The translations under genes and the position numbers were made by a program. Shown piece by piece: positions 1 through 64,000 of a stretch of 64,000 nt of DNA. The DNA is taken from positions 310,001 through 374,000 of the forward strand of contig JAYKAV010002662.1 of assembly GCA_035582835.1 (NCBI GenBank), in the 5' to 3' direction. The notes beneath the pieces are model-generated. The model searched no databases. It was not told the origin of the DNA and saw only the letters and a program-made list of their open reading frames with translations. Position 1 is the stretch's first letter, and every line of letters begins with the position of its first letter. The stretch comes from Phoebastria nigripes. Taxonomy: Eukaryota > Chordata > Aves > Procellariiformes > Diomedeidae.

Positions 1-2445
1 CTGAGGCAGCAAAATGCTACTGTTGTGGGTGGGTGTGGAATTTGAGCCAGCTGTCTCCCACAACCACTTTTTAAAATGATGAACAGGGAGGAAAACAACC
101 CCGACAGGGTTGGAGAACCTACAGATCTGTTCAATCACTCCCGCTCAGCATGAGCTGGAGCATGTGAGGCGGACCCTTTCCACAGCTCTGCACCTGGTGA
201 ATGAGTACACAGGATGTTGGGCTGTATTGATACTGGGGCTTTGTTGCAGCCTTGTTTTCAGATGTCAGCACTGGACTATGGAAGAGAATTATGAGTATCC
301 TTACCTTTGAGCATTGCCGGAAACACTGTAATTCGATAAACATAAGAGCCTCCAGATTTAAGTACAAGATTATATTCTTTCATGCTATAGGCCATTGGCT
401 GCACACACAATAGTTAGATGACCAGAAACTGTAACCTCTCTTGGATTATACTTTTTCATATGGCCTCTTGTGTATTTTTGTTATGGGTGAGTAAATGCCA
501 TTGGGTTCTTTGGTAGTGCCCAGTACCCTGGCATCACACCACATACCTCTCTACACCAGTGCCATCCCAGACACCATCAGCCTCATGAATACATATTACT
601 GTCTTCATCCTGGATTTCATGGTGTCCCAGAAGTTTCGTTAACCTGTCAGTAGAAAGTTCAGTGAGGAAAGAGTGATGGATTGCATATGTAAATTACCTC
701 TTTACTGTGGGAAACAAGTAATTTCTGGTACATTTACATATCTATTTGCAGAACTCTGGTTTGTGCTGCAGCTTTGCTAATGCTTACATATGGGATCAAA
801 TCATATCAGAACCCTTCTCATTGTTAACTAACACCAGCAAATAAATTAGATTGAGAAAAGACCTACAGAAGAGATTACTCTGATAGAGGCTAATGGGATC
901 CTAAGAAGGTCTGGTCAAGAAATTCATGGCAATTTTCTTTTTTTATTGTCCCTGCAAAAGTATCAGCTTTTTATGGAAATGAGCATAGCATTTCAACAGG
1001 GCTGTAATGTCTGGTCAAGGAAGGGTCTGACTAAAGGAGCAATAGTTCACTGTTTATTCTAGGAGCTTTGGGACTGCAATTCAAATCTCTCTCCTGTCAG
1101 ATTTAGACCAGGGACTTGCACTCAGACTCCTGTATCACTGAGGGGTGCTGGTGCTGAGTGTAAGATTTAGTCTTTAATCAGTCAGTACCATCTAAGAGCA
1201 CTTTAGTATAATAATTCATTCACTGTCCTTTAGACACTATTTGCTTTAGCTTTCTGCTTATTTTCAACCACCCCGTTTTCATGTTAGCTGAATAACAATA
1301 ATAAAACAATTATCAGAAATAAAACAACAGCTGTACCATTGCCCAGGAGAGAGCATTGTGTGGGTATGTGTGTGTCTGAACAGGCTTGCAGTAATAGAGA
1401 AATGACAGCTCTTCTCCCAGTCAGTCACAGTTCTTAGAAATATAAAGACTCAATACACAGAAAACAACATCCTGGTTTGATAAATGCATACGCACAATAT
1501 AAGAAAGCTCTCTGGGAGGAAGCAGACTGCTACAGGCAGTTACATATGAACTAACTGCTGTAGTTAGTATTACCACTGTAGGACCCCGACGGTAACTGAA
1601 AAACTCTGGAGGGAAATTTGTCAGGAGATATGCTGCAATAACACTGCTTCAGTAACGGTCAGGCTTGATTACCAGTCACTCTAGCCTGTCCAACAAGGCC
1701 AAAATTTGCCAGCTCTGTAAATTGCATAGCGTTCCTGCCTTTCTGATTGTAAGGAAAACCACAGCAGGAGGGAAGCTGCACCTGCTCAGCGGAGTGCTGT
1801 GAGCAAGCATTTATCCTCCACAAAAGCATGTGGGGCAGGAGAAGGATTGGCTACAGCAGAGCAAAATCCCACGTCTGGTGTCGACAGCCTGCGGTCACTG
1901 CTGTTTCAAATCCTTCACCCAGCGCAGCTCAGCACTCATGGGGTCCCCCCAGTAGTTGCTGGTTACCCTCTGGATGCTACAGCAAGTGTGGAGGCCACCT
2001 TAGTCATATCACTCTACTGACACCTCTGGGGGCCATTGTAACCAAGTGCTGTAGTGAAAAGAAGAGTTATATATAGGTGCCTGAGCAGGTCTATTTTTTT
2101 TTTGTCTGCTGATGTCTATAGCAGTGTTACTAACTATAAGAAGGGCTGGAACAGCTCAATTTTTAATGAATATTGCAAAACAATGCCAACCAAAAAAAAA
2201 AAATTCATGACTGCTATTAGCCAAGTAAACACATCTGACAGGAGACCTTTTACAAGAACTGACATAAAACATCACACAAAAAACCTCCTCCCTCTTCAGC
2301 AGGCTCCAGTGGCTTGGAGGACAAAACAACTGCTTGTTCTTCAATTAAGCCTAGTTCTTAGAAGCATAAAAGCTCATTACCCAGAAGAGACTATTTACTG
2401 CTAATTGCTCCTTTCAGATTTGTAAACATGGCTCTTTGCAATTCA

Positions 2446-2472
2446 AGGATAACTCATCTGAAGAGTTATCCT
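2446..2472. repeat. Perfect 10-bp inverted repeat, 7-nt loop
   Basis: AGGATAACTC (2446-2455) is followed by a 7-nt spacer and its exact reverse complement GAGTTATCCT (2463-2472). The arms match fully. No function can be inferred from sequence alone. Confidence 0.7.
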
Positions 2473-5400
2473 CTTCCAAGGAGGACACAGAAACCTACCG
2501 CAACCTGTCCAAACAAGCTGATTCTTCAATATCATATATTGCATTCTGGCAATAAACTGCTTGTGAGCAGGCTAGAGAGCATGGGTTAGTTCCTGAAGTG
2601 TTTTGATAGGAATTTCGGGGAGGTGGAATGGTGGGAAGGGAAAGGAGTAATAACTGTTGGACCAGAGCAATTTACAAACAGAAACAGGAGAATAAATCAC
2701 TCATTTAAGGTTATTTGTTCATTCTTGATGAATGTGTTACAATTCCCTTTGTGCTCTCCTTCCCTGAATTGCCCTGATCAAGTTGTGGTTGACCTTCTTT
2801 GTCTTTTTCAACAAGGCATTGACTTTGTTTCTATTTTTATTGAACTATATAATCCCTTTATGGACTTGGTGACATTAATATCCTCAGGGGACTGTCTCAA
2901 TTCCAAGTCAGTGAGCTGTTTTGCTTTCCTTTTCCCATCTATACACAGCAATGGCATTACTACTGACAATTAATTCAATAATCCACTGGATTGGGGAGCA
3001 CCTTTCCAAGAATCTTGTGTGAAGCGTCTTGTGAAAATGTCAGGCTTGATTAGACTTTTAAACTGAGCATTCAGAACTGACAGCAAGATTTGTGGTTTAC
3101 CAAGTATAAACAAATATACAGATTTAATCTGCCTTAATTTAGAGTTGAAGGATTGTTATGAAACTATGAAGGAAACTAGAAAGATATCACATGGTTTTTA
3201 ATCCATAGGATTGGGAAGATTATTTAGTTAAAAAGATCAGTCTACTGTTACACAGCATAATTTAGTGACAAAGGGACAAATCCCAAAGGTTGGGACAAGT
3301 GTTGAGACATTGAGATTATTCAAACTTCCCATGCTGACTTGGGCACCAGTTACAATTCAGACTACTCACACTCACTGAGCTGACCAGTAGGAAATGCTGA
3401 AGAGAAGAATATATCAGAAACACTTTCTCCCCTTGATTCAAGCACTTCTAGCTGTAGTTAAGTATTGCCACAAAAATAGGGTTCAGAGCCCGGAGGATCC
3501 CTGGGGATAGATGTCTGAATCTCACATGGCAAGGGGAGGCAGAGGAATATTTCCTTGGATTGTTTCTAGGTTTTGCATTAAGTATTGAGGGGAAAAAACC
3601 CCACTGACTTCAAGGTCTGTCAAGGTTTCCACCCCAAGCACTGCACAGTGGTTGGCTTGTAAGGCAATTTAAGCAACATCTGGGGCAGAGCTGCATGCCT
3701 GAACCTTCCTTGCTTTGCTTCAGTTTCTCAGAGAACTCATCCCTTGTCATCAGGCTCTTTCCTGATGTTCAGATGAAAACAACTTGACTTTACTCCTGGT
3801 GAAGCCAATGCAAAAGGTCTGACCTTCAGTGCTGCATCCTTACCTCCTTTAGTTTCTCCTACACTAAGAAATTAAAGCATGCCAGGAAACAGTTTCAGAA
3901 ATGTAATGGTCTATCCTGTCAAAGGAGAGTTTGCTGCTGAGCATAGCTGAGGCCTGAGCCAACAAGCATCTTCTGGACAGGTCAGGAATTAACAGGCCAG
4001 CATCTGTTCCCAACAGGCTCTTTGGTTGTGGGCACCTTATTTAATACAATAGATGTGGGGTGTTCTATGCTGGTTGTTCCCCAGGGGCAGAGAATGCATT
4101 TAACTTACAGATACAGATGCCTGCTTGGACTCCGTTGTACTGATGCAATTCAGTTTTGAAACCATGACCACAGGTATCCCAAAACAAAAGGCACCAAATG
4201 AGTGGCAGAGAGCTGCTTGCTTACCTGCCATATCACACTCAACCAGCCAACAGCCTTGTTTAGCACTCCCTGGAGGTTATTACACACAATCATTGTTTTA
4301 GACTATGCTAATGCGTTAGACAAATTGCTTTGGAGCACCTGCCTGATTACAGGAATCATGTATATCCAATCCTTCTCTTTTCTCCCTATTTTCTGTCCAA
4401 GTGACCTCCATTTTCAATGGGGTGTAATTTGTCTGCCTAGTTTTATTTTGTGCTGCTGTCTGTCACTACAGCGGTGAAACATCCTCTGTATAAAATCAAC
4501 AGCAATGGTAAAATCTGACTTTAACTTGAACTGGAAAGGAATTGTGATGCCTGGATCTGCTGTTGCACAGACGAGTTTAGTATCTTCAGCTTCCTTTACT
4601 TAGCAGAATTTACCTCGAGTTACTCCTGGGCAAAGGAGGACAGACTTAGACTCTTTAAAGCAGCCTTTCTAAAAATAAATCAACTAAAGCACTCACCATG
4701 AGGGTCGTGCAGCTGCTGGGATTTCAGTGAAGAATTTGAAAGTCTGGCTCCGGCTCCAGCTCCAGGGTCAAAAGCCTCATGCTGACACAATAGGGAAATG
4801 CAATGGTAAGTGAGTATCCTATGGCAGGGACAGGCAGGCAGTCTTCCCAAACACACACTGCTATTTTTGAAGGAGAGTTGTCTTATGAAACATCTGACTT
4901 AGTGCTGCAGTTTTAAACAGGAAGCACGCATGTGTGTTCTGTTAACTGGGTAAGCAGAAAGATTGCATGAATTATTGTATTTGTAAATGTTTGAAATGTA
5001 GAGACAGTGGAGTGGACACAGTACACCAGGCTAGAAAGGGTTGTTGGGATAGAAGAGCAGCATCAAATCAATGCACGAATATCCTGGATGAAAAAATGTC
5101 CCTAAGTCTCCTCAGATTTTCATGGCTATTATATTTCCATTACAAACTCTGAAAACCTGATCAAATAAGCTTTCCGACTCTCCCTGGCTGGCACACTGTA
5201 GAAAGCCATCAGTGACTCACGATTTGTTACATAAAGTCTTTGATAACTCTGTGCTACCCACCAATATGGAAGAGCACATTAATTTCATGCACAATTCAGT
5301 GCTGTCAGCTCACACCCTTCACTGTGAGTATCCTACTAGTTCACACTTCACTTATTTCTCCAGCTTCTGCAGTGAAGCCATTGGAATGGAACTTAGTGAA

Positions 5401-5779
5401 GAAAACCCATAGGGCTCTCCAAATTTTTTCTGCCCTGACTGGTTATGGAGAGAGTCCTGAACGTTTGATGCAAAGAAACCAGATAATCCCTATAAATACA
5501 GGGAGAGACTTGTAAATAAGCATCTTCAAAACCCCCCTTTTGCAGGACTTCTTATAATTTCTAAAAATTTAGCATTAGCAACACCAATTTTAAAAATCAC
5601 TTCCAATCTGTGTACTTACCAGAAACTGCCCAAGAAGCAGGTAAGATGAAAGTGTGCTAAAGCACAGTGCTGGCTTAGCTTGCTGTTTCTAACAATAATA
5701 GTTCTTGCATAACATTTCATCAGATCTTAGTAATTACAGTCAAGATTAGCTAACCCTAATAATTAAGATTTGGCAGTGG

Positions 5780-5824
5780 GGTTTTTTTGTTTGTTTGCAT
5801 TTGGCGGGGGGGGGTGTGTGTGTT
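5780..5824 (+). repeat. T-rich, G9 and (TG)5 simple sequence
   Basis: A T7 and TTTG-rich stretch is followed within 20 bases by nine G residues and five TG dinucleotides. It is ordinary microsatellite sequence, likely variable in length and hard to assemble. Confidence 0.75.
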
Positions 5825-6882
5825 GTCTTTTTAAAAAAAGTCTTTCCAAGGCTCTTCAGCAATGAATGCAAACCCTGATTTATGATGCACAATGGAAGAA
5901 GGAGGAAAAAAAACCAACCTATCTTTTCTTTTTTGGAGTTGATTCATCACCGGCTGGGTATCCAGTAACCTTCACTGTGACCAATATTTCAGAAGTGTGG
6001 TAGTTATATCTAAGCAGAAATCATGGTTCTATATGGCGTTTTCTGCAGCAGCAAAGATGGTTATGCTTCCTCACTATTCACTTCCATCTTTATGTCAGTT
6101 CACTTGCACCCTCATTGAGCTGTTATAACTCTTTGTGAGCCACACTGCAAACCAGATCGCTAAATAAATTGGGGTGAGAAAAAAGCACCAAACACAGGTA
6201 AACCCTTTTACTGACTATTTCTACCACTTTGCATTTCAAAAATACCACCTAAAAGCTCCTCAGGTGCACTGTCTTTCAGGAGGATGATATAAATGCCTTT
6301 TTTGACTGTAAACTCTAAATGCTTTGGGACTTAATCTGGAGTATACTATTGCCATGGTTCAGGCTCATTTGGCAAACATTCTTCAGCTCCATCATCAGCT
6401 CAGCCTTTGAAGGAAAAAACCATGAAGTTGGAGACCAGAAGCTCTTCTTCCAGTAAGTGCTAAGCAATCCAAGCTTCATTCATCTTGTTACAGAACTAAA
6501 CAGCTACTTATTGGAATAAAGGAATTACAGTCCCCTGTCAAGCTCACTTCTTGCATTTGCTGGATATATAAGGATATCCAAACCTGATCAGCCTGGGTTC
6601 ATTCAGTTAATGTTGTCTGGCTGAAGCAAGAGAGGAGAAAAAAATGCCTGTTAATGAATAGCTGTATATTAAGATTCCATTTTAACCTACTGGCAGAGTA
6701 ATGCTTGACTTAAACATCAAAAGCTTATCAATATCACTTATAAGTATATAGGCATAAGTACTTCATAGGGGAGGTTCTAATTACTCATTTGAATATATGC
6801 TAGTTTTCAACCTGTTCCACAATTTTGTTCTCACTGCTATCCAGTGGCACAAGATAATTTTTGTTTCCTTCATTTATAAAGG

Positions 6883-6905
6883 TCTCTCTCTCTCTCCCCC
6901 CACAG
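6883..6905 (+). repeat. (TC)n/C-run microsatellite ending in CACAG
   Basis: Repeated TC units, then six C residues and CACAG, together form a textbook polypyrimidine tract plus 3' splice acceptor. The downstream frame reaches a stop at about 6982. No donor or partner exon was found, so I treat it as simple sequence with cryptic-acceptor potential. Confidence 0.6.
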
Positions 6906-7217
6906 ATGAGGTTTTATCTGCGGTGCGATTGGTCGCCTTAGGGCTTTGGTGCTATGAGCTGTTCAACATGACTGCTGATTAAGCCACATCTCAAGTAATG
7001 AAAAATTGCTCACCACCTTGTGGCAGTTTGGCAGTCTTTGTAAAGAGTTGGTGCTGTTCCAGGTTGTAGTAGACAGCTGTCATGCAACAGCACAAGCTAT
7101 AAAATGCCTTTGTCAGGGAGCGGCAATGGCCAGCTGCTTCCTGAGGTGCAGGGAGCCAGGAACTGAGTGATAAACCAGCCAACAGGGCTAGGACCTCACT
7201 GGCCAAGATCCTGCCTC

Positions 7218-7460
7218 ACAGCGTCCCAAAGTGAGGCAAATCCAGAGATGGCACCAAGGTTCAGCCAAAAGTCCAAATCATGAGGCAAGCTCATGCTGAT
7301 GAGGCAAGTCCAAGGTTAAGCCAGGAAGTCAAGGTTAGAATCAGGTCTAGCAATAANAACCAGAGTCAGGCATAGTCCTGTGATTACCATGCAGGTCTGT
7401 GGTGACAAGGTAGGTCCAAGGTCAAGCTGGGAAGTCAGCCTGTGGGTCAGAGTTGAGATC
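7218..7460 (+). repeat. Degenerate tandem repeat, unit not well defined
   Basis: Variants of GAGGCAAGTCCAAGGTTAAGC followed by an AGGAAGTCA-like block recur near 7232, 7295-7330 and 7395-7430, with spacing of roughly 65 to 100 bases. Copies differ by substitutions and small gaps, so the unit length is uncertain. A long minus-strand open frame here (7316-7702) follows the repeat rather than a gene. It could be a worn minisatellite or part of an older interspersed repeat. Confidence 0.45.
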
Positions 7461-9162
7461 AATGGCACCCATGTCCAGACACAGCTATGACTGAGCACAA
7501 GACAAATATTCCTACAACATAATTCAGGCCTAGGCTGAAGGACCAGGACTGAACTTAAATGGAGCCCATGAGCAGGGGGTGTGCACAGAGGCCTCAGGAG
7601 AGGTTGGTCAGGGTTGATAAGGCCCGTTAGTGCTCTCAGGACTCTGGCAGCCTGTTTCTGTCCACTGATTATAAAGGGAACAGAGACAACAAGCTCAGAC
7701 ACCTGCAGCTGATCGGATGAATCTCACATCAGATCTAACATCAGTGTTTTCCTGAGTCTGTCTTGATTTCTGGTGGACCATAGCCTAAAATCAAGTCCTG
7801 CTTCAGAGGAAACTTTTCATCCCAGTTAGAAGCAGGGCACTTTTGAAAACTAGAACTTAAGTTATTGAGTACTATTTCGTTTCCATAGGAGGGATATACT
7901 GGTTTCTGTATGCAGAAGAGAGTAACTGAATTAGGTTATGCCTTCTTGAGATCTCTCAAGATTAGTTTGCTCTTGCCTGAAGGGCAGGAAGCAAGTTGAG
8001 GCCCAAGAAACCCAACTTGCTGCTGCTGAAATGCTAGAATCAGAGTCGAACAAGAAACTGTCTCCCTGAAAAGCATAACAGGCCTTATTCATGAAGNTGG
8101 TATGAAGCCTTCCAGCATAGTTTGACTCCTCAGTCTTGGATGATCCAGATTTTCTTATTGTGTACTTCATTCTTAGTGAGGATTGCCATCTTTTTCTCCT
8201 GATAAGCCTCTGTAATCCATGCATTTATCAGCTTCAGGCTATGCTACAGTGACTCACTCATCGTTACCTGGACACCAGCTAGTACAGAACATGACTATTT
8301 GTATCCCCATGGCTCTGTCCATTCAGTGGTTCTCAAACCAAGGTATGTAAAAGCCTAGGACAAATTCCTGGGTGCCACTGATATCTGTCTACGGGACAAT
8401 CTGCTCAAGAAGTTCAAGCAGCTCCATTTCCTGGTTTTCTTCAGGAAAGATTTCAACACCTCAATCTTGGAAAAGATCTCTTCCATTTTGAAATTCTCCC
8501 ACACTTTCTCTCACCACCACAAAACAAAATAACTGAGCCAAAAAACAATGTAGCCTTAAATATATTCTGAATCTAAGAAGGAGAAATGCCAGAAAATCTG
8601 TACGATACTGCTGTTGCTCTTGATCGTATATGGAAAGCACTAACATATTATTGTGATAGCTGACAGCATCTGTCTCCAAAGCAGATAGATTATGGATATG
8701 TCTCTTGGGAAATATCTACGTTCTGCAATGTGCTGCCAAAGCTGAGATATTCAGTCTAGTCCCAACCAAGCTAATTCTGGACATGGAAACAACATAGTTG
8801 TGTTAGTAGGATGTTCCACTCAGATAAATTAGGCTTGCTAATTGACCCATCATAGCTCCATTTTAAGAGGGATATGGCCTGTGACACAATGAGTTTCCAT
8901 GACTGTCATCCAAAGCTTCCCACAGAAAGGAGAGCACACATTACTTTAGGAGACAACAATGGCAGACCCATGGGTAAAACAAACTAGTCTCAGAAGAAGT
9001 AAAATATGCCAAATTACAAAGAGATTAGTTGTGGCTTCTTGTTTCATTGCTAGAATCAACCTAAGTTTATGCTGATCATTGCAAAGGAGTGAGCCCTGAT
9101 AGCAGTCCACATCTGCTAAGGTTCAAGTGTTCATGTCCATGAAGATTTTTGTGGAGTCAGCC
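7461..9162. other. Non-coding, no gene seen
   Basis: No exon with paired splice sites or recognisable protein was found. One short stretch, 8324-8344, resembles the terminus of a hAT-type DNA transposon and is listed separately. The remainder is ordinary AT-rich sequence. Confidence 0.5.
8324..8344 (+). mobile_element. Possible hAT (Charlie-like) terminal inverted repeat
   Basis: The stretch CAGTGGTTCTCAAACC followed by AAGGT resembles the conserved outer end of vertebrate hAT/Charlie elements, which typically start CAGTGGTTCTCAAAC. I could not find the matching opposite end (GAGAACCACTG) nearby, so the element would be truncated or the match fortuitous. Confidence 0.35.
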
Positions 9163-9280
9163 AGATTCCCAAGGCCAGGTGGTATGTCTTTGTATTTAAA
9201 AACCCTTATAAACTTTTTCTTCTATGAATTTGCCCAATTTTTCCATATATATTCCAATATTCCATATTTAATTCTACCTA
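9163..9280 (+). mobile_element. Ancient LINE relic, plus-strand copy
   Basis: This segment aligns, by eye, with the reverse complement of 11541-11640. Shared landmarks are a CCAGGTGGTATG-like block, TTAAAAA, then TTCTATGAATTTG and a CATATTCC-like end. Conceptual translations of both copies also share a PR.GGM.L.LKT pattern, which is repeat homology and not a host gene. I think the family is a CR1/L3-type LINE, from its similarity to an old vertebrate repeat that contains the same TTCTATGAATTTG block, but the assignment is tentative. Confidence 0.45.
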
Positions 9281-11289
9281 TTTCTGTGCTTTCTACAGTT
9301 TCCTTTCCCTTTCTGGGTGTGTATAATGATGGGGAAAATACGCTTCTATCCATTCTCCCCAGTTTACGGGGGGAAGGAGAATCTGATTTGCCTGCCCCTT
9401 TCTTTAGCTAAGAATCTCTTGCCACAGCTACATGCTGAGTCCTCAACACCTCCCTGAGAGGGAGCAGGAAAAGATCTGGAATTTTAGGCCATGGTGATGT
9501 CATGTGATTCCTGAGAACAAACACACTACTTCTAAATCAGTCTTATTTTTGACCTTAACTGTAGCTATTGAGTTGCAGGTAAGGAGTTTTCTCATGTCCA
9601 GGGAACTCAGCATAGCGTAAGCAGTTCCTGCCTTCAGTAGACTACACAGCCAGACATAGAGATGCACAGTAANTGTGAAAATCCATGGCAATTACACAGT
9701 GGTGCACTTACGGATAAAATCCACATGGGAAAATGATTTGGAAGGATGTGGACCTAAAGGCACAGTTTATGGAGGGAATGCTGCCATCCTCATTTAGATT
9801 ATTTTTCTTCTTTTTTTTTTTTTCTTCTTCTTTCTCGCCCTATATTCCTCCCACAACTTCGCAGTACCTGTTTCTACCCAATTTAAGAATGCTTGCAGGA
9901 CCTTAACCATTCTAATTCTGATTAAATCTTTGGGAAACACATGGCTTAATTAAAACTGGAGAAGGAAACAAATTTTCTTTTTCACTTGAAATTCTGACAA
10001 GTGAAAACAAAATTAAATTTTAAATGGATAATAGAAAAACAAATTTCCCCNTGAAATGAAATCAACAATAACATCGAATGCTGTTTGTTTGGGGGCATTA
10101 AAAATGCTTAAGTGCTTCATTATGATTTCTGATCTCTTTGTTTCATGGGAAATAAAGTAAAACAAAAAGCTGTTTTAAAATGGAAAACAAACCCTGCTGC
10201 TCCTGAAAGACTGACGAGAATATTTCTATGGATGTGTTCTATTCTGATTTTTCAATATAGTGTTTTATCAAACTTGATGTATTCCCATCATATATTTTTC
10301 TTTTGACAGGTTGACATTTCCCAGTGGGAAAACATTCCCTAGGAATGTTTCTGATGGGTTGTTTCAGATGATCTGCAGTTCTTAAAGTAAAGGCACAACT
10401 TGTGGGATGCTGAAAAGAGTTATAATAATTCCAAGGGGAGTTTTGGAAGCAGGCAGATCACTGCATTTTGTGTTCTGCCTTAATGAATCGCATAAACAAA
10501 TACTAGGGCTTAAAGAAGCAGGTAACCTAATGCCTCTGTCATGAGAACACAGCCGCTGTAGAAAATCCTTAATGTGAGACTTAATGTCTTGACTCTTAAT
10601 AAGCATTCCCCTACTAATCTTTTAAGTCTCCAGATTTAAATAGCTGCTCAGAAGCTCAGCAGACTGAATTTACTATTAGTGAAAAGTACACTTACTGAAA
10701 GGCATTTATTTCTTGAAAACAAATGAGCAGGATTGAGACTCAGCTTTTAAGCAGAGATCCCCACTGAGATTGACGAGAATTACTGGNTTTTACATGTAAC
10801 GATGGCAGGATCTGGCTCAGTAGTTAGACCATTTTAAAACTATGAAGACATATTCTCACTGGCACTAGTACGAAACCAGAATAATTTCAGCAAAGCTGAC
10901 TTGCTCCAGCAATAACACATTATCTCTTTTCTGCTTCAGATGATGTTCTCACAAAGGTCTGTATTTTTTCATTCTTTAAAAACCCACCAAACTTATGTGC
11001 ACTTTTTTGTCCTCTACAAAATGACTACTTGTTTGTGCTATTGCTTGTACCGACAACCTGTCTTTAGATATTGAACTTTTTACTTAAATGTATGAACCTG
11101 GGAATCATTATGTCCTCAATTCTGAGACTAGTNGAATTATTGATCTTAGACCTTGAACTATCAAAGAAGGACAGGAGAGATTGTTAGCCAGTGGACTACA
11201 AATGTGCATGGCAAATACAAAAAAAAAGTGGTTATTTGCTATGTTATCCTATTTTCATTTCACAATAGTATTCTGTGAATTTGCAATGG
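9281..11289. other. Non-coding, no gene seen
   Basis: AT-rich sequence with a pyrimidine tract at 9802-9840 and several isolated N bases. No exon or recognisable element was found between the two LINE relics that flank it in inverted orientation. Confidence 0.5.
9802..9840 (+). repeat. Polypyrimidine (T/C) tract
   Basis: An almost pure T and CTT tract of about 39 bases with a T13 core. Low-complexity sequence. Confidence 0.75.
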
Positions 11290-11652
11290 ACTATATTGCA
11301 AACAACATGATGTCTGAAAGATTTGGAGCCTGCAGAAGGTGGTCAGAGAATGATTGTTTACCGTTTCTTTCAATTCAAGAACTAAGATTTATAAAGCAAA
11401 ACTACCAAGGGTCAGTTTCAAAACCAGTGGTAGAAAATTATTCTTCACACTGCATGAACTGTGAAACTCCTTAACACAGCATGTTGTGAAAAGTAAGAGT
11501 TTACATGGGTGCAAAATAATGGGCATATATAGAAAAAAATACGGAATATGGAATGCATGTGGAATAGACAAATTCATAGAAAAGCTATTTTTAAAAATAG
11601 TTTTTAAGTGCAAGGGCATACCACCTGACCTAGGAAGTTGCTGGGACAGAAA
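11290..11652 (-). mobile_element. Ancient LINE relic, minus-strand copy
   Basis: Read on the minus strand this contains the same ordered blocks as 9163-9280 and continues about 250 bases further: TTCTATGAATTTGTC, then CATGTAAACTC, CACAACATGCTGTG, GAGTTTCACAG and GTAAACAATCATTCTCTG. That order matches an old vertebrate LINE 3' region in which a CATCCTGTGGCAGTGAGTTC-like block follows the CATGTAAACT block. The 110-codon minus-strand open frame at 11389-11718 is a by-product. Family name uncertain (CR1/L3-like). Confidence 0.5.
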
Positions 11653-12219
11653 TTGCCAGAGGCTGGGTAAATACTCCAGGAAAGTACTATCTGCCTGTCC
11701 CATTTTGATGGTAGTCATACAGTCCTAGCCCATGAAATGGAGCTAGACAGTCCTTTGTTTTGATTAGGTACAGCCATCGTTACGCAGTTATATAGCCTAT
11801 GGTGCTTTGACAACATTGCAATTTCAAGGAGGCTACTCCTTTAACCTGGGGGTTACTGCTGTACTCACACAGACCTGCCCAGGAGTCAGTGGCATCTGCA
11901 CTTTCTGTTCCTTGCTGTCAATTTTTTTCATAATCATTTATGCCTTCTCACAGTTGAGGAGCCAGGTACACAATTTCAGACTTCAGTTCTGGAAAGAGAG
12001 TGTGTGTTTAATTGTGGAGGTTTGTGAAATTGAGGTGAGTGGAGCAGATGTGCTTGAAGGATGAATCTGAGATACAAATGTTTACTCAACACATTTATCC
12101 TTATCCATTTTCCATTGCTGTGTTACCTCAAGCTCTTGGAAAGTTTATCAACATGTTTGTGATTGAAGTTTCCACTTACTTAAAACACACTGCCTGTTGC
12201 TACATGAAATTAATCCAAA

Positions 12220-12254
12220 GACTGCAGACCTATTCACCTGACTGCAGACCTATT
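12220..12254 (+). repeat. 20-bp tandem duplication
   Basis: GACTGCAGACCTATT occurs at 12220 and again at 12240, separated by CACCT. It is a simple local duplication. Confidence 0.8.
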
Positions 12255-12784
12255 AATAACATTCTTTGCATGCTTCAGTAATCACAGACAAGCCATACAT
12301 CTAATAAGTGCTTTTGAACTACTGTCAAACTCCTTTTTAAATCTCATTAAGATTGGATTACTTGGTTATGTTAATCCTGGTGGTCTTATGCCAGTGGTCC
12401 TGATTTATACTGGTTATTGTAACATATTGGCCATAAGAATACAGGAAATGGCAAATTCAAAACTGAGGCTGAAAGAGAAAAGCAAGAAGCTGCCCCCTTG
12501 GCACTTCTTGTTTCGTAGTACTGTCCACAGGTCAGATGAAGTTAGGATCCAGCATCCTGTGCTTTCAGCGTTAAATTATTACATAGTTGAGACACATAAA
12601 GAGTTGCCTTTAGTTCACTTCCAATAAACTCAGTAATCAGTGCACCCACCATGCAGTGGAGGGGAGCTTTCTGTCTGCCATCCAAGCACAAAAATATTTC
12701 TTGTTGATATAAACACCATATGTTTCACGCTTTGCATACTGATGCTGCATTTTATGGTAACCACAAAAACAATCTGGGTCTTTC

Positions 12785-12905
12785 CAGCTTTACAGGTAGG
12801 GAAAGCAAAAAAGAGAAGACTTGACTTAAAACACAACATGTCAGCAGTGGACGTGTGAGATTTGAATTCCTGGCTCTCATGACCTTTCCCAAACCAGCAG
12901 ACCAA
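12785..12905 (-). mobile_element. MIR-like SINE relic
   Basis: The plus strand reads like the complement of a MIR core: TTTACAGGTAGGGAAAGC, then AGAAGACTTGACTT, CAGCAGTGG, and GATTTGAATTCCTGGCTCTC. In MIR the corresponding order is a TTACAGATGAGGAAACTGAGG-type block, an AGGTTAAGTGACTTGCC-type block, and a GGATTCGAACCC-type tRNA-derived B box. Heavily mutated, so moderate confidence. Confidence 0.5.
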
Positions 12906-14070
12906 GGCGGTCTTCCTCCATTTTATGTTTTGGGGTTTTTTTCTGAATCCAAGAATCAAGATATCTGATACTTGGTTAGTTTCTGATTATTGTGGGAACT
13001 ACGTGTCCTGGAAAGCCTCATAGTGTAAGTCCTGCTGTATGGAAAGAGAAAGGTTAGAGGAGGCTGAAAATCAATGGGCTTCCTACACAGAAACACTGGC
13101 ATAGTGTGAGAATGCAGAGTATTATATCCTAATGCTTGTCAAATTTGAGATAATCTACCATTTGCATTCTGACAGTCACCCATCATAGGCTTAGCATGGT
13201 GAGTCTCCTTTACTGAACAGAAGAAGGAGAAATGGGCATTCCAATGTATTGCTCTGAGTCCCCTTGGATATCACTGAGGGGACGTGCTGTCAAAAATTAA
13301 TCCTTCTTGAAGACAGCACCACAGGGAGAGGTACTGCTGAGATGGCTCATCTGCTGCACTCGCCACCTCAGTGGCAGATAAACAAAAGACAGATGTCAGG
13401 CATATTTAAGGTTGCCTTTTCTTGTTTTTAAGCTTTACTTCTGTAACCTAGAGTCTTATTCTGTAAAGGACTTCCCCACTGGGCTCACTAGGTTAAAGCC
13501 TCCTGTCCTTGTTTTAATCCTGATTGCTGCTTAAAGCAGATGAACGTGATTCAGAACTCTGCTACAGAAGTTATTTAGATGGCAGGTATGGTCCCATGCC
13601 AGAAAAGGGGCTAAGTCCTCTAAAGCAGGCAGTGCTCTGGGGAGAGTCACTCAGCTGTGGGAAACTCCCTGCACCATAAATGCCTTTTCCTCTCCTTCAG
13701 TAAAAGTATTTTTTTCTGTGTTTCACTCTGTGGCCCTGTGAACTCTGTTTATCTTCTCCACAATTTTATTCATGAGCCAGATCAGACTATCGACTCACTC
13801 AGCTTTCTCCTGATTCCATTTGGTTGATACCACCCTTGGCAGAGAGGTATGTGGAAAGCAAGTCTGGGTATTTGAGGCAGCAGGATGTGAAGCACGTCTA
13901 TGCAACATCTGGCTCCTAGTGTAAATCATGTAGGTAGAGCATAACCTGACAATGACCAGAAGCTACTGATGATAACTAAGGTTCACCTTTTTCCCCCTCA
14001 GGAGTTCTACAAAGATTTTTCCCAAAGGAAAAATGCTGCCTCTATACATAAATTAAATGTCAATAAAATA

Positions 14071-14266
14071 CAGAATCATAGAAAAACTTNGGTTGGAAGA
14101 AACCTCTGGAGATGTCTAGTCTAACTGACCCTCAAAGCAGGGCTGACTTCAAAGTCAGGCTCAGGGACTTGTCCAGTGAGGTATGGAAAATCCCCAAGCT
14201 TATTTTTTAAATAGGTTAGTTCCCTGCAGCACTGATAGAAACTCTTTGAAGCTCTTTTCCTTAAAT
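14071..14266 (-). mobile_element. CR1 LINE 3' fragment, old subfamily
   Basis: The left end reads ACAGAATCATAGAA, then GGTTGGAAGAAACCTCTGGA and CTCAAAGCAGGGC, followed by a diverged CTTGTCCAGTGAGG block and CTCTTTTCCTTA. This is the complement of an avian CR1 3' end (octamer tail at the left, body to the right), so the element lies on the minus strand. Truncated at its 5' end, as most CR1 copies are. Divergence suggests an old copy. Confidence 0.75.
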
Positions 14267-17200
14267 AATGGAGAATACATTGGAGTTCTTTCCAATTTGG
14301 ATCAGAAGAGATGTGGTAGCATGGTATGAGACAATGCTGGTTTCATTCATTACTGCTGCTTGCTTTCTGCCTCCATATAGGGAAATTTCTAGATTTTTAA
14401 TTTTTATGAAATATTTTTTCATATTTCTGCAAAACTTAGAATTCTTGTGGAGCACCTGCACGTATATCTAAATTTTAATTCAAGTCTTATAAGGATGATG
14501 TGATTTTGCAGTCCAGCTGCATTTTATCATCATACCTATCACAGATTCACAGGCTGGTATACAGGAATCACTGTTTTCAGGACACGTTTGTATCTGTACG
14601 TTTCANCGGCATCCTGATTTTTTTTGTGTGGATTGAAAGAAAGGTCTGTGAGGTCTGTCTGCCATTCAGCCAGTATTATTGACAGCTGCAGATACTTGGG
14701 AAATATTATTCTGTCCATCCTTACATGCTTCACCCAGCTGTTTTAAAGATTTCAAATGAGAATGAATAAAGCCTTTGTTAAGTCTGTCAAACATCTTCTG
14801 TATCGGTTCTTGGAGTCAAAGAGAAGTTGAACCATTTTAGACATAAAATTTCAGTCTTTCACAGAGTAGAACTTGTTTTTTTCTGGAAAGCGCAAGATCA
14901 CACACCTTTAAGCATTTCAACTGCAGGTGCCTTTAGCTCAATCTCTCTACCTCTGTTTTCATTAGAGTGTAAATTGCATTAGTCCTAACAATATTCTTTT
15001 CCTTTCCTTTTCATATCTCAGTGTGTAATGCAGCATTTATTGACAAACAGCCAATACCCTGGGAACTCAATTTCTGAGCAAAAATAAATTCTTTATTACC
15101 AATCCTCTGATAAATAAGCATGAAATGATTCATCCCTTTTCTGCTATCATAACTCATTCTTTCATATCTTCATAGTAGAAGTAGCTACTTTCACTGATAC
15201 TTCAACATGACTTCAAATGAAAACCTTCCTTTCATGAAGGTTTTACCAGTAGAGCTGGTTCTTCACCTTCACACTTTATGGTGGGAAGATGAAAACCTGA
15301 ATACATATTAATTCTCCACTTTTAGAATAAATAAGGGCAGGGTTCCCCTTCCATTGCCAGATAGTGTGGTACATTACGTTCTTCAAGTCTTTCTTCAAAA
15401 AAGGGATAGACAAAGTCATTGATAGGAACACGTTACCACCCAGTACTCCACTTTGAGAAGATTACTGTCTTTCTTACAGTGTGGTCTCTGTGGTAGAGAA
15501 TGACAGTTCTGGAAAAGGTGAAAGTAGAGGCAGTGCAAAGGGAAATGGATGGGTCTCTGAGCAAGCAACAAGTCCTGCTGAATGACTTCCAGTACCAACT
15601 GGTGCGTTGTGCTCTGATGTATCATTTGCTTGTAATCATTGAATGCTATGTCCTTTTTCCTGTAGACAACACATTTTCCAATTGTGTTTGTAACCCTAGT
15701 TTCAGGCATCTGGTGAGACAACTGCTTTTTGTTATTACTTACCAGCATGGCTGCTCCTTTAGCTCCTGTGATAGAGGTCTGGGATATGATGCTGAAAGCN
15801 CAAGGATCTGAATCTGAGCCCATTGGTAACTTTACAGAGGATAGGTAAGAGGATTGGGGAAGGTAAAAAGTGGTTGTGGAGGGAGTGATCACCATTTGCT
15901 TATGTTCCACAGCTTTTCAGCTTGAGATCTGCAGAGCCCAGATATGCTAGAGGAAGATAGGGCTTGGATGGCTCAGTTTCTCCCTACAAATTATCTAGAA
16001 TAAAAATGCTGTGCAAAGTATAGTTTTGAGCTGAGACAGCAGCTCAGTACTGGCTGGATTAGAGAATTAGGAGACTAGATGGATGAAAATATGGTTAAGA
16101 AATGCAGAGTGGTGAGCAACTAGCATAAAAATCTTTTCTCTGCCTTAAAGAGCTGGAAGGAAATTTCTGTAAGTGATTTGGTAGCTTAATCTCTGCTAAG
16201 ATGAATAAAGTGTTGGAATTTTACAGGAATGCCTTTACATTTTGATGAGACGTTGCCCTTGGTAATCTACAGGCTGAGTCCACCCACTTTGCCACCTTTT
16301 CTGCAGTGTCCATGGAAACATCAAGGTAGAGCTAGTAACGAAGTATGTGGACCCCAAAAGCCAAATCTTTTTTATTGATGATGTGCACAGCCTTATCCTT
16401 TGGAGGACTTAGGAGGATCCACTGCTAACTTCATCTGACCTTTCAGGTGGGAGGTTTCAATACTGACATATGATATCTAGCCTGGAAAAGGTTAAACCAT
16501 CCTAATCTAAGGTAGCATAAGTAAGGCCATTATTTCTTTGTAAAATAAGTTGTGAACCCCCCAAAATGACTCTTAGTGAAAATGGAGACTGTTGAAGCTA
16601 AAGATATCTGATGCAAAGAACTCCTGTGGAAAGGGATTATGACTATTATCAGAAGGGCTAAAGGAAACGAACACAAACAATCTTGGCTGAGCCACAGTAA
16701 GCCCGCCAGCATGTATTTTAATTAGATACTGACTGAGTGCATGAAGCATTACTCTGTAAAATTTCATACCCGAAGCTATCAAATTTGAAACTGCTGTAGC
16801 TGATTGCTGAAATATTTAGGAGCGAATTAACATGAATGACTAAAAGGTCCTACAGCTCTCCTGCCTGTAAGAGCTCTCATATAAAATAAGGCAACACATG
16901 CAGATTTGATTCAGATTCTGGGAGACAGATGTTCATCATAGGGAAGTATTGCTAAAGGTGGCACCAATTAATTGCTGTGAACAAGATGGGCGTCAGAAAT
17001 CAAATACTCTCATGCCTAAAGATGATGCCTCTCAGTAAGGATTTAAGCATGTTGGACCAGATCTTCAGTCACTGCAAACTGTCATAATGCTGTGGCAATG
17101 AAGAACAGCTAAGTATATGGCAAGTAATAAAACTTGCAGTGTAATTTCTTCTCTCATGAAAGATTGGATGGGATTCATCTCATCTAACTTCAGTTATCTA

Positions 17201-17475
17201 CAATGCAGCTGTTCCCATCTGAACTCACTGCTCTCAGCTCCTTTCATAGTCAAGGGAAGAAACAGACAGAACTGGGATGTGAGTCAACAGACTGACTGTA
17301 GACATTGAGTTTAGGGTGTTGTGAAGTGAAGCTGGATTTCTCTCACTGTATTGATTAGATGTCCACTAACTATAAAAGGAGAGTGGAGAAACCAGATCAT
17401 CTGTAGGTACATTATAAATAATGACTTTTATTCAGCCCAGTCCTACCTATGATGGCAGTTTGTTGAGCCAGAAAA

Positions 17476-17526
17476 TTTCCTAGGAACTGACGTCTCATTT
17501 CCTAGGAACCGACATGTCATTTCCTA
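17476..17526 (+). repeat. 22-bp tandem repeat with TTCCTAGGAA palindrome
   Basis: TTTCCTAGGAACTGACGTCT and CA (17476-17497) is repeated as TTTCCTAGGAACCGACATGT and CA (17498-17519), and a third partial TTTCCTA starts at 17520. Each full unit contains the palindrome TTCCTAGGAA, which fits the TTC-N4-GAA spacing known for STAT6 binding. Function is not shown by sequence. Confidence 0.8.
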
Positions 17527-18499
17527 TGTCCTTTTTTAAAAGTTCAGTGTCCTATACTGGACATGTTATGAATGTCTTACACAGAGACTGAAATATTAAC
17601 AGGAACTTCTGCTTTGTATGCAATCTGTTTGCTTGCATTTATTTCTATTTATCAGCATAATTTCTAGACCTATTGTTTACCAATTGGAGTATTGTACTGC
17701 TGCCGACTCTAATAACTAGCAAAACTGAGATGACTGAAGGGCAAGAAGTAAAACGAAAAAAANCATTATGTACAAGTTGCTTGTTTTTCTTTCCTAACAG
17801 AAGATAAGTAATTTGTTTGACTATCAGTTTCTTGGCAGTAAGATTTTTGCAAGCAATTTATATACTGATGCAGATGTTGCAAAAACAAACTCTACAGTCA
17901 CATTCAGTAACTTCAGGATAAGTTTTATAATTATGCATGCAGTCTGAGAGTCCTAACTCACAGCGATGCCTAATTCTAATTTATTTTGCATGGATACTTA
18001 GTTCTCTGGAGTAAGGCTAGTCCTTATACACAAATGCATATGCTTACATGCCCAATATGGATTCAAGTGGCTAACTTTAGCCACCCAGAACGGAAAAAAT
18101 GCAGCAAGAACAATCCAAAATAGAAGGCAGTTATTCTTGGGAAAAGTGTGATGCTTTTCTTCAGGGATGACACAGCACTATTAGGCTACAGAGGTGAAAA
18201 GAGATAAATTATGTTGAGAGCTGAATTCTAGGCAAATGTATGTAGAAAATCCCCATCTTATGCATTCTTGCACTCTCTAAGCCTGGTTCTCCTGTGTGTA
18301 CCTCCAGTATTACTTCACTGAAATCCACATGGCTACAAAGTGTAAAATTGGACTATTATTGCTGTGACTGACAAACAAATATTTGTAAAACTGCTTCTGA
18401 TTCATTTACCTGCCAACTGCTAAGTCAAATTTTAGAGGCTCCTCCACTAAAGCTGACAGTGTCAGGCAACTATGTAAAGAAATATCATGAACATTTTTT

Positions 18500-18516
18500 G
18501 CTTGTTTGTTTGTTTG
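18500..18516 (+). repeat. (TTTG)n microsatellite
   Basis: Four TTTG-like units, GCTTGTTTGTTTGTTTG. Simple repeat. Confidence 0.75.
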
Positions 18517-19313
18517 CTGTGCTGTGAGCTCCCAGAGAGCTTGCAAACCGTTCTTGGGGAAAAAGAAAAAAAAAAGTGATTTTCAAATATTTCACTAAAA
18601 AAGTTAAATGAGCAGTGTTGTCAGATGATGGCAAAAAATAAAACAAACATTGCATCGGCAAAAAGTTTTTCTAAGGAAATTCCTGACATGCTGAGCGTGG
18701 TGCTGTGATAACCCCCCACAAGCAAATCCTGAAGTGACTTGGCAGTTCTGGGGCCAGAAATTGCTGATAACTCAGCTATTAAAATAATTGAGACCTCAAA
18801 GAATTCAGAGCAGTCTGCTCAAGGGAAGGATCCTCCCAAAACTTCATCTGATGAAACTGCACTTCAGCAAGGAAGCTTTCAAAGGCAATGATGAAGCTTG
18901 TCAGAAATGACAGACTGAAATGTAGGGAAATCAGTGAAGACCTAATTGAATTACCATGTTCTGGCTGCAGTCACCTGCCATGTGCATACACTCAATCCAC
19001 AGCAAACAGACGCTAAGCACCTTAACTTCTCTGTTTCCCTGAGACTTGTGATGGGCTGGGAATATGCAAACTGTGAAAACATGGTTCAGCTGACGTGCAG
19101 TGCGAGATTCAGTATAAATATTAAGACACGCTGTATTTAGATGTCTCCATGTGAGCTAGGTGCCTCACTCTAGTTAAAGGAGATCTACTCCATACAGCCA
19201 GTGGAACATACAGAGTGAACCCCAAAGACATATCTCTGTTAGACAGAAAAGTACTTCNTAGGTTTCATTGGGTTCACTAGATCTCCACTGACTATGATAT
19301 GAGCTTGGCATTT

Positions 19314-19412
19314 AAATATGATAATATTAATATGATAATAATATGATTTAATGATTTAAATATGATATAATATTTAAACATGATAATATTAATATGATAA
19401 TAATAATTATGG
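19314..19412 (+). repeat. AT-rich satellite-like tandem repeat, 62-bp period
   Basis: The block AAATATGATAATATTAATAT plus GATAATAAT at 19314 recurs at 19376 with one C for T change, a period of 62 bases. ATGAT and ATAAT motifs fill the rest. Very low complexity. Confidence 0.8.
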
Positions 19413-22400
19413 CATTAAAATATGGAGACACTGACATTTATTTTCTTTGTCCACGAGAGAAGTCCTGTCCATAGTAACCCATTTAAACTGCAGGACTTAA
19501 TTGGGTGTCTGAGCCTCAGTTCAGAATGGAAGCTACTATAGCATGAAAGGTGACATTGAAAGCTAGAGATGAACAAGTTATTTGAGCCAAACACATATCT
19601 TGCAGAAAACAAAAATCCAGACAGATTAATTGAATCAGAAAGATCCAAAGAGAAAGGAGAAATGGGAGAGGAGAGGAATAAGTTATATGAACCTCTCTGC
19701 AAACCTGTAAGTCTCTCAATTGTACGCTGTATGTTCCCAAAAGTATTGTAATAAGAGTTCTTCCTATTGAGGCCTTAACAGTAACCTATAAAATTATTTC
19801 AAGTTAAAAGGATTGGGGGTTTGGCCCTCAAGCTTTGTTATTTATTTTTCTTTAAGACTGCTGATATAAAAAAATCACCGCTTGGAGAATGAGCATTGTT
19901 TGAAGACATTGCCTGTGAAGTGGGAAAACAAACATAAAATTTAGGGAACAGCACTGAAAACTACATCCTGCAGAAAGCACTACAATAGAAAAAGGATGAC
20001 TCAGATTTAAGTGTAATCAATGGATTAAAGTTGGATGCAGAAAGTGTGGGTCTCAATCTTCATTTGATTATCTAGTGTCAGATCCCTTTCAGTGTCAGTG
20101 TGGTAAAATACAGGTTAACACTGCAATCTAAATGCAAAATGCAGAATATATTTCTGATAAAAGAGTGAAAGAGAGAGGCTAAACCAGGCTTTCCTTTCTG
20201 CTATGTGAAAATCCAAGATTTACTTCCACAGAAGTAACTTGAAAGTTATTTGGAAATAATCAAGTTGTACCGAGGATCCATCAAACTCTCAGATCTACTT
20301 AGGGGGTATCAGTGTGGCTTGAACTCTTGAAGCCAAATTAGGCAGTTGCTCTCATGACACATTTTCCTCCTCCCCCATTTATAAAGGGAAACATTTCCTG
20401 ATAATACATTTAACCATATTTTAAAGTCCCACTGAATTAATTGCAACCATGGCACAGGTTTATAGAGGTTTCAGTACTTATCTAAGTATGGATGGGCCAA
20501 AGCAAGGGCAACTTATGATTTCCTGAATTGGGATCTGTGTCATCATTTGTGTAATAAGTAGTTCCTCCTTCTCCTTCATGTGATCCATGCAAAAAGGAGT
20601 AACTTATCCTTCTAGTGGGGCACAGGAATAATTTCTTGGATAACAAAGGAAACCATGGGAGGAAGACACCTTGAGACATGAAATACAAAGATAGCTGTAC
20701 CAATAAGTACGTGCCACAGATTTCTTGATGATGGAAGTATCACTCCACGTTTGTCTTGTCCTTGTAATCATCTCTGTGCAGTAGATACTGGTCTGACCAT
20801 CTTTTTTAGCCTCTTCCTGACAAGTCCAACTACCCTCCTATCACATATGATATGGACCAGCTGGGAGTGCATTGACCTACGTACTTTTTCACCTTGAGAA
20901 AGGTGAAGGAAAAAGTGTTGTCCTGCAGTCAATACACCCAGATTTTTCCCTGAGATGTCTGCCAGGCACTGATGTCTACAGTCCCTTCCACAGGACAAGG
21001 ACAGAACAGCGCTAGTAACAGTGATGATTTAATGACAATTGCGGTCTGTGATTGGATCTTCTCCCTCCCCTTGCCCCAGGGTGGGATACCTGATCTTAAA
21101 ACCTTGCTGGGATGGATTGCCTTTGTTTTCCCTCCAGGAGGGTCCTGGGCTGAGAGGAGGCTCCATGCCTGCTCCTTTGGACAGTAAATTTGTCTCTGAA
21201 ACTGCTTTGCCAGGGAACTTCAGGATCCCCTCAGAGCAATGGTGCCCAGGCTGCTAGTTGTCCTTCACAGCCTGCCTGTCAGCTGGAGCAAGGCACCTGA
21301 AAGTCAGATTGCAAGGCACCCAGATCGGCGTCCCCTAATGTGGCAGCTTTGCTGTCCCCCAGCCAGCTAGGGAAAGAGGGGCATCTGGCAGTGCCTGCAG
21401 CCACCAGAACTATTTGCCCAGCCCATATGGGCTTGGTGCTAGCTTAGGTTTGTGGGGCTCTAGGGAAGCGATGAGCTGATTGCATTGCCTTGGCAATAGG
21501 ATGTGCAAAACACTAAGCTGGGGATACTGTTGCAAGGAAAAGCCCTGTATTATTCCATGAGAATACTGTGTCCACATGAGTTCCACGGTAAAGAAAGCCA
21601 GAAAATCTATTTTATGCCTAAGGGGTGATGCTTCCACCTCATTTTCCTCCTCTTACCCCAATGCCAAGGTTTATACTACACCCCAGAGACTCACTATTAG
21701 GAACCATTTCAAACAATGGAACTTTCTTTAAATATCACCATTTTCTCCTCCATCCTACTTACATTCCTCATTCAAGTGTAATTGCAAGTACTAGTTTGCT
21801 GAAGAAGAAGAAACTATGTGCCTTTACTCTGTCAGAGTGATTTCTGTTATCCTGAGCTGTGCTCGTTACCAACTCTGACCCACCATTATTTCAGGAAACC
21901 ATTACATTCATTATTAATAAGAGCCTTCCAGCTAACTTTCCTCTCTTGCAGACATTATTCTGGTTTCAAATGTCATCGTGTGCTCTTTTCCCTATGGCAT
22001 TCACTGACTCTGCAAGAAGCAGGGGGGACTCCTCCCATTCCCTTTCCCAGACTGACCTTTTTCAGATTTGGCATACCTAGATCAATTCACCTGCCTCTTT
22101 GAAACAGAGCTGAAACCGATGCAGTCAAAAGGGGACAGGGCAGTGCAACACTTTCAGAGATTTGTAGCTGTTCTGAGCTGTCACAACATCTCTGGAAGGA
22201 GTTTAACTTTATTAGCTTAGGGGANGAATAAAACATCCAATACATACTTAAAATTGGTCTGTCCACTTTCCCCAAAAGCCTGCAACATTTGATTGCTGAC
22301 AATAGGAGTAAAACCTGCATTTTGCACTGAGTATAGAGAGAGCCTAGGTAGAGGTTGAGACTAGGGTCAGAAACTGAACCCAGGCTCTCTGTGTGTTTTG

Positions 22401-25400
22401 ATCCACTGAAGTTCTAGCAAAAAGTGCAAGCACCACTCTGCATCTAACCATATGTCTGTGATCACCACATACTCATCTCTTCCTGATCCTACAAGTCCAG
22501 GGCTCAACTTCAAGAGGAGATAGAGAGTGTGCTCATTCAGGATACTCATAGGACAGATGCCGCAGCTGGAGCTCAGCCCCAATAAACTGACCNGTTGCTT
22601 AAGACCCATGGTGTCCTACTTCTCAGATGAGCAGTCCAATCACATCATCCCTGCCATCGCTCTGCTGGTAACACATCCATAGAAGAAGGCTCTGGATCTC
22701 ACCTGGAGGGACATATTTGATATTTTCTGTTGGTTACCTTCACTCTAACTGAAAGACATCTGAGAGGTCATCCAATATTTCAGAGAGACAAAGTTCACAC
22801 CTGATTCAGTCCGATTCCACCCTTTGGGTACTTATGTCTTGTGTGATGTTTGTGTTTATTATTAAAACTGTTTATCAAGTTACTTAGTTGTATTGTAGAA
22901 ACTCCTCAGGGTTCCAGACACGGCAAGGACCTTACTGTGTTAGATGTTACACCAAGAGCTGTCCATGCCCTTCCTCCAGCAAGGATGCTTTCTGTATAGT
23001 TTCACCAGAGAGCAGTGGGAATACTTGCAGGCTTAGAGTTGAAGATATGTCTAAGTCCTTTCAGGAGCTTTAAAAAGAAAAAAAAACCCACCACCAAACA
23101 AGCAAGGGGGAATCACCCTTGTATGGGCATGGTTGCAAGCAATATCTGAAAGTCATTTGGGCAAGAAGTGAACAATTGGATCCACGCCATGATCCCATAT
23201 GGAGACTCACTCCATCCAACTGATCAGAATTGTCACGTTCTTCTCCTGCATTCCTGAATCTCTGCGTATTGATCTCATGGGTCTTAGTCTGTTTCCTAAA
23301 AGAACAAGGCTTATGTTTCATATGCCGTATCCACATGCACAAGTGTGTGTGTGNGTATCTGTGTCTGTATACGTCTCTCTGTCTCCATTTTAACTCTTAG
23401 ACCAATTTCACCCATAAAGCCAGACAGTATGATGAATGATCCTACAAGTTTTATAAAAGGAGATGACTGGGAGAAGACTGCCCAGGCACACCATGACTGA
23501 AGGAAAAGCTGCAACATGAGCTCAACCCTTAAAGAACACAAGGGGATCTGAAGGGGAGTGACCTTATAAGCAACCCAGCCAACAAAAAGCTTTGGTTGGA
23601 CTTTGCAATCAGCTATAAGGGGAAAAGCCCTGGAAACGAGACTGAGGGAATGATTTGTTTAATCCTTAGATAGTCACAATTTGGGGTTGTTTTGTTCTGT
23701 TTCAATACAGCTTTTAACGTTATGAGGCTCCGGTTCTGGACAGCGCAATAAACACAGCTAAATCATAACAGAAAGCCATGGAGCAGCATGCTGGAAAACC
23801 TTTCTGGTTTCAGGGCAGATGCCCTATGTCTGTGCATATGCAGCTTCAGGCTTCCTTTACCAATTCTCATGAGTTCATGTAATCCTGTTGCGTGTGAGTT
23901 TCCAGTCCTGGAGGTGGATGTTTAAATGCAATAGAAAATTGTGCTGTTCTTCCTTTTGCATTTTCATGAAAGCATTCACATTAATTGGAAGCATGCTACT
24001 CTAGGTTATGGTTTTGTTTTCTTTTAATAATGAAAGGAAACAAATGTTGGTGTGCAACTGGCAGGGGAGGAAAAACTTCGCAAGCTTAAATATTTAAATG
24101 CATTCAAACCGTTGAATAGCCAGAGGAAAAGAGAAAATAATGCTGCGTTGTGAAAACTTTTGCTGGTGTGTTAGGAGGATTCCACGTCCACTAGTGTATA
24201 TAAGTGCCCATCTCCGTGCTGTGATATTCACGCTATATTAAGTTGGGATTCCTGCATGGGATTAGGGATGTAAGCCTCCTTGTAGGTGTTTTAGAGAGGG
24301 TGAGAAGCTGTTGTTTTGTGCCTTTCTGAGCAAATGACAAAAGGCAAAATAATTCAGCAAGGCCCCAAAGAAAGATGTCCAGGTGCTTCTGCTTCTAAGT
24401 AAGGCTTGCTAAGCTTCTGCAGACCCTGAGAATTTGTTGGGACTCTTTCCTCCGTGCCACCATGACCTTTATGCCAATAGATTTTGATTTTAAAAAAAAC
24501 AAGGAGGGTGGTGGAAAGGCAGAGTCTCAGGGAGGAAAAGGCACCACTTCCCTGAAAGGAGACCATTGGCAACAGGTGACTAGGGCAGGCTTTGCCCGTC
24601 AGAGGTGATGGGCGGTGTATGACACTGCTCCCTGTGGAAATCCAGCAGCTGGGCTGGGAAGGAGCAGGTCATGTCTGCTCCTGCTCCAGAACTGTGACTG
24701 AGGCTTGTGTGCCTCAGAACATGGCTGGGCTTTTGGGGACAGTCCCAGCTGCAGCNGTGGGCAGGTACCAACTGTGATTCACAACACAGCTGGCTGTCCT
24801 CTGAGCAGATGGGATGGAGCAGAGGAGAAAAAAATCTTATTAGGCTCATTGCTGGCACTGGGAAGACCAGGGCTTGGCCTGATGCCCACAGTCTAACACC
24901 ACCACAAATGCATCCATTGTATGGAGAGGCCTAGCTGGATGCAGAAGGCAGGGAGTAATTAGTCTCTGTTAGGCCCAGGAGCTTATGGGCCCCAGCAGGG
25001 CCAGGTGTCCAAATTTGTAAGACTCCAATTCCCTTAGCACCACCAGCCACCCTAGGGCAATAGAGCAGAGGGCCAGAAGCCCCCTGGGCAAGTGTGTCAG
25101 TGTGCATATGGCATGAAGATATGGGGTTTAGCCTTCGCTTGCATAGGGGACCAGTCTGGCAAGTATCCGTAGAAGAGAAGAGCAGGACAAATGTCTCTTG
25201 TTTCAGAGACCAAGAGCACAAGAAACAGCCACACAGGCTGCTTTTGGGTTGCCTGGCTAGGAGGGTGCACATTCCCAGCTGAGACATGNTGTTGGGGAGT
25301 CTTACAAGGCTTGGTGCTGGGGGAGAAAGGGCTTCCTATTGCAGCTGGGGAATAGCAAAGGGGATGCCCCACAGGCTTGGAGATTTGGGGGAAGGTGTGC

Positions 25401-25459
25401 TGATGAATTTGGTGACCAACAGGCTGGCACCCAGGAAGCCTAGAGACTTGCTCCTCATT
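19413..25459. other. Non-coding, GC content rising to the right
   Basis: No splice-paired exon or known protein was found. The sequence is AT-rich to about 24,000 and then clearly becomes richer in G and C toward the CpG island. Open frames increase to the right because stops become rarer, not because of genes. A GT/CT microsatellite lies at 23342-23392. Regulatory sequence of the downstream promoter may lie here but nothing specific can be named. Confidence 0.5.
23342..23392 (+). repeat. GT/CT-rich microsatellite
   Basis: (GT)n with one N at 23354, followed by TCTGTGTCTG and CTCTCTGTCTC units. Simple repeat. Confidence 0.7.
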
Positions 25460-26125
25460 ATCTTCGAGGTCCTCATTGCACCTAGTAACATTGCATCTAG
25501 GGCTGGGGGGGGGTGTCCCCTTACTCCTGGAGGACTGGCAGGTGGTTCACATTGCACATAGTGTCAGGGAGGATTCCCGCTTCCTTCCCAAGGCTTTTAG
25601 GGGGTCCACAATGCACTTTGTGCCTGGGCAATGGGGGAAACCCATTGCTCCTGAAAGTTTATGGGCAATGGAGTTAACATTGCACCTAATGCCTGGCAGG
25701 AGGGGGTGGTGGTGACAGGATTCTTATTGCCCCTGGAGGATTGTGGGGGGTGTCTGCATTGCACCTAATTTTGGAAAGGGGTACCCATTGCACCTAGAGC
25801 CTGGGCAGGGGGAATCCTCTTGTTCCTGGAAACTTTGAGGCAGTGGAATCCCCAATATATGGGGGAGGGTGGTGGTGAGGTGGAGGAGGATCCCCGTCAT
25901 TTCTGCAGGCTTGTGTGGAAGGCATCCCCATTGCACCCAGCGCTTGGGAAAGGGATCTCATTGCACTTAGTGNTTGGGGAGGGGGTGACCCCATTGCTTC
26001 TGGAGGATTGTGGGCAGTGAAGTCCCTATTGCATCCATTGCCTGGCGGAGGGTGGGGGGATCCCTCTTGCATTCAGTGTAGGGGGAGAGGAAGGTCCCCC
26101 TTGCTTCTGGAGGCTTTGAGGGTCG
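25460..26125 (+). repeat. Degenerate minisatellite abutting the promoter
   Basis: A CATTGCACCTAG-like word followed by GCCTGGGCAGGGGG-like and CCCATTGCTCCTGGAGGATT-like words recurs across about 660 bases. The CATTGCA-type word starts near 25474, 25489, 25550, 25610, 25678, 25757, 25786, 25929, 25959, 26027 and 26066, mostly 60-80 or about 30 bases apart. Copies are quite diverged. Several open frames on both strands here (for example minus strand 25724-26072, rich in PPP and GDP-like words) are translations of the repeat and not genes. The array ends where the CpG island begins. Confidence 0.7.
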
Positions 26126-26171
26126 CGCTCCCCCGGGGCGCCCCCAGCCGCCTCCATCCCCGTGGCGTCCT

Positions 26172-26186
26172 GGGCGGAGGGCGGGC
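26172..26186 (+). promoter_or_regulatory. Paired GC boxes (Sp1/KLF-type)
   Basis: GGGCGG and GGGCGGG are three bases apart, about 205-220 bases before the proposed start codon. Binding is inferred only from the consensus. Confidence 0.5.
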
Positions 26187-26304
26187 TTGGCTCCCCCGCC
26201 CGGCTCCCTCCCTCCCTCCCGGGGGTTTGCCCTGGGACGCGCCGGCGGCGCTGGGGCTGGCTCCTCGGCGGCGGGCAGGGGTCAAGGGCAGCAGCAGGGG
26301 GGAG

Positions 26305-26340
26305 ATGCCAGCGCCGGGGCAGCGCGGAGGCTCCGGCTGA
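26305..26340 (+). other. Upstream open reading frame, 11 codons
   Basis: An ATG at 26305 opens a frame that closes with TGA at 26338-26340, 49 bases before the proposed main start codon and in a different frame from it. If the transcript starts upstream of 26305, it would be a short uORF that could dampen translation. Confidence 0.4.
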
Positions 26341-26389
26341 GCGGGCAGCGCCAGCCCCGGGAGACCCCCCCCCCAGCCCCGCCGGCCCC

Positions 26390-26455
26390 ATGGCGGGGCG
26401 GGCGCCGCAGCGCAGCCTCCCGGCGGCGGCGGCCGCCGCGCTCCTGCTCTTGCCC
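26390..26455 (+). CDS. Exon 1 of unrecognised secreted or membrane glycoprotein (signal peptide start)
   Basis: Sixty-six bases encode 22 codons beginning MAGRAPQRSLP and continuing with six alanines, four leucines and a proline: a positively charged n-region and the first part of a hydrophobic signal core. The ATG has G at +4 but C at -3, so the Kozak context is moderate. The exon ends in phase 0 at CCC|GTAAGT, a perfect intron-side donor. It lies inside a CpG island, as first exons usually do. Reading through the donor gives a GC-rich frame to 26602 that I regard as intron. The hydrophobic core is completed by IVLHC at the start of exon 2, 13.8 kb away. The protein family is not recognised. 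The alternative is an unspliced or differently spliced transcript. Confidence 0.68.
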
Positions 26456-26558
26456 GTAAGTGCCGAGGCCGGGGAAGGGGTGGCGCGGGGGCAGGGAGGG
26501 AGGGCGGGGGGCGCCCCACGACCGCGGGGAACCCACTCGGTCTGTGAGGGAGCGGGGG

Positions 26559-26851
26559 CTCTGCCCCGTCTCTCACAGGTCCCGCCCGCCTCCGGGTGCT
26601 GAGGGATCCGTCCCGGTGACCGTTACCCGCTCCCTCACAGATCCCGCCCGTTCCCGGGCTCTGAGAGACCCCGTCCGGGAACCGTTACCTGCTCCCTCAC
26701 AGATGCTGTCCGTCACCGGGCACTGAGAGACCCCGTCCGGGGACCATTACCTGCTCCCTCACAGGTCCCACCCGCCCCCGGGGGCTGAGGGGTCCGTCCC
26801 GGTGGCTGTTAGCCGCTCCCTCACAGGTCCTGCCCGTCTCCAGGCGCTGAA
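26559..26851 (+). repeat. 62-bp minisatellite, about 4.5 copies
   Basis: The pentamer CACAG, within CTCCCTCACAG, occurs at 26574, 26636, 26698, 26760 and 26822, exactly 62 bases apart each time. Between them lie variants of TCCCGCCCG, then CTGAGAGACCCCGTCCGG and ACCGTTACC. Copies differ by point changes but not by length. The array starts about 100 bases after the exon 1 donor. Every unit ends in a pyrimidine stretch plus CAG, resembling a 3' splice acceptor. Confidence 0.9.
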
Positions 26852-27612
26852 ACTTGCCATGGCCACTCACCTCTAGGTTCCCTCAGAGCCCCTGGGCTGA
26901 ACCATGGCCCTTGGTCTCCCCTTCTCTGTGAAGCAGCTGCCTCCCTGTCCCCTTTCCTTGCCAGAAAAGGTCCGACACAGGGACCCCACTGGGGTCACAG
27001 CTCCCTGCCCCAGAGGAAGGGGGTTTTCCTGCCACTGCCCAGTTCAGCGGGGCAGTGGGTGGCCATGTCTGGTGCCTGTTGTCCCCAGCCTCTTGCCCTG
27101 GTCCCCCTCCTCGCAGCATGTGCTCAGCATCCGTCGCTCTTTCACCGCAGGGATCAGCAAACAGCGGTGGTGAAGGACAGGGATCAGCCTGCGCATCCAC
27201 CCAAGTGTTTGCTCCGAGTTTCTCTTGAGCGAAATGTAAGAGAGGCTTTTCCTCATGGTCCTTCTTCATCACAAGCTTCCCCCTGGGTGATGCTGGGATG
27301 AGGTGGAGATAAGATTGGCCTGTGTCAGACTGGACTTAAAACAGCTTTCTCAGCCCACACTCCTAAGTCAGACTGACTTCTTTGGTGGCTTGTTTGTTTT
27401 AAGTGATAGTTTTAAGTGTGGTAAGTGATACTTGCAAAGCAAATGTGAGAGATTAAGCAGGAGGTGCATTGATCTTGCACAAAATTTCTAAAGGCTGTTC
27501 CCACAGCATTAAAAAAGTGTCACTGATCCTTCTGGACTGTAGTGTAATTGGCCCATCTTTAACATTTCCTTAGATAAAGAAAGAAAATCTGTTCTATTTC
27601 CTTATGTTCTGT

Positions 27613-27644
27613 CTTTTTTTTTCTTTTTTTTTTTTTTTTTTTTT
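27613..27644 (+). repeat. Poly-T tract
   Basis: Two long T-runs split by one C, about 32 bases. It could be the A-tail of a minus-strand retroelement, but no body is recognisable beside it. Confidence 0.75.
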
Positions 27645-28159
27645 CCCCTCTATCTAATTTACAAAGAAAGAGGGAAGCCGGGTCAGGAAAAGCAACAGGC
27701 TCCAAAGGCAAGCAACAATTTTAATCTTAAAACCTTTGCGGTAGCTTTTTTAGAAGACAGAGAATATTTTCTCAGCTCCGCCAATGTCTTTTTTCCCCAG
27801 TCAGAGATCAGTGCACATGGGATCAGAGTGGCATGGGTCTACACACTTGCTGTTTTCAATCCCAGACCAGTACTTCCTAATCTTTGTTTCTTAGTCCTTC
27901 TTCTCTTCCAGGCTGTGTTTTCCCTTATTGATTTCTTTTGGTCCATAAAATTATTTCAGTTTATGTTTAGAGAGGGGTACTTCTTGCCAGTGAGGTTATC
28001 AAAAGTACCCAGGTACCAGGAGCTGCCAGACTAATTCTTTTTCAATGAATCAAAAAATGTCATGTGCTTCCCCTGTAGATGTAATCTATGGACAGTTTTC
28101 CAGTTCCCTTGTAAATTTTGGTAGTTGGGTTGCTGCTTTAAAAACAAAAGAGCTTCCTT

Positions 28160-28179
28160 GAAAGAAAGAAAGAAAAAAA
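28160..28179 (+). repeat. (GAAA)n microsatellite
   Basis: Three to four GAAA units followed by an A-run. Simple repeat. Confidence 0.7.
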
Positions 28180-30586
28180 GTAGCACAGATTAAAAATCAA
28201 AATGTCAAGTTTCCATAAAATGCATTTAGTCTGAGAGAAATGTGTACTTGGAGTGTATTCCGAGTGTGCTTATATGGAGGAGCTTGTTTGGATGTAGCAT
28301 ACTTGTGTCTGGTACAGACTCATGTGTACGCCTGTGCGGTATGTGGAAATAATGTGTTGGAAGACGATCTTCAGCCTTATGTATAGAACAGCTCTTGTTG
28401 CTCCAGTTGTAGCAAAAGCAGAGCTTTTACTGTTCTTTTGGGGTGTGTTTTCATCTGCAAATGTTGTTGGTAAATCTGTATCTCTGCTTTACAGCTAGAT
28501 GAAACTTTGCACCAAGAAGCTTAAGAGAAATGTTTTAAACTTTGGCTCAAATCCAAAGCTCTTAAGTGTCTGTTTAACTTGAAAACACTTGAAAGTTGAC
28601 TCGAAGTCAATGGCTCTATTCACATTTGTGGATTTGAGAAAAGACATAGCTGCTTGTGAGAGCTGCTTGTGCTTACGCGATTAAGGAAGCTTAAGTTTTC
28701 ACAGCAGCTGAGCAATTGTGTTTTATGGGAGCTGCAGGTTTGCAACACTTATGAAATGAGGCAGCTTTCTAGTACAGAATTAGACCCGCCACATGAAAAT
28801 GCTGGTGCAAATGACCTGTCAGATTTCACAGGGCTGGTCAACAAAAGGGTGAAGACTTGCACAGCAGGCTCTGAGATTTATGTGCTCTTAAAGGGTTTCT
28901 GTACATATGATACACTGGAAAATGTATTTACTTGAAGTGAAAAACAAACAAACAAATCATAAAACAAAGGCAAATGAATCTTTTGACATTTTGATATAGA
29001 GTCCTTGCTGAGTTCACGTAATTTGGAGGAGGGGGGATTATTCATCAAAAACAAAAGCAAAGCTTGCTATAATTCATATGCTCTCCTGAAGCTGTTAAAA
29101 CAGCCAGAGCAGTTTGAGTATATGAGCCAGTGGTGACAAGTTAAATAATATTCCTGGTCTGAGACTGCCAAAATTCAGTCCTACTGTGAATTAATGCAGT
29201 ATAAACATCTCATCATGAGAAGCCTTTCCTGGTGTAGTATTTTGGCAGGGTTTAAATCTGTAGCCATCTTGTCGTTATTACTGGATGTTTGAAGGAGGTA
29301 GTTGTATGCAAGGAAGAACGGCTGATGTCGGCTGACTGGTAGTTTTGCCATGAAACATTTCAGTGATATTCATAGCTGCCCTTAGCTAGAAAGAAAGCAG
29401 CCTTTAGCTTTTGTTCATATAAGGCATCTGCTCACATATTATTATTCTGTCAAGAGCGGATGAGAAATAATGATTAAGTCCTCTAAACTCTGTGGCCTTC
29501 ACATGGCAAACCAGAGTGCAGTTGTGCCTGCCCTGCTTCTCGCATGCCTCTGCTGAAGCTGGTGGAGGAAGACAGTGCAGGGTCTCATTGCAGAGTGTGC
29601 TCTATCAGGTGCATACTTGTTTAGGTTCAGTCTCATAGGTTATATCTCTACTAGTACATTAAGATTGCCAGGACAGCTCTTCAGCCTTCAGGCCAAATGC
29701 CAGAGAGTGGCTTGTGCCCATGCTATTAAGCTTCTTCAGCTTCTAAAATGGGGAGACTGTGTGCAAACTGCCCATTGAGAATGGTCCATGGTGCAGCCTA
29801 ACTCCCAGGTCATTCCTGGGAACTGTTTGAGATACCGCTAGATTGCTTGGGGCAAAAATGTGACCAGGAACCATTCTAAAAATTTAACAGTATAAATGAT
29901 TAAGTACTTAAAACAGACCTTTGCACTGTTTGATTTATTAGCTTAGATGGAGTATGCTGTACTCCCATTGCTCAGGGCTCTCAATGAGTGCCTGAGGGAG
30001 GCATTTTCCTCTAAGGCAAACTCTTCATTGCTATGAATTCAGCGATAAGCTTTCTTTGTATTTGAGATTACTGTGGGATCCTGCTGGTGGTGTGATGATC
30101 TGAGAGATTCACAATGAGAAAAACAGGGTAGTGGATAGTATCAACTTTTTAAGGAAGTATGTTTCTGTTTTCTTTTTATTTTAATTTTGCCCTATATATT
30201 AGTAAACCAAATATTTAAAAAATATTATATTAGAACAAACATTTGCACATTTCTAGATTTTTAAATAGTTCTGCAGATTTTATTTTTTGGGGACGGGAGA
30301 AGGTGAGGAAATGCGGGTGGTAAAAACAGGCTACACACACTGCTGAATTTGATCCTTTTTAGTTTATGTCACTTTCAGGTTTGCAGCACTACAAACCCAA
30401 GAAGGAGGCTTTGGGGAAAAGATGGTTTACTTTAGATTAAAATTTTATCCAGTAAGTGACATTTCTGCAGGAATTTACTTTTCCACTCTGTGTCTATAAA
30501 TTGAAGCAGATAGATCAAATCTTGAATCATGTACACATCCTTCTTTCTTTTAACCTACACCAGTTTTAATCCCAAATGTCGTCTGT

Positions 30587-30641
30587 TCTCCCTCAAAGTC
30601 CTTTCCAACCTAAATGATTCTACGATTCTATGATGCTATGA
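30587..30641 (+). mobile_element. CR1 LINE 3' terminus, plus strand
   Basis: CCTTTCCAACCTAAATGATT followed by CTACGATTCTATGATGCTATG is the end of an avian CR1 in sense orientation, including the degenerate ATTCTATG octamer repeats. The body upstream is too diverged to trace, so only about 55 bases can be assigned with assurance. Confidence 0.75.
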
Positions 30642-32953
30642 AAGTGCAAATATTAATTCTTGGATGTAAAGCTGGAGCTGTCCAGTGAGCCACATGGCAC
30701 CTCCTTGCCTCCTGTAGATATGCAATGATAGGTATCAAAGCATTGCATAAACATTGTCTTTGCCTCCTTATCTTCCTATTCATAACAACCAGCCTCGACA
30801 ACTAAACACTTCCTGCTGGTTTGCTTTATCAAACTATTTCTTTATACAGAATTACTTTCTTTTACTGCTAATCCTTTTTTTGTCTTAATAGCTGTGAAGA
30901 TAACTAATTTTGATTTGAGCTGGCGAGTGTTGGGTAAAGAGCTTTATGTGTTTTATTTTTTTTCTCTGAAGAGTTGGATAAATTTTGCTATGGCCCTTAT
31001 TACAAGAGAAGACAAATAGAAACTAGTCATTTACCATTGCGATCAGTCAGCTAACAAGTACTGTCCTTCAGATGAGCAACTCCTTGAATTTCATCAGCCA
31101 TGTCCAAACATATGAAAATTTCATTTCCAGTTTCTGGTGCCAGTGTGGGGATAATTGTTAGATGCTTCCTACAATGCTCTTTGGCATATACCGTGTCATG
31201 CTTTCTAAGTACTGATCAGTTCTCTGGGTCTGGGATCATTTGGATTGGCTCTCACAAGCAGAAGTTCTGCCGGCTCTACATGATCTTGACAAAGGCTGTG
31301 CCATTTGGGAAGTGCTGTGGCAAGGACAGTGGCGTTCTGAGAAAGCCAGTTCACAGAGGTGGGTTTTGACATCCTGTCCTGACCTCTGGCTCATGAGTAC
31401 CTCATTGCTGTGCAAGTGAGCCCACGTTGAGAGTCAGGTGCTGGGAGGGTGCTGCTCCTGCCCGTGCACATCTTGTTCCCCAGACTGACAGCTCTATTGT
31501 GGAGCTACATGGGTGGAGAACTTGGAAGCTGTCCTTCTCTGGGAATGATCAATGAAACGGCATGTGTTTGTACAGAAACGCGGCTTGTTTTCACTAAATA
31601 AGAAAGAAAATCCATTTGGTATTTCAAGAGCTGAAAAGTACTTCTTCAACAGAGCTGTAAGAAAATTAAACTAATTAAAGCTCTATAAACTTTTGCGTAA
31701 TCCTGGCTGAATAACTATCCACTCTGGGTTGTGTATGCCGGGAAAGTAAATAGTGAGCAATGCAGATGGAGATTAAAATACATTAGCTGTCCTCACTGCA
31801 ATGCTAAACCCTTGCCCTGGTAATAGCAGCTGAAGTGCCAGAGAACTGGAAGGGAGCCACCTGCCTCTGGGGGCTATGGGATAATCTCTCTTGCTGTTAC
31901 CCAGGTTCCTGGGATGTGGGAGGCTTTCTGAGTGCCGTTATCTCTGCGCTGCCTTAGTTTTGGGATTGCTGTCCTCTAGCAGGGGTGGCTTTTCCAGTGG
32001 AAAGGAATTTCTGGGAGGAAGGAGGAAAGAAGGTGAAAGCGAGTAAAAGGAAGTGTGCTGATGAGGCCGAACAGGTTGCCTGCAGGGCTGCCAGCCAGGC
32101 TCTGCTAGCAGGCGTCTCAGTGCACGGACTAAAGTATCGATTCCCTTTGAGTGGCAGTAGCAGACTCCCACAGCCCAGACATAGCTTGGGTTTCAGGAAG
32201 CTCATGCCAGCAGAAGCAGAGAGGTGGCCCGGGAGCCAGCACCAGTGGCTGTACTTTGTAGTGTGGCCATCACAGGCGTAACCTTTCTGCTTTCTCAGTT
32301 CCAGTTCCCAGGGCTACTCAGAGGAGCGCTGTGCTCCTGCTGTTTCCTTGTTTTGGGGGCGAGGACATCCAGGGACCAGTCTGCTCCTTCTGTTGTCGAT
32401 TGACTCTTTCAAAGCAGAGAGGAAGGCCAGAGTTATCCCTCTGGCTGACAAGAATGATGTCTCAGAGCACATGACAGGATTTTGACTAGGCAAGCTCCGA
32501 ATCAGATGGAGTGAGGATCTTTCCTCATCCTGCCTCATGTCCTAACTGCTGGGAGATCAGCTATTTAGTCCATCTTGAACTTGAGAGACCTTCCCAGGTG
32601 TAACAAACCCCTACTTTCTCAAAACAAGTGTCTTTTCATGAATATTTTCAAGTCTTGTCAGACTTTCAGTATTTCTTTCTTTTGGACAGAAAAAAAAGTT
32701 TAAAAGAAAATTCTATTTTTAAATATTAAAATAATTTAAAAATATCTTTTCATAGTATTTGGCATAATGTTTTAATTATGATTATGTGAACATAGTCCAA
32801 AATATTAGAAACATGAGTGAAAAAAACCTCAAAGCCTCTAGATTGCTGGTTATTCAAGATACAGTCTGTAAACTGTTAATTACAGCATTGCCAATAGAAA
32901 GGGCTTGGGCGTAACTGTTATCTATTATTCTTTTTACCATAGGGTCTATGTGT

Positions 32954-33253
32954 CCTAGAATCAAGGAATGAAAAAAATGCTGGAAGGGACTGCTAGAGGT
33001 CTCTTGTCCAGCCTCCTTGTCAAAGAAGGGCTAATTCCAAAACCAGAACATGTTGCTCAGGGCCTCATCCAGTTTGGTTGTGAAAATCTGCAAAGATGGA
33101 GATTTCACAACATCTCTTTTCACAACATCTCTGAACCTCTTTTCCAATGCTCAGCCGTTGTTATGGTGCATAATTTTTTCCTCATGTCCTGTGAGATTTT
33201 CCCTTGCTGCAACTTGTGAATGATGCCTGCCTCTTGTCCTTCTGCTGTCAACT
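32954..33253 (-). mobile_element. CR1 LINE 3' fragment, about 300 bp
   Basis: From left to right: AGAATCAAGGAATG (decayed octamer tail), TGGAAGGGACTGCTAGAGGT, TCCAGCCTCCTTGTC, TTGCTCAGGGCCTCATCCAG, GATGGAGATTTCACAAC, CTGAACCTCTTTTCCAATG and TTTTTCCTCATGTCC. This order is the complement of an old avian CR1 3' region, so the copy is on the minus strand and 5'-truncated. A local 15-base duplication of TTCACAACATCTCT lies at about 33103-33132. Confidence 0.8.
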
Positions 33254-36200
33254 TGTTAGACCTTCTCTTGTTCCAGTCCTGGAGTTAAATTTCACTGTGA
33301 TATGTGCTTTTCAAATACTAAAGGTGGGTTCCAGCCCAAGAGTTAGCAGTTTAAGGAAGAAGTGATGGATGGAGAGAGAGAGAATTACGAATGAGCCAGT
33401 GAGGTGACACGGGTCATCAGCAGTGAACTATCATGGAGTCTTGGGTCAAAGGAACATTTTATGGGGAATACAGAGGTACCATTCTTGACATTCCGTGGAC
33501 AGTGAGAGCAGATATCACTAGCTGATTAAAGTCTTGATCCAGAATGGGAGATGGGTTTTTACCTTTTTTAGGTGGGAGCATGCTGGCAGAGACCTGAAAA
33601 ACAAAGATGAGGAGTTCACATTTGATGAGCTAGAATTGGGGGAGCCTGGGAAGGGAGGCCTTGAACTGTAGTGGCAGTGTGGTAACAACGGATGGGTGAA
33701 TGATCTTTGCGGAGACTGTTAAGGTAGGTAAGAATTTGCCTGGGGGAGGTAGCTGAGATACTGGCATTAATTTGGGTAAATGTGACTTTTAAACTTGAGC
33801 TACTCTGGATTCCTTGTGTGTTTTGTCTCCAATACATAAGTCATCTCATCCTAAAGTACATATTTAAAGCAGAAGTGAGGGATTGTTCCTTGATAGCGCT
33901 TCCGTCTTCCACTGAGTGTTAGGGAGCCTAAGCAATGCCTTCGGAAGTAGGTAAGTGAGGTGAATCACATTTGAGCTGCTGAGGGAATTCATAGTAATGT
34001 GAATTCGGTGGAAAGAGTGGGGAAGAATTAGTCATGGGTTTGGTGTGAAGACCTAGGAAAAGGGCAGACAGGAAGGCAGGAGTGCTGTGAAGGTCTTGCT
34101 CCCCTTCCAGATTCTGAATATGATACGGGGATATCCCACAGATATAGGGAATGAAGAACAAAACTCTTCAAGGATGTGAAATTGAAAAGTCTTTCCATTA
34201 AACAATTTTATTTGAAGACAGCTGTAGCTTGTGATTCAAATGCTATTTTGCTCCTTTTTAATATCTCATGTTGCTTTGGGAGGGCATGGAGACTTGGTTG
34301 GACAAGTCCAGCTCATGGGTGGCCTTAAACAGTTTTGCTTTGTATGCTGTGACTCAGAAAACCACTTAGCACATGCATGGTTTTCAGCGGATGAAGAACC
34401 TCCCCTCTACACCCTTATTCAGGAGAGCACGTAGGCAGATGCTTAATGAAGGCAGATCTCCAAGTTTCAAAGACAACAGTGAAGTTCAGTGGTGGGCTCA
34501 GTGTAGCAGATGCTTGAGTTTTTTAAATTTATTTCTGAATAAAGATGAATTTAATTTCATGCTTAGAACTGAGCATGTGTTTAGTTGCTTTATTGAACTG
34601 AGGTCCTGCTTCCCATTCCATGCAGACTTATATTCTCTTTCTTCAGACTTCCTGGAAGAGCTGCAGAATACATGCTGGCCTCTAAAATCATAGAGCAATG
34701 TCTCCTGGATCATTTGGGGTTCACTAGCTAGTAGGACTATTTTATATAGCCGCTTGGATTAACTTAGAGACAAGTAACGACAGGGAGTTGAAAGGGCTGA
34801 AGGATGACTGGAAAAGACGACTGTTTTTCTTGAACTGCGCTAGCAGTCTTCCTTTTACTGTAACCTTAGCTGGCTCAGATTTCAGGTTGCAGGTTCCTGT
34901 GAAAACTTGTATTTAGACCTTCTGTCACAAATGGAAATTATTTTTCTGGTGAAGCAGAGCCAAACGATTGTATACTGCCAAATGCCGCTGCACTAGCAAA
35001 GTTAAGTTACTGAGTTGAGAAAGGCCAAAGATATCTTGAAGCAGACGACTGACCTTTTTTGGTTCTTCAACAAGCAAAGTATTTCCACCATGCTGGCTCT
35101 CTTAGCACTGTCCTTTAATAAGCATCTCTTTTGCATACATCTTGTGTACGAAGTAACCACATGACAGTGAATATAAATCCATCCTCGCAACAGAAAAGAC
35201 TGCCTTCCCCTCCTCTCCTAGGCTGTTCTCTGTTTTCCTCTCTAAGTAGCATTCTTCACTCTCCTGGTTGTGCATATTCCTTCAGGTGATTAGTAGTTAG
35301 CAAATACTCTGGCTCTCCTCACTCTCTCCCATGTATTGCTATCTCTTGTTAGAGAGAAAGAGCTTCTCAGATGAATGTTGGCATTTGTTATAAGTGCATT
35401 CTGCTGAATACCTGGTGTTTTTCCCAAAGCATCTGTTTTCACACACAAGTACTGGTGATGGCAGGAACCCCCGCAAAACTTGCCAGATGCCCACCTGAAC
35501 TGGAAACTCCCTAGCTGTATTCAAACAGAGTATGGGTTTTGTCAAGGAAGTGTGGGATTTGCTTTGGTTTTGCTGCATCAAGCTCTTTCACTAATTATAT
35601 TTTCATGGTGAAGTTAGATGCATGTGTTTCCCTAAACTGAGCTTCTGTGGACACAAACTGACAGTTTTTGCATTTAATTGGACCGCTGCTCTGAGACAGT
35701 CCTTCCCAAACATTCAGGTGAACACTCGATCTCATTGTAGAAATGGTGCATTTGGAGAGCTTAACTTAATAAGGTTACCTTTGAACGAGGAGTATTTCTC
35801 AAATTAATTTATTTGAATTGTCTAATTGAAGAACTAATTGCCCCCCCCCCCTTTGTTCTGGGGCAAAACTACAAAGTAGCAGCTTTCTGTGTGCTGAAGG
35901 CAATTTCACTGCACTGTTGATACTGAAATGAGGTAGAATTTGAGGCCGCAGCACTCCCAGGTGTTTTACAGAAACCCCTGGGAGGAGGTGCAGCAGGACT
36001 CTTAACAGCAGTGCTGCTTCACAGAAATGAAGGGTGGGAGTAAGCATCCTCCTAACATGATCCATGCCGTTACCACAGATGTCTACTCAGGAGGAAAAAG
36101 TGCTTTGACTTTATAAGGAGCACAGATGCCTGGTTTAGACTGAGACTTCATTTTTATGTGGCAATGGAGACATGAGATGGATCCTTCTCTTGTCAACTGT

Positions 36201-37264
36201 GGACTGAGCACATCTTTTGTGATTGATAACTACAAAATTGTTTGGTGTTGGAAGGTCACTTCATCTTGCTCAGTAAAAGAAAGAAAACAGTAGTACTCCA
36301 GATAATTTTATAAGATGGTGATGTGTTCCTGTCTTCTGTAGCCATCACCTCTAAGAATGTTTTTACCTCTCCTTTTGTATATAGTGTCTAAAGAAAATTT
36401 AGGAAGGATTCATCTAAGTTACTCTGTCCTTATAGTGGGTGAGACCCAGCTAATGCAGTCAGTGGAGGTCAGGGACTGATTCATTTCAACTTAAAGATTT
36501 AAAATATGGCAGATGAACTGCACCTGAAAAATTCCTACTTCCCTTCCTGAATTGCAAAGGAATCCCCAAGTGATCAGCTCAGCTGTTGCTGTCTTTATTT
36601 TGAAGTCTGAGCTATTTGAGATAAATCCCATTGCTTTTCTGCAAGTGGCTTTCTGATGAGATGCTGTTATAGTTCCACGGGATGGATTTCTCTAGGACCT
36701 TGTAAGCACTAGATACTGCATGTTTTTGAAAGGGAGAATTTTTGCTCTGTTACTTTGAGACTATGTCTCAGATGTCAGCACCTCTGCTTTTGTTCAGCAT
36801 GCCACCAGCAGATGTTTTACAGGGAGGCGTAACAGCTTTTTCTAAAAAGCTGGCTTTTATTAGACAATTAGTATATGGTATCTGGGAATTCTTATGTGAG
36901 AATGGGACAGCGGAGCATATGCATCTGTCCATGTTTGGCAGCATTTGCTGCCTCCGAGCTTACGTCCCCCATCTTGGCAACAACTGTTGCACTGTCATGT
37001 GTCATCCTTTTCCACTTCAACTTTTTCCTTCAGTTTTCAGTCATGCTGACTTCATCTGCTCTGCTGCTTCTTATTGCTAGATATTTAAACTTACAAGATG
37101 CTGTCCATTGTATCTCGGTGGTAGCCCCATGCCTATATTGACAGTTTTGGATCCTATTCATAGCTTTGGGGGCTTGTTTATATTACTGTAGCCATTTCTT
37201 ACATGTTTGAGAGAAGAAAGCAACCTCTCCAATGCAGGTGAATTACAGTAACAGTGTTCATTTG

Positions 37265-37283
37265 TTCTCTCTCTCTCTCTCTC
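37265..37283 (+). repeat. (CT)n microsatellite
   Basis: Nine CT dinucleotides. Simple repeat. Confidence 0.8.
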
Positions 37284-37300
37284 ACTACTTAGTGAGATAT

Positions 37301-37332
37301 ACTACTCAGTATATANACTACTGAGTATATAT
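37301..37332 (+). repeat. 16-bp tandem duplication
   Basis: ACTACTCAGTATATAN (37301-37316) is followed at once by ACTACTGAGTATATAT (37317-37332). The core TACTCAGTA is near-palindromic, so the unit also pairs with itself. Confidence 0.75.
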
Positions 37333-40304
37333 ACTACTTGAACACAATAATCTTTCAAACCAGGACTCTATGTTAATTGATTTTAAAATTAAGTTACAAG
37401 TCCTCTTTAATCTGCATGAAATAACCACAAATTCTGGTAGGAACTGAGAGGAGGCAACACTATGATGGGTCAGATATTTGTCTATGCCCAGAGCTCTCCA
37501 TATGGATCTATTGAGGCATGTTACATATATCATATAATGTTGCATATGTGTTTTTATGACTTCATGTTATTGCTTTATGAGAGTACTTGTGTGACAAAGA
37601 ACAAATTCTATATAAATAAATGTTTGCAAGATTGGAACCCTTCCATTTGCAGAGGAGCACACACTACTCTTGCAACTTCTAACAACGTAACATAGCAATA
37701 TGTTACTCTCTCTTAGGTTGTTGCCCTTTTCATCTGCCCTTCCCATATCTAGAGGTGATCTTATGGTGAGTTCCTCTGATTGTGTCTTGCAGTTGCATGC
37801 CCTCTGACAGAGATTAAGACCTTTCATGGATTAATGAAGAGCAGTGACCATGGCCAAGGGGAAAGGTCTAATGAAATGACCATGAGAGACGCAGACAGTG
37901 ACACACTAGAACAATTCATCCACTCCTTTTCTGAAAGCCCTCTCAGATGTGTACAGGAAGTTGACCAAAGGCTCCATCTATTGTTCTGAAGAGTCAGAAC
38001 TGGCCTGCAGACTATTAGTTGGTGCCCCTGCTTTAGAAAGTAAAGGACTCCTTTTCACCTTAATCTGTGGCTCGGTACATTATTTTTATTTGTTCATAAA
38101 TGTCCACAGTGGCTCAGAGAAATTAAGATAGACATTTCTGTGCATGTTTCAGGTAAATGTGCAAGACAACATAGAACTGATTTGGTGGGAAGAGGTCATG
38201 GAATAGTAGCTGTCTTAAGAGAAATGCAGTTTGAGTAAAGAAGTGCATTAGTTACTCAAAGCAACTAATATTTCAAAATATATACACAGTCACAGGCCCA
38301 ATTATTTATCTTTAAAATTGTACATTACTTAAATGTTTCTTTTTTTGTTGTTCTTTTTATTATTTTTAAGAGGGTTTTTTAGGTTTTTTGGGTTTGTCTG
38401 CTTTAAATACAATTTTTAAAAAGTATCACACACAAGAAACTTGTTCACTGTGGTTAGTGGAGAGAAAATGAAAGCAAAAGTAACATACTATCTGGAATGC
38501 ACTTTTCCCTCTAGCCAAATGAACCTAAGTTGACCCTAAAGCAAATGTGACATTTAACCTTTCTTGTTCCTACACATGCTGTGCTAAGCTTGACCTCTGT
38601 CTGTTCTTTCCCATCATCTTACGAAGCGGACAGCTGAACATGCAGTGTATTTACAGTACATGGAGATGTCTCAAGTTTCTTCTTTGAAGTGAGACAGTGC
38701 TTTGGTCTGTGAGGTAGCAGAGGGGCAGAGGGATAGAAGGGAAGAAATGCCTCTGCTATGTCAACTCATGTGACTGGGTCTGACATGAGACATGACCACT
38801 ACAGAGTCTGCTTTCTGGCAGGCTTGGCTGGAGTTCTGTGCCTTGTTAGATGGCATCTGCCCTGGCTGCAGAATAGAGCCATTGCCTTTCTCTATCTCCT
38901 TGACCTGACCATGCATAGTCAGTACCCTGGGAGGCAGGAGTTTGAGTCTCCCTGGAGGAGAAACAGCAGCTTCATGGTGTTTATTTGAAAAGAATGAAGT
39001 CTGAGAAAGGCTTTTTGTTTGTATTTCAAGACTTCCTATTTTGTAAANTAACAGCAAGTGAGAAATAGATAGAAATGGTGTTGTACAAAGAACAGTTGTT
39101 CTTTAGAGACCAACATTGCTGATGAATTCTATTGTCATGATCATTTACTCCANTTCTTATTAAGTGACAAGGAATTCAGTGACATAAAAAGGGTTCTGCA
39201 ATCACTTAACGCATCTTAAAGCACTGAAATGTAACGTCAACATTCAAGGAGTATGGTCGTTTCCCTGAGTAAAAGCTGTCTGTATTATGTTAGAGTCATT
39301 CTGCNTAAATAGAAAAGCAAAGGCATTTTGTGTGTTACCACAGCTTTATATCCCCTCAGAAATAGTCAGGAAGATTTTGTTTCATAGTTTGAAAATGGAA
39401 GTTTCTGTCATTGATGTGTCACTCCTGAATTTTCTCACCATGTTTAGTTCTGCCTTTCTTAAAGGGCTTTTCAAGAGCTTCTCTTGCTCCAAGCAGCATC
39501 CCAACTCAGAGATGTACAGTTCTCTGTCTGCAGTGGTCAATTTAGTAATTTCATTTCTGAGTGTGAAAATGACAATGTATTCCTTGGATTCAACTCTAAA
39601 TACACATTTCCTAAAATTGACTTGGGTATGTACTATTATCCTGTACTGAACCTGCAGCTTTCTTGAAGTGCCCGTGTTGATACTACTGATCTCTTTCTCG
39701 CTAGCGTTTGCCCTCAGTGGAGGGCTCAGCACTNTGAATTCTGAGGGTCAGAAAATCATGTCTTTTTTACTGGCTAAAAAGAGCCAAGGATCACCTTAGA
39801 AGGGATGCCTACTTTTCCTATACAGTCAATGGAAGCACTTTTCTCAAGCCTTCTGAATTGCCCTTTGCCAATTGCTGTCTCTCTTGAATGTGTAAGGATC
39901 TTTAGCACCCATGTAGCCATTAAAAGTCAGTTGAAAAAATTCCACANGTGATCTTTAATGAGATATCATTCATCTTCTCTGTTTTAGGCATCTACTTTTA
40001 GGTGAGATAAATTGTGTCCTGAGCTTTGTTAATGCTATTGACTAGCTCCCACAAGAAGAGGTCCAGGATAGGTGGTTCATCTGTAGATGCCTACATTTAG
40101 TCAGATGAATGCCACCTGATGTCATGGAGCTAAGCAAGTATAACCGTAAATCTTCTCTGTCGTGAGGGGATATCTGTACCTGAACCAACTATGAGTGGGA
40201 ACTGCTATGAAAGTGTTGGGGGTTGTTGTACTCATGAATGAGAAAATCCATCCTGTGCTGCTGCTTTACTGTTTGTTTTGTTTTGTTTCTGTCTGTTCAT
40301 CCAG

Positions 40305-40398
40305 ATAGTTCTTCACTGTGAATCTTCTGTAAATCTGCCCTTGTCTGTTCTGCTGGAAAAGTACTGTGAAGCTTTGTCAGCCCGCACCAATGTCACAG
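40305..40398 (+). CDS. Exon 2 of unrecognised secreted or membrane glycoprotein
   Basis: Ninety-four bases between a strong polypyrimidine acceptor (TTTGTTTCTGTCTGTTCATCCAG, ending at 40304) and the donor CACAG|GTATTT. In the frame dictated by exon 1 (phase 0) it encodes IVLHCESSVNLPLSVLLEKY followed by CEALSARTNVT, and ends in phase 1. The first residues extend the hydrophobic core begun in exon 1, giving one plausible signal peptide with cleavage near HC|ES. NVT is an N-glycosylation sequon. The fit of phase and of signal-peptide logic across a 13.8-kb intron is the main evidence that this is a true exon. The donor is only moderate at +4 and +5. The family is not recognised. Confidence 0.63.
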
Positions 40399-43300
40399 GT
40401 ATTTATTTCTCCGTTTCTTGTTGGCTTCTTGTTACTGTAGGATCTGTTTTCAAAGTGTCCTTGCTCCANGAACATCTTTTCCTGCTGAGATAAACATAGT
40501 GCCTCCAGCCTTGGGTTTTCATTGGCAACCACGTACAGTGGTGCAACATGGAAAGAAAACTTTGAATTTTGCACACCTGTAAAGAANTAATAATAACAGC
40601 CCTTTTTCATAATTTAATCTGTTAAACTGACTACACTCACTGACTGATACGATAGTTGAAAGTCAGTACAGTTAAAGTGTCTGTATCCAGACTGGTCCAA
40701 ACTCATTGCCAAAGGCTGTCCGCAATTCTCCAAGTGTAGCATGGGACATCCAGGTTGGGCAGGCGAAGACAGGTGGATGTGCTAGTAAAATCCAGCCCTT
40801 GTGTGGCATTCACTGTAGAAACTGGGGTGCTCTGACCAGACTGACATCTCATATAAGCTAGGACCATTTCAGTCAGATCAATGGAGTATTTACCATGAAA
40901 AACACCAGTCTTTCAAATCAGAACACAGTACATATGTTTAACCTCAAAACTTTACCATTTCTGTTTCCTGATCCCACCATCTAGTCTCCAAAGCCTGACT
41001 CTAATGTTTTAGGTAAGGACGGAAGGGCAGGGTAGGGCAGGGGCACTTCACGGCACTGGCAGTGGGGTAAGGGGAATATCACATACTCTCTAGAACACTA
41101 AGGGCAGACAGCAGGAAGGAGTGGGGGGGAATATGGTGCCTTTGCTTTCCTCATACCAGTTTTTGAAAGCAGGGCAAAGCACTGATTCTTGTGCTTGATT
41201 CTTGGCTAAAACGCACTAGCACAAAAATGATACTGTAAGAGATGTGAAACTGGATCCAGCTTTGCTTCAGAAGTGGGAGAGGCACACTCACAGCCACTCC
41301 TCTGTGGAGTGACTGAAGGGGGGCTGTGCTGAAATGAGTGATGCTACTAGGGGAAAAAAGTTTGTTTCTTTCCCCTTCACTTCTCTTTCCCCCTGGTAAA
41401 TCTTTATGGAGGGAGGAGTTTAAAATATCTTGTAATAATGTAGATACTATCATTCAGCCAGTTCTTCAGTCCTGAGAAATGACAAAGGAAATGAGGGTCA
41501 AGGAAGAAAAAATCTTTCCATATAATATATGAGATCAATTGTGTTTTACTCTGACTGTATCAATTCCTTAAGGACAATAAGCTGATCTAGATAAGCTGAT
41601 CAGACTGAAGTCTGAAAGTTGTGTTGCCTTAACTGCCTCTTAATTTGCATATAAATGGCTGTGTTGACCTGTATTATGAATGTAGCCTGAGCTCTGCAAC
41701 TTGTGCCATTGTGTTCCAGGGAGCAACTCTGCCTCATGTAGTATATTTGCTTGTATAAATTTTAATGACCATCTATTCCATTCTGTAGCTGGAAACAAAG
41801 GAAAGATAGATGAGGTTCTGTGAAACCTTCCATAATTTTGGACCTTTCTTTCAGGTTTTCTTTGCCTTTTGAATATTTTTGTAAATATTATTGTAAAACT
41901 TGCCATTAATTCATAATGTATTTTCCCTTGTCCAGAGCTTCTATTGCAAAAAAACAAATTTCACACCAGGCTGTCTTAGAAGTTGGCAAACAATTTACTT
42001 CTCAATTGCTGACAAAAAATAATTTTCTGGGCTATTTACATCATGCATGAACACAGGGCATCTTCTCAGGCTGAGTGCAACTACTATAATAGCATTTTAA
42101 TATGAAAAGGGAAGAGAGAACTCACAGAAGCCTCTCTTCTATTGCNCTATCATTGTAAGATATCACTGATCAAAAAGGTAAAGCACTGCTCTGAAATTAA
42201 TGAAGCTTGATTGTTATATAGAGACAATCCAACATGCAGCTTTTCTAGAACATACCTTCCCGTGATGCTTGTGACCAAAGCCCTTTCTGCAGCATGCTTC
42301 AAAATCCTGTGAATCTGTACTCTGCTTTGAGCATGGGCTTATACATATAGTAAAACCCAAAGCTGCTTCATGTTCAGACCGGTTGGACATAAACCCAGAC
42401 TCAGGCATAAGCATGAAGTGAACTTTGGGACATACTAGGGACAAAAGTTCACTTTTTCGCTTAGCATGGGCCAATGTACTTTTCTCAGTGTGATGGATCA
42501 TCAACATAACATGTTCTTTTTGTCTTCCATGACAACTGCAGGATCTTCAAAATGGTCTGGACTATTCAGCTATGAGTCTTCTCATTAAAAATGGAGGTCT
42601 GCAATATAGTGATCTCCTCTTCATAGTCAGTAAAGTTCTAGTTGGTACAGTTAAAGTCCAAAGCATGATTTCATCCTAAACTAGGATCTAAAATGGAGCA
42701 GAAATGAAATGCTTTTTCTTTAAAGAGATCCAAGGATAACAAGCTCCTGTGACTAAGTCTACTCTAATTTTTTGATGTCCAAAATTAGGTGAGCTGTGTG
42801 CATCCTTCATTTTGAACCCTCATAACAATAAGGATGTATCACATTGAAACATTGGTGTGCTCCATTCAGCAGCATGGATGTATAGAACCCGACCATAGAG
42901 TCTGCAATGTCTGAGTCTTTTCTCTGGCTCACATTCTTTGACACAGTGCAGATATCATATTTTAGAAGGGAAAAAAATCAACAAAAAAAACCCCAAGGAG
43001 AGCCATATTGAACAATCTTTATTTATAGCTGGGAGAACAGTAAACATTAAAGTTTTGTAATTGGTTATCTTCCCTGTCTCTTTTCCAGAAGATGCTGTTA
43101 ATTAGTCCAATATGTTAATTTCCTCCCCCTATAATTACTAACTTCACCCCCCAAATATGTTCACACTAAGTATCCCAAACAGATGGCATAAAATGCTTTT
43201 GAGAATTTCATGTATGTGTAATTTCGCTGAATTGCTGAGTGAATCACATTGTAAATTCAGTCTGAAGTGATTTAAACCAAGCAATACATGATTGCCTGGG

Positions 43301-44492
43301 TGCAGCTTTTGAGCATGATGGGAATGCGTGTTTGCATTTGTGGACCTGAAGAACACTTCTATTTAATTATTACTTTGTTTTCATATATAAGAGGAATTGG
43401 TTGAAATGGCAAGATTTTTCTACAGTGACTCAGCTGAAGATGTTTCTGATGTTGTAATCTCCTGATACGGTTTGGCTAGAATTACAGTAATATCCAGGAT
43501 GACCAGATGACTGTATATTCTATATATCTGTATGATACATGCACTGAGTTATAGCTTGAATTTTTATAGGAACTTAGAGGAAGTGGGTCCTCAGTTCACA
43601 CTGGTATTCCATGGGTTTTGTCATGCTTCCCTTCACATCCTTTGACTTTCCCATCTTATATGATTCCACTAGAGACTACAGGTCTTGGCTTATATCTGAT
43701 CCTACTCAATTTTGATCTCCGCAAAAATCTTTTGATCCCACTTTTTGGTCCATTGACACGTTTGGCCACAAAATCTTTAAGACCCTGTCAAAAGATGATT
43801 CATCTGAAAACAGGAATTTTGTCCAAAAAATAAACCAGAACGTGGATGGCAAGTGCTACTGNGCTGATTATATCAGTATAAGAATTACATTCTCTGTTTT
43901 CCTTCTCTTTCTTACCCTTCAGTCACTTTGAAGGTTGTAATTTGCATTTATGATGTTTAAGGCTATTCAGACAACCCAATAAGGGAGAGACAGTAGATTA
44001 GATGTCATGCATTTCATTTCATGAAGTCCTGGGATACACTGAAAGGAAAAATGATTTGTTCTCTCTGGTGACTGGATCCTCTTGAAGTGGGGGTTGGTTC
44101 CTTGCCCTCATTCTGGTCACTTTGTAGTACGGTGAAGGACTGTTGTCTCACAGAAATGGCGTAAACCTCCTGATTCTGAGTGGTGCAGAATTCCACCTGT
44201 ACAAATTCTGGCTCATGCTACTCTGATGTTGTTTTCTCAAGTCGCTGGGGAAGCTCTGGTTTAAGGAACATGTTGGTGGGTGTGGGAGGAATGTATCCAG
44301 GGATGGATTCCAACACACAACTCCTCAAAGATGCTTGTCAAGTCTCCAACTGACCTGACATCACTTGGAGGTTGCCATAATTTCCCCTGTTACTGGGACA
44401 GTGTCTTATACTAGAGGCTTCTCCAGCACTTACAATAGCACAAAACTGGGAAGGTATGAAAAGTGGTCTTCTTTTCTTATTCTTTGTTGAAC

Positions 44493-45100
44493 CTCTTTGT
44501 CGTTGTATAACCCTGGTAGGCAGCTAAGCACCACACAGCCACTCGCTCACTCCCCCGCCCCAGGTGGGATGGGGGAGAAAATCGGAAGAGTAAAAGTGAG
44601 AAAACTTGTGGGTTGAGATAAAGACAGTTTAGTAAGTAAAGCAAAAGCTGCGCACGCCAGCAAAGCAAAATAAGGAATTCATTCACTCCTCCCCATCAGC
44701 AGGAAGGTGTTCAGCCATCTCCAGGAAAGCAGGGCTCCATCACGCGTAACGGTGACTTGGGAAGACAAACACCATCACTCCGAACGTCCCCCCTTCCCTC
44801 TTCTTCCCCTAGCTTTATATGCTGAGCATGATGTCATATGGTATGGAATATCCCTTTGGTCAGCTGGGATCAGGTGTCCCAGCTGTGTCCCCTCCCAACT
44901 CCTTGTGCACCCCCAGCCTCCTCGCTGGTGGGGTGGGGTGAGAAGCAGCAAAGGCCTTGACTCTGTGTAAGCACTGCTCAGCAATAACGAAAACATACCT
45001 GTGTTATCAACACTGTTTTCATCACAAATCCAAAACATAGCCCCATATTAGCTACTGTGAAGAAATTTAACTCTATGCCAGCCAAAACCAGTACACTCTT
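44493..45100. repeat. 5-bp target-site duplication CTCTT around the LTR
   Basis: CTCTT at 44493-44497 immediately precedes the LTR's TGT, and CTCTT at 45096-45100 immediately follows its ACA. This is the footprint of a retroviral integrase. A 5-bp duplication is typical of ERVL-type and some other endogenous retroviruses. Confidence 0.85.
44498..45095 (-). mobile_element. Solo LTR of an avian endogenous retrovirus, 598 bp
   Basis: The element begins TGTCG and ends GTACA on the plus strand, and is flanked by a perfect 5-bp duplication. On the minus strand it reads TGTACTGGTTTTGGC at the 5' end, carries a TATA-like ATATAAAGCT (complement of 44812-44821), and has an A/T-rich polyadenylation region around 44630. 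The sequence resembles an LTR family that I recall as common in bird genomes (landmarks ACACAGCCACTCGCTCACTC, ATCACGCGTAACGG and AAATCCAAAACATAGCCCC). No internal retroviral sequence follows on either side, so it is a solo LTR left by recombination. It sits in intron 2, antisense to the gene. The open frames inside it are not genes. The class (ERVL or other) is inferred only from the 5-bp duplication. Confidence 0.85.
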
Positions 45101-46347
45101 ATGGGCCCCACACCAAATCTCATCCAACACATCTGACGTAAGTTTGCACTATTTCTCCTGGACAGGCATTGGTGTCAGAGTCCAATACCTTCTGACCAGG
45201 TTCTTTTAGATATTCCACATGTGGAGGGTATGAAGTTTAATGACAAATTTACTTACTTGAAGATATTTGATATTCTGATTTAGAAAAGTGATACAAAATA
45301 TACTGAAAAGACAATACAAATGTAAGTTACATTTAGGAAAATATAACAATTGCAATTCACACAATACCAATGCGATCCTCATTACTGGTCTCTATAATAT
45401 GCTCACCATCAGGACACTGGGTATCCCCAGTCACTGGGAAGGAATATGTGGGTTGAAGCCAGCTCAAGCTCATTGCACTCTTCAAAATTCTTCTGTTAGT
45501 TGTTTAGGTTTCATCATCTCTGTCGGGCTGAGCCATGTATACANGCCCCAGCATGGGCTGGTCTGGCTAAGTCTGGGAGACATTCACACTCTTTTAATGA
45601 ACTCAGGGAGAAATATTTACACCACCAGTTGATCCACTCAACTGTTGATAGCTGTGTATCTAAAACAATGGCCACCCTCCAGTCCCCTTTGTCTTGAAAT
45701 AAAGTCAGCTTCATTGCAACGGCTGTGGTCAGTCACACCCTACATTATTCCCTGAGCTTCATGGGCACAGCACCTCTGCCTGTCTCCTCTGAGCTTTCTT
45801 CCATTGTAGGGTTTTATTGGTCAGTCACAACTGGCCAAAGCAAGGTTCATTTGAGAGAAGGATTTATGAAATCTCATGCCATTCTGAAGCATGAATCAAA
45901 CTTCCTCTCTGGTCACTGTCACACTTCAAATAACTTCTTAATATGGCTATCAATGTTGAGCTACCAAAGACATCTTCTTGCCTAGAGGTCTCATGTAAAC
46001 CAACTACAGATAGCCTTATGCTCAACTGCTGTGGAATAAGTTCACAAGTATGCTAGACAGCAGTAAAAGCAACTTAGGAGAGGGAGAGAGAGCATGTGTA
46101 CTCACGTGTCTTTGCAGGTTACTTTTTTAAGTGTATATTGAAAGATAGTAGCCGATAGCTGTGTTTTTGCTGCATGATCTTTGTCGTTCAAGCCTAAATT
46201 AATGAGATTAAGATGCAAAAGTGCTCCCTCTGTGACAAAAAGAATACCTGTACATAAGGGTTACTTCAGACCTTTGAATACTGCTTCAATGTTATGGATC
46301 TGGTTTTGTTTCCAGCTATGAAAAGTACATCTCTACAAAGTAAATAA

Positions 46348-46365
46348 GTGTGTGTGTGTGTGTGT
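46348..46365 (+). repeat. (GT)9 microsatellite
   Basis: Nine uninterrupted GT units. Confidence 0.85.
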
Positions 46366-47833
46366 ACTGGGGGGAGTATATGGATGTGTTTGTGGTTTTG
46401 TATAGTGGTGACAAAACCACATAAATTGGGGAAAAGCAGCATCCTGAAATGTGGGTTTCTTGTTGAAATGAAAATGTGAAAGATTTCTTTGGAGAACCAA
46501 TTAAATATGTGACTTAATTTTATCACTATTTTATAGATTACATTTATCTTAACTTTAATTTGAAATACTCATGCACAAAAAAAAGTAAAAGATGGTAAAG
46601 CTTCATTTCAAACTTCAAAAACTGTCAAGTTCATTTTTCAGAAAATTATTCCCAATCATTTTGATAAGAAAGAGTTTAAAGGCTTGATGCTATGTTTGTG
46701 CAGTGTTTCTGCCACCTTGAAGCTGACCATTCATTACAATGCTTTTATTTCCATCATTTTTTGTTTTGATGTCGTCCCCAGACAGATCCACCTCTGTGAA
46801 CATGGCACAAGTGCAAGTGTCTCTAAACAAGGGTTTGTGACTATTGTGAGATAGTGGACCTTGCAGACTCTGTGAATGATTTAATTTTTAAATTATTCCT
46901 GTTTTCTTGGAGCTTTATTCAAGCAAAATATGAGCTTTCTAGGTTTCATTTATGGAGGATTTATCTGTGCTACTTTACTGGAAAGGGTTCTCTCACCTGT
47001 GACTAGAAGACTTTCTTCTTCATCCAGATTCTCTGTACTGTGTTCATTTCTAACCCAGAAGCAACACAGGCCTTTTCTCAAGGCAATCTCCATGCCTGTT
47101 ATAAGGGTAGTGATCCTGTGTATGGCCTATTTGTCTGTGGGAAAGATACTCAGTGTTAAGTTGTTCAGTTCAAAACTTGGTAAACAGGAGTTGACTACCT
47201 GGTTAGATTTTTCCCTTGGTTCACTCTTTATATCTGATTGGGACTTCTACTGATCATGAATCTCTGCAGATCAGACAGGTGTGACCATCCTGGGCTTGCA
47301 GATGTTTCAGTATGGCTTTGTGTGCTTGTCATAATACCACCGTCCTGATTTGCTGTTAATACAGGCTTGATTGGGTCATTTCTGTTTAATGCATGTATGG
47401 AGGTCACCTCTGTGAACCGGGCAGGTGGGACTGAACCGGGAGTTTCAGAGCAAAAGCTAATAGCTGAAATTAGAAGTGCTTAGGAGCCATTGCACTGTTA
47501 CTGGGGGTCTCATGGATTCATAGGGTGGGACTCATCTCACACAGTACACATCTGAATATTTGCGTTTACATATAAGTCTGAGCTCCCATTATTGCCAGTG
47601 GAATGGGATTTAGTTGCCCTCACATCAGTACCCAGTGCCCTTTGAGATGCTTTAGGGTAACCAAGACCTGCAGGGCTGGCAGTTGTGACACAGAATCTAC
47701 AAGAGTCTTGTGCCCTCTAGAATAGCTGCTGCTGGCTGGAGGGATATCTCAGGGCACTAGTGGCACTAGGTGCCTATGTCTGGCCATCTGAATCCTTCCT
47801 TAGATCTCCATTGACTGCACCAAATGAACGGGA

Positions 47834-47858
47834 TGAGTTGAACTAGATGTTCAACTCA
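47834..47858. repeat. Perfect 10-bp inverted repeat, 5-nt loop
   Basis: TGAGTTGAAC (47834-47843), spacer TAGAT, then the exact reverse complement GTTCAACTCA (47849-47858). It could form a hairpin or bind a symmetric factor. Nothing else in the area suggests a role. Confidence 0.75.
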
Positions 47859-48942
47859 ATCTAGACATCCCTATATAGGCACTTCCACACAGGAGTTTCA
47901 TAGAAATCTGCAAATTGAATGCCATATAGTATGTAGTCTGCAGGATGGGAGTTAAATCCCCAGTTGTAGTTCAAATGCATATATGAAATCTTCTCTGACA
48001 AGGTGATTTAATCACAGATGCTTTGGCTATCAAAAAAAAAAGTCATGAGTGTTTTGCCTTGATGTCCCTGTTGCTGAGTGCACATAGGCTGTAGATTTTT
48101 CTTGGCTGACTGTTGTTAATTTTTAGTAGTCAAATTCAATCAATCGTTCTTTTAGTAGATGAAAGTTTCATAACAGACAAACATATTTGATAACTTTCTG
48201 TCTATCCAGAACTGCAAAGCTGAGGCACTTCCTGCTCCAGGGGTTATTTATTTCTGTACATTGCACTATTCTGTTTCTTGGAAACAGAAGATTTGGCCTC
48301 ATTACCTCTCTAAATATCCCTCCACAGTAATGGCATGGCAGCAATTCTCACTGTTTCCCTTCTGATTTTCCCAGCAGGTCACATCAATGAGCACTTCCAT
48401 TTATAATGATACTTGGATGAGCTATTCATTTTAACGTATGCTTTGCACTTTCTTGGTGTCAACCTGCTGGCTGAAGCTATGTATNCTGCTCCTGCAGCCA
48501 CCTGTGGGGCACTTTGGAATCTGCTTTCATCACATCCACACAACCCAGTTACTGCTCACAGGCATAAAGTTAACCTTGAGCATCAGCGTTTGCATGATCA
48601 AAGCTTGAGCTAAAGACACAAGCAATCTTCCTAGCGCTTCCTATTTTCAGATGTTGCAATAACACTATTTAAATAGAGGTGATGATGTTGGTTTACTTTC
48701 CCACTGCCTCAAATGACATACCAGGCAGTCTAGCACTGCTTTCTTGTACTTCCCAAAATAAAGCTGACTCCGTTGTATGTTGTTGCACAGTTTGTATTGC
48801 TGCCACTGGTCCTTATAATTTAAAAAGTTGCATTTCTTAAGTCTGGTGCAGTTCCAAGCTGAGGATATGGAAAAACTCTCAGGTATTAAGAAACTATGTA
48901 CACAGTCCAACAAATTCTGTGGTCCACTAGAAAGGATTATTT

Positions 48943-49062
48943 AGAATCATAGGATCATAGAATCATTTAGGTTGAAAAAGACCCTTAAGATCATCGAGTC
49001 CAACCATTAACCTAACACTACCAAGTCCACCACTAAACCATGTCCCTAAGTGCCACATCTAC
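48943..49062 (-). mobile_element. CR1 LINE 3' fragment, younger subfamily, 120 bp
   Basis: AGAATCATAGGATCATAGAA, then TTTAGGTTGAAAAAGACCC, GATCATCGAGTCCAACCAT, CAAGTCCACCACTAAACCAT and GTCCCTAAGTGCCACATCTA. This is the complement of a CR1 3' end, ending abruptly at about 49062 (5' truncation). It is close in sequence to the copy at 58138-58432 and belongs to the same subfamily. Confidence 0.88.
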
Positions 49063-49096
49063 TTTGTACGTTTGCTGTACAAAGAAAATATTTATG

Positions 49097-49173
49097 GTGG
49101 TTTGGGTTTTGTTTTGTTGTTTGGTTTTTTGTTTGTTTTTTTTTTTTTTGGGGGGGGGTGTGTTTGTTTTTTG
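49097..49173 (+). repeat. T/G-rich low-complexity tract with G9
   Basis: GTTTTGTTTTGTTGTTTGG-like units, then a long T-run, nine or more G, then TGTGTTTGTTTTTTG. It directly follows the CR1 fragment by about 35 bases. Confidence 0.8.
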
Positions 49174-49342
49174 TAAATGGTTTATGGATGAGATATATAA
49201 ACATATGTAAAGGTTCCCACATTTACCCTAGGTGTCCAGAGGCTGACAAGTTCTTCCAAAATTTATGGCAAAAAATCTCTAAGCTGTGTAAATGAGGCTG
49301 TAAAGTGCTCAGCTATTATAGTGATGAGAGCCACACAGAGAG

Positions 49343-49384
49343 TTTTGGGGTTTTTTGGGGGGGGGTGTGGTGGTGTTTTTTTTT
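49343..49384 (+). repeat. G/T-rich low-complexity tract
   Basis: GGGGTTTTTTGGGGGGGGG, then TGTGGTGGTG and a T-run. Several G-runs close together have G-quadruplex potential on the plus strand. Confidence 0.75.
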
Positions 49385-51573
49385 CACATGAGCAGCTATA
49401 GCTTGTGGTCTGGCTTTGTGTTGTGATTCTGCGTGTGAAACATGTTTCAGTAAGAAGTTGCTCCAGTGCCTTGATCCCATGAATGGGTGCTTTTGCAGAA
49501 CCTCGGGAAACTATCAAATGAAGTAATCTTGGCTTAGAAGAGGGACCAACTACACTGGAAGAAGTGCTAGTGATTTAGGATGAAATATCAACTCCCCTGA
49601 TATCAGTAATCACTTTCCTCAGACTTTACGTTATACAGGAAGGTAACAACCCTCTCAACATCTTCATCAAAACAATCTCTCCATGGCATCAGCTCTGAAC
49701 TGACTGAAAAGAAAATCTGTAGCATGTCTGCCTGGAGTCACTAAGATGTTGGGTATGTGGGTCTGAGGGAGGTCTGTAGAACAGGGTTGCTGATGGTATG
49801 AAGTCAGGGCAGGTCCCGTGATTCTGTTAGATACTAGAAGCATTTACAGTGATTAACCTGATGACATTGCCATGGTGGTTCCATGCTGCCAGCCTGCGAT
49901 GCTGTGAAGAGTAAGGAAAGGGAAAAGTGAACAGTGTAAAATTTTAGAGGAATGCAAATAAGACAGGCATAGCTTATAAACAAAAACATGTTACAGTGGG
50001 AACATGCCATTGAGTTTTGTTTTGTATTTCAGAAGAGTGGCACACCTCAATCCTGGTTCTGTCACTTCTGCATGATATGTTCTCAGCAGACTCTCGGTAA
50101 TGACTGTTACAATGCCACGCTTCATCAAATATACTTAAATCTTTGAATTTATACAGTTGGTACAATAAATACCATTTGCTGAATATGGTTTCTAAATTAG
50201 ATATCATTTTTTGCACATTTGGCAGATAAAAATATACTCTGTAGAACCTCTCATTTTGTCAAGTTCTACTAACAGATGGAGTGCCTTTTCTGTTCACATG
50301 GAATCACGTCAGTGAATCTGGTCTTAAATGAAAACACCTCCTGTCCTTTAAATCAACATTTCTTTCTAGGTTTGTGGGTTGATGAGCCCTTCAAGCAGTG
50401 AAATAATGCTGTGGCCAATCTAGAGAGTAAACCCACATAACAATAGTGATACTACAAACTGCACTATTTGGAAGGATGGGTGGTTCAAGAGGATGTCTAA
50501 AATATATAGTGCTGGAGGATAACTATTATTAGGAAATGGGAGAGATGGGCTAGAATGGGAAATCTTTTTTTTTGTTGTTTCTGATTTCAATAAAATGCTC
50601 AAGACCCCATGACTAAGTTGGTTCTCCAGTTTAGGAATGAGCCTCTGGATGTGCTCTTACTGACATGCAGTAGTTGTCTTGCCTTTGTCTCCCTGCTTTT
50701 GACAAAATGGATGTTTCCATGCTTCTTTTGGAGGAGTGTCCCTGAGCCACACTCAGAGCCAGATTCACCATATGGACAGACCAAGGTGAGACTAGGCTCC
50801 ATCCATTTCTTTGTGAAGGTATAATCGTAAACTGTGTGTCTTAGGCCCCTGTGTATAAACTCATACCTGCCAGCACTGCCTTACTTCACTAGCATCTACT
50901 GAAAGCAAAAAAAGAGGGTGACCTTCTACTATCTGTTATTAGTACGTTGCAAGATGTGTTCAAAGCTGTTTGAGAATCCAGTGAATGGTCTGAGGAAGAG
51001 AAAATGGTAGGATGCTTCATACTTACAGATGCTGTCATGGCCTACTGTGGACTAGAATGTGAACATAGACAATGGATAAGAGGTTCAGCCTGCATGAATC
51101 ACCTATTGTAAAGTTGCAGCTGGCAGCTCATCCCTCCTCNTTTAGCTCTCAACTGCATCACTTGGTTGACCTCTTCTGAATAAACTGTGTTACGCATGGG
51201 ATTGATTTGCCTTGGCCTCCAACCCTCAGGTGGGGACATCTTATTGTATAGTCCCATGTATGAAAAAATAGTTAAACACTAAAGCTAGTCAAAATGAAAA
51301 GCTGACCTGTAAAGCTCTGGCTCTGTATTGTTCAGCTTTCTTATTCCATTATAAAATAAGAACTGTGTGATTTTTTTTTCCTCCAGGCATTCATCTTACT
51401 CATTAAACTGTCAAAGTGTGGAAGCTGGCTGTATAAGAAAAAGATAATGCAAAATGTTAACAGTTTATGTAAGCCACTAGGACCTGAACCGTTCAACCAC
51501 TTCACCCTGTGTATTTACTTGTATGAGAAGACTCATTCACTACAGTGATACACTCCACTGAGTAATGTTACTC

Positions 51574-51606
51574 GTGTGCATAAACATGCANGTGTGCATA
51601 AACATG
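51574..51606 (+). repeat. 18-bp tandem duplication
   Basis: GTGTGCATAAACATG at 51574 and again at 51592, with an N in the spacer. Confidence 0.8.
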
Positions 51607-52579
51607 TTAGACAAAAAGTTTGTTTACAGATGCAAATATTTCAAGTGCACAAACCCATAGCTAAGAGGAAGAGACAAATGAGAAACAGATTCCTAAAGGT
51701 GTAAATGCTGTGTGGTATCTCAACTCCATTAATGTGCTACAGGAATTGGATTTCATGACTCTAAATAGCACTGCTGTAAAAAACCTGCTAGCCTATCTGT
51801 GGATTTGTTTGTCCTCCCTAAAACCCTCTAAAGAACACCATCGGGAACTGTACCATTGCAAGGCTCTGTCTTCATCCTCTTGAAACTCCATCTTGTGCAG
51901 ATGTCCCTGGTACATAAGGCCAAGCATTTAGAAGCTGATCTCTTGACTGCTAACACTGTTAAATGCATGGAGGTTTACCATACCAGAGAAACTGCGTCTT
52001 GTTCAGGAAATCCTCTGAGATGAATGGAGGCTGGGGGAGTGCTTATGTGTCTCCTGTTCCTGTGTTCTTCCCTAAGCATCCACTTAAGACAGGAAGATGT
52101 AGTAGGTGGACCTTTGGTGAGAACCAATAGNGCTGTTCTGGTATTTTTAAACAAGCCTATTTTATCATTGGGTATAGAGGCAGCCTAAGGCCCACTCAGC
52201 TGCAGATGTCTACTTTGCAATATCTAGAGTTACAGGAAATTAATCATACTCCTAAGAACCTTCTCTTTCTTTGAAAGTATCCCTGAGGTAATTTAGCAGC
52301 ATGTGGAAGACTATTACTTTCTGCCTTCTGTGTAAATAAAGGGGAAAGAGTTAATATCAGAAGGGAGATATAGTTGCAATTTCATTATTAATCTGCTCAA
52401 GGAGACTGCTTGTGAGTTCATGACTGTGAACGTGGGTATGAAATCTTTAGATGAATCCTCAATGTGTAGCCACACTTCAGTGGGCATCAGGTCTTTGAAA
52501 TTTGTATTAGCGAGCTAAAACCAAGNTTTCTGGCTAAGATGGGTGGCTTCTTATCTGAGCAATTTGTTGTGGTTTTTTT

Positions 52580-52634
52580 AATATGCATATATATATAAAA
52601 TTATATACATATATATGTATAAATATATATAAAC
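52580..52634 (+). repeat. (TA)n-rich simple repeat
   Basis: ATATGCATATATATATAAAA, then further ATATAC and ATATATGT units. Low complexity. Confidence 0.85.
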
Positions 52635-53817
52635 ATCTGATTATTTTACGAATAAAAAGTATCATTATGCTGAAATTGTCCTTCTTCCAGCAGCCACTGG
52701 GTGAACTTTGAAAGCTTTGAGTTCTAGGATTTTGGAGTATGATGGGTGGGTTTCGCTTTAATCTCTCCAGAAAAATATATCTGTTCTCTTGTTTGAGTTA
52801 CTTTAAAACTTTGAACATTTTATTCATGGATAAATAAAGTCAATGACTTATGCAGGATGCTCACCAATTTTTTTTCCCCTGTTTCTCCTAGAGTTTTTTA
52901 AAGTCTTGAGTTTCAGAGGGGGGAAATGCTATTTTAAATGCCACAGTTGGCACCTAAAGTGCTTGTCATTTCTGCCTGGGAGAGACTGCCCAGTTCACTC
53001 AGACCAGGCTGGTGTTCTCTCATGTTGTTTTGATTGATTACTGTTCTTCTTTTACTTAATTTCTTAGGAAGACTTTTCAGATCCAAATGTAAAACTCTTA
53101 TTAGCAGAAAAGATACAGTTTTCTGGGTTGTTATAAAATAGCTTGTTATGCTAGTTAGGATACAAACCTCTGGGATAAGTGATACAGAAATTCACCCAGT
53201 ATATGTACTTTTAAAAAAAGCAATGATTGTTTTATAAGTTGACAATCAAAATTTATATAGCTATATATGTTATTAAACTTTTGGCTACTATTTCCTTAAC
53301 CTGGAGGATAAGATTATATGACCATTTTCAACAGGGAGACAGAGAGCTCAGGGGCATCAGTGGAAACATGCACAGTAGAAATGATTATGCCTTCTATTTT
53401 TGTATTATAATCATTAGAATTTCATCAACATCCACAAGAAAATGCAATAAATGTGTCCATTTTATTTGAGAAAACACAGAGTTGAGGAAAAATGTATGCA
53501 GCATTACACAGTGTCTATTACTTTGTTTTTCTGCAGTCCCATAGTCCACAGATGAAACAAGCAAAGAATACTAGATTTTTGATCTGCATTGCAGGTTTCG
53601 GAGCACTTTTAACTCTTCGTCTCATTTCAGGAGGCCTGACTCTGTTATGGATTATTTNACTTTAAGTCCACCATTTTCAGTTACTTCTTGTTTCCAGTGT
53701 TACAACAAATAGGAATATTTTGTTCTAGTTAGCTTTCCATAGTTTAAAATTAAAAAAATTAATAGTGAAAACATTCTTACAGAATCCATGGAAATTGGGG
53801 AGTAGATATTTTTATAT

Positions 53818-53915
53818 CTGTTTTATATATGGTGAAAAGTTAAATGATTTGCCAAGAATTCAAAGCCAGTCACTGGAGGAATATTAGAACTTGAGACATT
53901 CTCGCTCTGCAGCCT
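53818..53915 (-). mobile_element. MIR-like SINE relic
   Basis: TTTTATATATGGTGAAAAGT, then TAAATGATTTGCCAAGAATTC, AAGCCAGTCACTGG and ATTAGAACTTGAG follow the order of a MIR core in antisense (TTATAGATGAGGAAACTGAG, TTAAGTGACTTGCCCAAGGT, CACAGCCAGTAAGTGG, GGATTCGAACC). Divergence is high, so this is a by-eye match. Confidence 0.5.
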
Positions 53916-54282
53916 GGCTGTGGTACTTGGTTGGTACTAAAAACACAGCAATTAAAAGTAAGCAGCTGATGTTTTGGCATTGCAAAAGTTTTAAATATTC
54001 CATGGTAGCCTTGCAAGCCCACATACAACATGAGAACTTTCTAATTGATTGATGTAACTGCTCTTGCTTTTAGCTGGAGCTCTTACGTGTTGATATTTTC
54101 ATTTGATCTTCTTCAGAAATCTTGGAGGCCCAAAGGTGAAACTCACAGTTATAACTCCATGGAAAAATAAGGGATTAAATTTGGATTTCGGTGGCTGGTG
54201 TGAAGTTCCAGGGAATAGGAGTAATGATTTTGGGGAAGGGAGTGCTGAGGTGTTCACAATGAATAATTATTTAGTAATAGGC

Positions 54283-54376
54283 AAGGAAGATAACTTGCCT
54301 AAGATCACAGGGTTAGCTAGAAGTGGATTTGAAATTCCTCTCTCTGCCTCATGCTCTAATAACTACTCTCTTCCCT
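54283..54376 (-). mobile_element. MIR-like SINE relic
   Basis: AAGATAACTTGCCTAAGATC, ACAGGGTTAGCTAGAAGTGG, ATTTGAAATTCC and CATGCTCTAATAACTAC align well with an antisense MIR: the TAACTTGCCCAAGGTCACA block, the CAGCTAGTAAGTGG block, the GATTCGAACCC box and the GCTCTTAACCACTA end. Better preserved than the copy 400 bases upstream. Confidence 0.6.
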
Positions 54377-55181
54377 TATGAAATGTGGCACTTGCATATT
54401 TTGTTGTAGAGAAAACAGGGCAGATAGATACATGTTAGCATGACGCTGACAGTGGCTGGCACGTTATATGCTGTAGAAACACCTTTATGCCATACTAGTT
54501 TGCAAAAGACCTGATGGTATTTAAAAGGTTTGCATTTGCATGTAGCAAGGGTAGAGTGATCAGCATAATAAAAATGCCTGTCCTCTTTATCTGTTACATG
54601 TATACAGCTCTTGACTGATATGTAAATGCTACTTATGGATGCTCTGAATTGTCATGGTTGTTGGTGTGTTTGTTGGATAAATATATTAGCTTAACTAAAT
54701 AACGGTCAGTGTAGACAAAACTGTGATGGAAGANAATAATGATGTGGGCCAGCCCACAACTACAGCAGTCTTACCTGACCATGTCCAGCCTTTATCTGAT
54801 CATCTACAAAATTGGCTTTGAACAGTAGCTAGAAATTCTCAAAAATGTGAAAAAACCCTGACAGNAAAAAACTGAAACACAGGCCAAGTGACCTGAGTTA
54901 AAGCAAGCTGTTGAGTCACTCTGGTGCTGAAGGAGGACCCCAGTGAACTGTTGCAGGATATTCTGGCACAAAGCCTAAGAAGGGGGATTTAACTGTGGGA
55001 TTTACCTCAGAGAGATATGTGGCCAAACACCTCAGCACGTGCAATTATAGAGTTTAATATGAGACAAAAATGCTGCTAGCCTTGTTACTATGACAGCCTT
55101 TGGTATGTACAGCACTTTTCTTCCTGGAATCTCTCAGAGTGTCTCTTAATAAGCACTAGAAGTGCTACATTCTTAAGCTCT

Positions 55182-55196
55182 TTTTTTTTTTTTTTA
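55182..55196 (+). repeat. Poly-T tract
   Basis: About 15 T in a row. Simple repeat. Confidence 0.8.
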
Positions 55197-57193
55197 TTTC
55201 TCTTCATGTCAATGCAGTCTGAATCAGTGGTTGCCTTCACCTTCTACACTCTGTTCTTGGTAGCTCATTTGTTGTTGGGCCAAATGTGCTGTGCAAACAT
55301 AGGGGCTCAATTCTGCTCCCTCATAAGCAACATTGTGGGCCAAACGCTTTCTTCTCATTAGTGCTTTTGTGGCTGCCAGCAGACTCCATCTTGGAGTGCC
55401 ACCACCTCTGGCTTCAGGTAGTGGAATACCTCTCCACATGCTTTTTTTCTCCTATGCTTTCTTTATTATTTTCAAGGCCAAACTTAAAACATTTCTTGTT
55501 TTCAATTGTTATTTTTTTATTTAGCCTTTGGCCCATGATTGCATTACANCTTGCAAGTAACAGTTCTGCTTTGTAATTACTACACTTTGCCCTCTCCAGC
55601 TGAGTTACCAGGGGGTGGAGGAGACATGGCCCCATCAGCTAAGTGCTACCAAAGACTTAGTGTGGAGATGCAATGTTTTTCTTTCCCAGGCTGTATTATC
55701 ATGGGTAATTTCAAGTAAGTGTTGTTTCGATTCCTTCTTCCCAGTGCTTTCCTCCTTACTTATTTTTTGAAATCAGGAGTAGTTGTGAGACAGTATCTGC
55801 TTGCAGATGGGCGTCCTTGTCCCTTACAACTCTGCAGCTGCTGCATGTGTTGCATAGCTGTACTTCATTACTCTAGATTGTGTGATTGTGATTGCCTGTG
55901 GTGAAATAAACTTGCTGCTCCTTGCAAATGAAGATATTTGGCTGAGCTGATTCCTGATAGAGAGCAGAGANGGTAAAGAGTCAGTGCTAATTTGGAAATT
56001 TCACTGCGTAGGAAGGGGCTGAGAAACTGGGAGACGGATGGACTGTGTGTCTTTCCCCTCTTCTCCAGGCTCTTCCTCTACTCTCTCTCCTCTTTCTTCC
56101 TGCTCCTTCACAGACTCCTGAGATATAGGACATCCNATCTCTCACTCCATCCTCCTCTTTGGACCCACAGATCCTCCTCTACATCTTCTTTGTTGCAGGT
56201 GTCTAGAAGTCCCCACCAGTCCTTATTCATCTTACTGAGCCTGCTGCGCTGNTAGAAAGATGGGGGCGATGGAGATGAGATAGAGCAGAATCTAGANCTG
56301 GTCTTTGCTCTTAAGATCAGGGCTGGGATGGATATCTGGGAGATGTTAAGGTTTTCCTCTCCTGCTGCCATTTCTGCACAAGCTCATTGGTTTAAGACTT
56401 AATGGAGAAGCAATGGTCATGGGATATTTCAACCAAGATTTAAAAAAAACCCTTATATTTGTGTTTATTGGATGCTGCGTCAAGGTCACAGTGTAAATCT
56501 GAAATCTTTTGGTACCTCTAGAAAAACAGTATTTTCAGTAATTGTTAGCANGGCAGAGTATTTAACAACAGACACTCTTTAAAAGTGTCAAGAAGCACTT
56601 AAACATGATCTTGTTAGTAAATTAATTTCTAAACATGACCTAGATTAAAAATAACAACACATAGTAGCAGAGAAGCAATGTAAAGCTAGTATAGTGAGTA
56701 TGCACCTAGATTCAGTGCCTTTTCTTTCAGTTCCCCTAATGTACTGAGGGGTTCCCAAACGCTAAATATAATTACAGTCAGAGTGTTTGCTATTCCTGTC
56801 TGTTTAGGAATTTCCAACACAAATTCTTAAGGCAATGATAGTGTAAAATTTCCCATAGGCAAAAGCAAACTTAAAAAAAAAAATCCACTTAAAAACTTAA
56901 TACTTCTGATTGCTAGTAGATGTCTAAGTAAGAATAAAACAAATTTTACCTTTAGGAAGATTTTTACTTTATAAGATTTTGAAAATATTTTGGAAACTAC
57001 TTTCAAGTGTATTAAAACCTTCAGAAAAAATAAAACAGACCTCACTTAACTGGCTNTTTTTTTTATTAAAAAAAAAAGAACATTAGCCTGGAAGAAAAGT
57101 AGCAGGATGTTTCACTTAAGGTACAGTCAGATAAGTACTTGTTATCACAGCCCATTTTTAAGAAGGCATTTCTTCCCTCTCCTCCTTTCTTAN

Positions 57194-57358
57194 ATGCTGA
57201 AACTGATTTAGGCAAAGACAGTTTGCTTTTCATTCTAGCTGATGGTCCTTTGTTAGGTATCAGAAGAGATGGAAACTTTTCAGTCTGTGCTAATCTTACC
57301 ATGATTGACCACATATATTTTTCAGTAGTTGACTCATCNGTTGACAGCCGAGTCCAGT
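57194..57358 (+). CDS. Exon 3 of unrecognised secreted or membrane glycoprotein
   Basis: One hundred and sixty-five bases, phase 1 at both ends. The acceptor is a strong pyrimidine tract ending TTCTTAN, where the N at 57193 must be G. The donor is CAGT|GTGAGT. The first two bases AT complete the G left by exon 2 to give Asp. The exon then reads AETDLGKDSLLFILADGPLL, continues GIRRDGNFSVCANLTMIDHI and ends YFSVVDS-x-VDSRVQ (x is Ser whatever the N at 57339 is). Two sequons, NFS and NLT, and a cysteine fit an extracellular domain. The alternating hydrophobic pattern suggests beta strands. Reading past the donor meets a stop at 57391. The family is not recognised. The exon would fail if 57193 is not G, since no other acceptor nearby has the right phase. 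Confidence 0.63.
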
Positions 57359-57438
57359 GTGAGTATAAAATATATGGAGTGAAGACCAAATAACCCTCGG
57401 GGGGGTCAATAATAATCTGATAGGCTCTTCATTTCCAG
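57359..57438 (+). other. Intron 3, only 80 nt
   Basis: GTGAGT donor, a C/G-rich middle with a G7 run at about 57400, a branch-point-like CTGAT near 57417, and the acceptor GGCTCTTCATTTCCAG. It contains an in-frame stop, so it must be removed to join exons 3 and 4. Introns of about 80 nt are common in birds. Confidence 0.5.
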
Positions 57439-57694
57439 GCATCCATCGGGCATTGGTGGGTGGTGGAACTCCCTCTGGAACTCACCAGTTCTGTTCTAGN
57501 CACATCCCAGAGGAGAAGTCTGCTGACTCCCGATACCATTTAGAACAGGGTGAATGTTTTCCTTCAATATTCCTTTTAACTCCAAAACATACAGATTTTG
57601 ACTTTAGGAATGTGTTTAATTTTCAACAATTACTGCCAGAGGAAAAAAAAAAAAATCTGGATTTACATAAATGTATATGTTTTCTTTTGACAAG
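57439..57694 (+). CDS. Exon 4 of unrecognised secreted or membrane glycoprotein
   Basis: Two hundred and fifty-six bases in phase 1 to phase 2. GC completes the T from exon 3 to give Cys. It reads IHRALVGGGTPSGTHQFCS, then HIPEEKSADSRYHLEQGECF, PSIFLLTPKHTDFDFRNVFN and FQQLLPEE, three lysines from an A13 run (57643-57655), NLDLHKCICFLLT, and ends at ACAAG|GTAAAA. Several cysteines agree with an extracellular fold. The N at 57500 gives Ser or Arg. An earlier, weaker donor inside the exon (ACAGG|GTGAAT at about 57553) would shorten it and leave it in phase 1, but then exon 5 would not join in frame. The A13 run is unusual for coding sequence and is the main reason for caution. Confidence 0.5.
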
Positions 57695-58137
57695 GTAAAA
57701 AAAAATCCCACTTTGACATGTTTGGAAAAATCTATGTATTAGAAAAATCACGTTAAATCCATAAATGAAACAAACCTCCTTCAAATCAATTTCTTTAAGT
57801 TATGCCTAATCAGAAAAGGAAGGGAGAGGCTTGTCTGAGTAAATTCAGACATTTCCACACTTTAAAATAAGTAGGATAAAACTCAGCTGCCACTGTCGAT
57901 GCCTGAAATTNGGTGAGATTAATTCTACCCCACTTGTTTGTACAATCAGACCTTTTCTCTGCTTACATTGATCTCAGTGCTGTTAAGGTATCATAAACAT
58001 TTTCTTTTTGTAGCCTTTGGCCTGCATTTTTTTGTGTTTCTCTCATAAGCTGAATAGTAATTATCCAAGCAAAATGCTGTTCTGAAGAACTACGGGGTTT
58101 CTTTCCCTAAGAAAGCGGCAAATGCATTCCTAAGAAT

Positions 58138-58432
58138 GATCATAGAGTCATAGAATCATAGAATCATTTGGGTTGGGAAAGACCTTTAAGATCATCGAGT
58201 CCAACCATAAACGTAGCACTGCCAAGTCCACCACTAAACCATGTCCCTAAGCACCTCATCTACACGTCTTTTAAATACCTCCAGGGATGGTGACTCAACC
58301 ACTTCCCTGGGCAGCCTGTTCCAATGCTTGACAACCCTGTCGGGGAAGAAATTTTTCCTAATATCCAATCTAAACCTCCCCTGGCACAACTTGAGGCCAT
58401 TTCCTCTTGTCCTATCACTTGCTGCTTGGTNG
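58138..58432 (-). mobile_element. CR1 LINE 3' fragment, younger subfamily, 295 bp
   Basis: Left end CATAGAGTCATAGAATCATA and GAATCATTTGGGTTGGGAAA, followed by GATCATCGAGTCCAACCATA, CACTAAACCATGTCCCTAAG, CTTTTAAATACCTCCAGGGA, CCTGGGCAGCCTGTTCCAAT, AAATTTTTCCTAATATCCAA and CTTGAGGCCATTTCCTCTTG. This is a well-preserved avian CR1 3' end on the minus strand, 5'-truncated at about 58432. The open frame 58241-58510 is its by-product. It is antisense to the gene, as expected for tolerated intronic copies. Confidence 0.92.
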
Positions 58433-61400
58433 GTAATGTTTCTTTTCCATTGCTATGGGCTTCTGTCCTGCTTCCACAATTTGTGTACCACTGAAGATCA
58501 TTTTCAATGATTCATAATGAAGGAATCTACTTTAATGCTGAAAAGGTACCATTTTTTTATCATCAGCACACTGTAGTGTAGATTATGTAGTTCAGAAACA
58601 TTTACTTCCTCTTGGGGTCGCAAAGGTAGGGGCTATTCATACTTTTGGCTTCTGAGAATTGAAATGGTTGTTATAATGCAGATAGGCTTCTTTGAAAACA
58701 TTACAAAATCCCTCTTTTATCAGTAGAGAAGAGGACAATTTGAGTCACATTATAAACACAAGGAGGGCCGGTTATGTTGCTGCAGCTGGGACAGGAGGAC
58801 ATGTGATATCTGAAGGCAAGAGCATGGCCTGTAGGTAATTGAACAAGGACAGGAAAGATGCAGGGTATGTTTCTGGTCTGTTGGGCCTTGTTCAAAACAC
58901 TTTGCCTTCCTGGAGAGGTACAGTTCACCCAAGTGTCTGTCTACATTTGAACTAGTCACTAATCTTTACAGACCAGTGGTACAGTCAGTNTACAGAAACA
59001 GGCACCTCAAGAGGGATAGTTGCCTGTAGGAGCAAATCACAGGATAAAATGANTTGACCTGTGGAGGCATTTGTATTCCTCTGCAGAACATAAATGGAAG
59101 GTTACCAGCTCTGTCTTGGAAACCTTAATTTTCTATACCTNGCTCTCTGCAAATCCATGTGCACNCTGTATGTAGATTCCCAGCTGCTTTCTAGAATAAT
59201 AGTTTTTCCTTTATTTTTGCTGTTTCAGCCTATTAATAAAAGCTTTTAGGAGACCAATGAGTTCTCATTTTCTGGGGCACTTCTAATCTCAGAAATGAAA
59301 ACTCAGTCTGTCTTGTGGTTATAAATCATATTGTTATTGTTATTATTCATTTTCTTATTATGATAGTATCTAGAAGCTAAATCGGATCAGCATGTCTCTT
59401 GGGATAAACACTGTGCAGATCTCAACATGCTCAGAAAGGAAGAGGTTTTTACCTTTAAACAGTAAGAGTTTATAGCTGCTTGTTTGCCTCCTTCCTTCCC
59501 TTTTTATTTATTCTGGAAAGCATGGGCTTCAATGAGATTTTCGACTCTTAGCTAATGCTCTTAAAATTACATCAGTCCCGAACTGATGGGCTGTATTAAC
59601 AGTGGAAGTGTAAACTCTGAGAAATCAAAATCTATTTTCTATGCCAATGGAATCTATTCAGCACAAAACCCCCAAACTCAGCACTTTGCAGTAGTTCGAT
59701 ATTTTCTGAGTGCTTTGTAGGAATCTCAGAATTTTCTCCAGTGATGTCGAGTTCTTAATCCTGAGCAGTTTGACTCCTACTTGGTCCAGAAAATGGGGCA
59801 AAATGGGTTGTTTTGGTGCTGTTGTTTAACTGGTTAGTTTGTTACAGCCTCCCGCATGCTCAATCACAGACCATGAATTTGTGAAGTCAGCAAATGCACT
59901 TATGGCCATTTAGCTCACAGCATGAAAACATACTGTATAGGTCCAGCTGCCTCAGGTTTAGCCCTGTGTATTAAGATGACTGTTGCTTCAGCTTTTCCAC
60001 AGTGTGTTTTACTGGGCTGGGTTGTAGCATGAGACAGCTTTGTTTCCAAATTCAATTAATCTTAGGCTTAAAGCTAATCACAGAAGGGTCAGTCTCACAC
60101 GAAAGGTGTACAGCCTGCTCTAACTCAGTGCAACAGGTACTGAACACATTAAAGGTGCATTCAAGACAGCTTTTCAGTCTGCCTGTGCCCAGAGTTGGGT
60201 GTAAACAGATGTCAGCTGGGTTAAATCATTTTAGTTTGGTCTCTGCAAATTCCTATGAAGAACACTAATTCTTCTGCAATATAGATAATTATCTGCAAGA
60301 GTACTTCCTACTTCAAAGACCCTGGTAGTTATTTTGGGGAGCAGGACAGAGCTCAATGAAATGAAAAACTGCACTTGATCTCTTGCAGCAATGCTGGTTC
60401 TGTTGTCTGGTTTGTGAAGGCCTATCCATCAGGAGGCCTCAAATTTAATGATGGCTAGTGTTAGAGATTAAAAAGCCAAAGACATGCTGTTTGAATTATG
60501 TGTAAGTAAAACTGCGGAAGTTATTTCTAATTCATTGTTCACTTTTCTCTTATTTGGTGCTATTGGTTGGTGAAAANCAATCATTCATTAAAGAAAGAAT
60601 GTGATTAGGAACAGGATTCCTATGTAGCCATAATAAACATCATAATGGAAAATTTTACAAAAGTGAAACCAAAAGCAAAGACCNAGTAGAAGTGTTCAGC
60701 TCTCCACAAATTGAGGCTATTTTTACAGGAAAGATTTTCTAGGCCTGATTTTTCTTCTGTTTTCCCTACAGATGGGATTCCTGTCCCTAAGTTTAGACAT
60801 TTATAGTACAGACATGTCCCAGTGAACAGGTCAGCCCAGGTTGCCTTTATAGTTAATGGTAAGAAAGAGAGACTTTTAGAAGACGATTTATCTGACCCAA
60901 TTTAAGTATCTTCTTTATAGTGACAGAAATAATCCTGTAGAGTCCACTGACTGCACTGACTAGATCCCTCTTGACTTTTAAGGGAGCCTAGAGATTTCTC
61001 TGCCACTGACAGTTACTCTATAGACTATTAAACTGAGACAAACAATCCCATTCACATCATCTGCAACTCAGAGGAGAACTGGCCTGAGCAATGCCCATCT
61101 ATCAATTCTTTTATGGACTACTTGGTTTATATTTTCTACAGATTTTGCCTCCAGCAGAGACTTTTANGGAACAGAATCCATAAAAACTAGTAAAATTCTT
61201 CTGAAAAGGAGTGGTGTTTTCTTCTAAAAAATAAAAATTTCTTTTTATTCTCAGAAGTTTCTTATAAGGCGGTTATTAGGTTTTATCTGAAGAGGGTAAA
61301 ATGGGCTGTTCTTTCATATCCATAAAATAATCAGTTATTTCAAATAAAACCATGGCTTTCTTGGTGTGGAGGAACGCTCAGCTATTGATTTCAGTGGAGA

Positions 61401-62937
61401 CTGGAATTTTAACGTTAAAGTCACAGGACTGTATTGGAGGAATAACCTTTGCCCAGAGGTAGAAAAAGAATTCAGCTCACCTAACNTTAGATATGCGTAA
61501 TGTAGACAACTGCAATTAAGTCAGACACCTCAGGCTCCTCTTATAAGCAATTGCTAGTGCAAGTGCATTTATACATTCACCTGATTTAAATGTACACTTT
61601 ATAATGAGATGTGCCTGGTTCTTCCATTGGCTGTTAAGGGAGTCCAGGTGGTTAGCTCACAGGCAGAGACTACTGCACACCCACATGGTCAGCGTGTTCT
61701 TACCCAGAGCTTCCCGTTGGTGTTTGCGGATGACCTACTGCAGGTCCGAGCACAGAAATATTATTATTAACTGTAATACACCAATGATATCATAAAGGCC
61801 TTTAGGATAAGCNAATCAACATCTAAAATTTAAGGATCCCAACCTTTTATTTCATTCAGGAAACTGCAGATATCAAAAAAGTCTAGGAAACTGATGTAAA
61901 CCCCTGCTCCAGATTTTACACCTTTGTTCTTCTCCTGTCTACATTTTCTGTCACCTGGCAAACTAAAAATCCCATGCAATTCAGACTAAATAATTAAAAG
62001 GTAATTTAAATGACCCCTAGGATGTTCCAGCCCAACTCTAGCTAATCTTGTATTCAAAGACAGAAGCAGAGTGACAGAGGCCAAGAACATCCATTTGTCC
62101 ATTATCATAGGTAGTTTTTCTGTCTGTGTTAGAGTATCTCAAAGGATCTGGGATAAAATGGTCACATCAGGACTGTTTATTCAAAGCTACTTCTAAGTCG
62201 AGGAAAAGAAAATATTTTCTGCCATGTGTGTTAGGCTGGCTGNCTTATATCTCACTTACAGTTAAATACATTCAAAGTAACTCAGAGAAGCAATACCAGG
62301 ATAATGGCAAAATCCACATCCTTCCCCAGCTGGTAGTGACAAAATTATAGGAGGTGGCTGAAGGGTGTTTGATCCTTTTTTGAACTCTTGGGGCCTGCAG
62401 CAGACTCCACTCTTTCTGATTTTGGTCTTTTTTTACTCAAGCCACATACGGTGTATTTGGGTGAATAGTGGGTAGTCCTGTAGCTATGAAACTCAACTGA
62501 GAGGTTATATTTTGTCATCTGTCTCATTTAAGCAGATTCATCTCCCACTCCTCAGAGAGGTGAGGAATCACCAAGCTGGTGTCCTTCTGGAGGTGGACAT
62601 CTTCCCGTGAGGCCTGTGAAAGCTGCTGTGCTCTCTGCACATANATAAAGTTCACTTTAGCAGGGGTCAGGGAAAAGAGAAACGAGATTTTGATTCAGGA
62701 TATACCTAAGAGTTTGGCTGAGCTGTGAGTGACAAAGGTATGGGGCAAAACTGAGTGAAACAGGGCTCTACAGCTGGTTTTCCCTCATCACAAGGGAAAG
62801 TTCATCCCAAATGACTATTCTGGGATGATCAAAGCTACTTGTCTCTTATTTTGGGACTGGAAATACTGTCCTAAGAAAAGATACAACAAACTGTTCTGTT
62901 TTCACAAGACAATTTAGATTTAACTAACTCAGTCCTT

Positions 62938-62984
62938 TTGATCAAAAAACAAAAACAAAAACAAAAAAACAGGAAAAAAAGAAA
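62938..62984 (+). repeat. A-rich (CAAAA)n simple repeat
   Basis: AAAAAACAAAAACAAAAAC-like units with A-runs, about 47 bases. No adjacent retroelement body was seen. Confidence 0.8.
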
Positions 62985-63595
62985 CACTTTGTCAGAAATT
63001 CTCAATTGGCAGCAGTCTGCAAGTACTCTCAGCAGTGTGGACATAGCGTGCCTCTTCNCACAGGGGAATGGAAAACCTTACATGATCTCCTCTTTCCGCA
63101 GGACCAGCATTAATGTGAAAAGGATAAGATGATTGATCCATCAGTGTTTCCATCAAGAGCANATTGAACCAGCCAGGGAGATTGGTCTCGAGGTGGGGAA
63201 ATAAGTTGGAAATCATATGACAGAGGTCTGAAAGCACACTTACTTGAAAAATGAATTGAGTTGTGCAGTGATTTCAGAGTGAAACGATGTGGTATGGGGA
63301 GGAATGGGTGATGAGGACAGACTTTGCTGTCCATCTCAAACCCATAATCTCTTGTGCAGTTGATAATCTTGTGTGTAAAAGGAAATTTTCTGTTCAGTGA
63401 AATTCATCTCTTACTGTAGTGACATTTTTGCTGTTAAAGAAGAAGGGGCCGTAAAATGCACTTCGTCCACATGCAGATCTTTGTATGAACTAGTGAACTC
63501 TCCTGTTTTGGTTGTTGTTGGTTTTGTATTCAGGTAACTATAAACAGGTTTTCGTTTGTAATGTTTTTAAAAGCAATCAAATGTTTCTTTTGCAG

Positions 63596-63654
63596 TAATG
63601 GAGAATTAGGAGAGCCCTCCAGTGGCCAAGCAAAAGAAATACATTGCTATGGCA
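63596..63654 (+). CDS. Exon 5 of unrecognised secreted or membrane glycoprotein
   Basis: Fifty-nine bases with a strong acceptor (TGTTTCTTTTGCAG) and a good donor (GGCA|GTAAGC). The first T completes AG from exon 4 to give Ser. It then reads NGELGEPSSGQAKEIHCYG and ends in phase 1 with A. The other two frames hit stops within a few codons (TAA at once, TAG by the fifth codon), so the phase demanded by exon 4 is the only open one. This agreement supports both exons. The peptide is short and hydrophilic, with one cysteine. No family recognised. Confidence 0.48.
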
Positions 63655-63929
63655 GTAAGCCAAACAAGTCTAGAAACTAGGGGAAGAAATACNTGCTACG
63701 TATTTCAAAGGTAGTAACTTCCAATCCTGTTAGGAATTACTTATATCCTGCTTACGTTGGTCCTTCGATCCAGAAGAATTCCACAGCACTTGAAAAACTC
63801 TCTGTCTATCCCTGAATGAAATAGTATGTATTTATTCATTTGTCATTTCTGTCTAGGAAGGGCTATTTGCATGAAGGGGAAAATACTTTAGGGATAAACT
63901 AATAGGTTTTATATTTAATATCTTTACAG
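63655..63929 (+). other. Intron 5, 275 nt
   Basis: GTAAGC at 63655 to the acceptor TTTAATATCTTTACAG ending at 63929. Contains one N (63693) and no recognisable repeat. Confidence 0.45.
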
Positions 63930-64000
63930 GAAATGAAAATGAAGAGAACTTGGTCCTCACTGAAGTAATTCTTAGTATTCAGGTTGCAATAACTGCAGAA
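63930..64000 (+). CDS. Exon 6, partial, running off the window
   Basis: Follows the acceptor ATATCTTTACAG. GA completes the A of exon 5 to give Arg, then NENEENLVLTEVILSIQVAI and TAE up to the last base, open throughout. The exon may end inside the window at ATTCAG|GTTGCA (about 63982), but the frame also stays open beyond it. The alternating hydrophobic pattern after NENEE looks like a beta strand. With this exon the assembled frame is 711 nt, 237 codons, without a stop. The rest of the protein, including any membrane segment, would lie to the right of the window. Confidence 0.48.

What the first reader, a model, noticed from the sequence alone, without database searches (positions are those of the whole stretch)
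26390..64000. Six-exon 5' part of an unrecognised secretory glycoprotein gene, assembled by phase-compatible splicing
Seen: six stretches with GT/AG borders (26390-26455, 40305-40398, 57194-57358, 57439-57694, 63596-63654, 63930-64000+) whose phases (0, 1, 1, 2, 1) agree at all five joins and give 237 codons with no stop. The product has a signal peptide, three N-glycosylation sequons and several cysteines, and the first exon lies in a CpG island. Known: this is the normal layout of vertebrate secreted or receptor genes. Inferred: one gene, extending to the right. I do not recognise the sequence, so it could be poorly conserved, lineage-restricted, or a known gene I failed to place.
Basis: partly seen in the sequence, partly recalled or inferred. 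Interest (0 to 1): 0.85.

Follow-up and report, generated by a model that had tools for sequence, protein, structure and literature searches.

The report
First exons of bird CRHR2 receptor
The first two of the six proposed exons are the start of a well-known bird stress-hormone receptor gene (CRHR2), and the other four look like chance open stretches inside its second intron, so this is ordinary.

Summary
The window is C1219:310001-374000 of a 1.2-Gb, bird-like genome. Exons 1 and 2 (26390-26455, 40305-40398) are real: the first two coding exons of CRHR2 (corticotropin-releasing hormone receptor 2), beta-like form with a signal peptide. Residues 1-53 are identical to Rissa tridactyla CRHR2. 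The next CRHR2 exon lies outside the window at 75373-75492; a 13-exon coding sequence with GT/AG introns runs to 190252, and its 427-residue product is 99.5% identical to a Melanerpes CRHR2. Proposed exons 3-6 lie in the 35-kb intron 2. Open chains as long arise by chance (16 of 30 shuffles, 19 of 22 control stretches). The acceptor of exon 3 contains an N; exon 6 meets a stop at 64034-64036. Relatives were found for exon 4 alone: one unspliced, one with the frame changed. A pigeon gene model joins exon 2 to the 57439 acceptor and stops early; a truncating exon there stays possible.

The parts
26390..26455 (+). CRHR2 coding exon 1 (start codon and signal peptide, MAGRAPQRSLPAAAAAALLLLP), in a CpG island
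   Evidence: Identical to residues 1-22 of Rissa tridactyla CRHR2 isoform X4 (P0001); part of the 13-exon CDS, 425 of 427 residues identical to P0010; donor GTAAGT
26456..40304 (+). CRHR2 intron 1 (phase 0)
   Evidence: The join 26455/40305 gives the start of P0001 exactly and of P0010 apart from two residues of exon 1
40305..40398 (+). CRHR2 coding exon 2 (IVLHCESSVNLPLSVLLEKYCEALSARTNVT + first base of a Gly codon), start of the extracellular domain
   Evidence: 31 of 31 residues identical in P0001 and in P0005; followed by GPYCNATTDQIG in P0001, P0010 and turtle P0011
40399..64000 (+). CRHR2 intron 2 (phase 1), continuing to 75372, outside the window
   Evidence: Next CRHR2 exon found at 75373-75492 in the same contig
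57194..57358 (+).
   Evidence: Acceptor reads TTAN; no hit aligns to it; among 129 protein sequences held it shares only the 5-mer PLLGI, which belongs to the CRHR family's own LPLLGITYML stretch
57439..57694 (+).
   Evidence: P0003 and P0129
63596..63654 (+).
   Evidence: Lowest of the five donor scores (3.8); no alignment, no shared 5-mer in 129 proteins
63930..64000 (+).
   Evidence: Stop at 64034-64036; no alignment, no shared 5-mer in 129 proteins

Best explanation
The finding is the 5' end of the bird CRHR2 gene (class B1 G-protein-coupled receptor for urocortins and CRH). A promoter in the CpG island at about 26.0-26.8 kb makes a beta-like transcript. Exon 1 encodes the signal peptide and exon 2 the start of the ligand-binding extracellular domain. 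Exon 2 is then spliced in phase 1 over a 35-kb intron to the common exon at 75373. A second, alpha-like first exon (ATG at 75114) lies just before that common exon. Shown by sequence: exons 1-2, the full 13-exon reading frame, the alpha-like exon. Inferred from known CRHR2 biology: promoter use, splicing in vivo, ligand binding and Gs/cAMP signalling. Proposed exons 3-6 are chance open stretches in intron 2.
For: Protein search of the joined product: best of 9 hits is CRHR2 isoform X4 of Rissa tridactyla, E 1.6e-21, residues 1-53 identical; 6 of the 9 (P0001-P0006) cover exon 2. tblastn of CRHR2 proteins on 324 kb of the contig places exons 2-13 in order on the + strand, and the alpha-like exon; exon 1 is placed by exact identity with P0001. 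With introns held to GT/AG by the script, a 13-exon CDS of 427 codons plus stop exists, 425 of 427 residues identical to P0010. BLAST identity: 99.5% to P0010 and 96% to turtle P0011 over 427 residues, 86% to primate P0022 (all CRHR2), against 74-80% over 389-397 residues to five records labelled CRHR1 or CRHR1-like (P0053, P0062, P0065, P0069, P0071) and 86% over 233 residues to bird CRHR1 P0047. Pfam finds HRM and 7tm_2 in P0010. The alpha-like first exon joined to the common exon gives 413 residues and one stop.
Against: No RNA data could be examined, so the junctions rest on protein records, many of them gene predictions. One pigeon gene model (P0003) joins exon 2 to the 57439 acceptor instead. 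The bird species was not determined, neighbouring genes were not identified, and a genome-wide copy count could not be made (genome search not answered).
Confidence: 0.98

Rival explanations
1. CRHR2 with an additional, rarely used exon in intron 2: exon 2 is spliced to the acceptor at 57438/57439 and the frame ends soon after, giving a short secreted N-terminal fragment or a transcript that is degraded.
For: The Columba guinea hypothetical protein P0003 joins exon 2 to this acceptor in the same phase (NVT-G-IHRAVVGGG). The acceptor is plausible (TTTCCAG; 2.7 on the simple score, the lowest of the four acceptors that could be scored). One of P0003's upstream pieces also has splice-like borders here (15746-15844), so the pigeon model may rest on real transcripts. 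Soluble CRHR2 alpha variants are reported in rodents, in rat by exclusion of exon 6 (passages of PMC6778379, and PMC10914602).
Against: P0003 has no Pfam or PDB match and its basis is unknown. The frame after the acceptor differs between pigeon and this bird after about 11 residues (comparison by eye). In P0129 the same stretch is read unspliced.
Confidence: 0.05
2. One reading: one novel six-exon secreted glycoprotein gene, at least as an alternative product of this locus.
For: Phases agree and the joined frame is open. In P0129, from an unnamed contig, about 67 codons of exon 4 are open in the same frame at 62-72% identity, depending on the alignment.
Against: Open chains this long are expected by chance. 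Exon 3 has no readable AG and no relative was found; none was found for exons 5 and 6 either; exon 4 leaves the frame at the poly-A run in P0129 and after about 11 residues in P0003. Identity in exon 4 is like that of the intron flanks of exon 2 in P0006 (67% and 80%), not like exon 2 itself (31 of 31 in P0005).
Confidence: 0.01

Closest known systems
CRHR2 (corticotropin-releasing hormone receptor 2), beta-like N-terminus, birds and turtles
   Same: Exons 1-2 and eleven further exons; 99.5% identical to P0010 (listed as Melanerpes formicivorus CRHR2 isoform X1), 96% to turtle P0011
CRHR1
   Same: Sister receptor; records labelled CRHR1 carry the same two Pfam domains
   Different: 74-80% identical over 389-397 residues to five records labelled CRHR1 or CRHR1-like (P0053, P0062, P0065, P0069, P0071) and 86% over 233 residues to P0047, against 96-99.5% over 427 residues to bird and turtle CRHR2

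Membership tests
CRHR2 | Closer to CRHR2 than to CRHR1 across the whole length | tested here: met
   99.5% to P0010 and 96% to P0011 (427 residues each) against 78% to bird CRHR1 P0062 (389 residues)
CRHR2 | Hormone receptor domain (HRM) followed by a secretin-family seven-transmembrane domain | tested here: met
   PF02793 6.3e-20 and PF00002 2.2e-71 in P0010, which is 425 of 427 identical to the assembled CDS; the assembled protein itself was not scanned
CRHR2 | Alternative first exons joined to one common set of exons | tested here: met
   Beta-like exons 1-2 at 26390 and 40305 and alpha-like first exon 75114-75231, both open when joined to 75373 onward, by sequence only; human isoforms by alternative first exons in a passage of PMC6778379
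CRHR2 | Binds urocortins and signals through Gs | not testable with these tools
   Inferred from orthology
   No relative found for exons 3, 5, 6; frame left in both relatives of exon 4, though about 67 codons of it are open in P0129. Orthologous bird DNA itself was not at hand
   16 of 30 shuffles and 19 of 22 control stretches reach 551 bases
   No RNA data available

The most novel reading that the evidence does not exclude
Bird CRHR2 may have an alternative exon starting at 57439 in intron 2, seen in a pigeon gene model, which ends the reading frame early and yields a secreted N-terminal stub or lowers receptor output: a route to a soluble or silenced receptor different from the rodent exclusion of exon 6.
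Probability: 0.05. Interest if true: 0.3.

Novelty: already known. Interest (0 to 1): 0.04.

Why it matters
It matters little: the gene is a well-known receptor. The useful lesson is that phase-compatible GT/AG chains of this length come free in long AT-rich introns, so two true exons can carry several false ones with them.

Tried and rejected
Pfam and PDB searches of the 237-residue joined product gave nothing useful: one DUF7199 match far under its cut-off, 0 PDB hits. A first family search of the genome with fn3 was a blind try and told only where the window lies. Rfam at gathering thresholds: 0 matches in the window. I considered a single novel gene and rejected it on the chance test and the lack of frame conservation. 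Paper searches: three (35 rows listed of 30, 86 and 8 papers found); no listed title was about bird CRHR2 first exons, and I saw passages of two papers only. A genome-wide copy count of CRHR2 was attempted and not answered. The 120 listed hits are the best of 545.

Full report
What was checked. One of the five acceptors is not readable: the base before 57194 is N. The sixth stretch runs into a stop at 64034-64036, just past the window. The window is contig C1219:310001-374000 of a 1.2-Gb genome.

What the first two exons are. A search of the joined product in 5.8 billion proteins gave 9 hits at E up to 10. The best is corticotropin-releasing factor receptor 2 isoform X4 of Rissa tridactyla (P0001, E 1.6e-21). 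P0002 (turtle), P0003 (pigeon) and P0004-P0006 (unnamed contigs) also cover exon 2. P0007-P0009 carry exon 1 read on into intron 1 (P0007's sequence; P0008 and P0009 seen only in the alignments). None of the nine aligns to exons 3, 5 or 6; P0003 matches a short part of exon 4.

Where the gene goes. I fetched 120 kb left and 140 kb right of the window and placed CRHR2 proteins on it. Exons 2-13 follow in order on the same strand; exon 1 is placed by exact identity. In window coordinates the coding sequence is 26390-26455, 40305-40398, 75373-75492, 118542-118627, 125014-125120, 140653-140770, 144995-145148, 148533-148593, 155621-155693, 170142-170227, 173984-174119, 175877-175918 and 190112-190252. 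The script admitted only GT/AG introns; with that limit the product has 427 residues, 425 identical to P0010. It is 99.5% identical to P0010, 96% to turtle CRHR2 (P0011) and 86% to primate CRHR2 (P0022), but 78% over 389 residues to a bird CRHR1 (P0062); over the 233 residues aligned, bird P0047, labelled CRHR1, is 86%. P0010 was listed with 101 member sequences. An alpha-like first exon (75114-75231) sits just before the common exon and joins it in frame. So beta-like and alpha-like starts are both present by sequence; human CRHR2 isoforms alpha, beta and gamma by alternative first exons are described in a passage of PMC6778379.

What exons 3-6 are. They lie in the 35-kb intron 2. In first-order Markov sequences the mean best chain is 561, and 16 of 30 reach 551; in control stretches from both strands of the surrounding contig, 19 of 22 do. 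A separate protein search with exons 3 and 4 had 7 candidates and gave 1 hit: P0129, an open frame from a 2-kb unnamed contig. It matches exon 4 only, reads through the supposed acceptor without splicing, lacks two codons, and leaves the frame at the poly-A run. The identity (62-72%, depending on the alignment) resembles that of the intron flanks of exon 2 in P0006 (67% and 80%), while exon 2 itself is 31 of 31 in P0005. The pigeon model P0003 uses the 57439 acceptor but is in another frame after about 11 residues relative to this bird (comparison by eye). Among the 129 protein sequences held, exons 5 and 6 share no 5-mer with any, exon 4 only with P0129, and exon 3 only PLLGI, which belongs to the receptors' own LPLLGITYML stretch. 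A coding exon 4 is unlikely; a rare truncating exon is left possible.

A point that speaks for some reality in the pigeon model. Of its three upstream pieces in this window, the one at 15753-15842 sits in a 99-base stretch (15746-15844) bounded by CCAG and GTAAGA, open in one frame from an ATG. The piece at 4116 has an ACAG a few bases upstream; the one at 22410 has no AG directly before it. These may be untranslated or long non-coding exons; P0003 has no Pfam or PDB match.

How it works. By orthology, the beta-like transcript starts in the CpG island (26000-26799), exon 1 supplies a signal peptide (mean Kyte-Doolittle 2.1 over residues 10-26), and the extracellular part binds peptide ligands; the assembled protein has five sequons. 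The HRM and 7tm_2 domains were found in P0010. Ligand binding and Gs signalling are inferred from CRHR2 elsewhere.

Verdict. Interest is low.

Noticed in passing
window 4116-4196, 15753-15842, 22410-22490: Three stretches 74-80% identical to the upstream part of the pigeon hypothetical protein P0003, colinear with CRHR2 exon 2. The middle one lies in a 99-base stretch 15746-15844 bounded by CCAG and GTAAGA and open from an ATG; it could be a transcribed exon. No Pfam or PDB match for P0003.
   Followed up: partly
window 26565-26850: A 62-base tandem repeat, 4.6 copies, just after exon 1, beginning in the CpG island of CRHR2.
   Followed up: no
   Followed up: no
window coordinate 75114-75231 (outside the window, contig 385114-385231): Alpha-like first coding exon of CRHR2 lies only 141 bases before the common exon.
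   Followed up: yes
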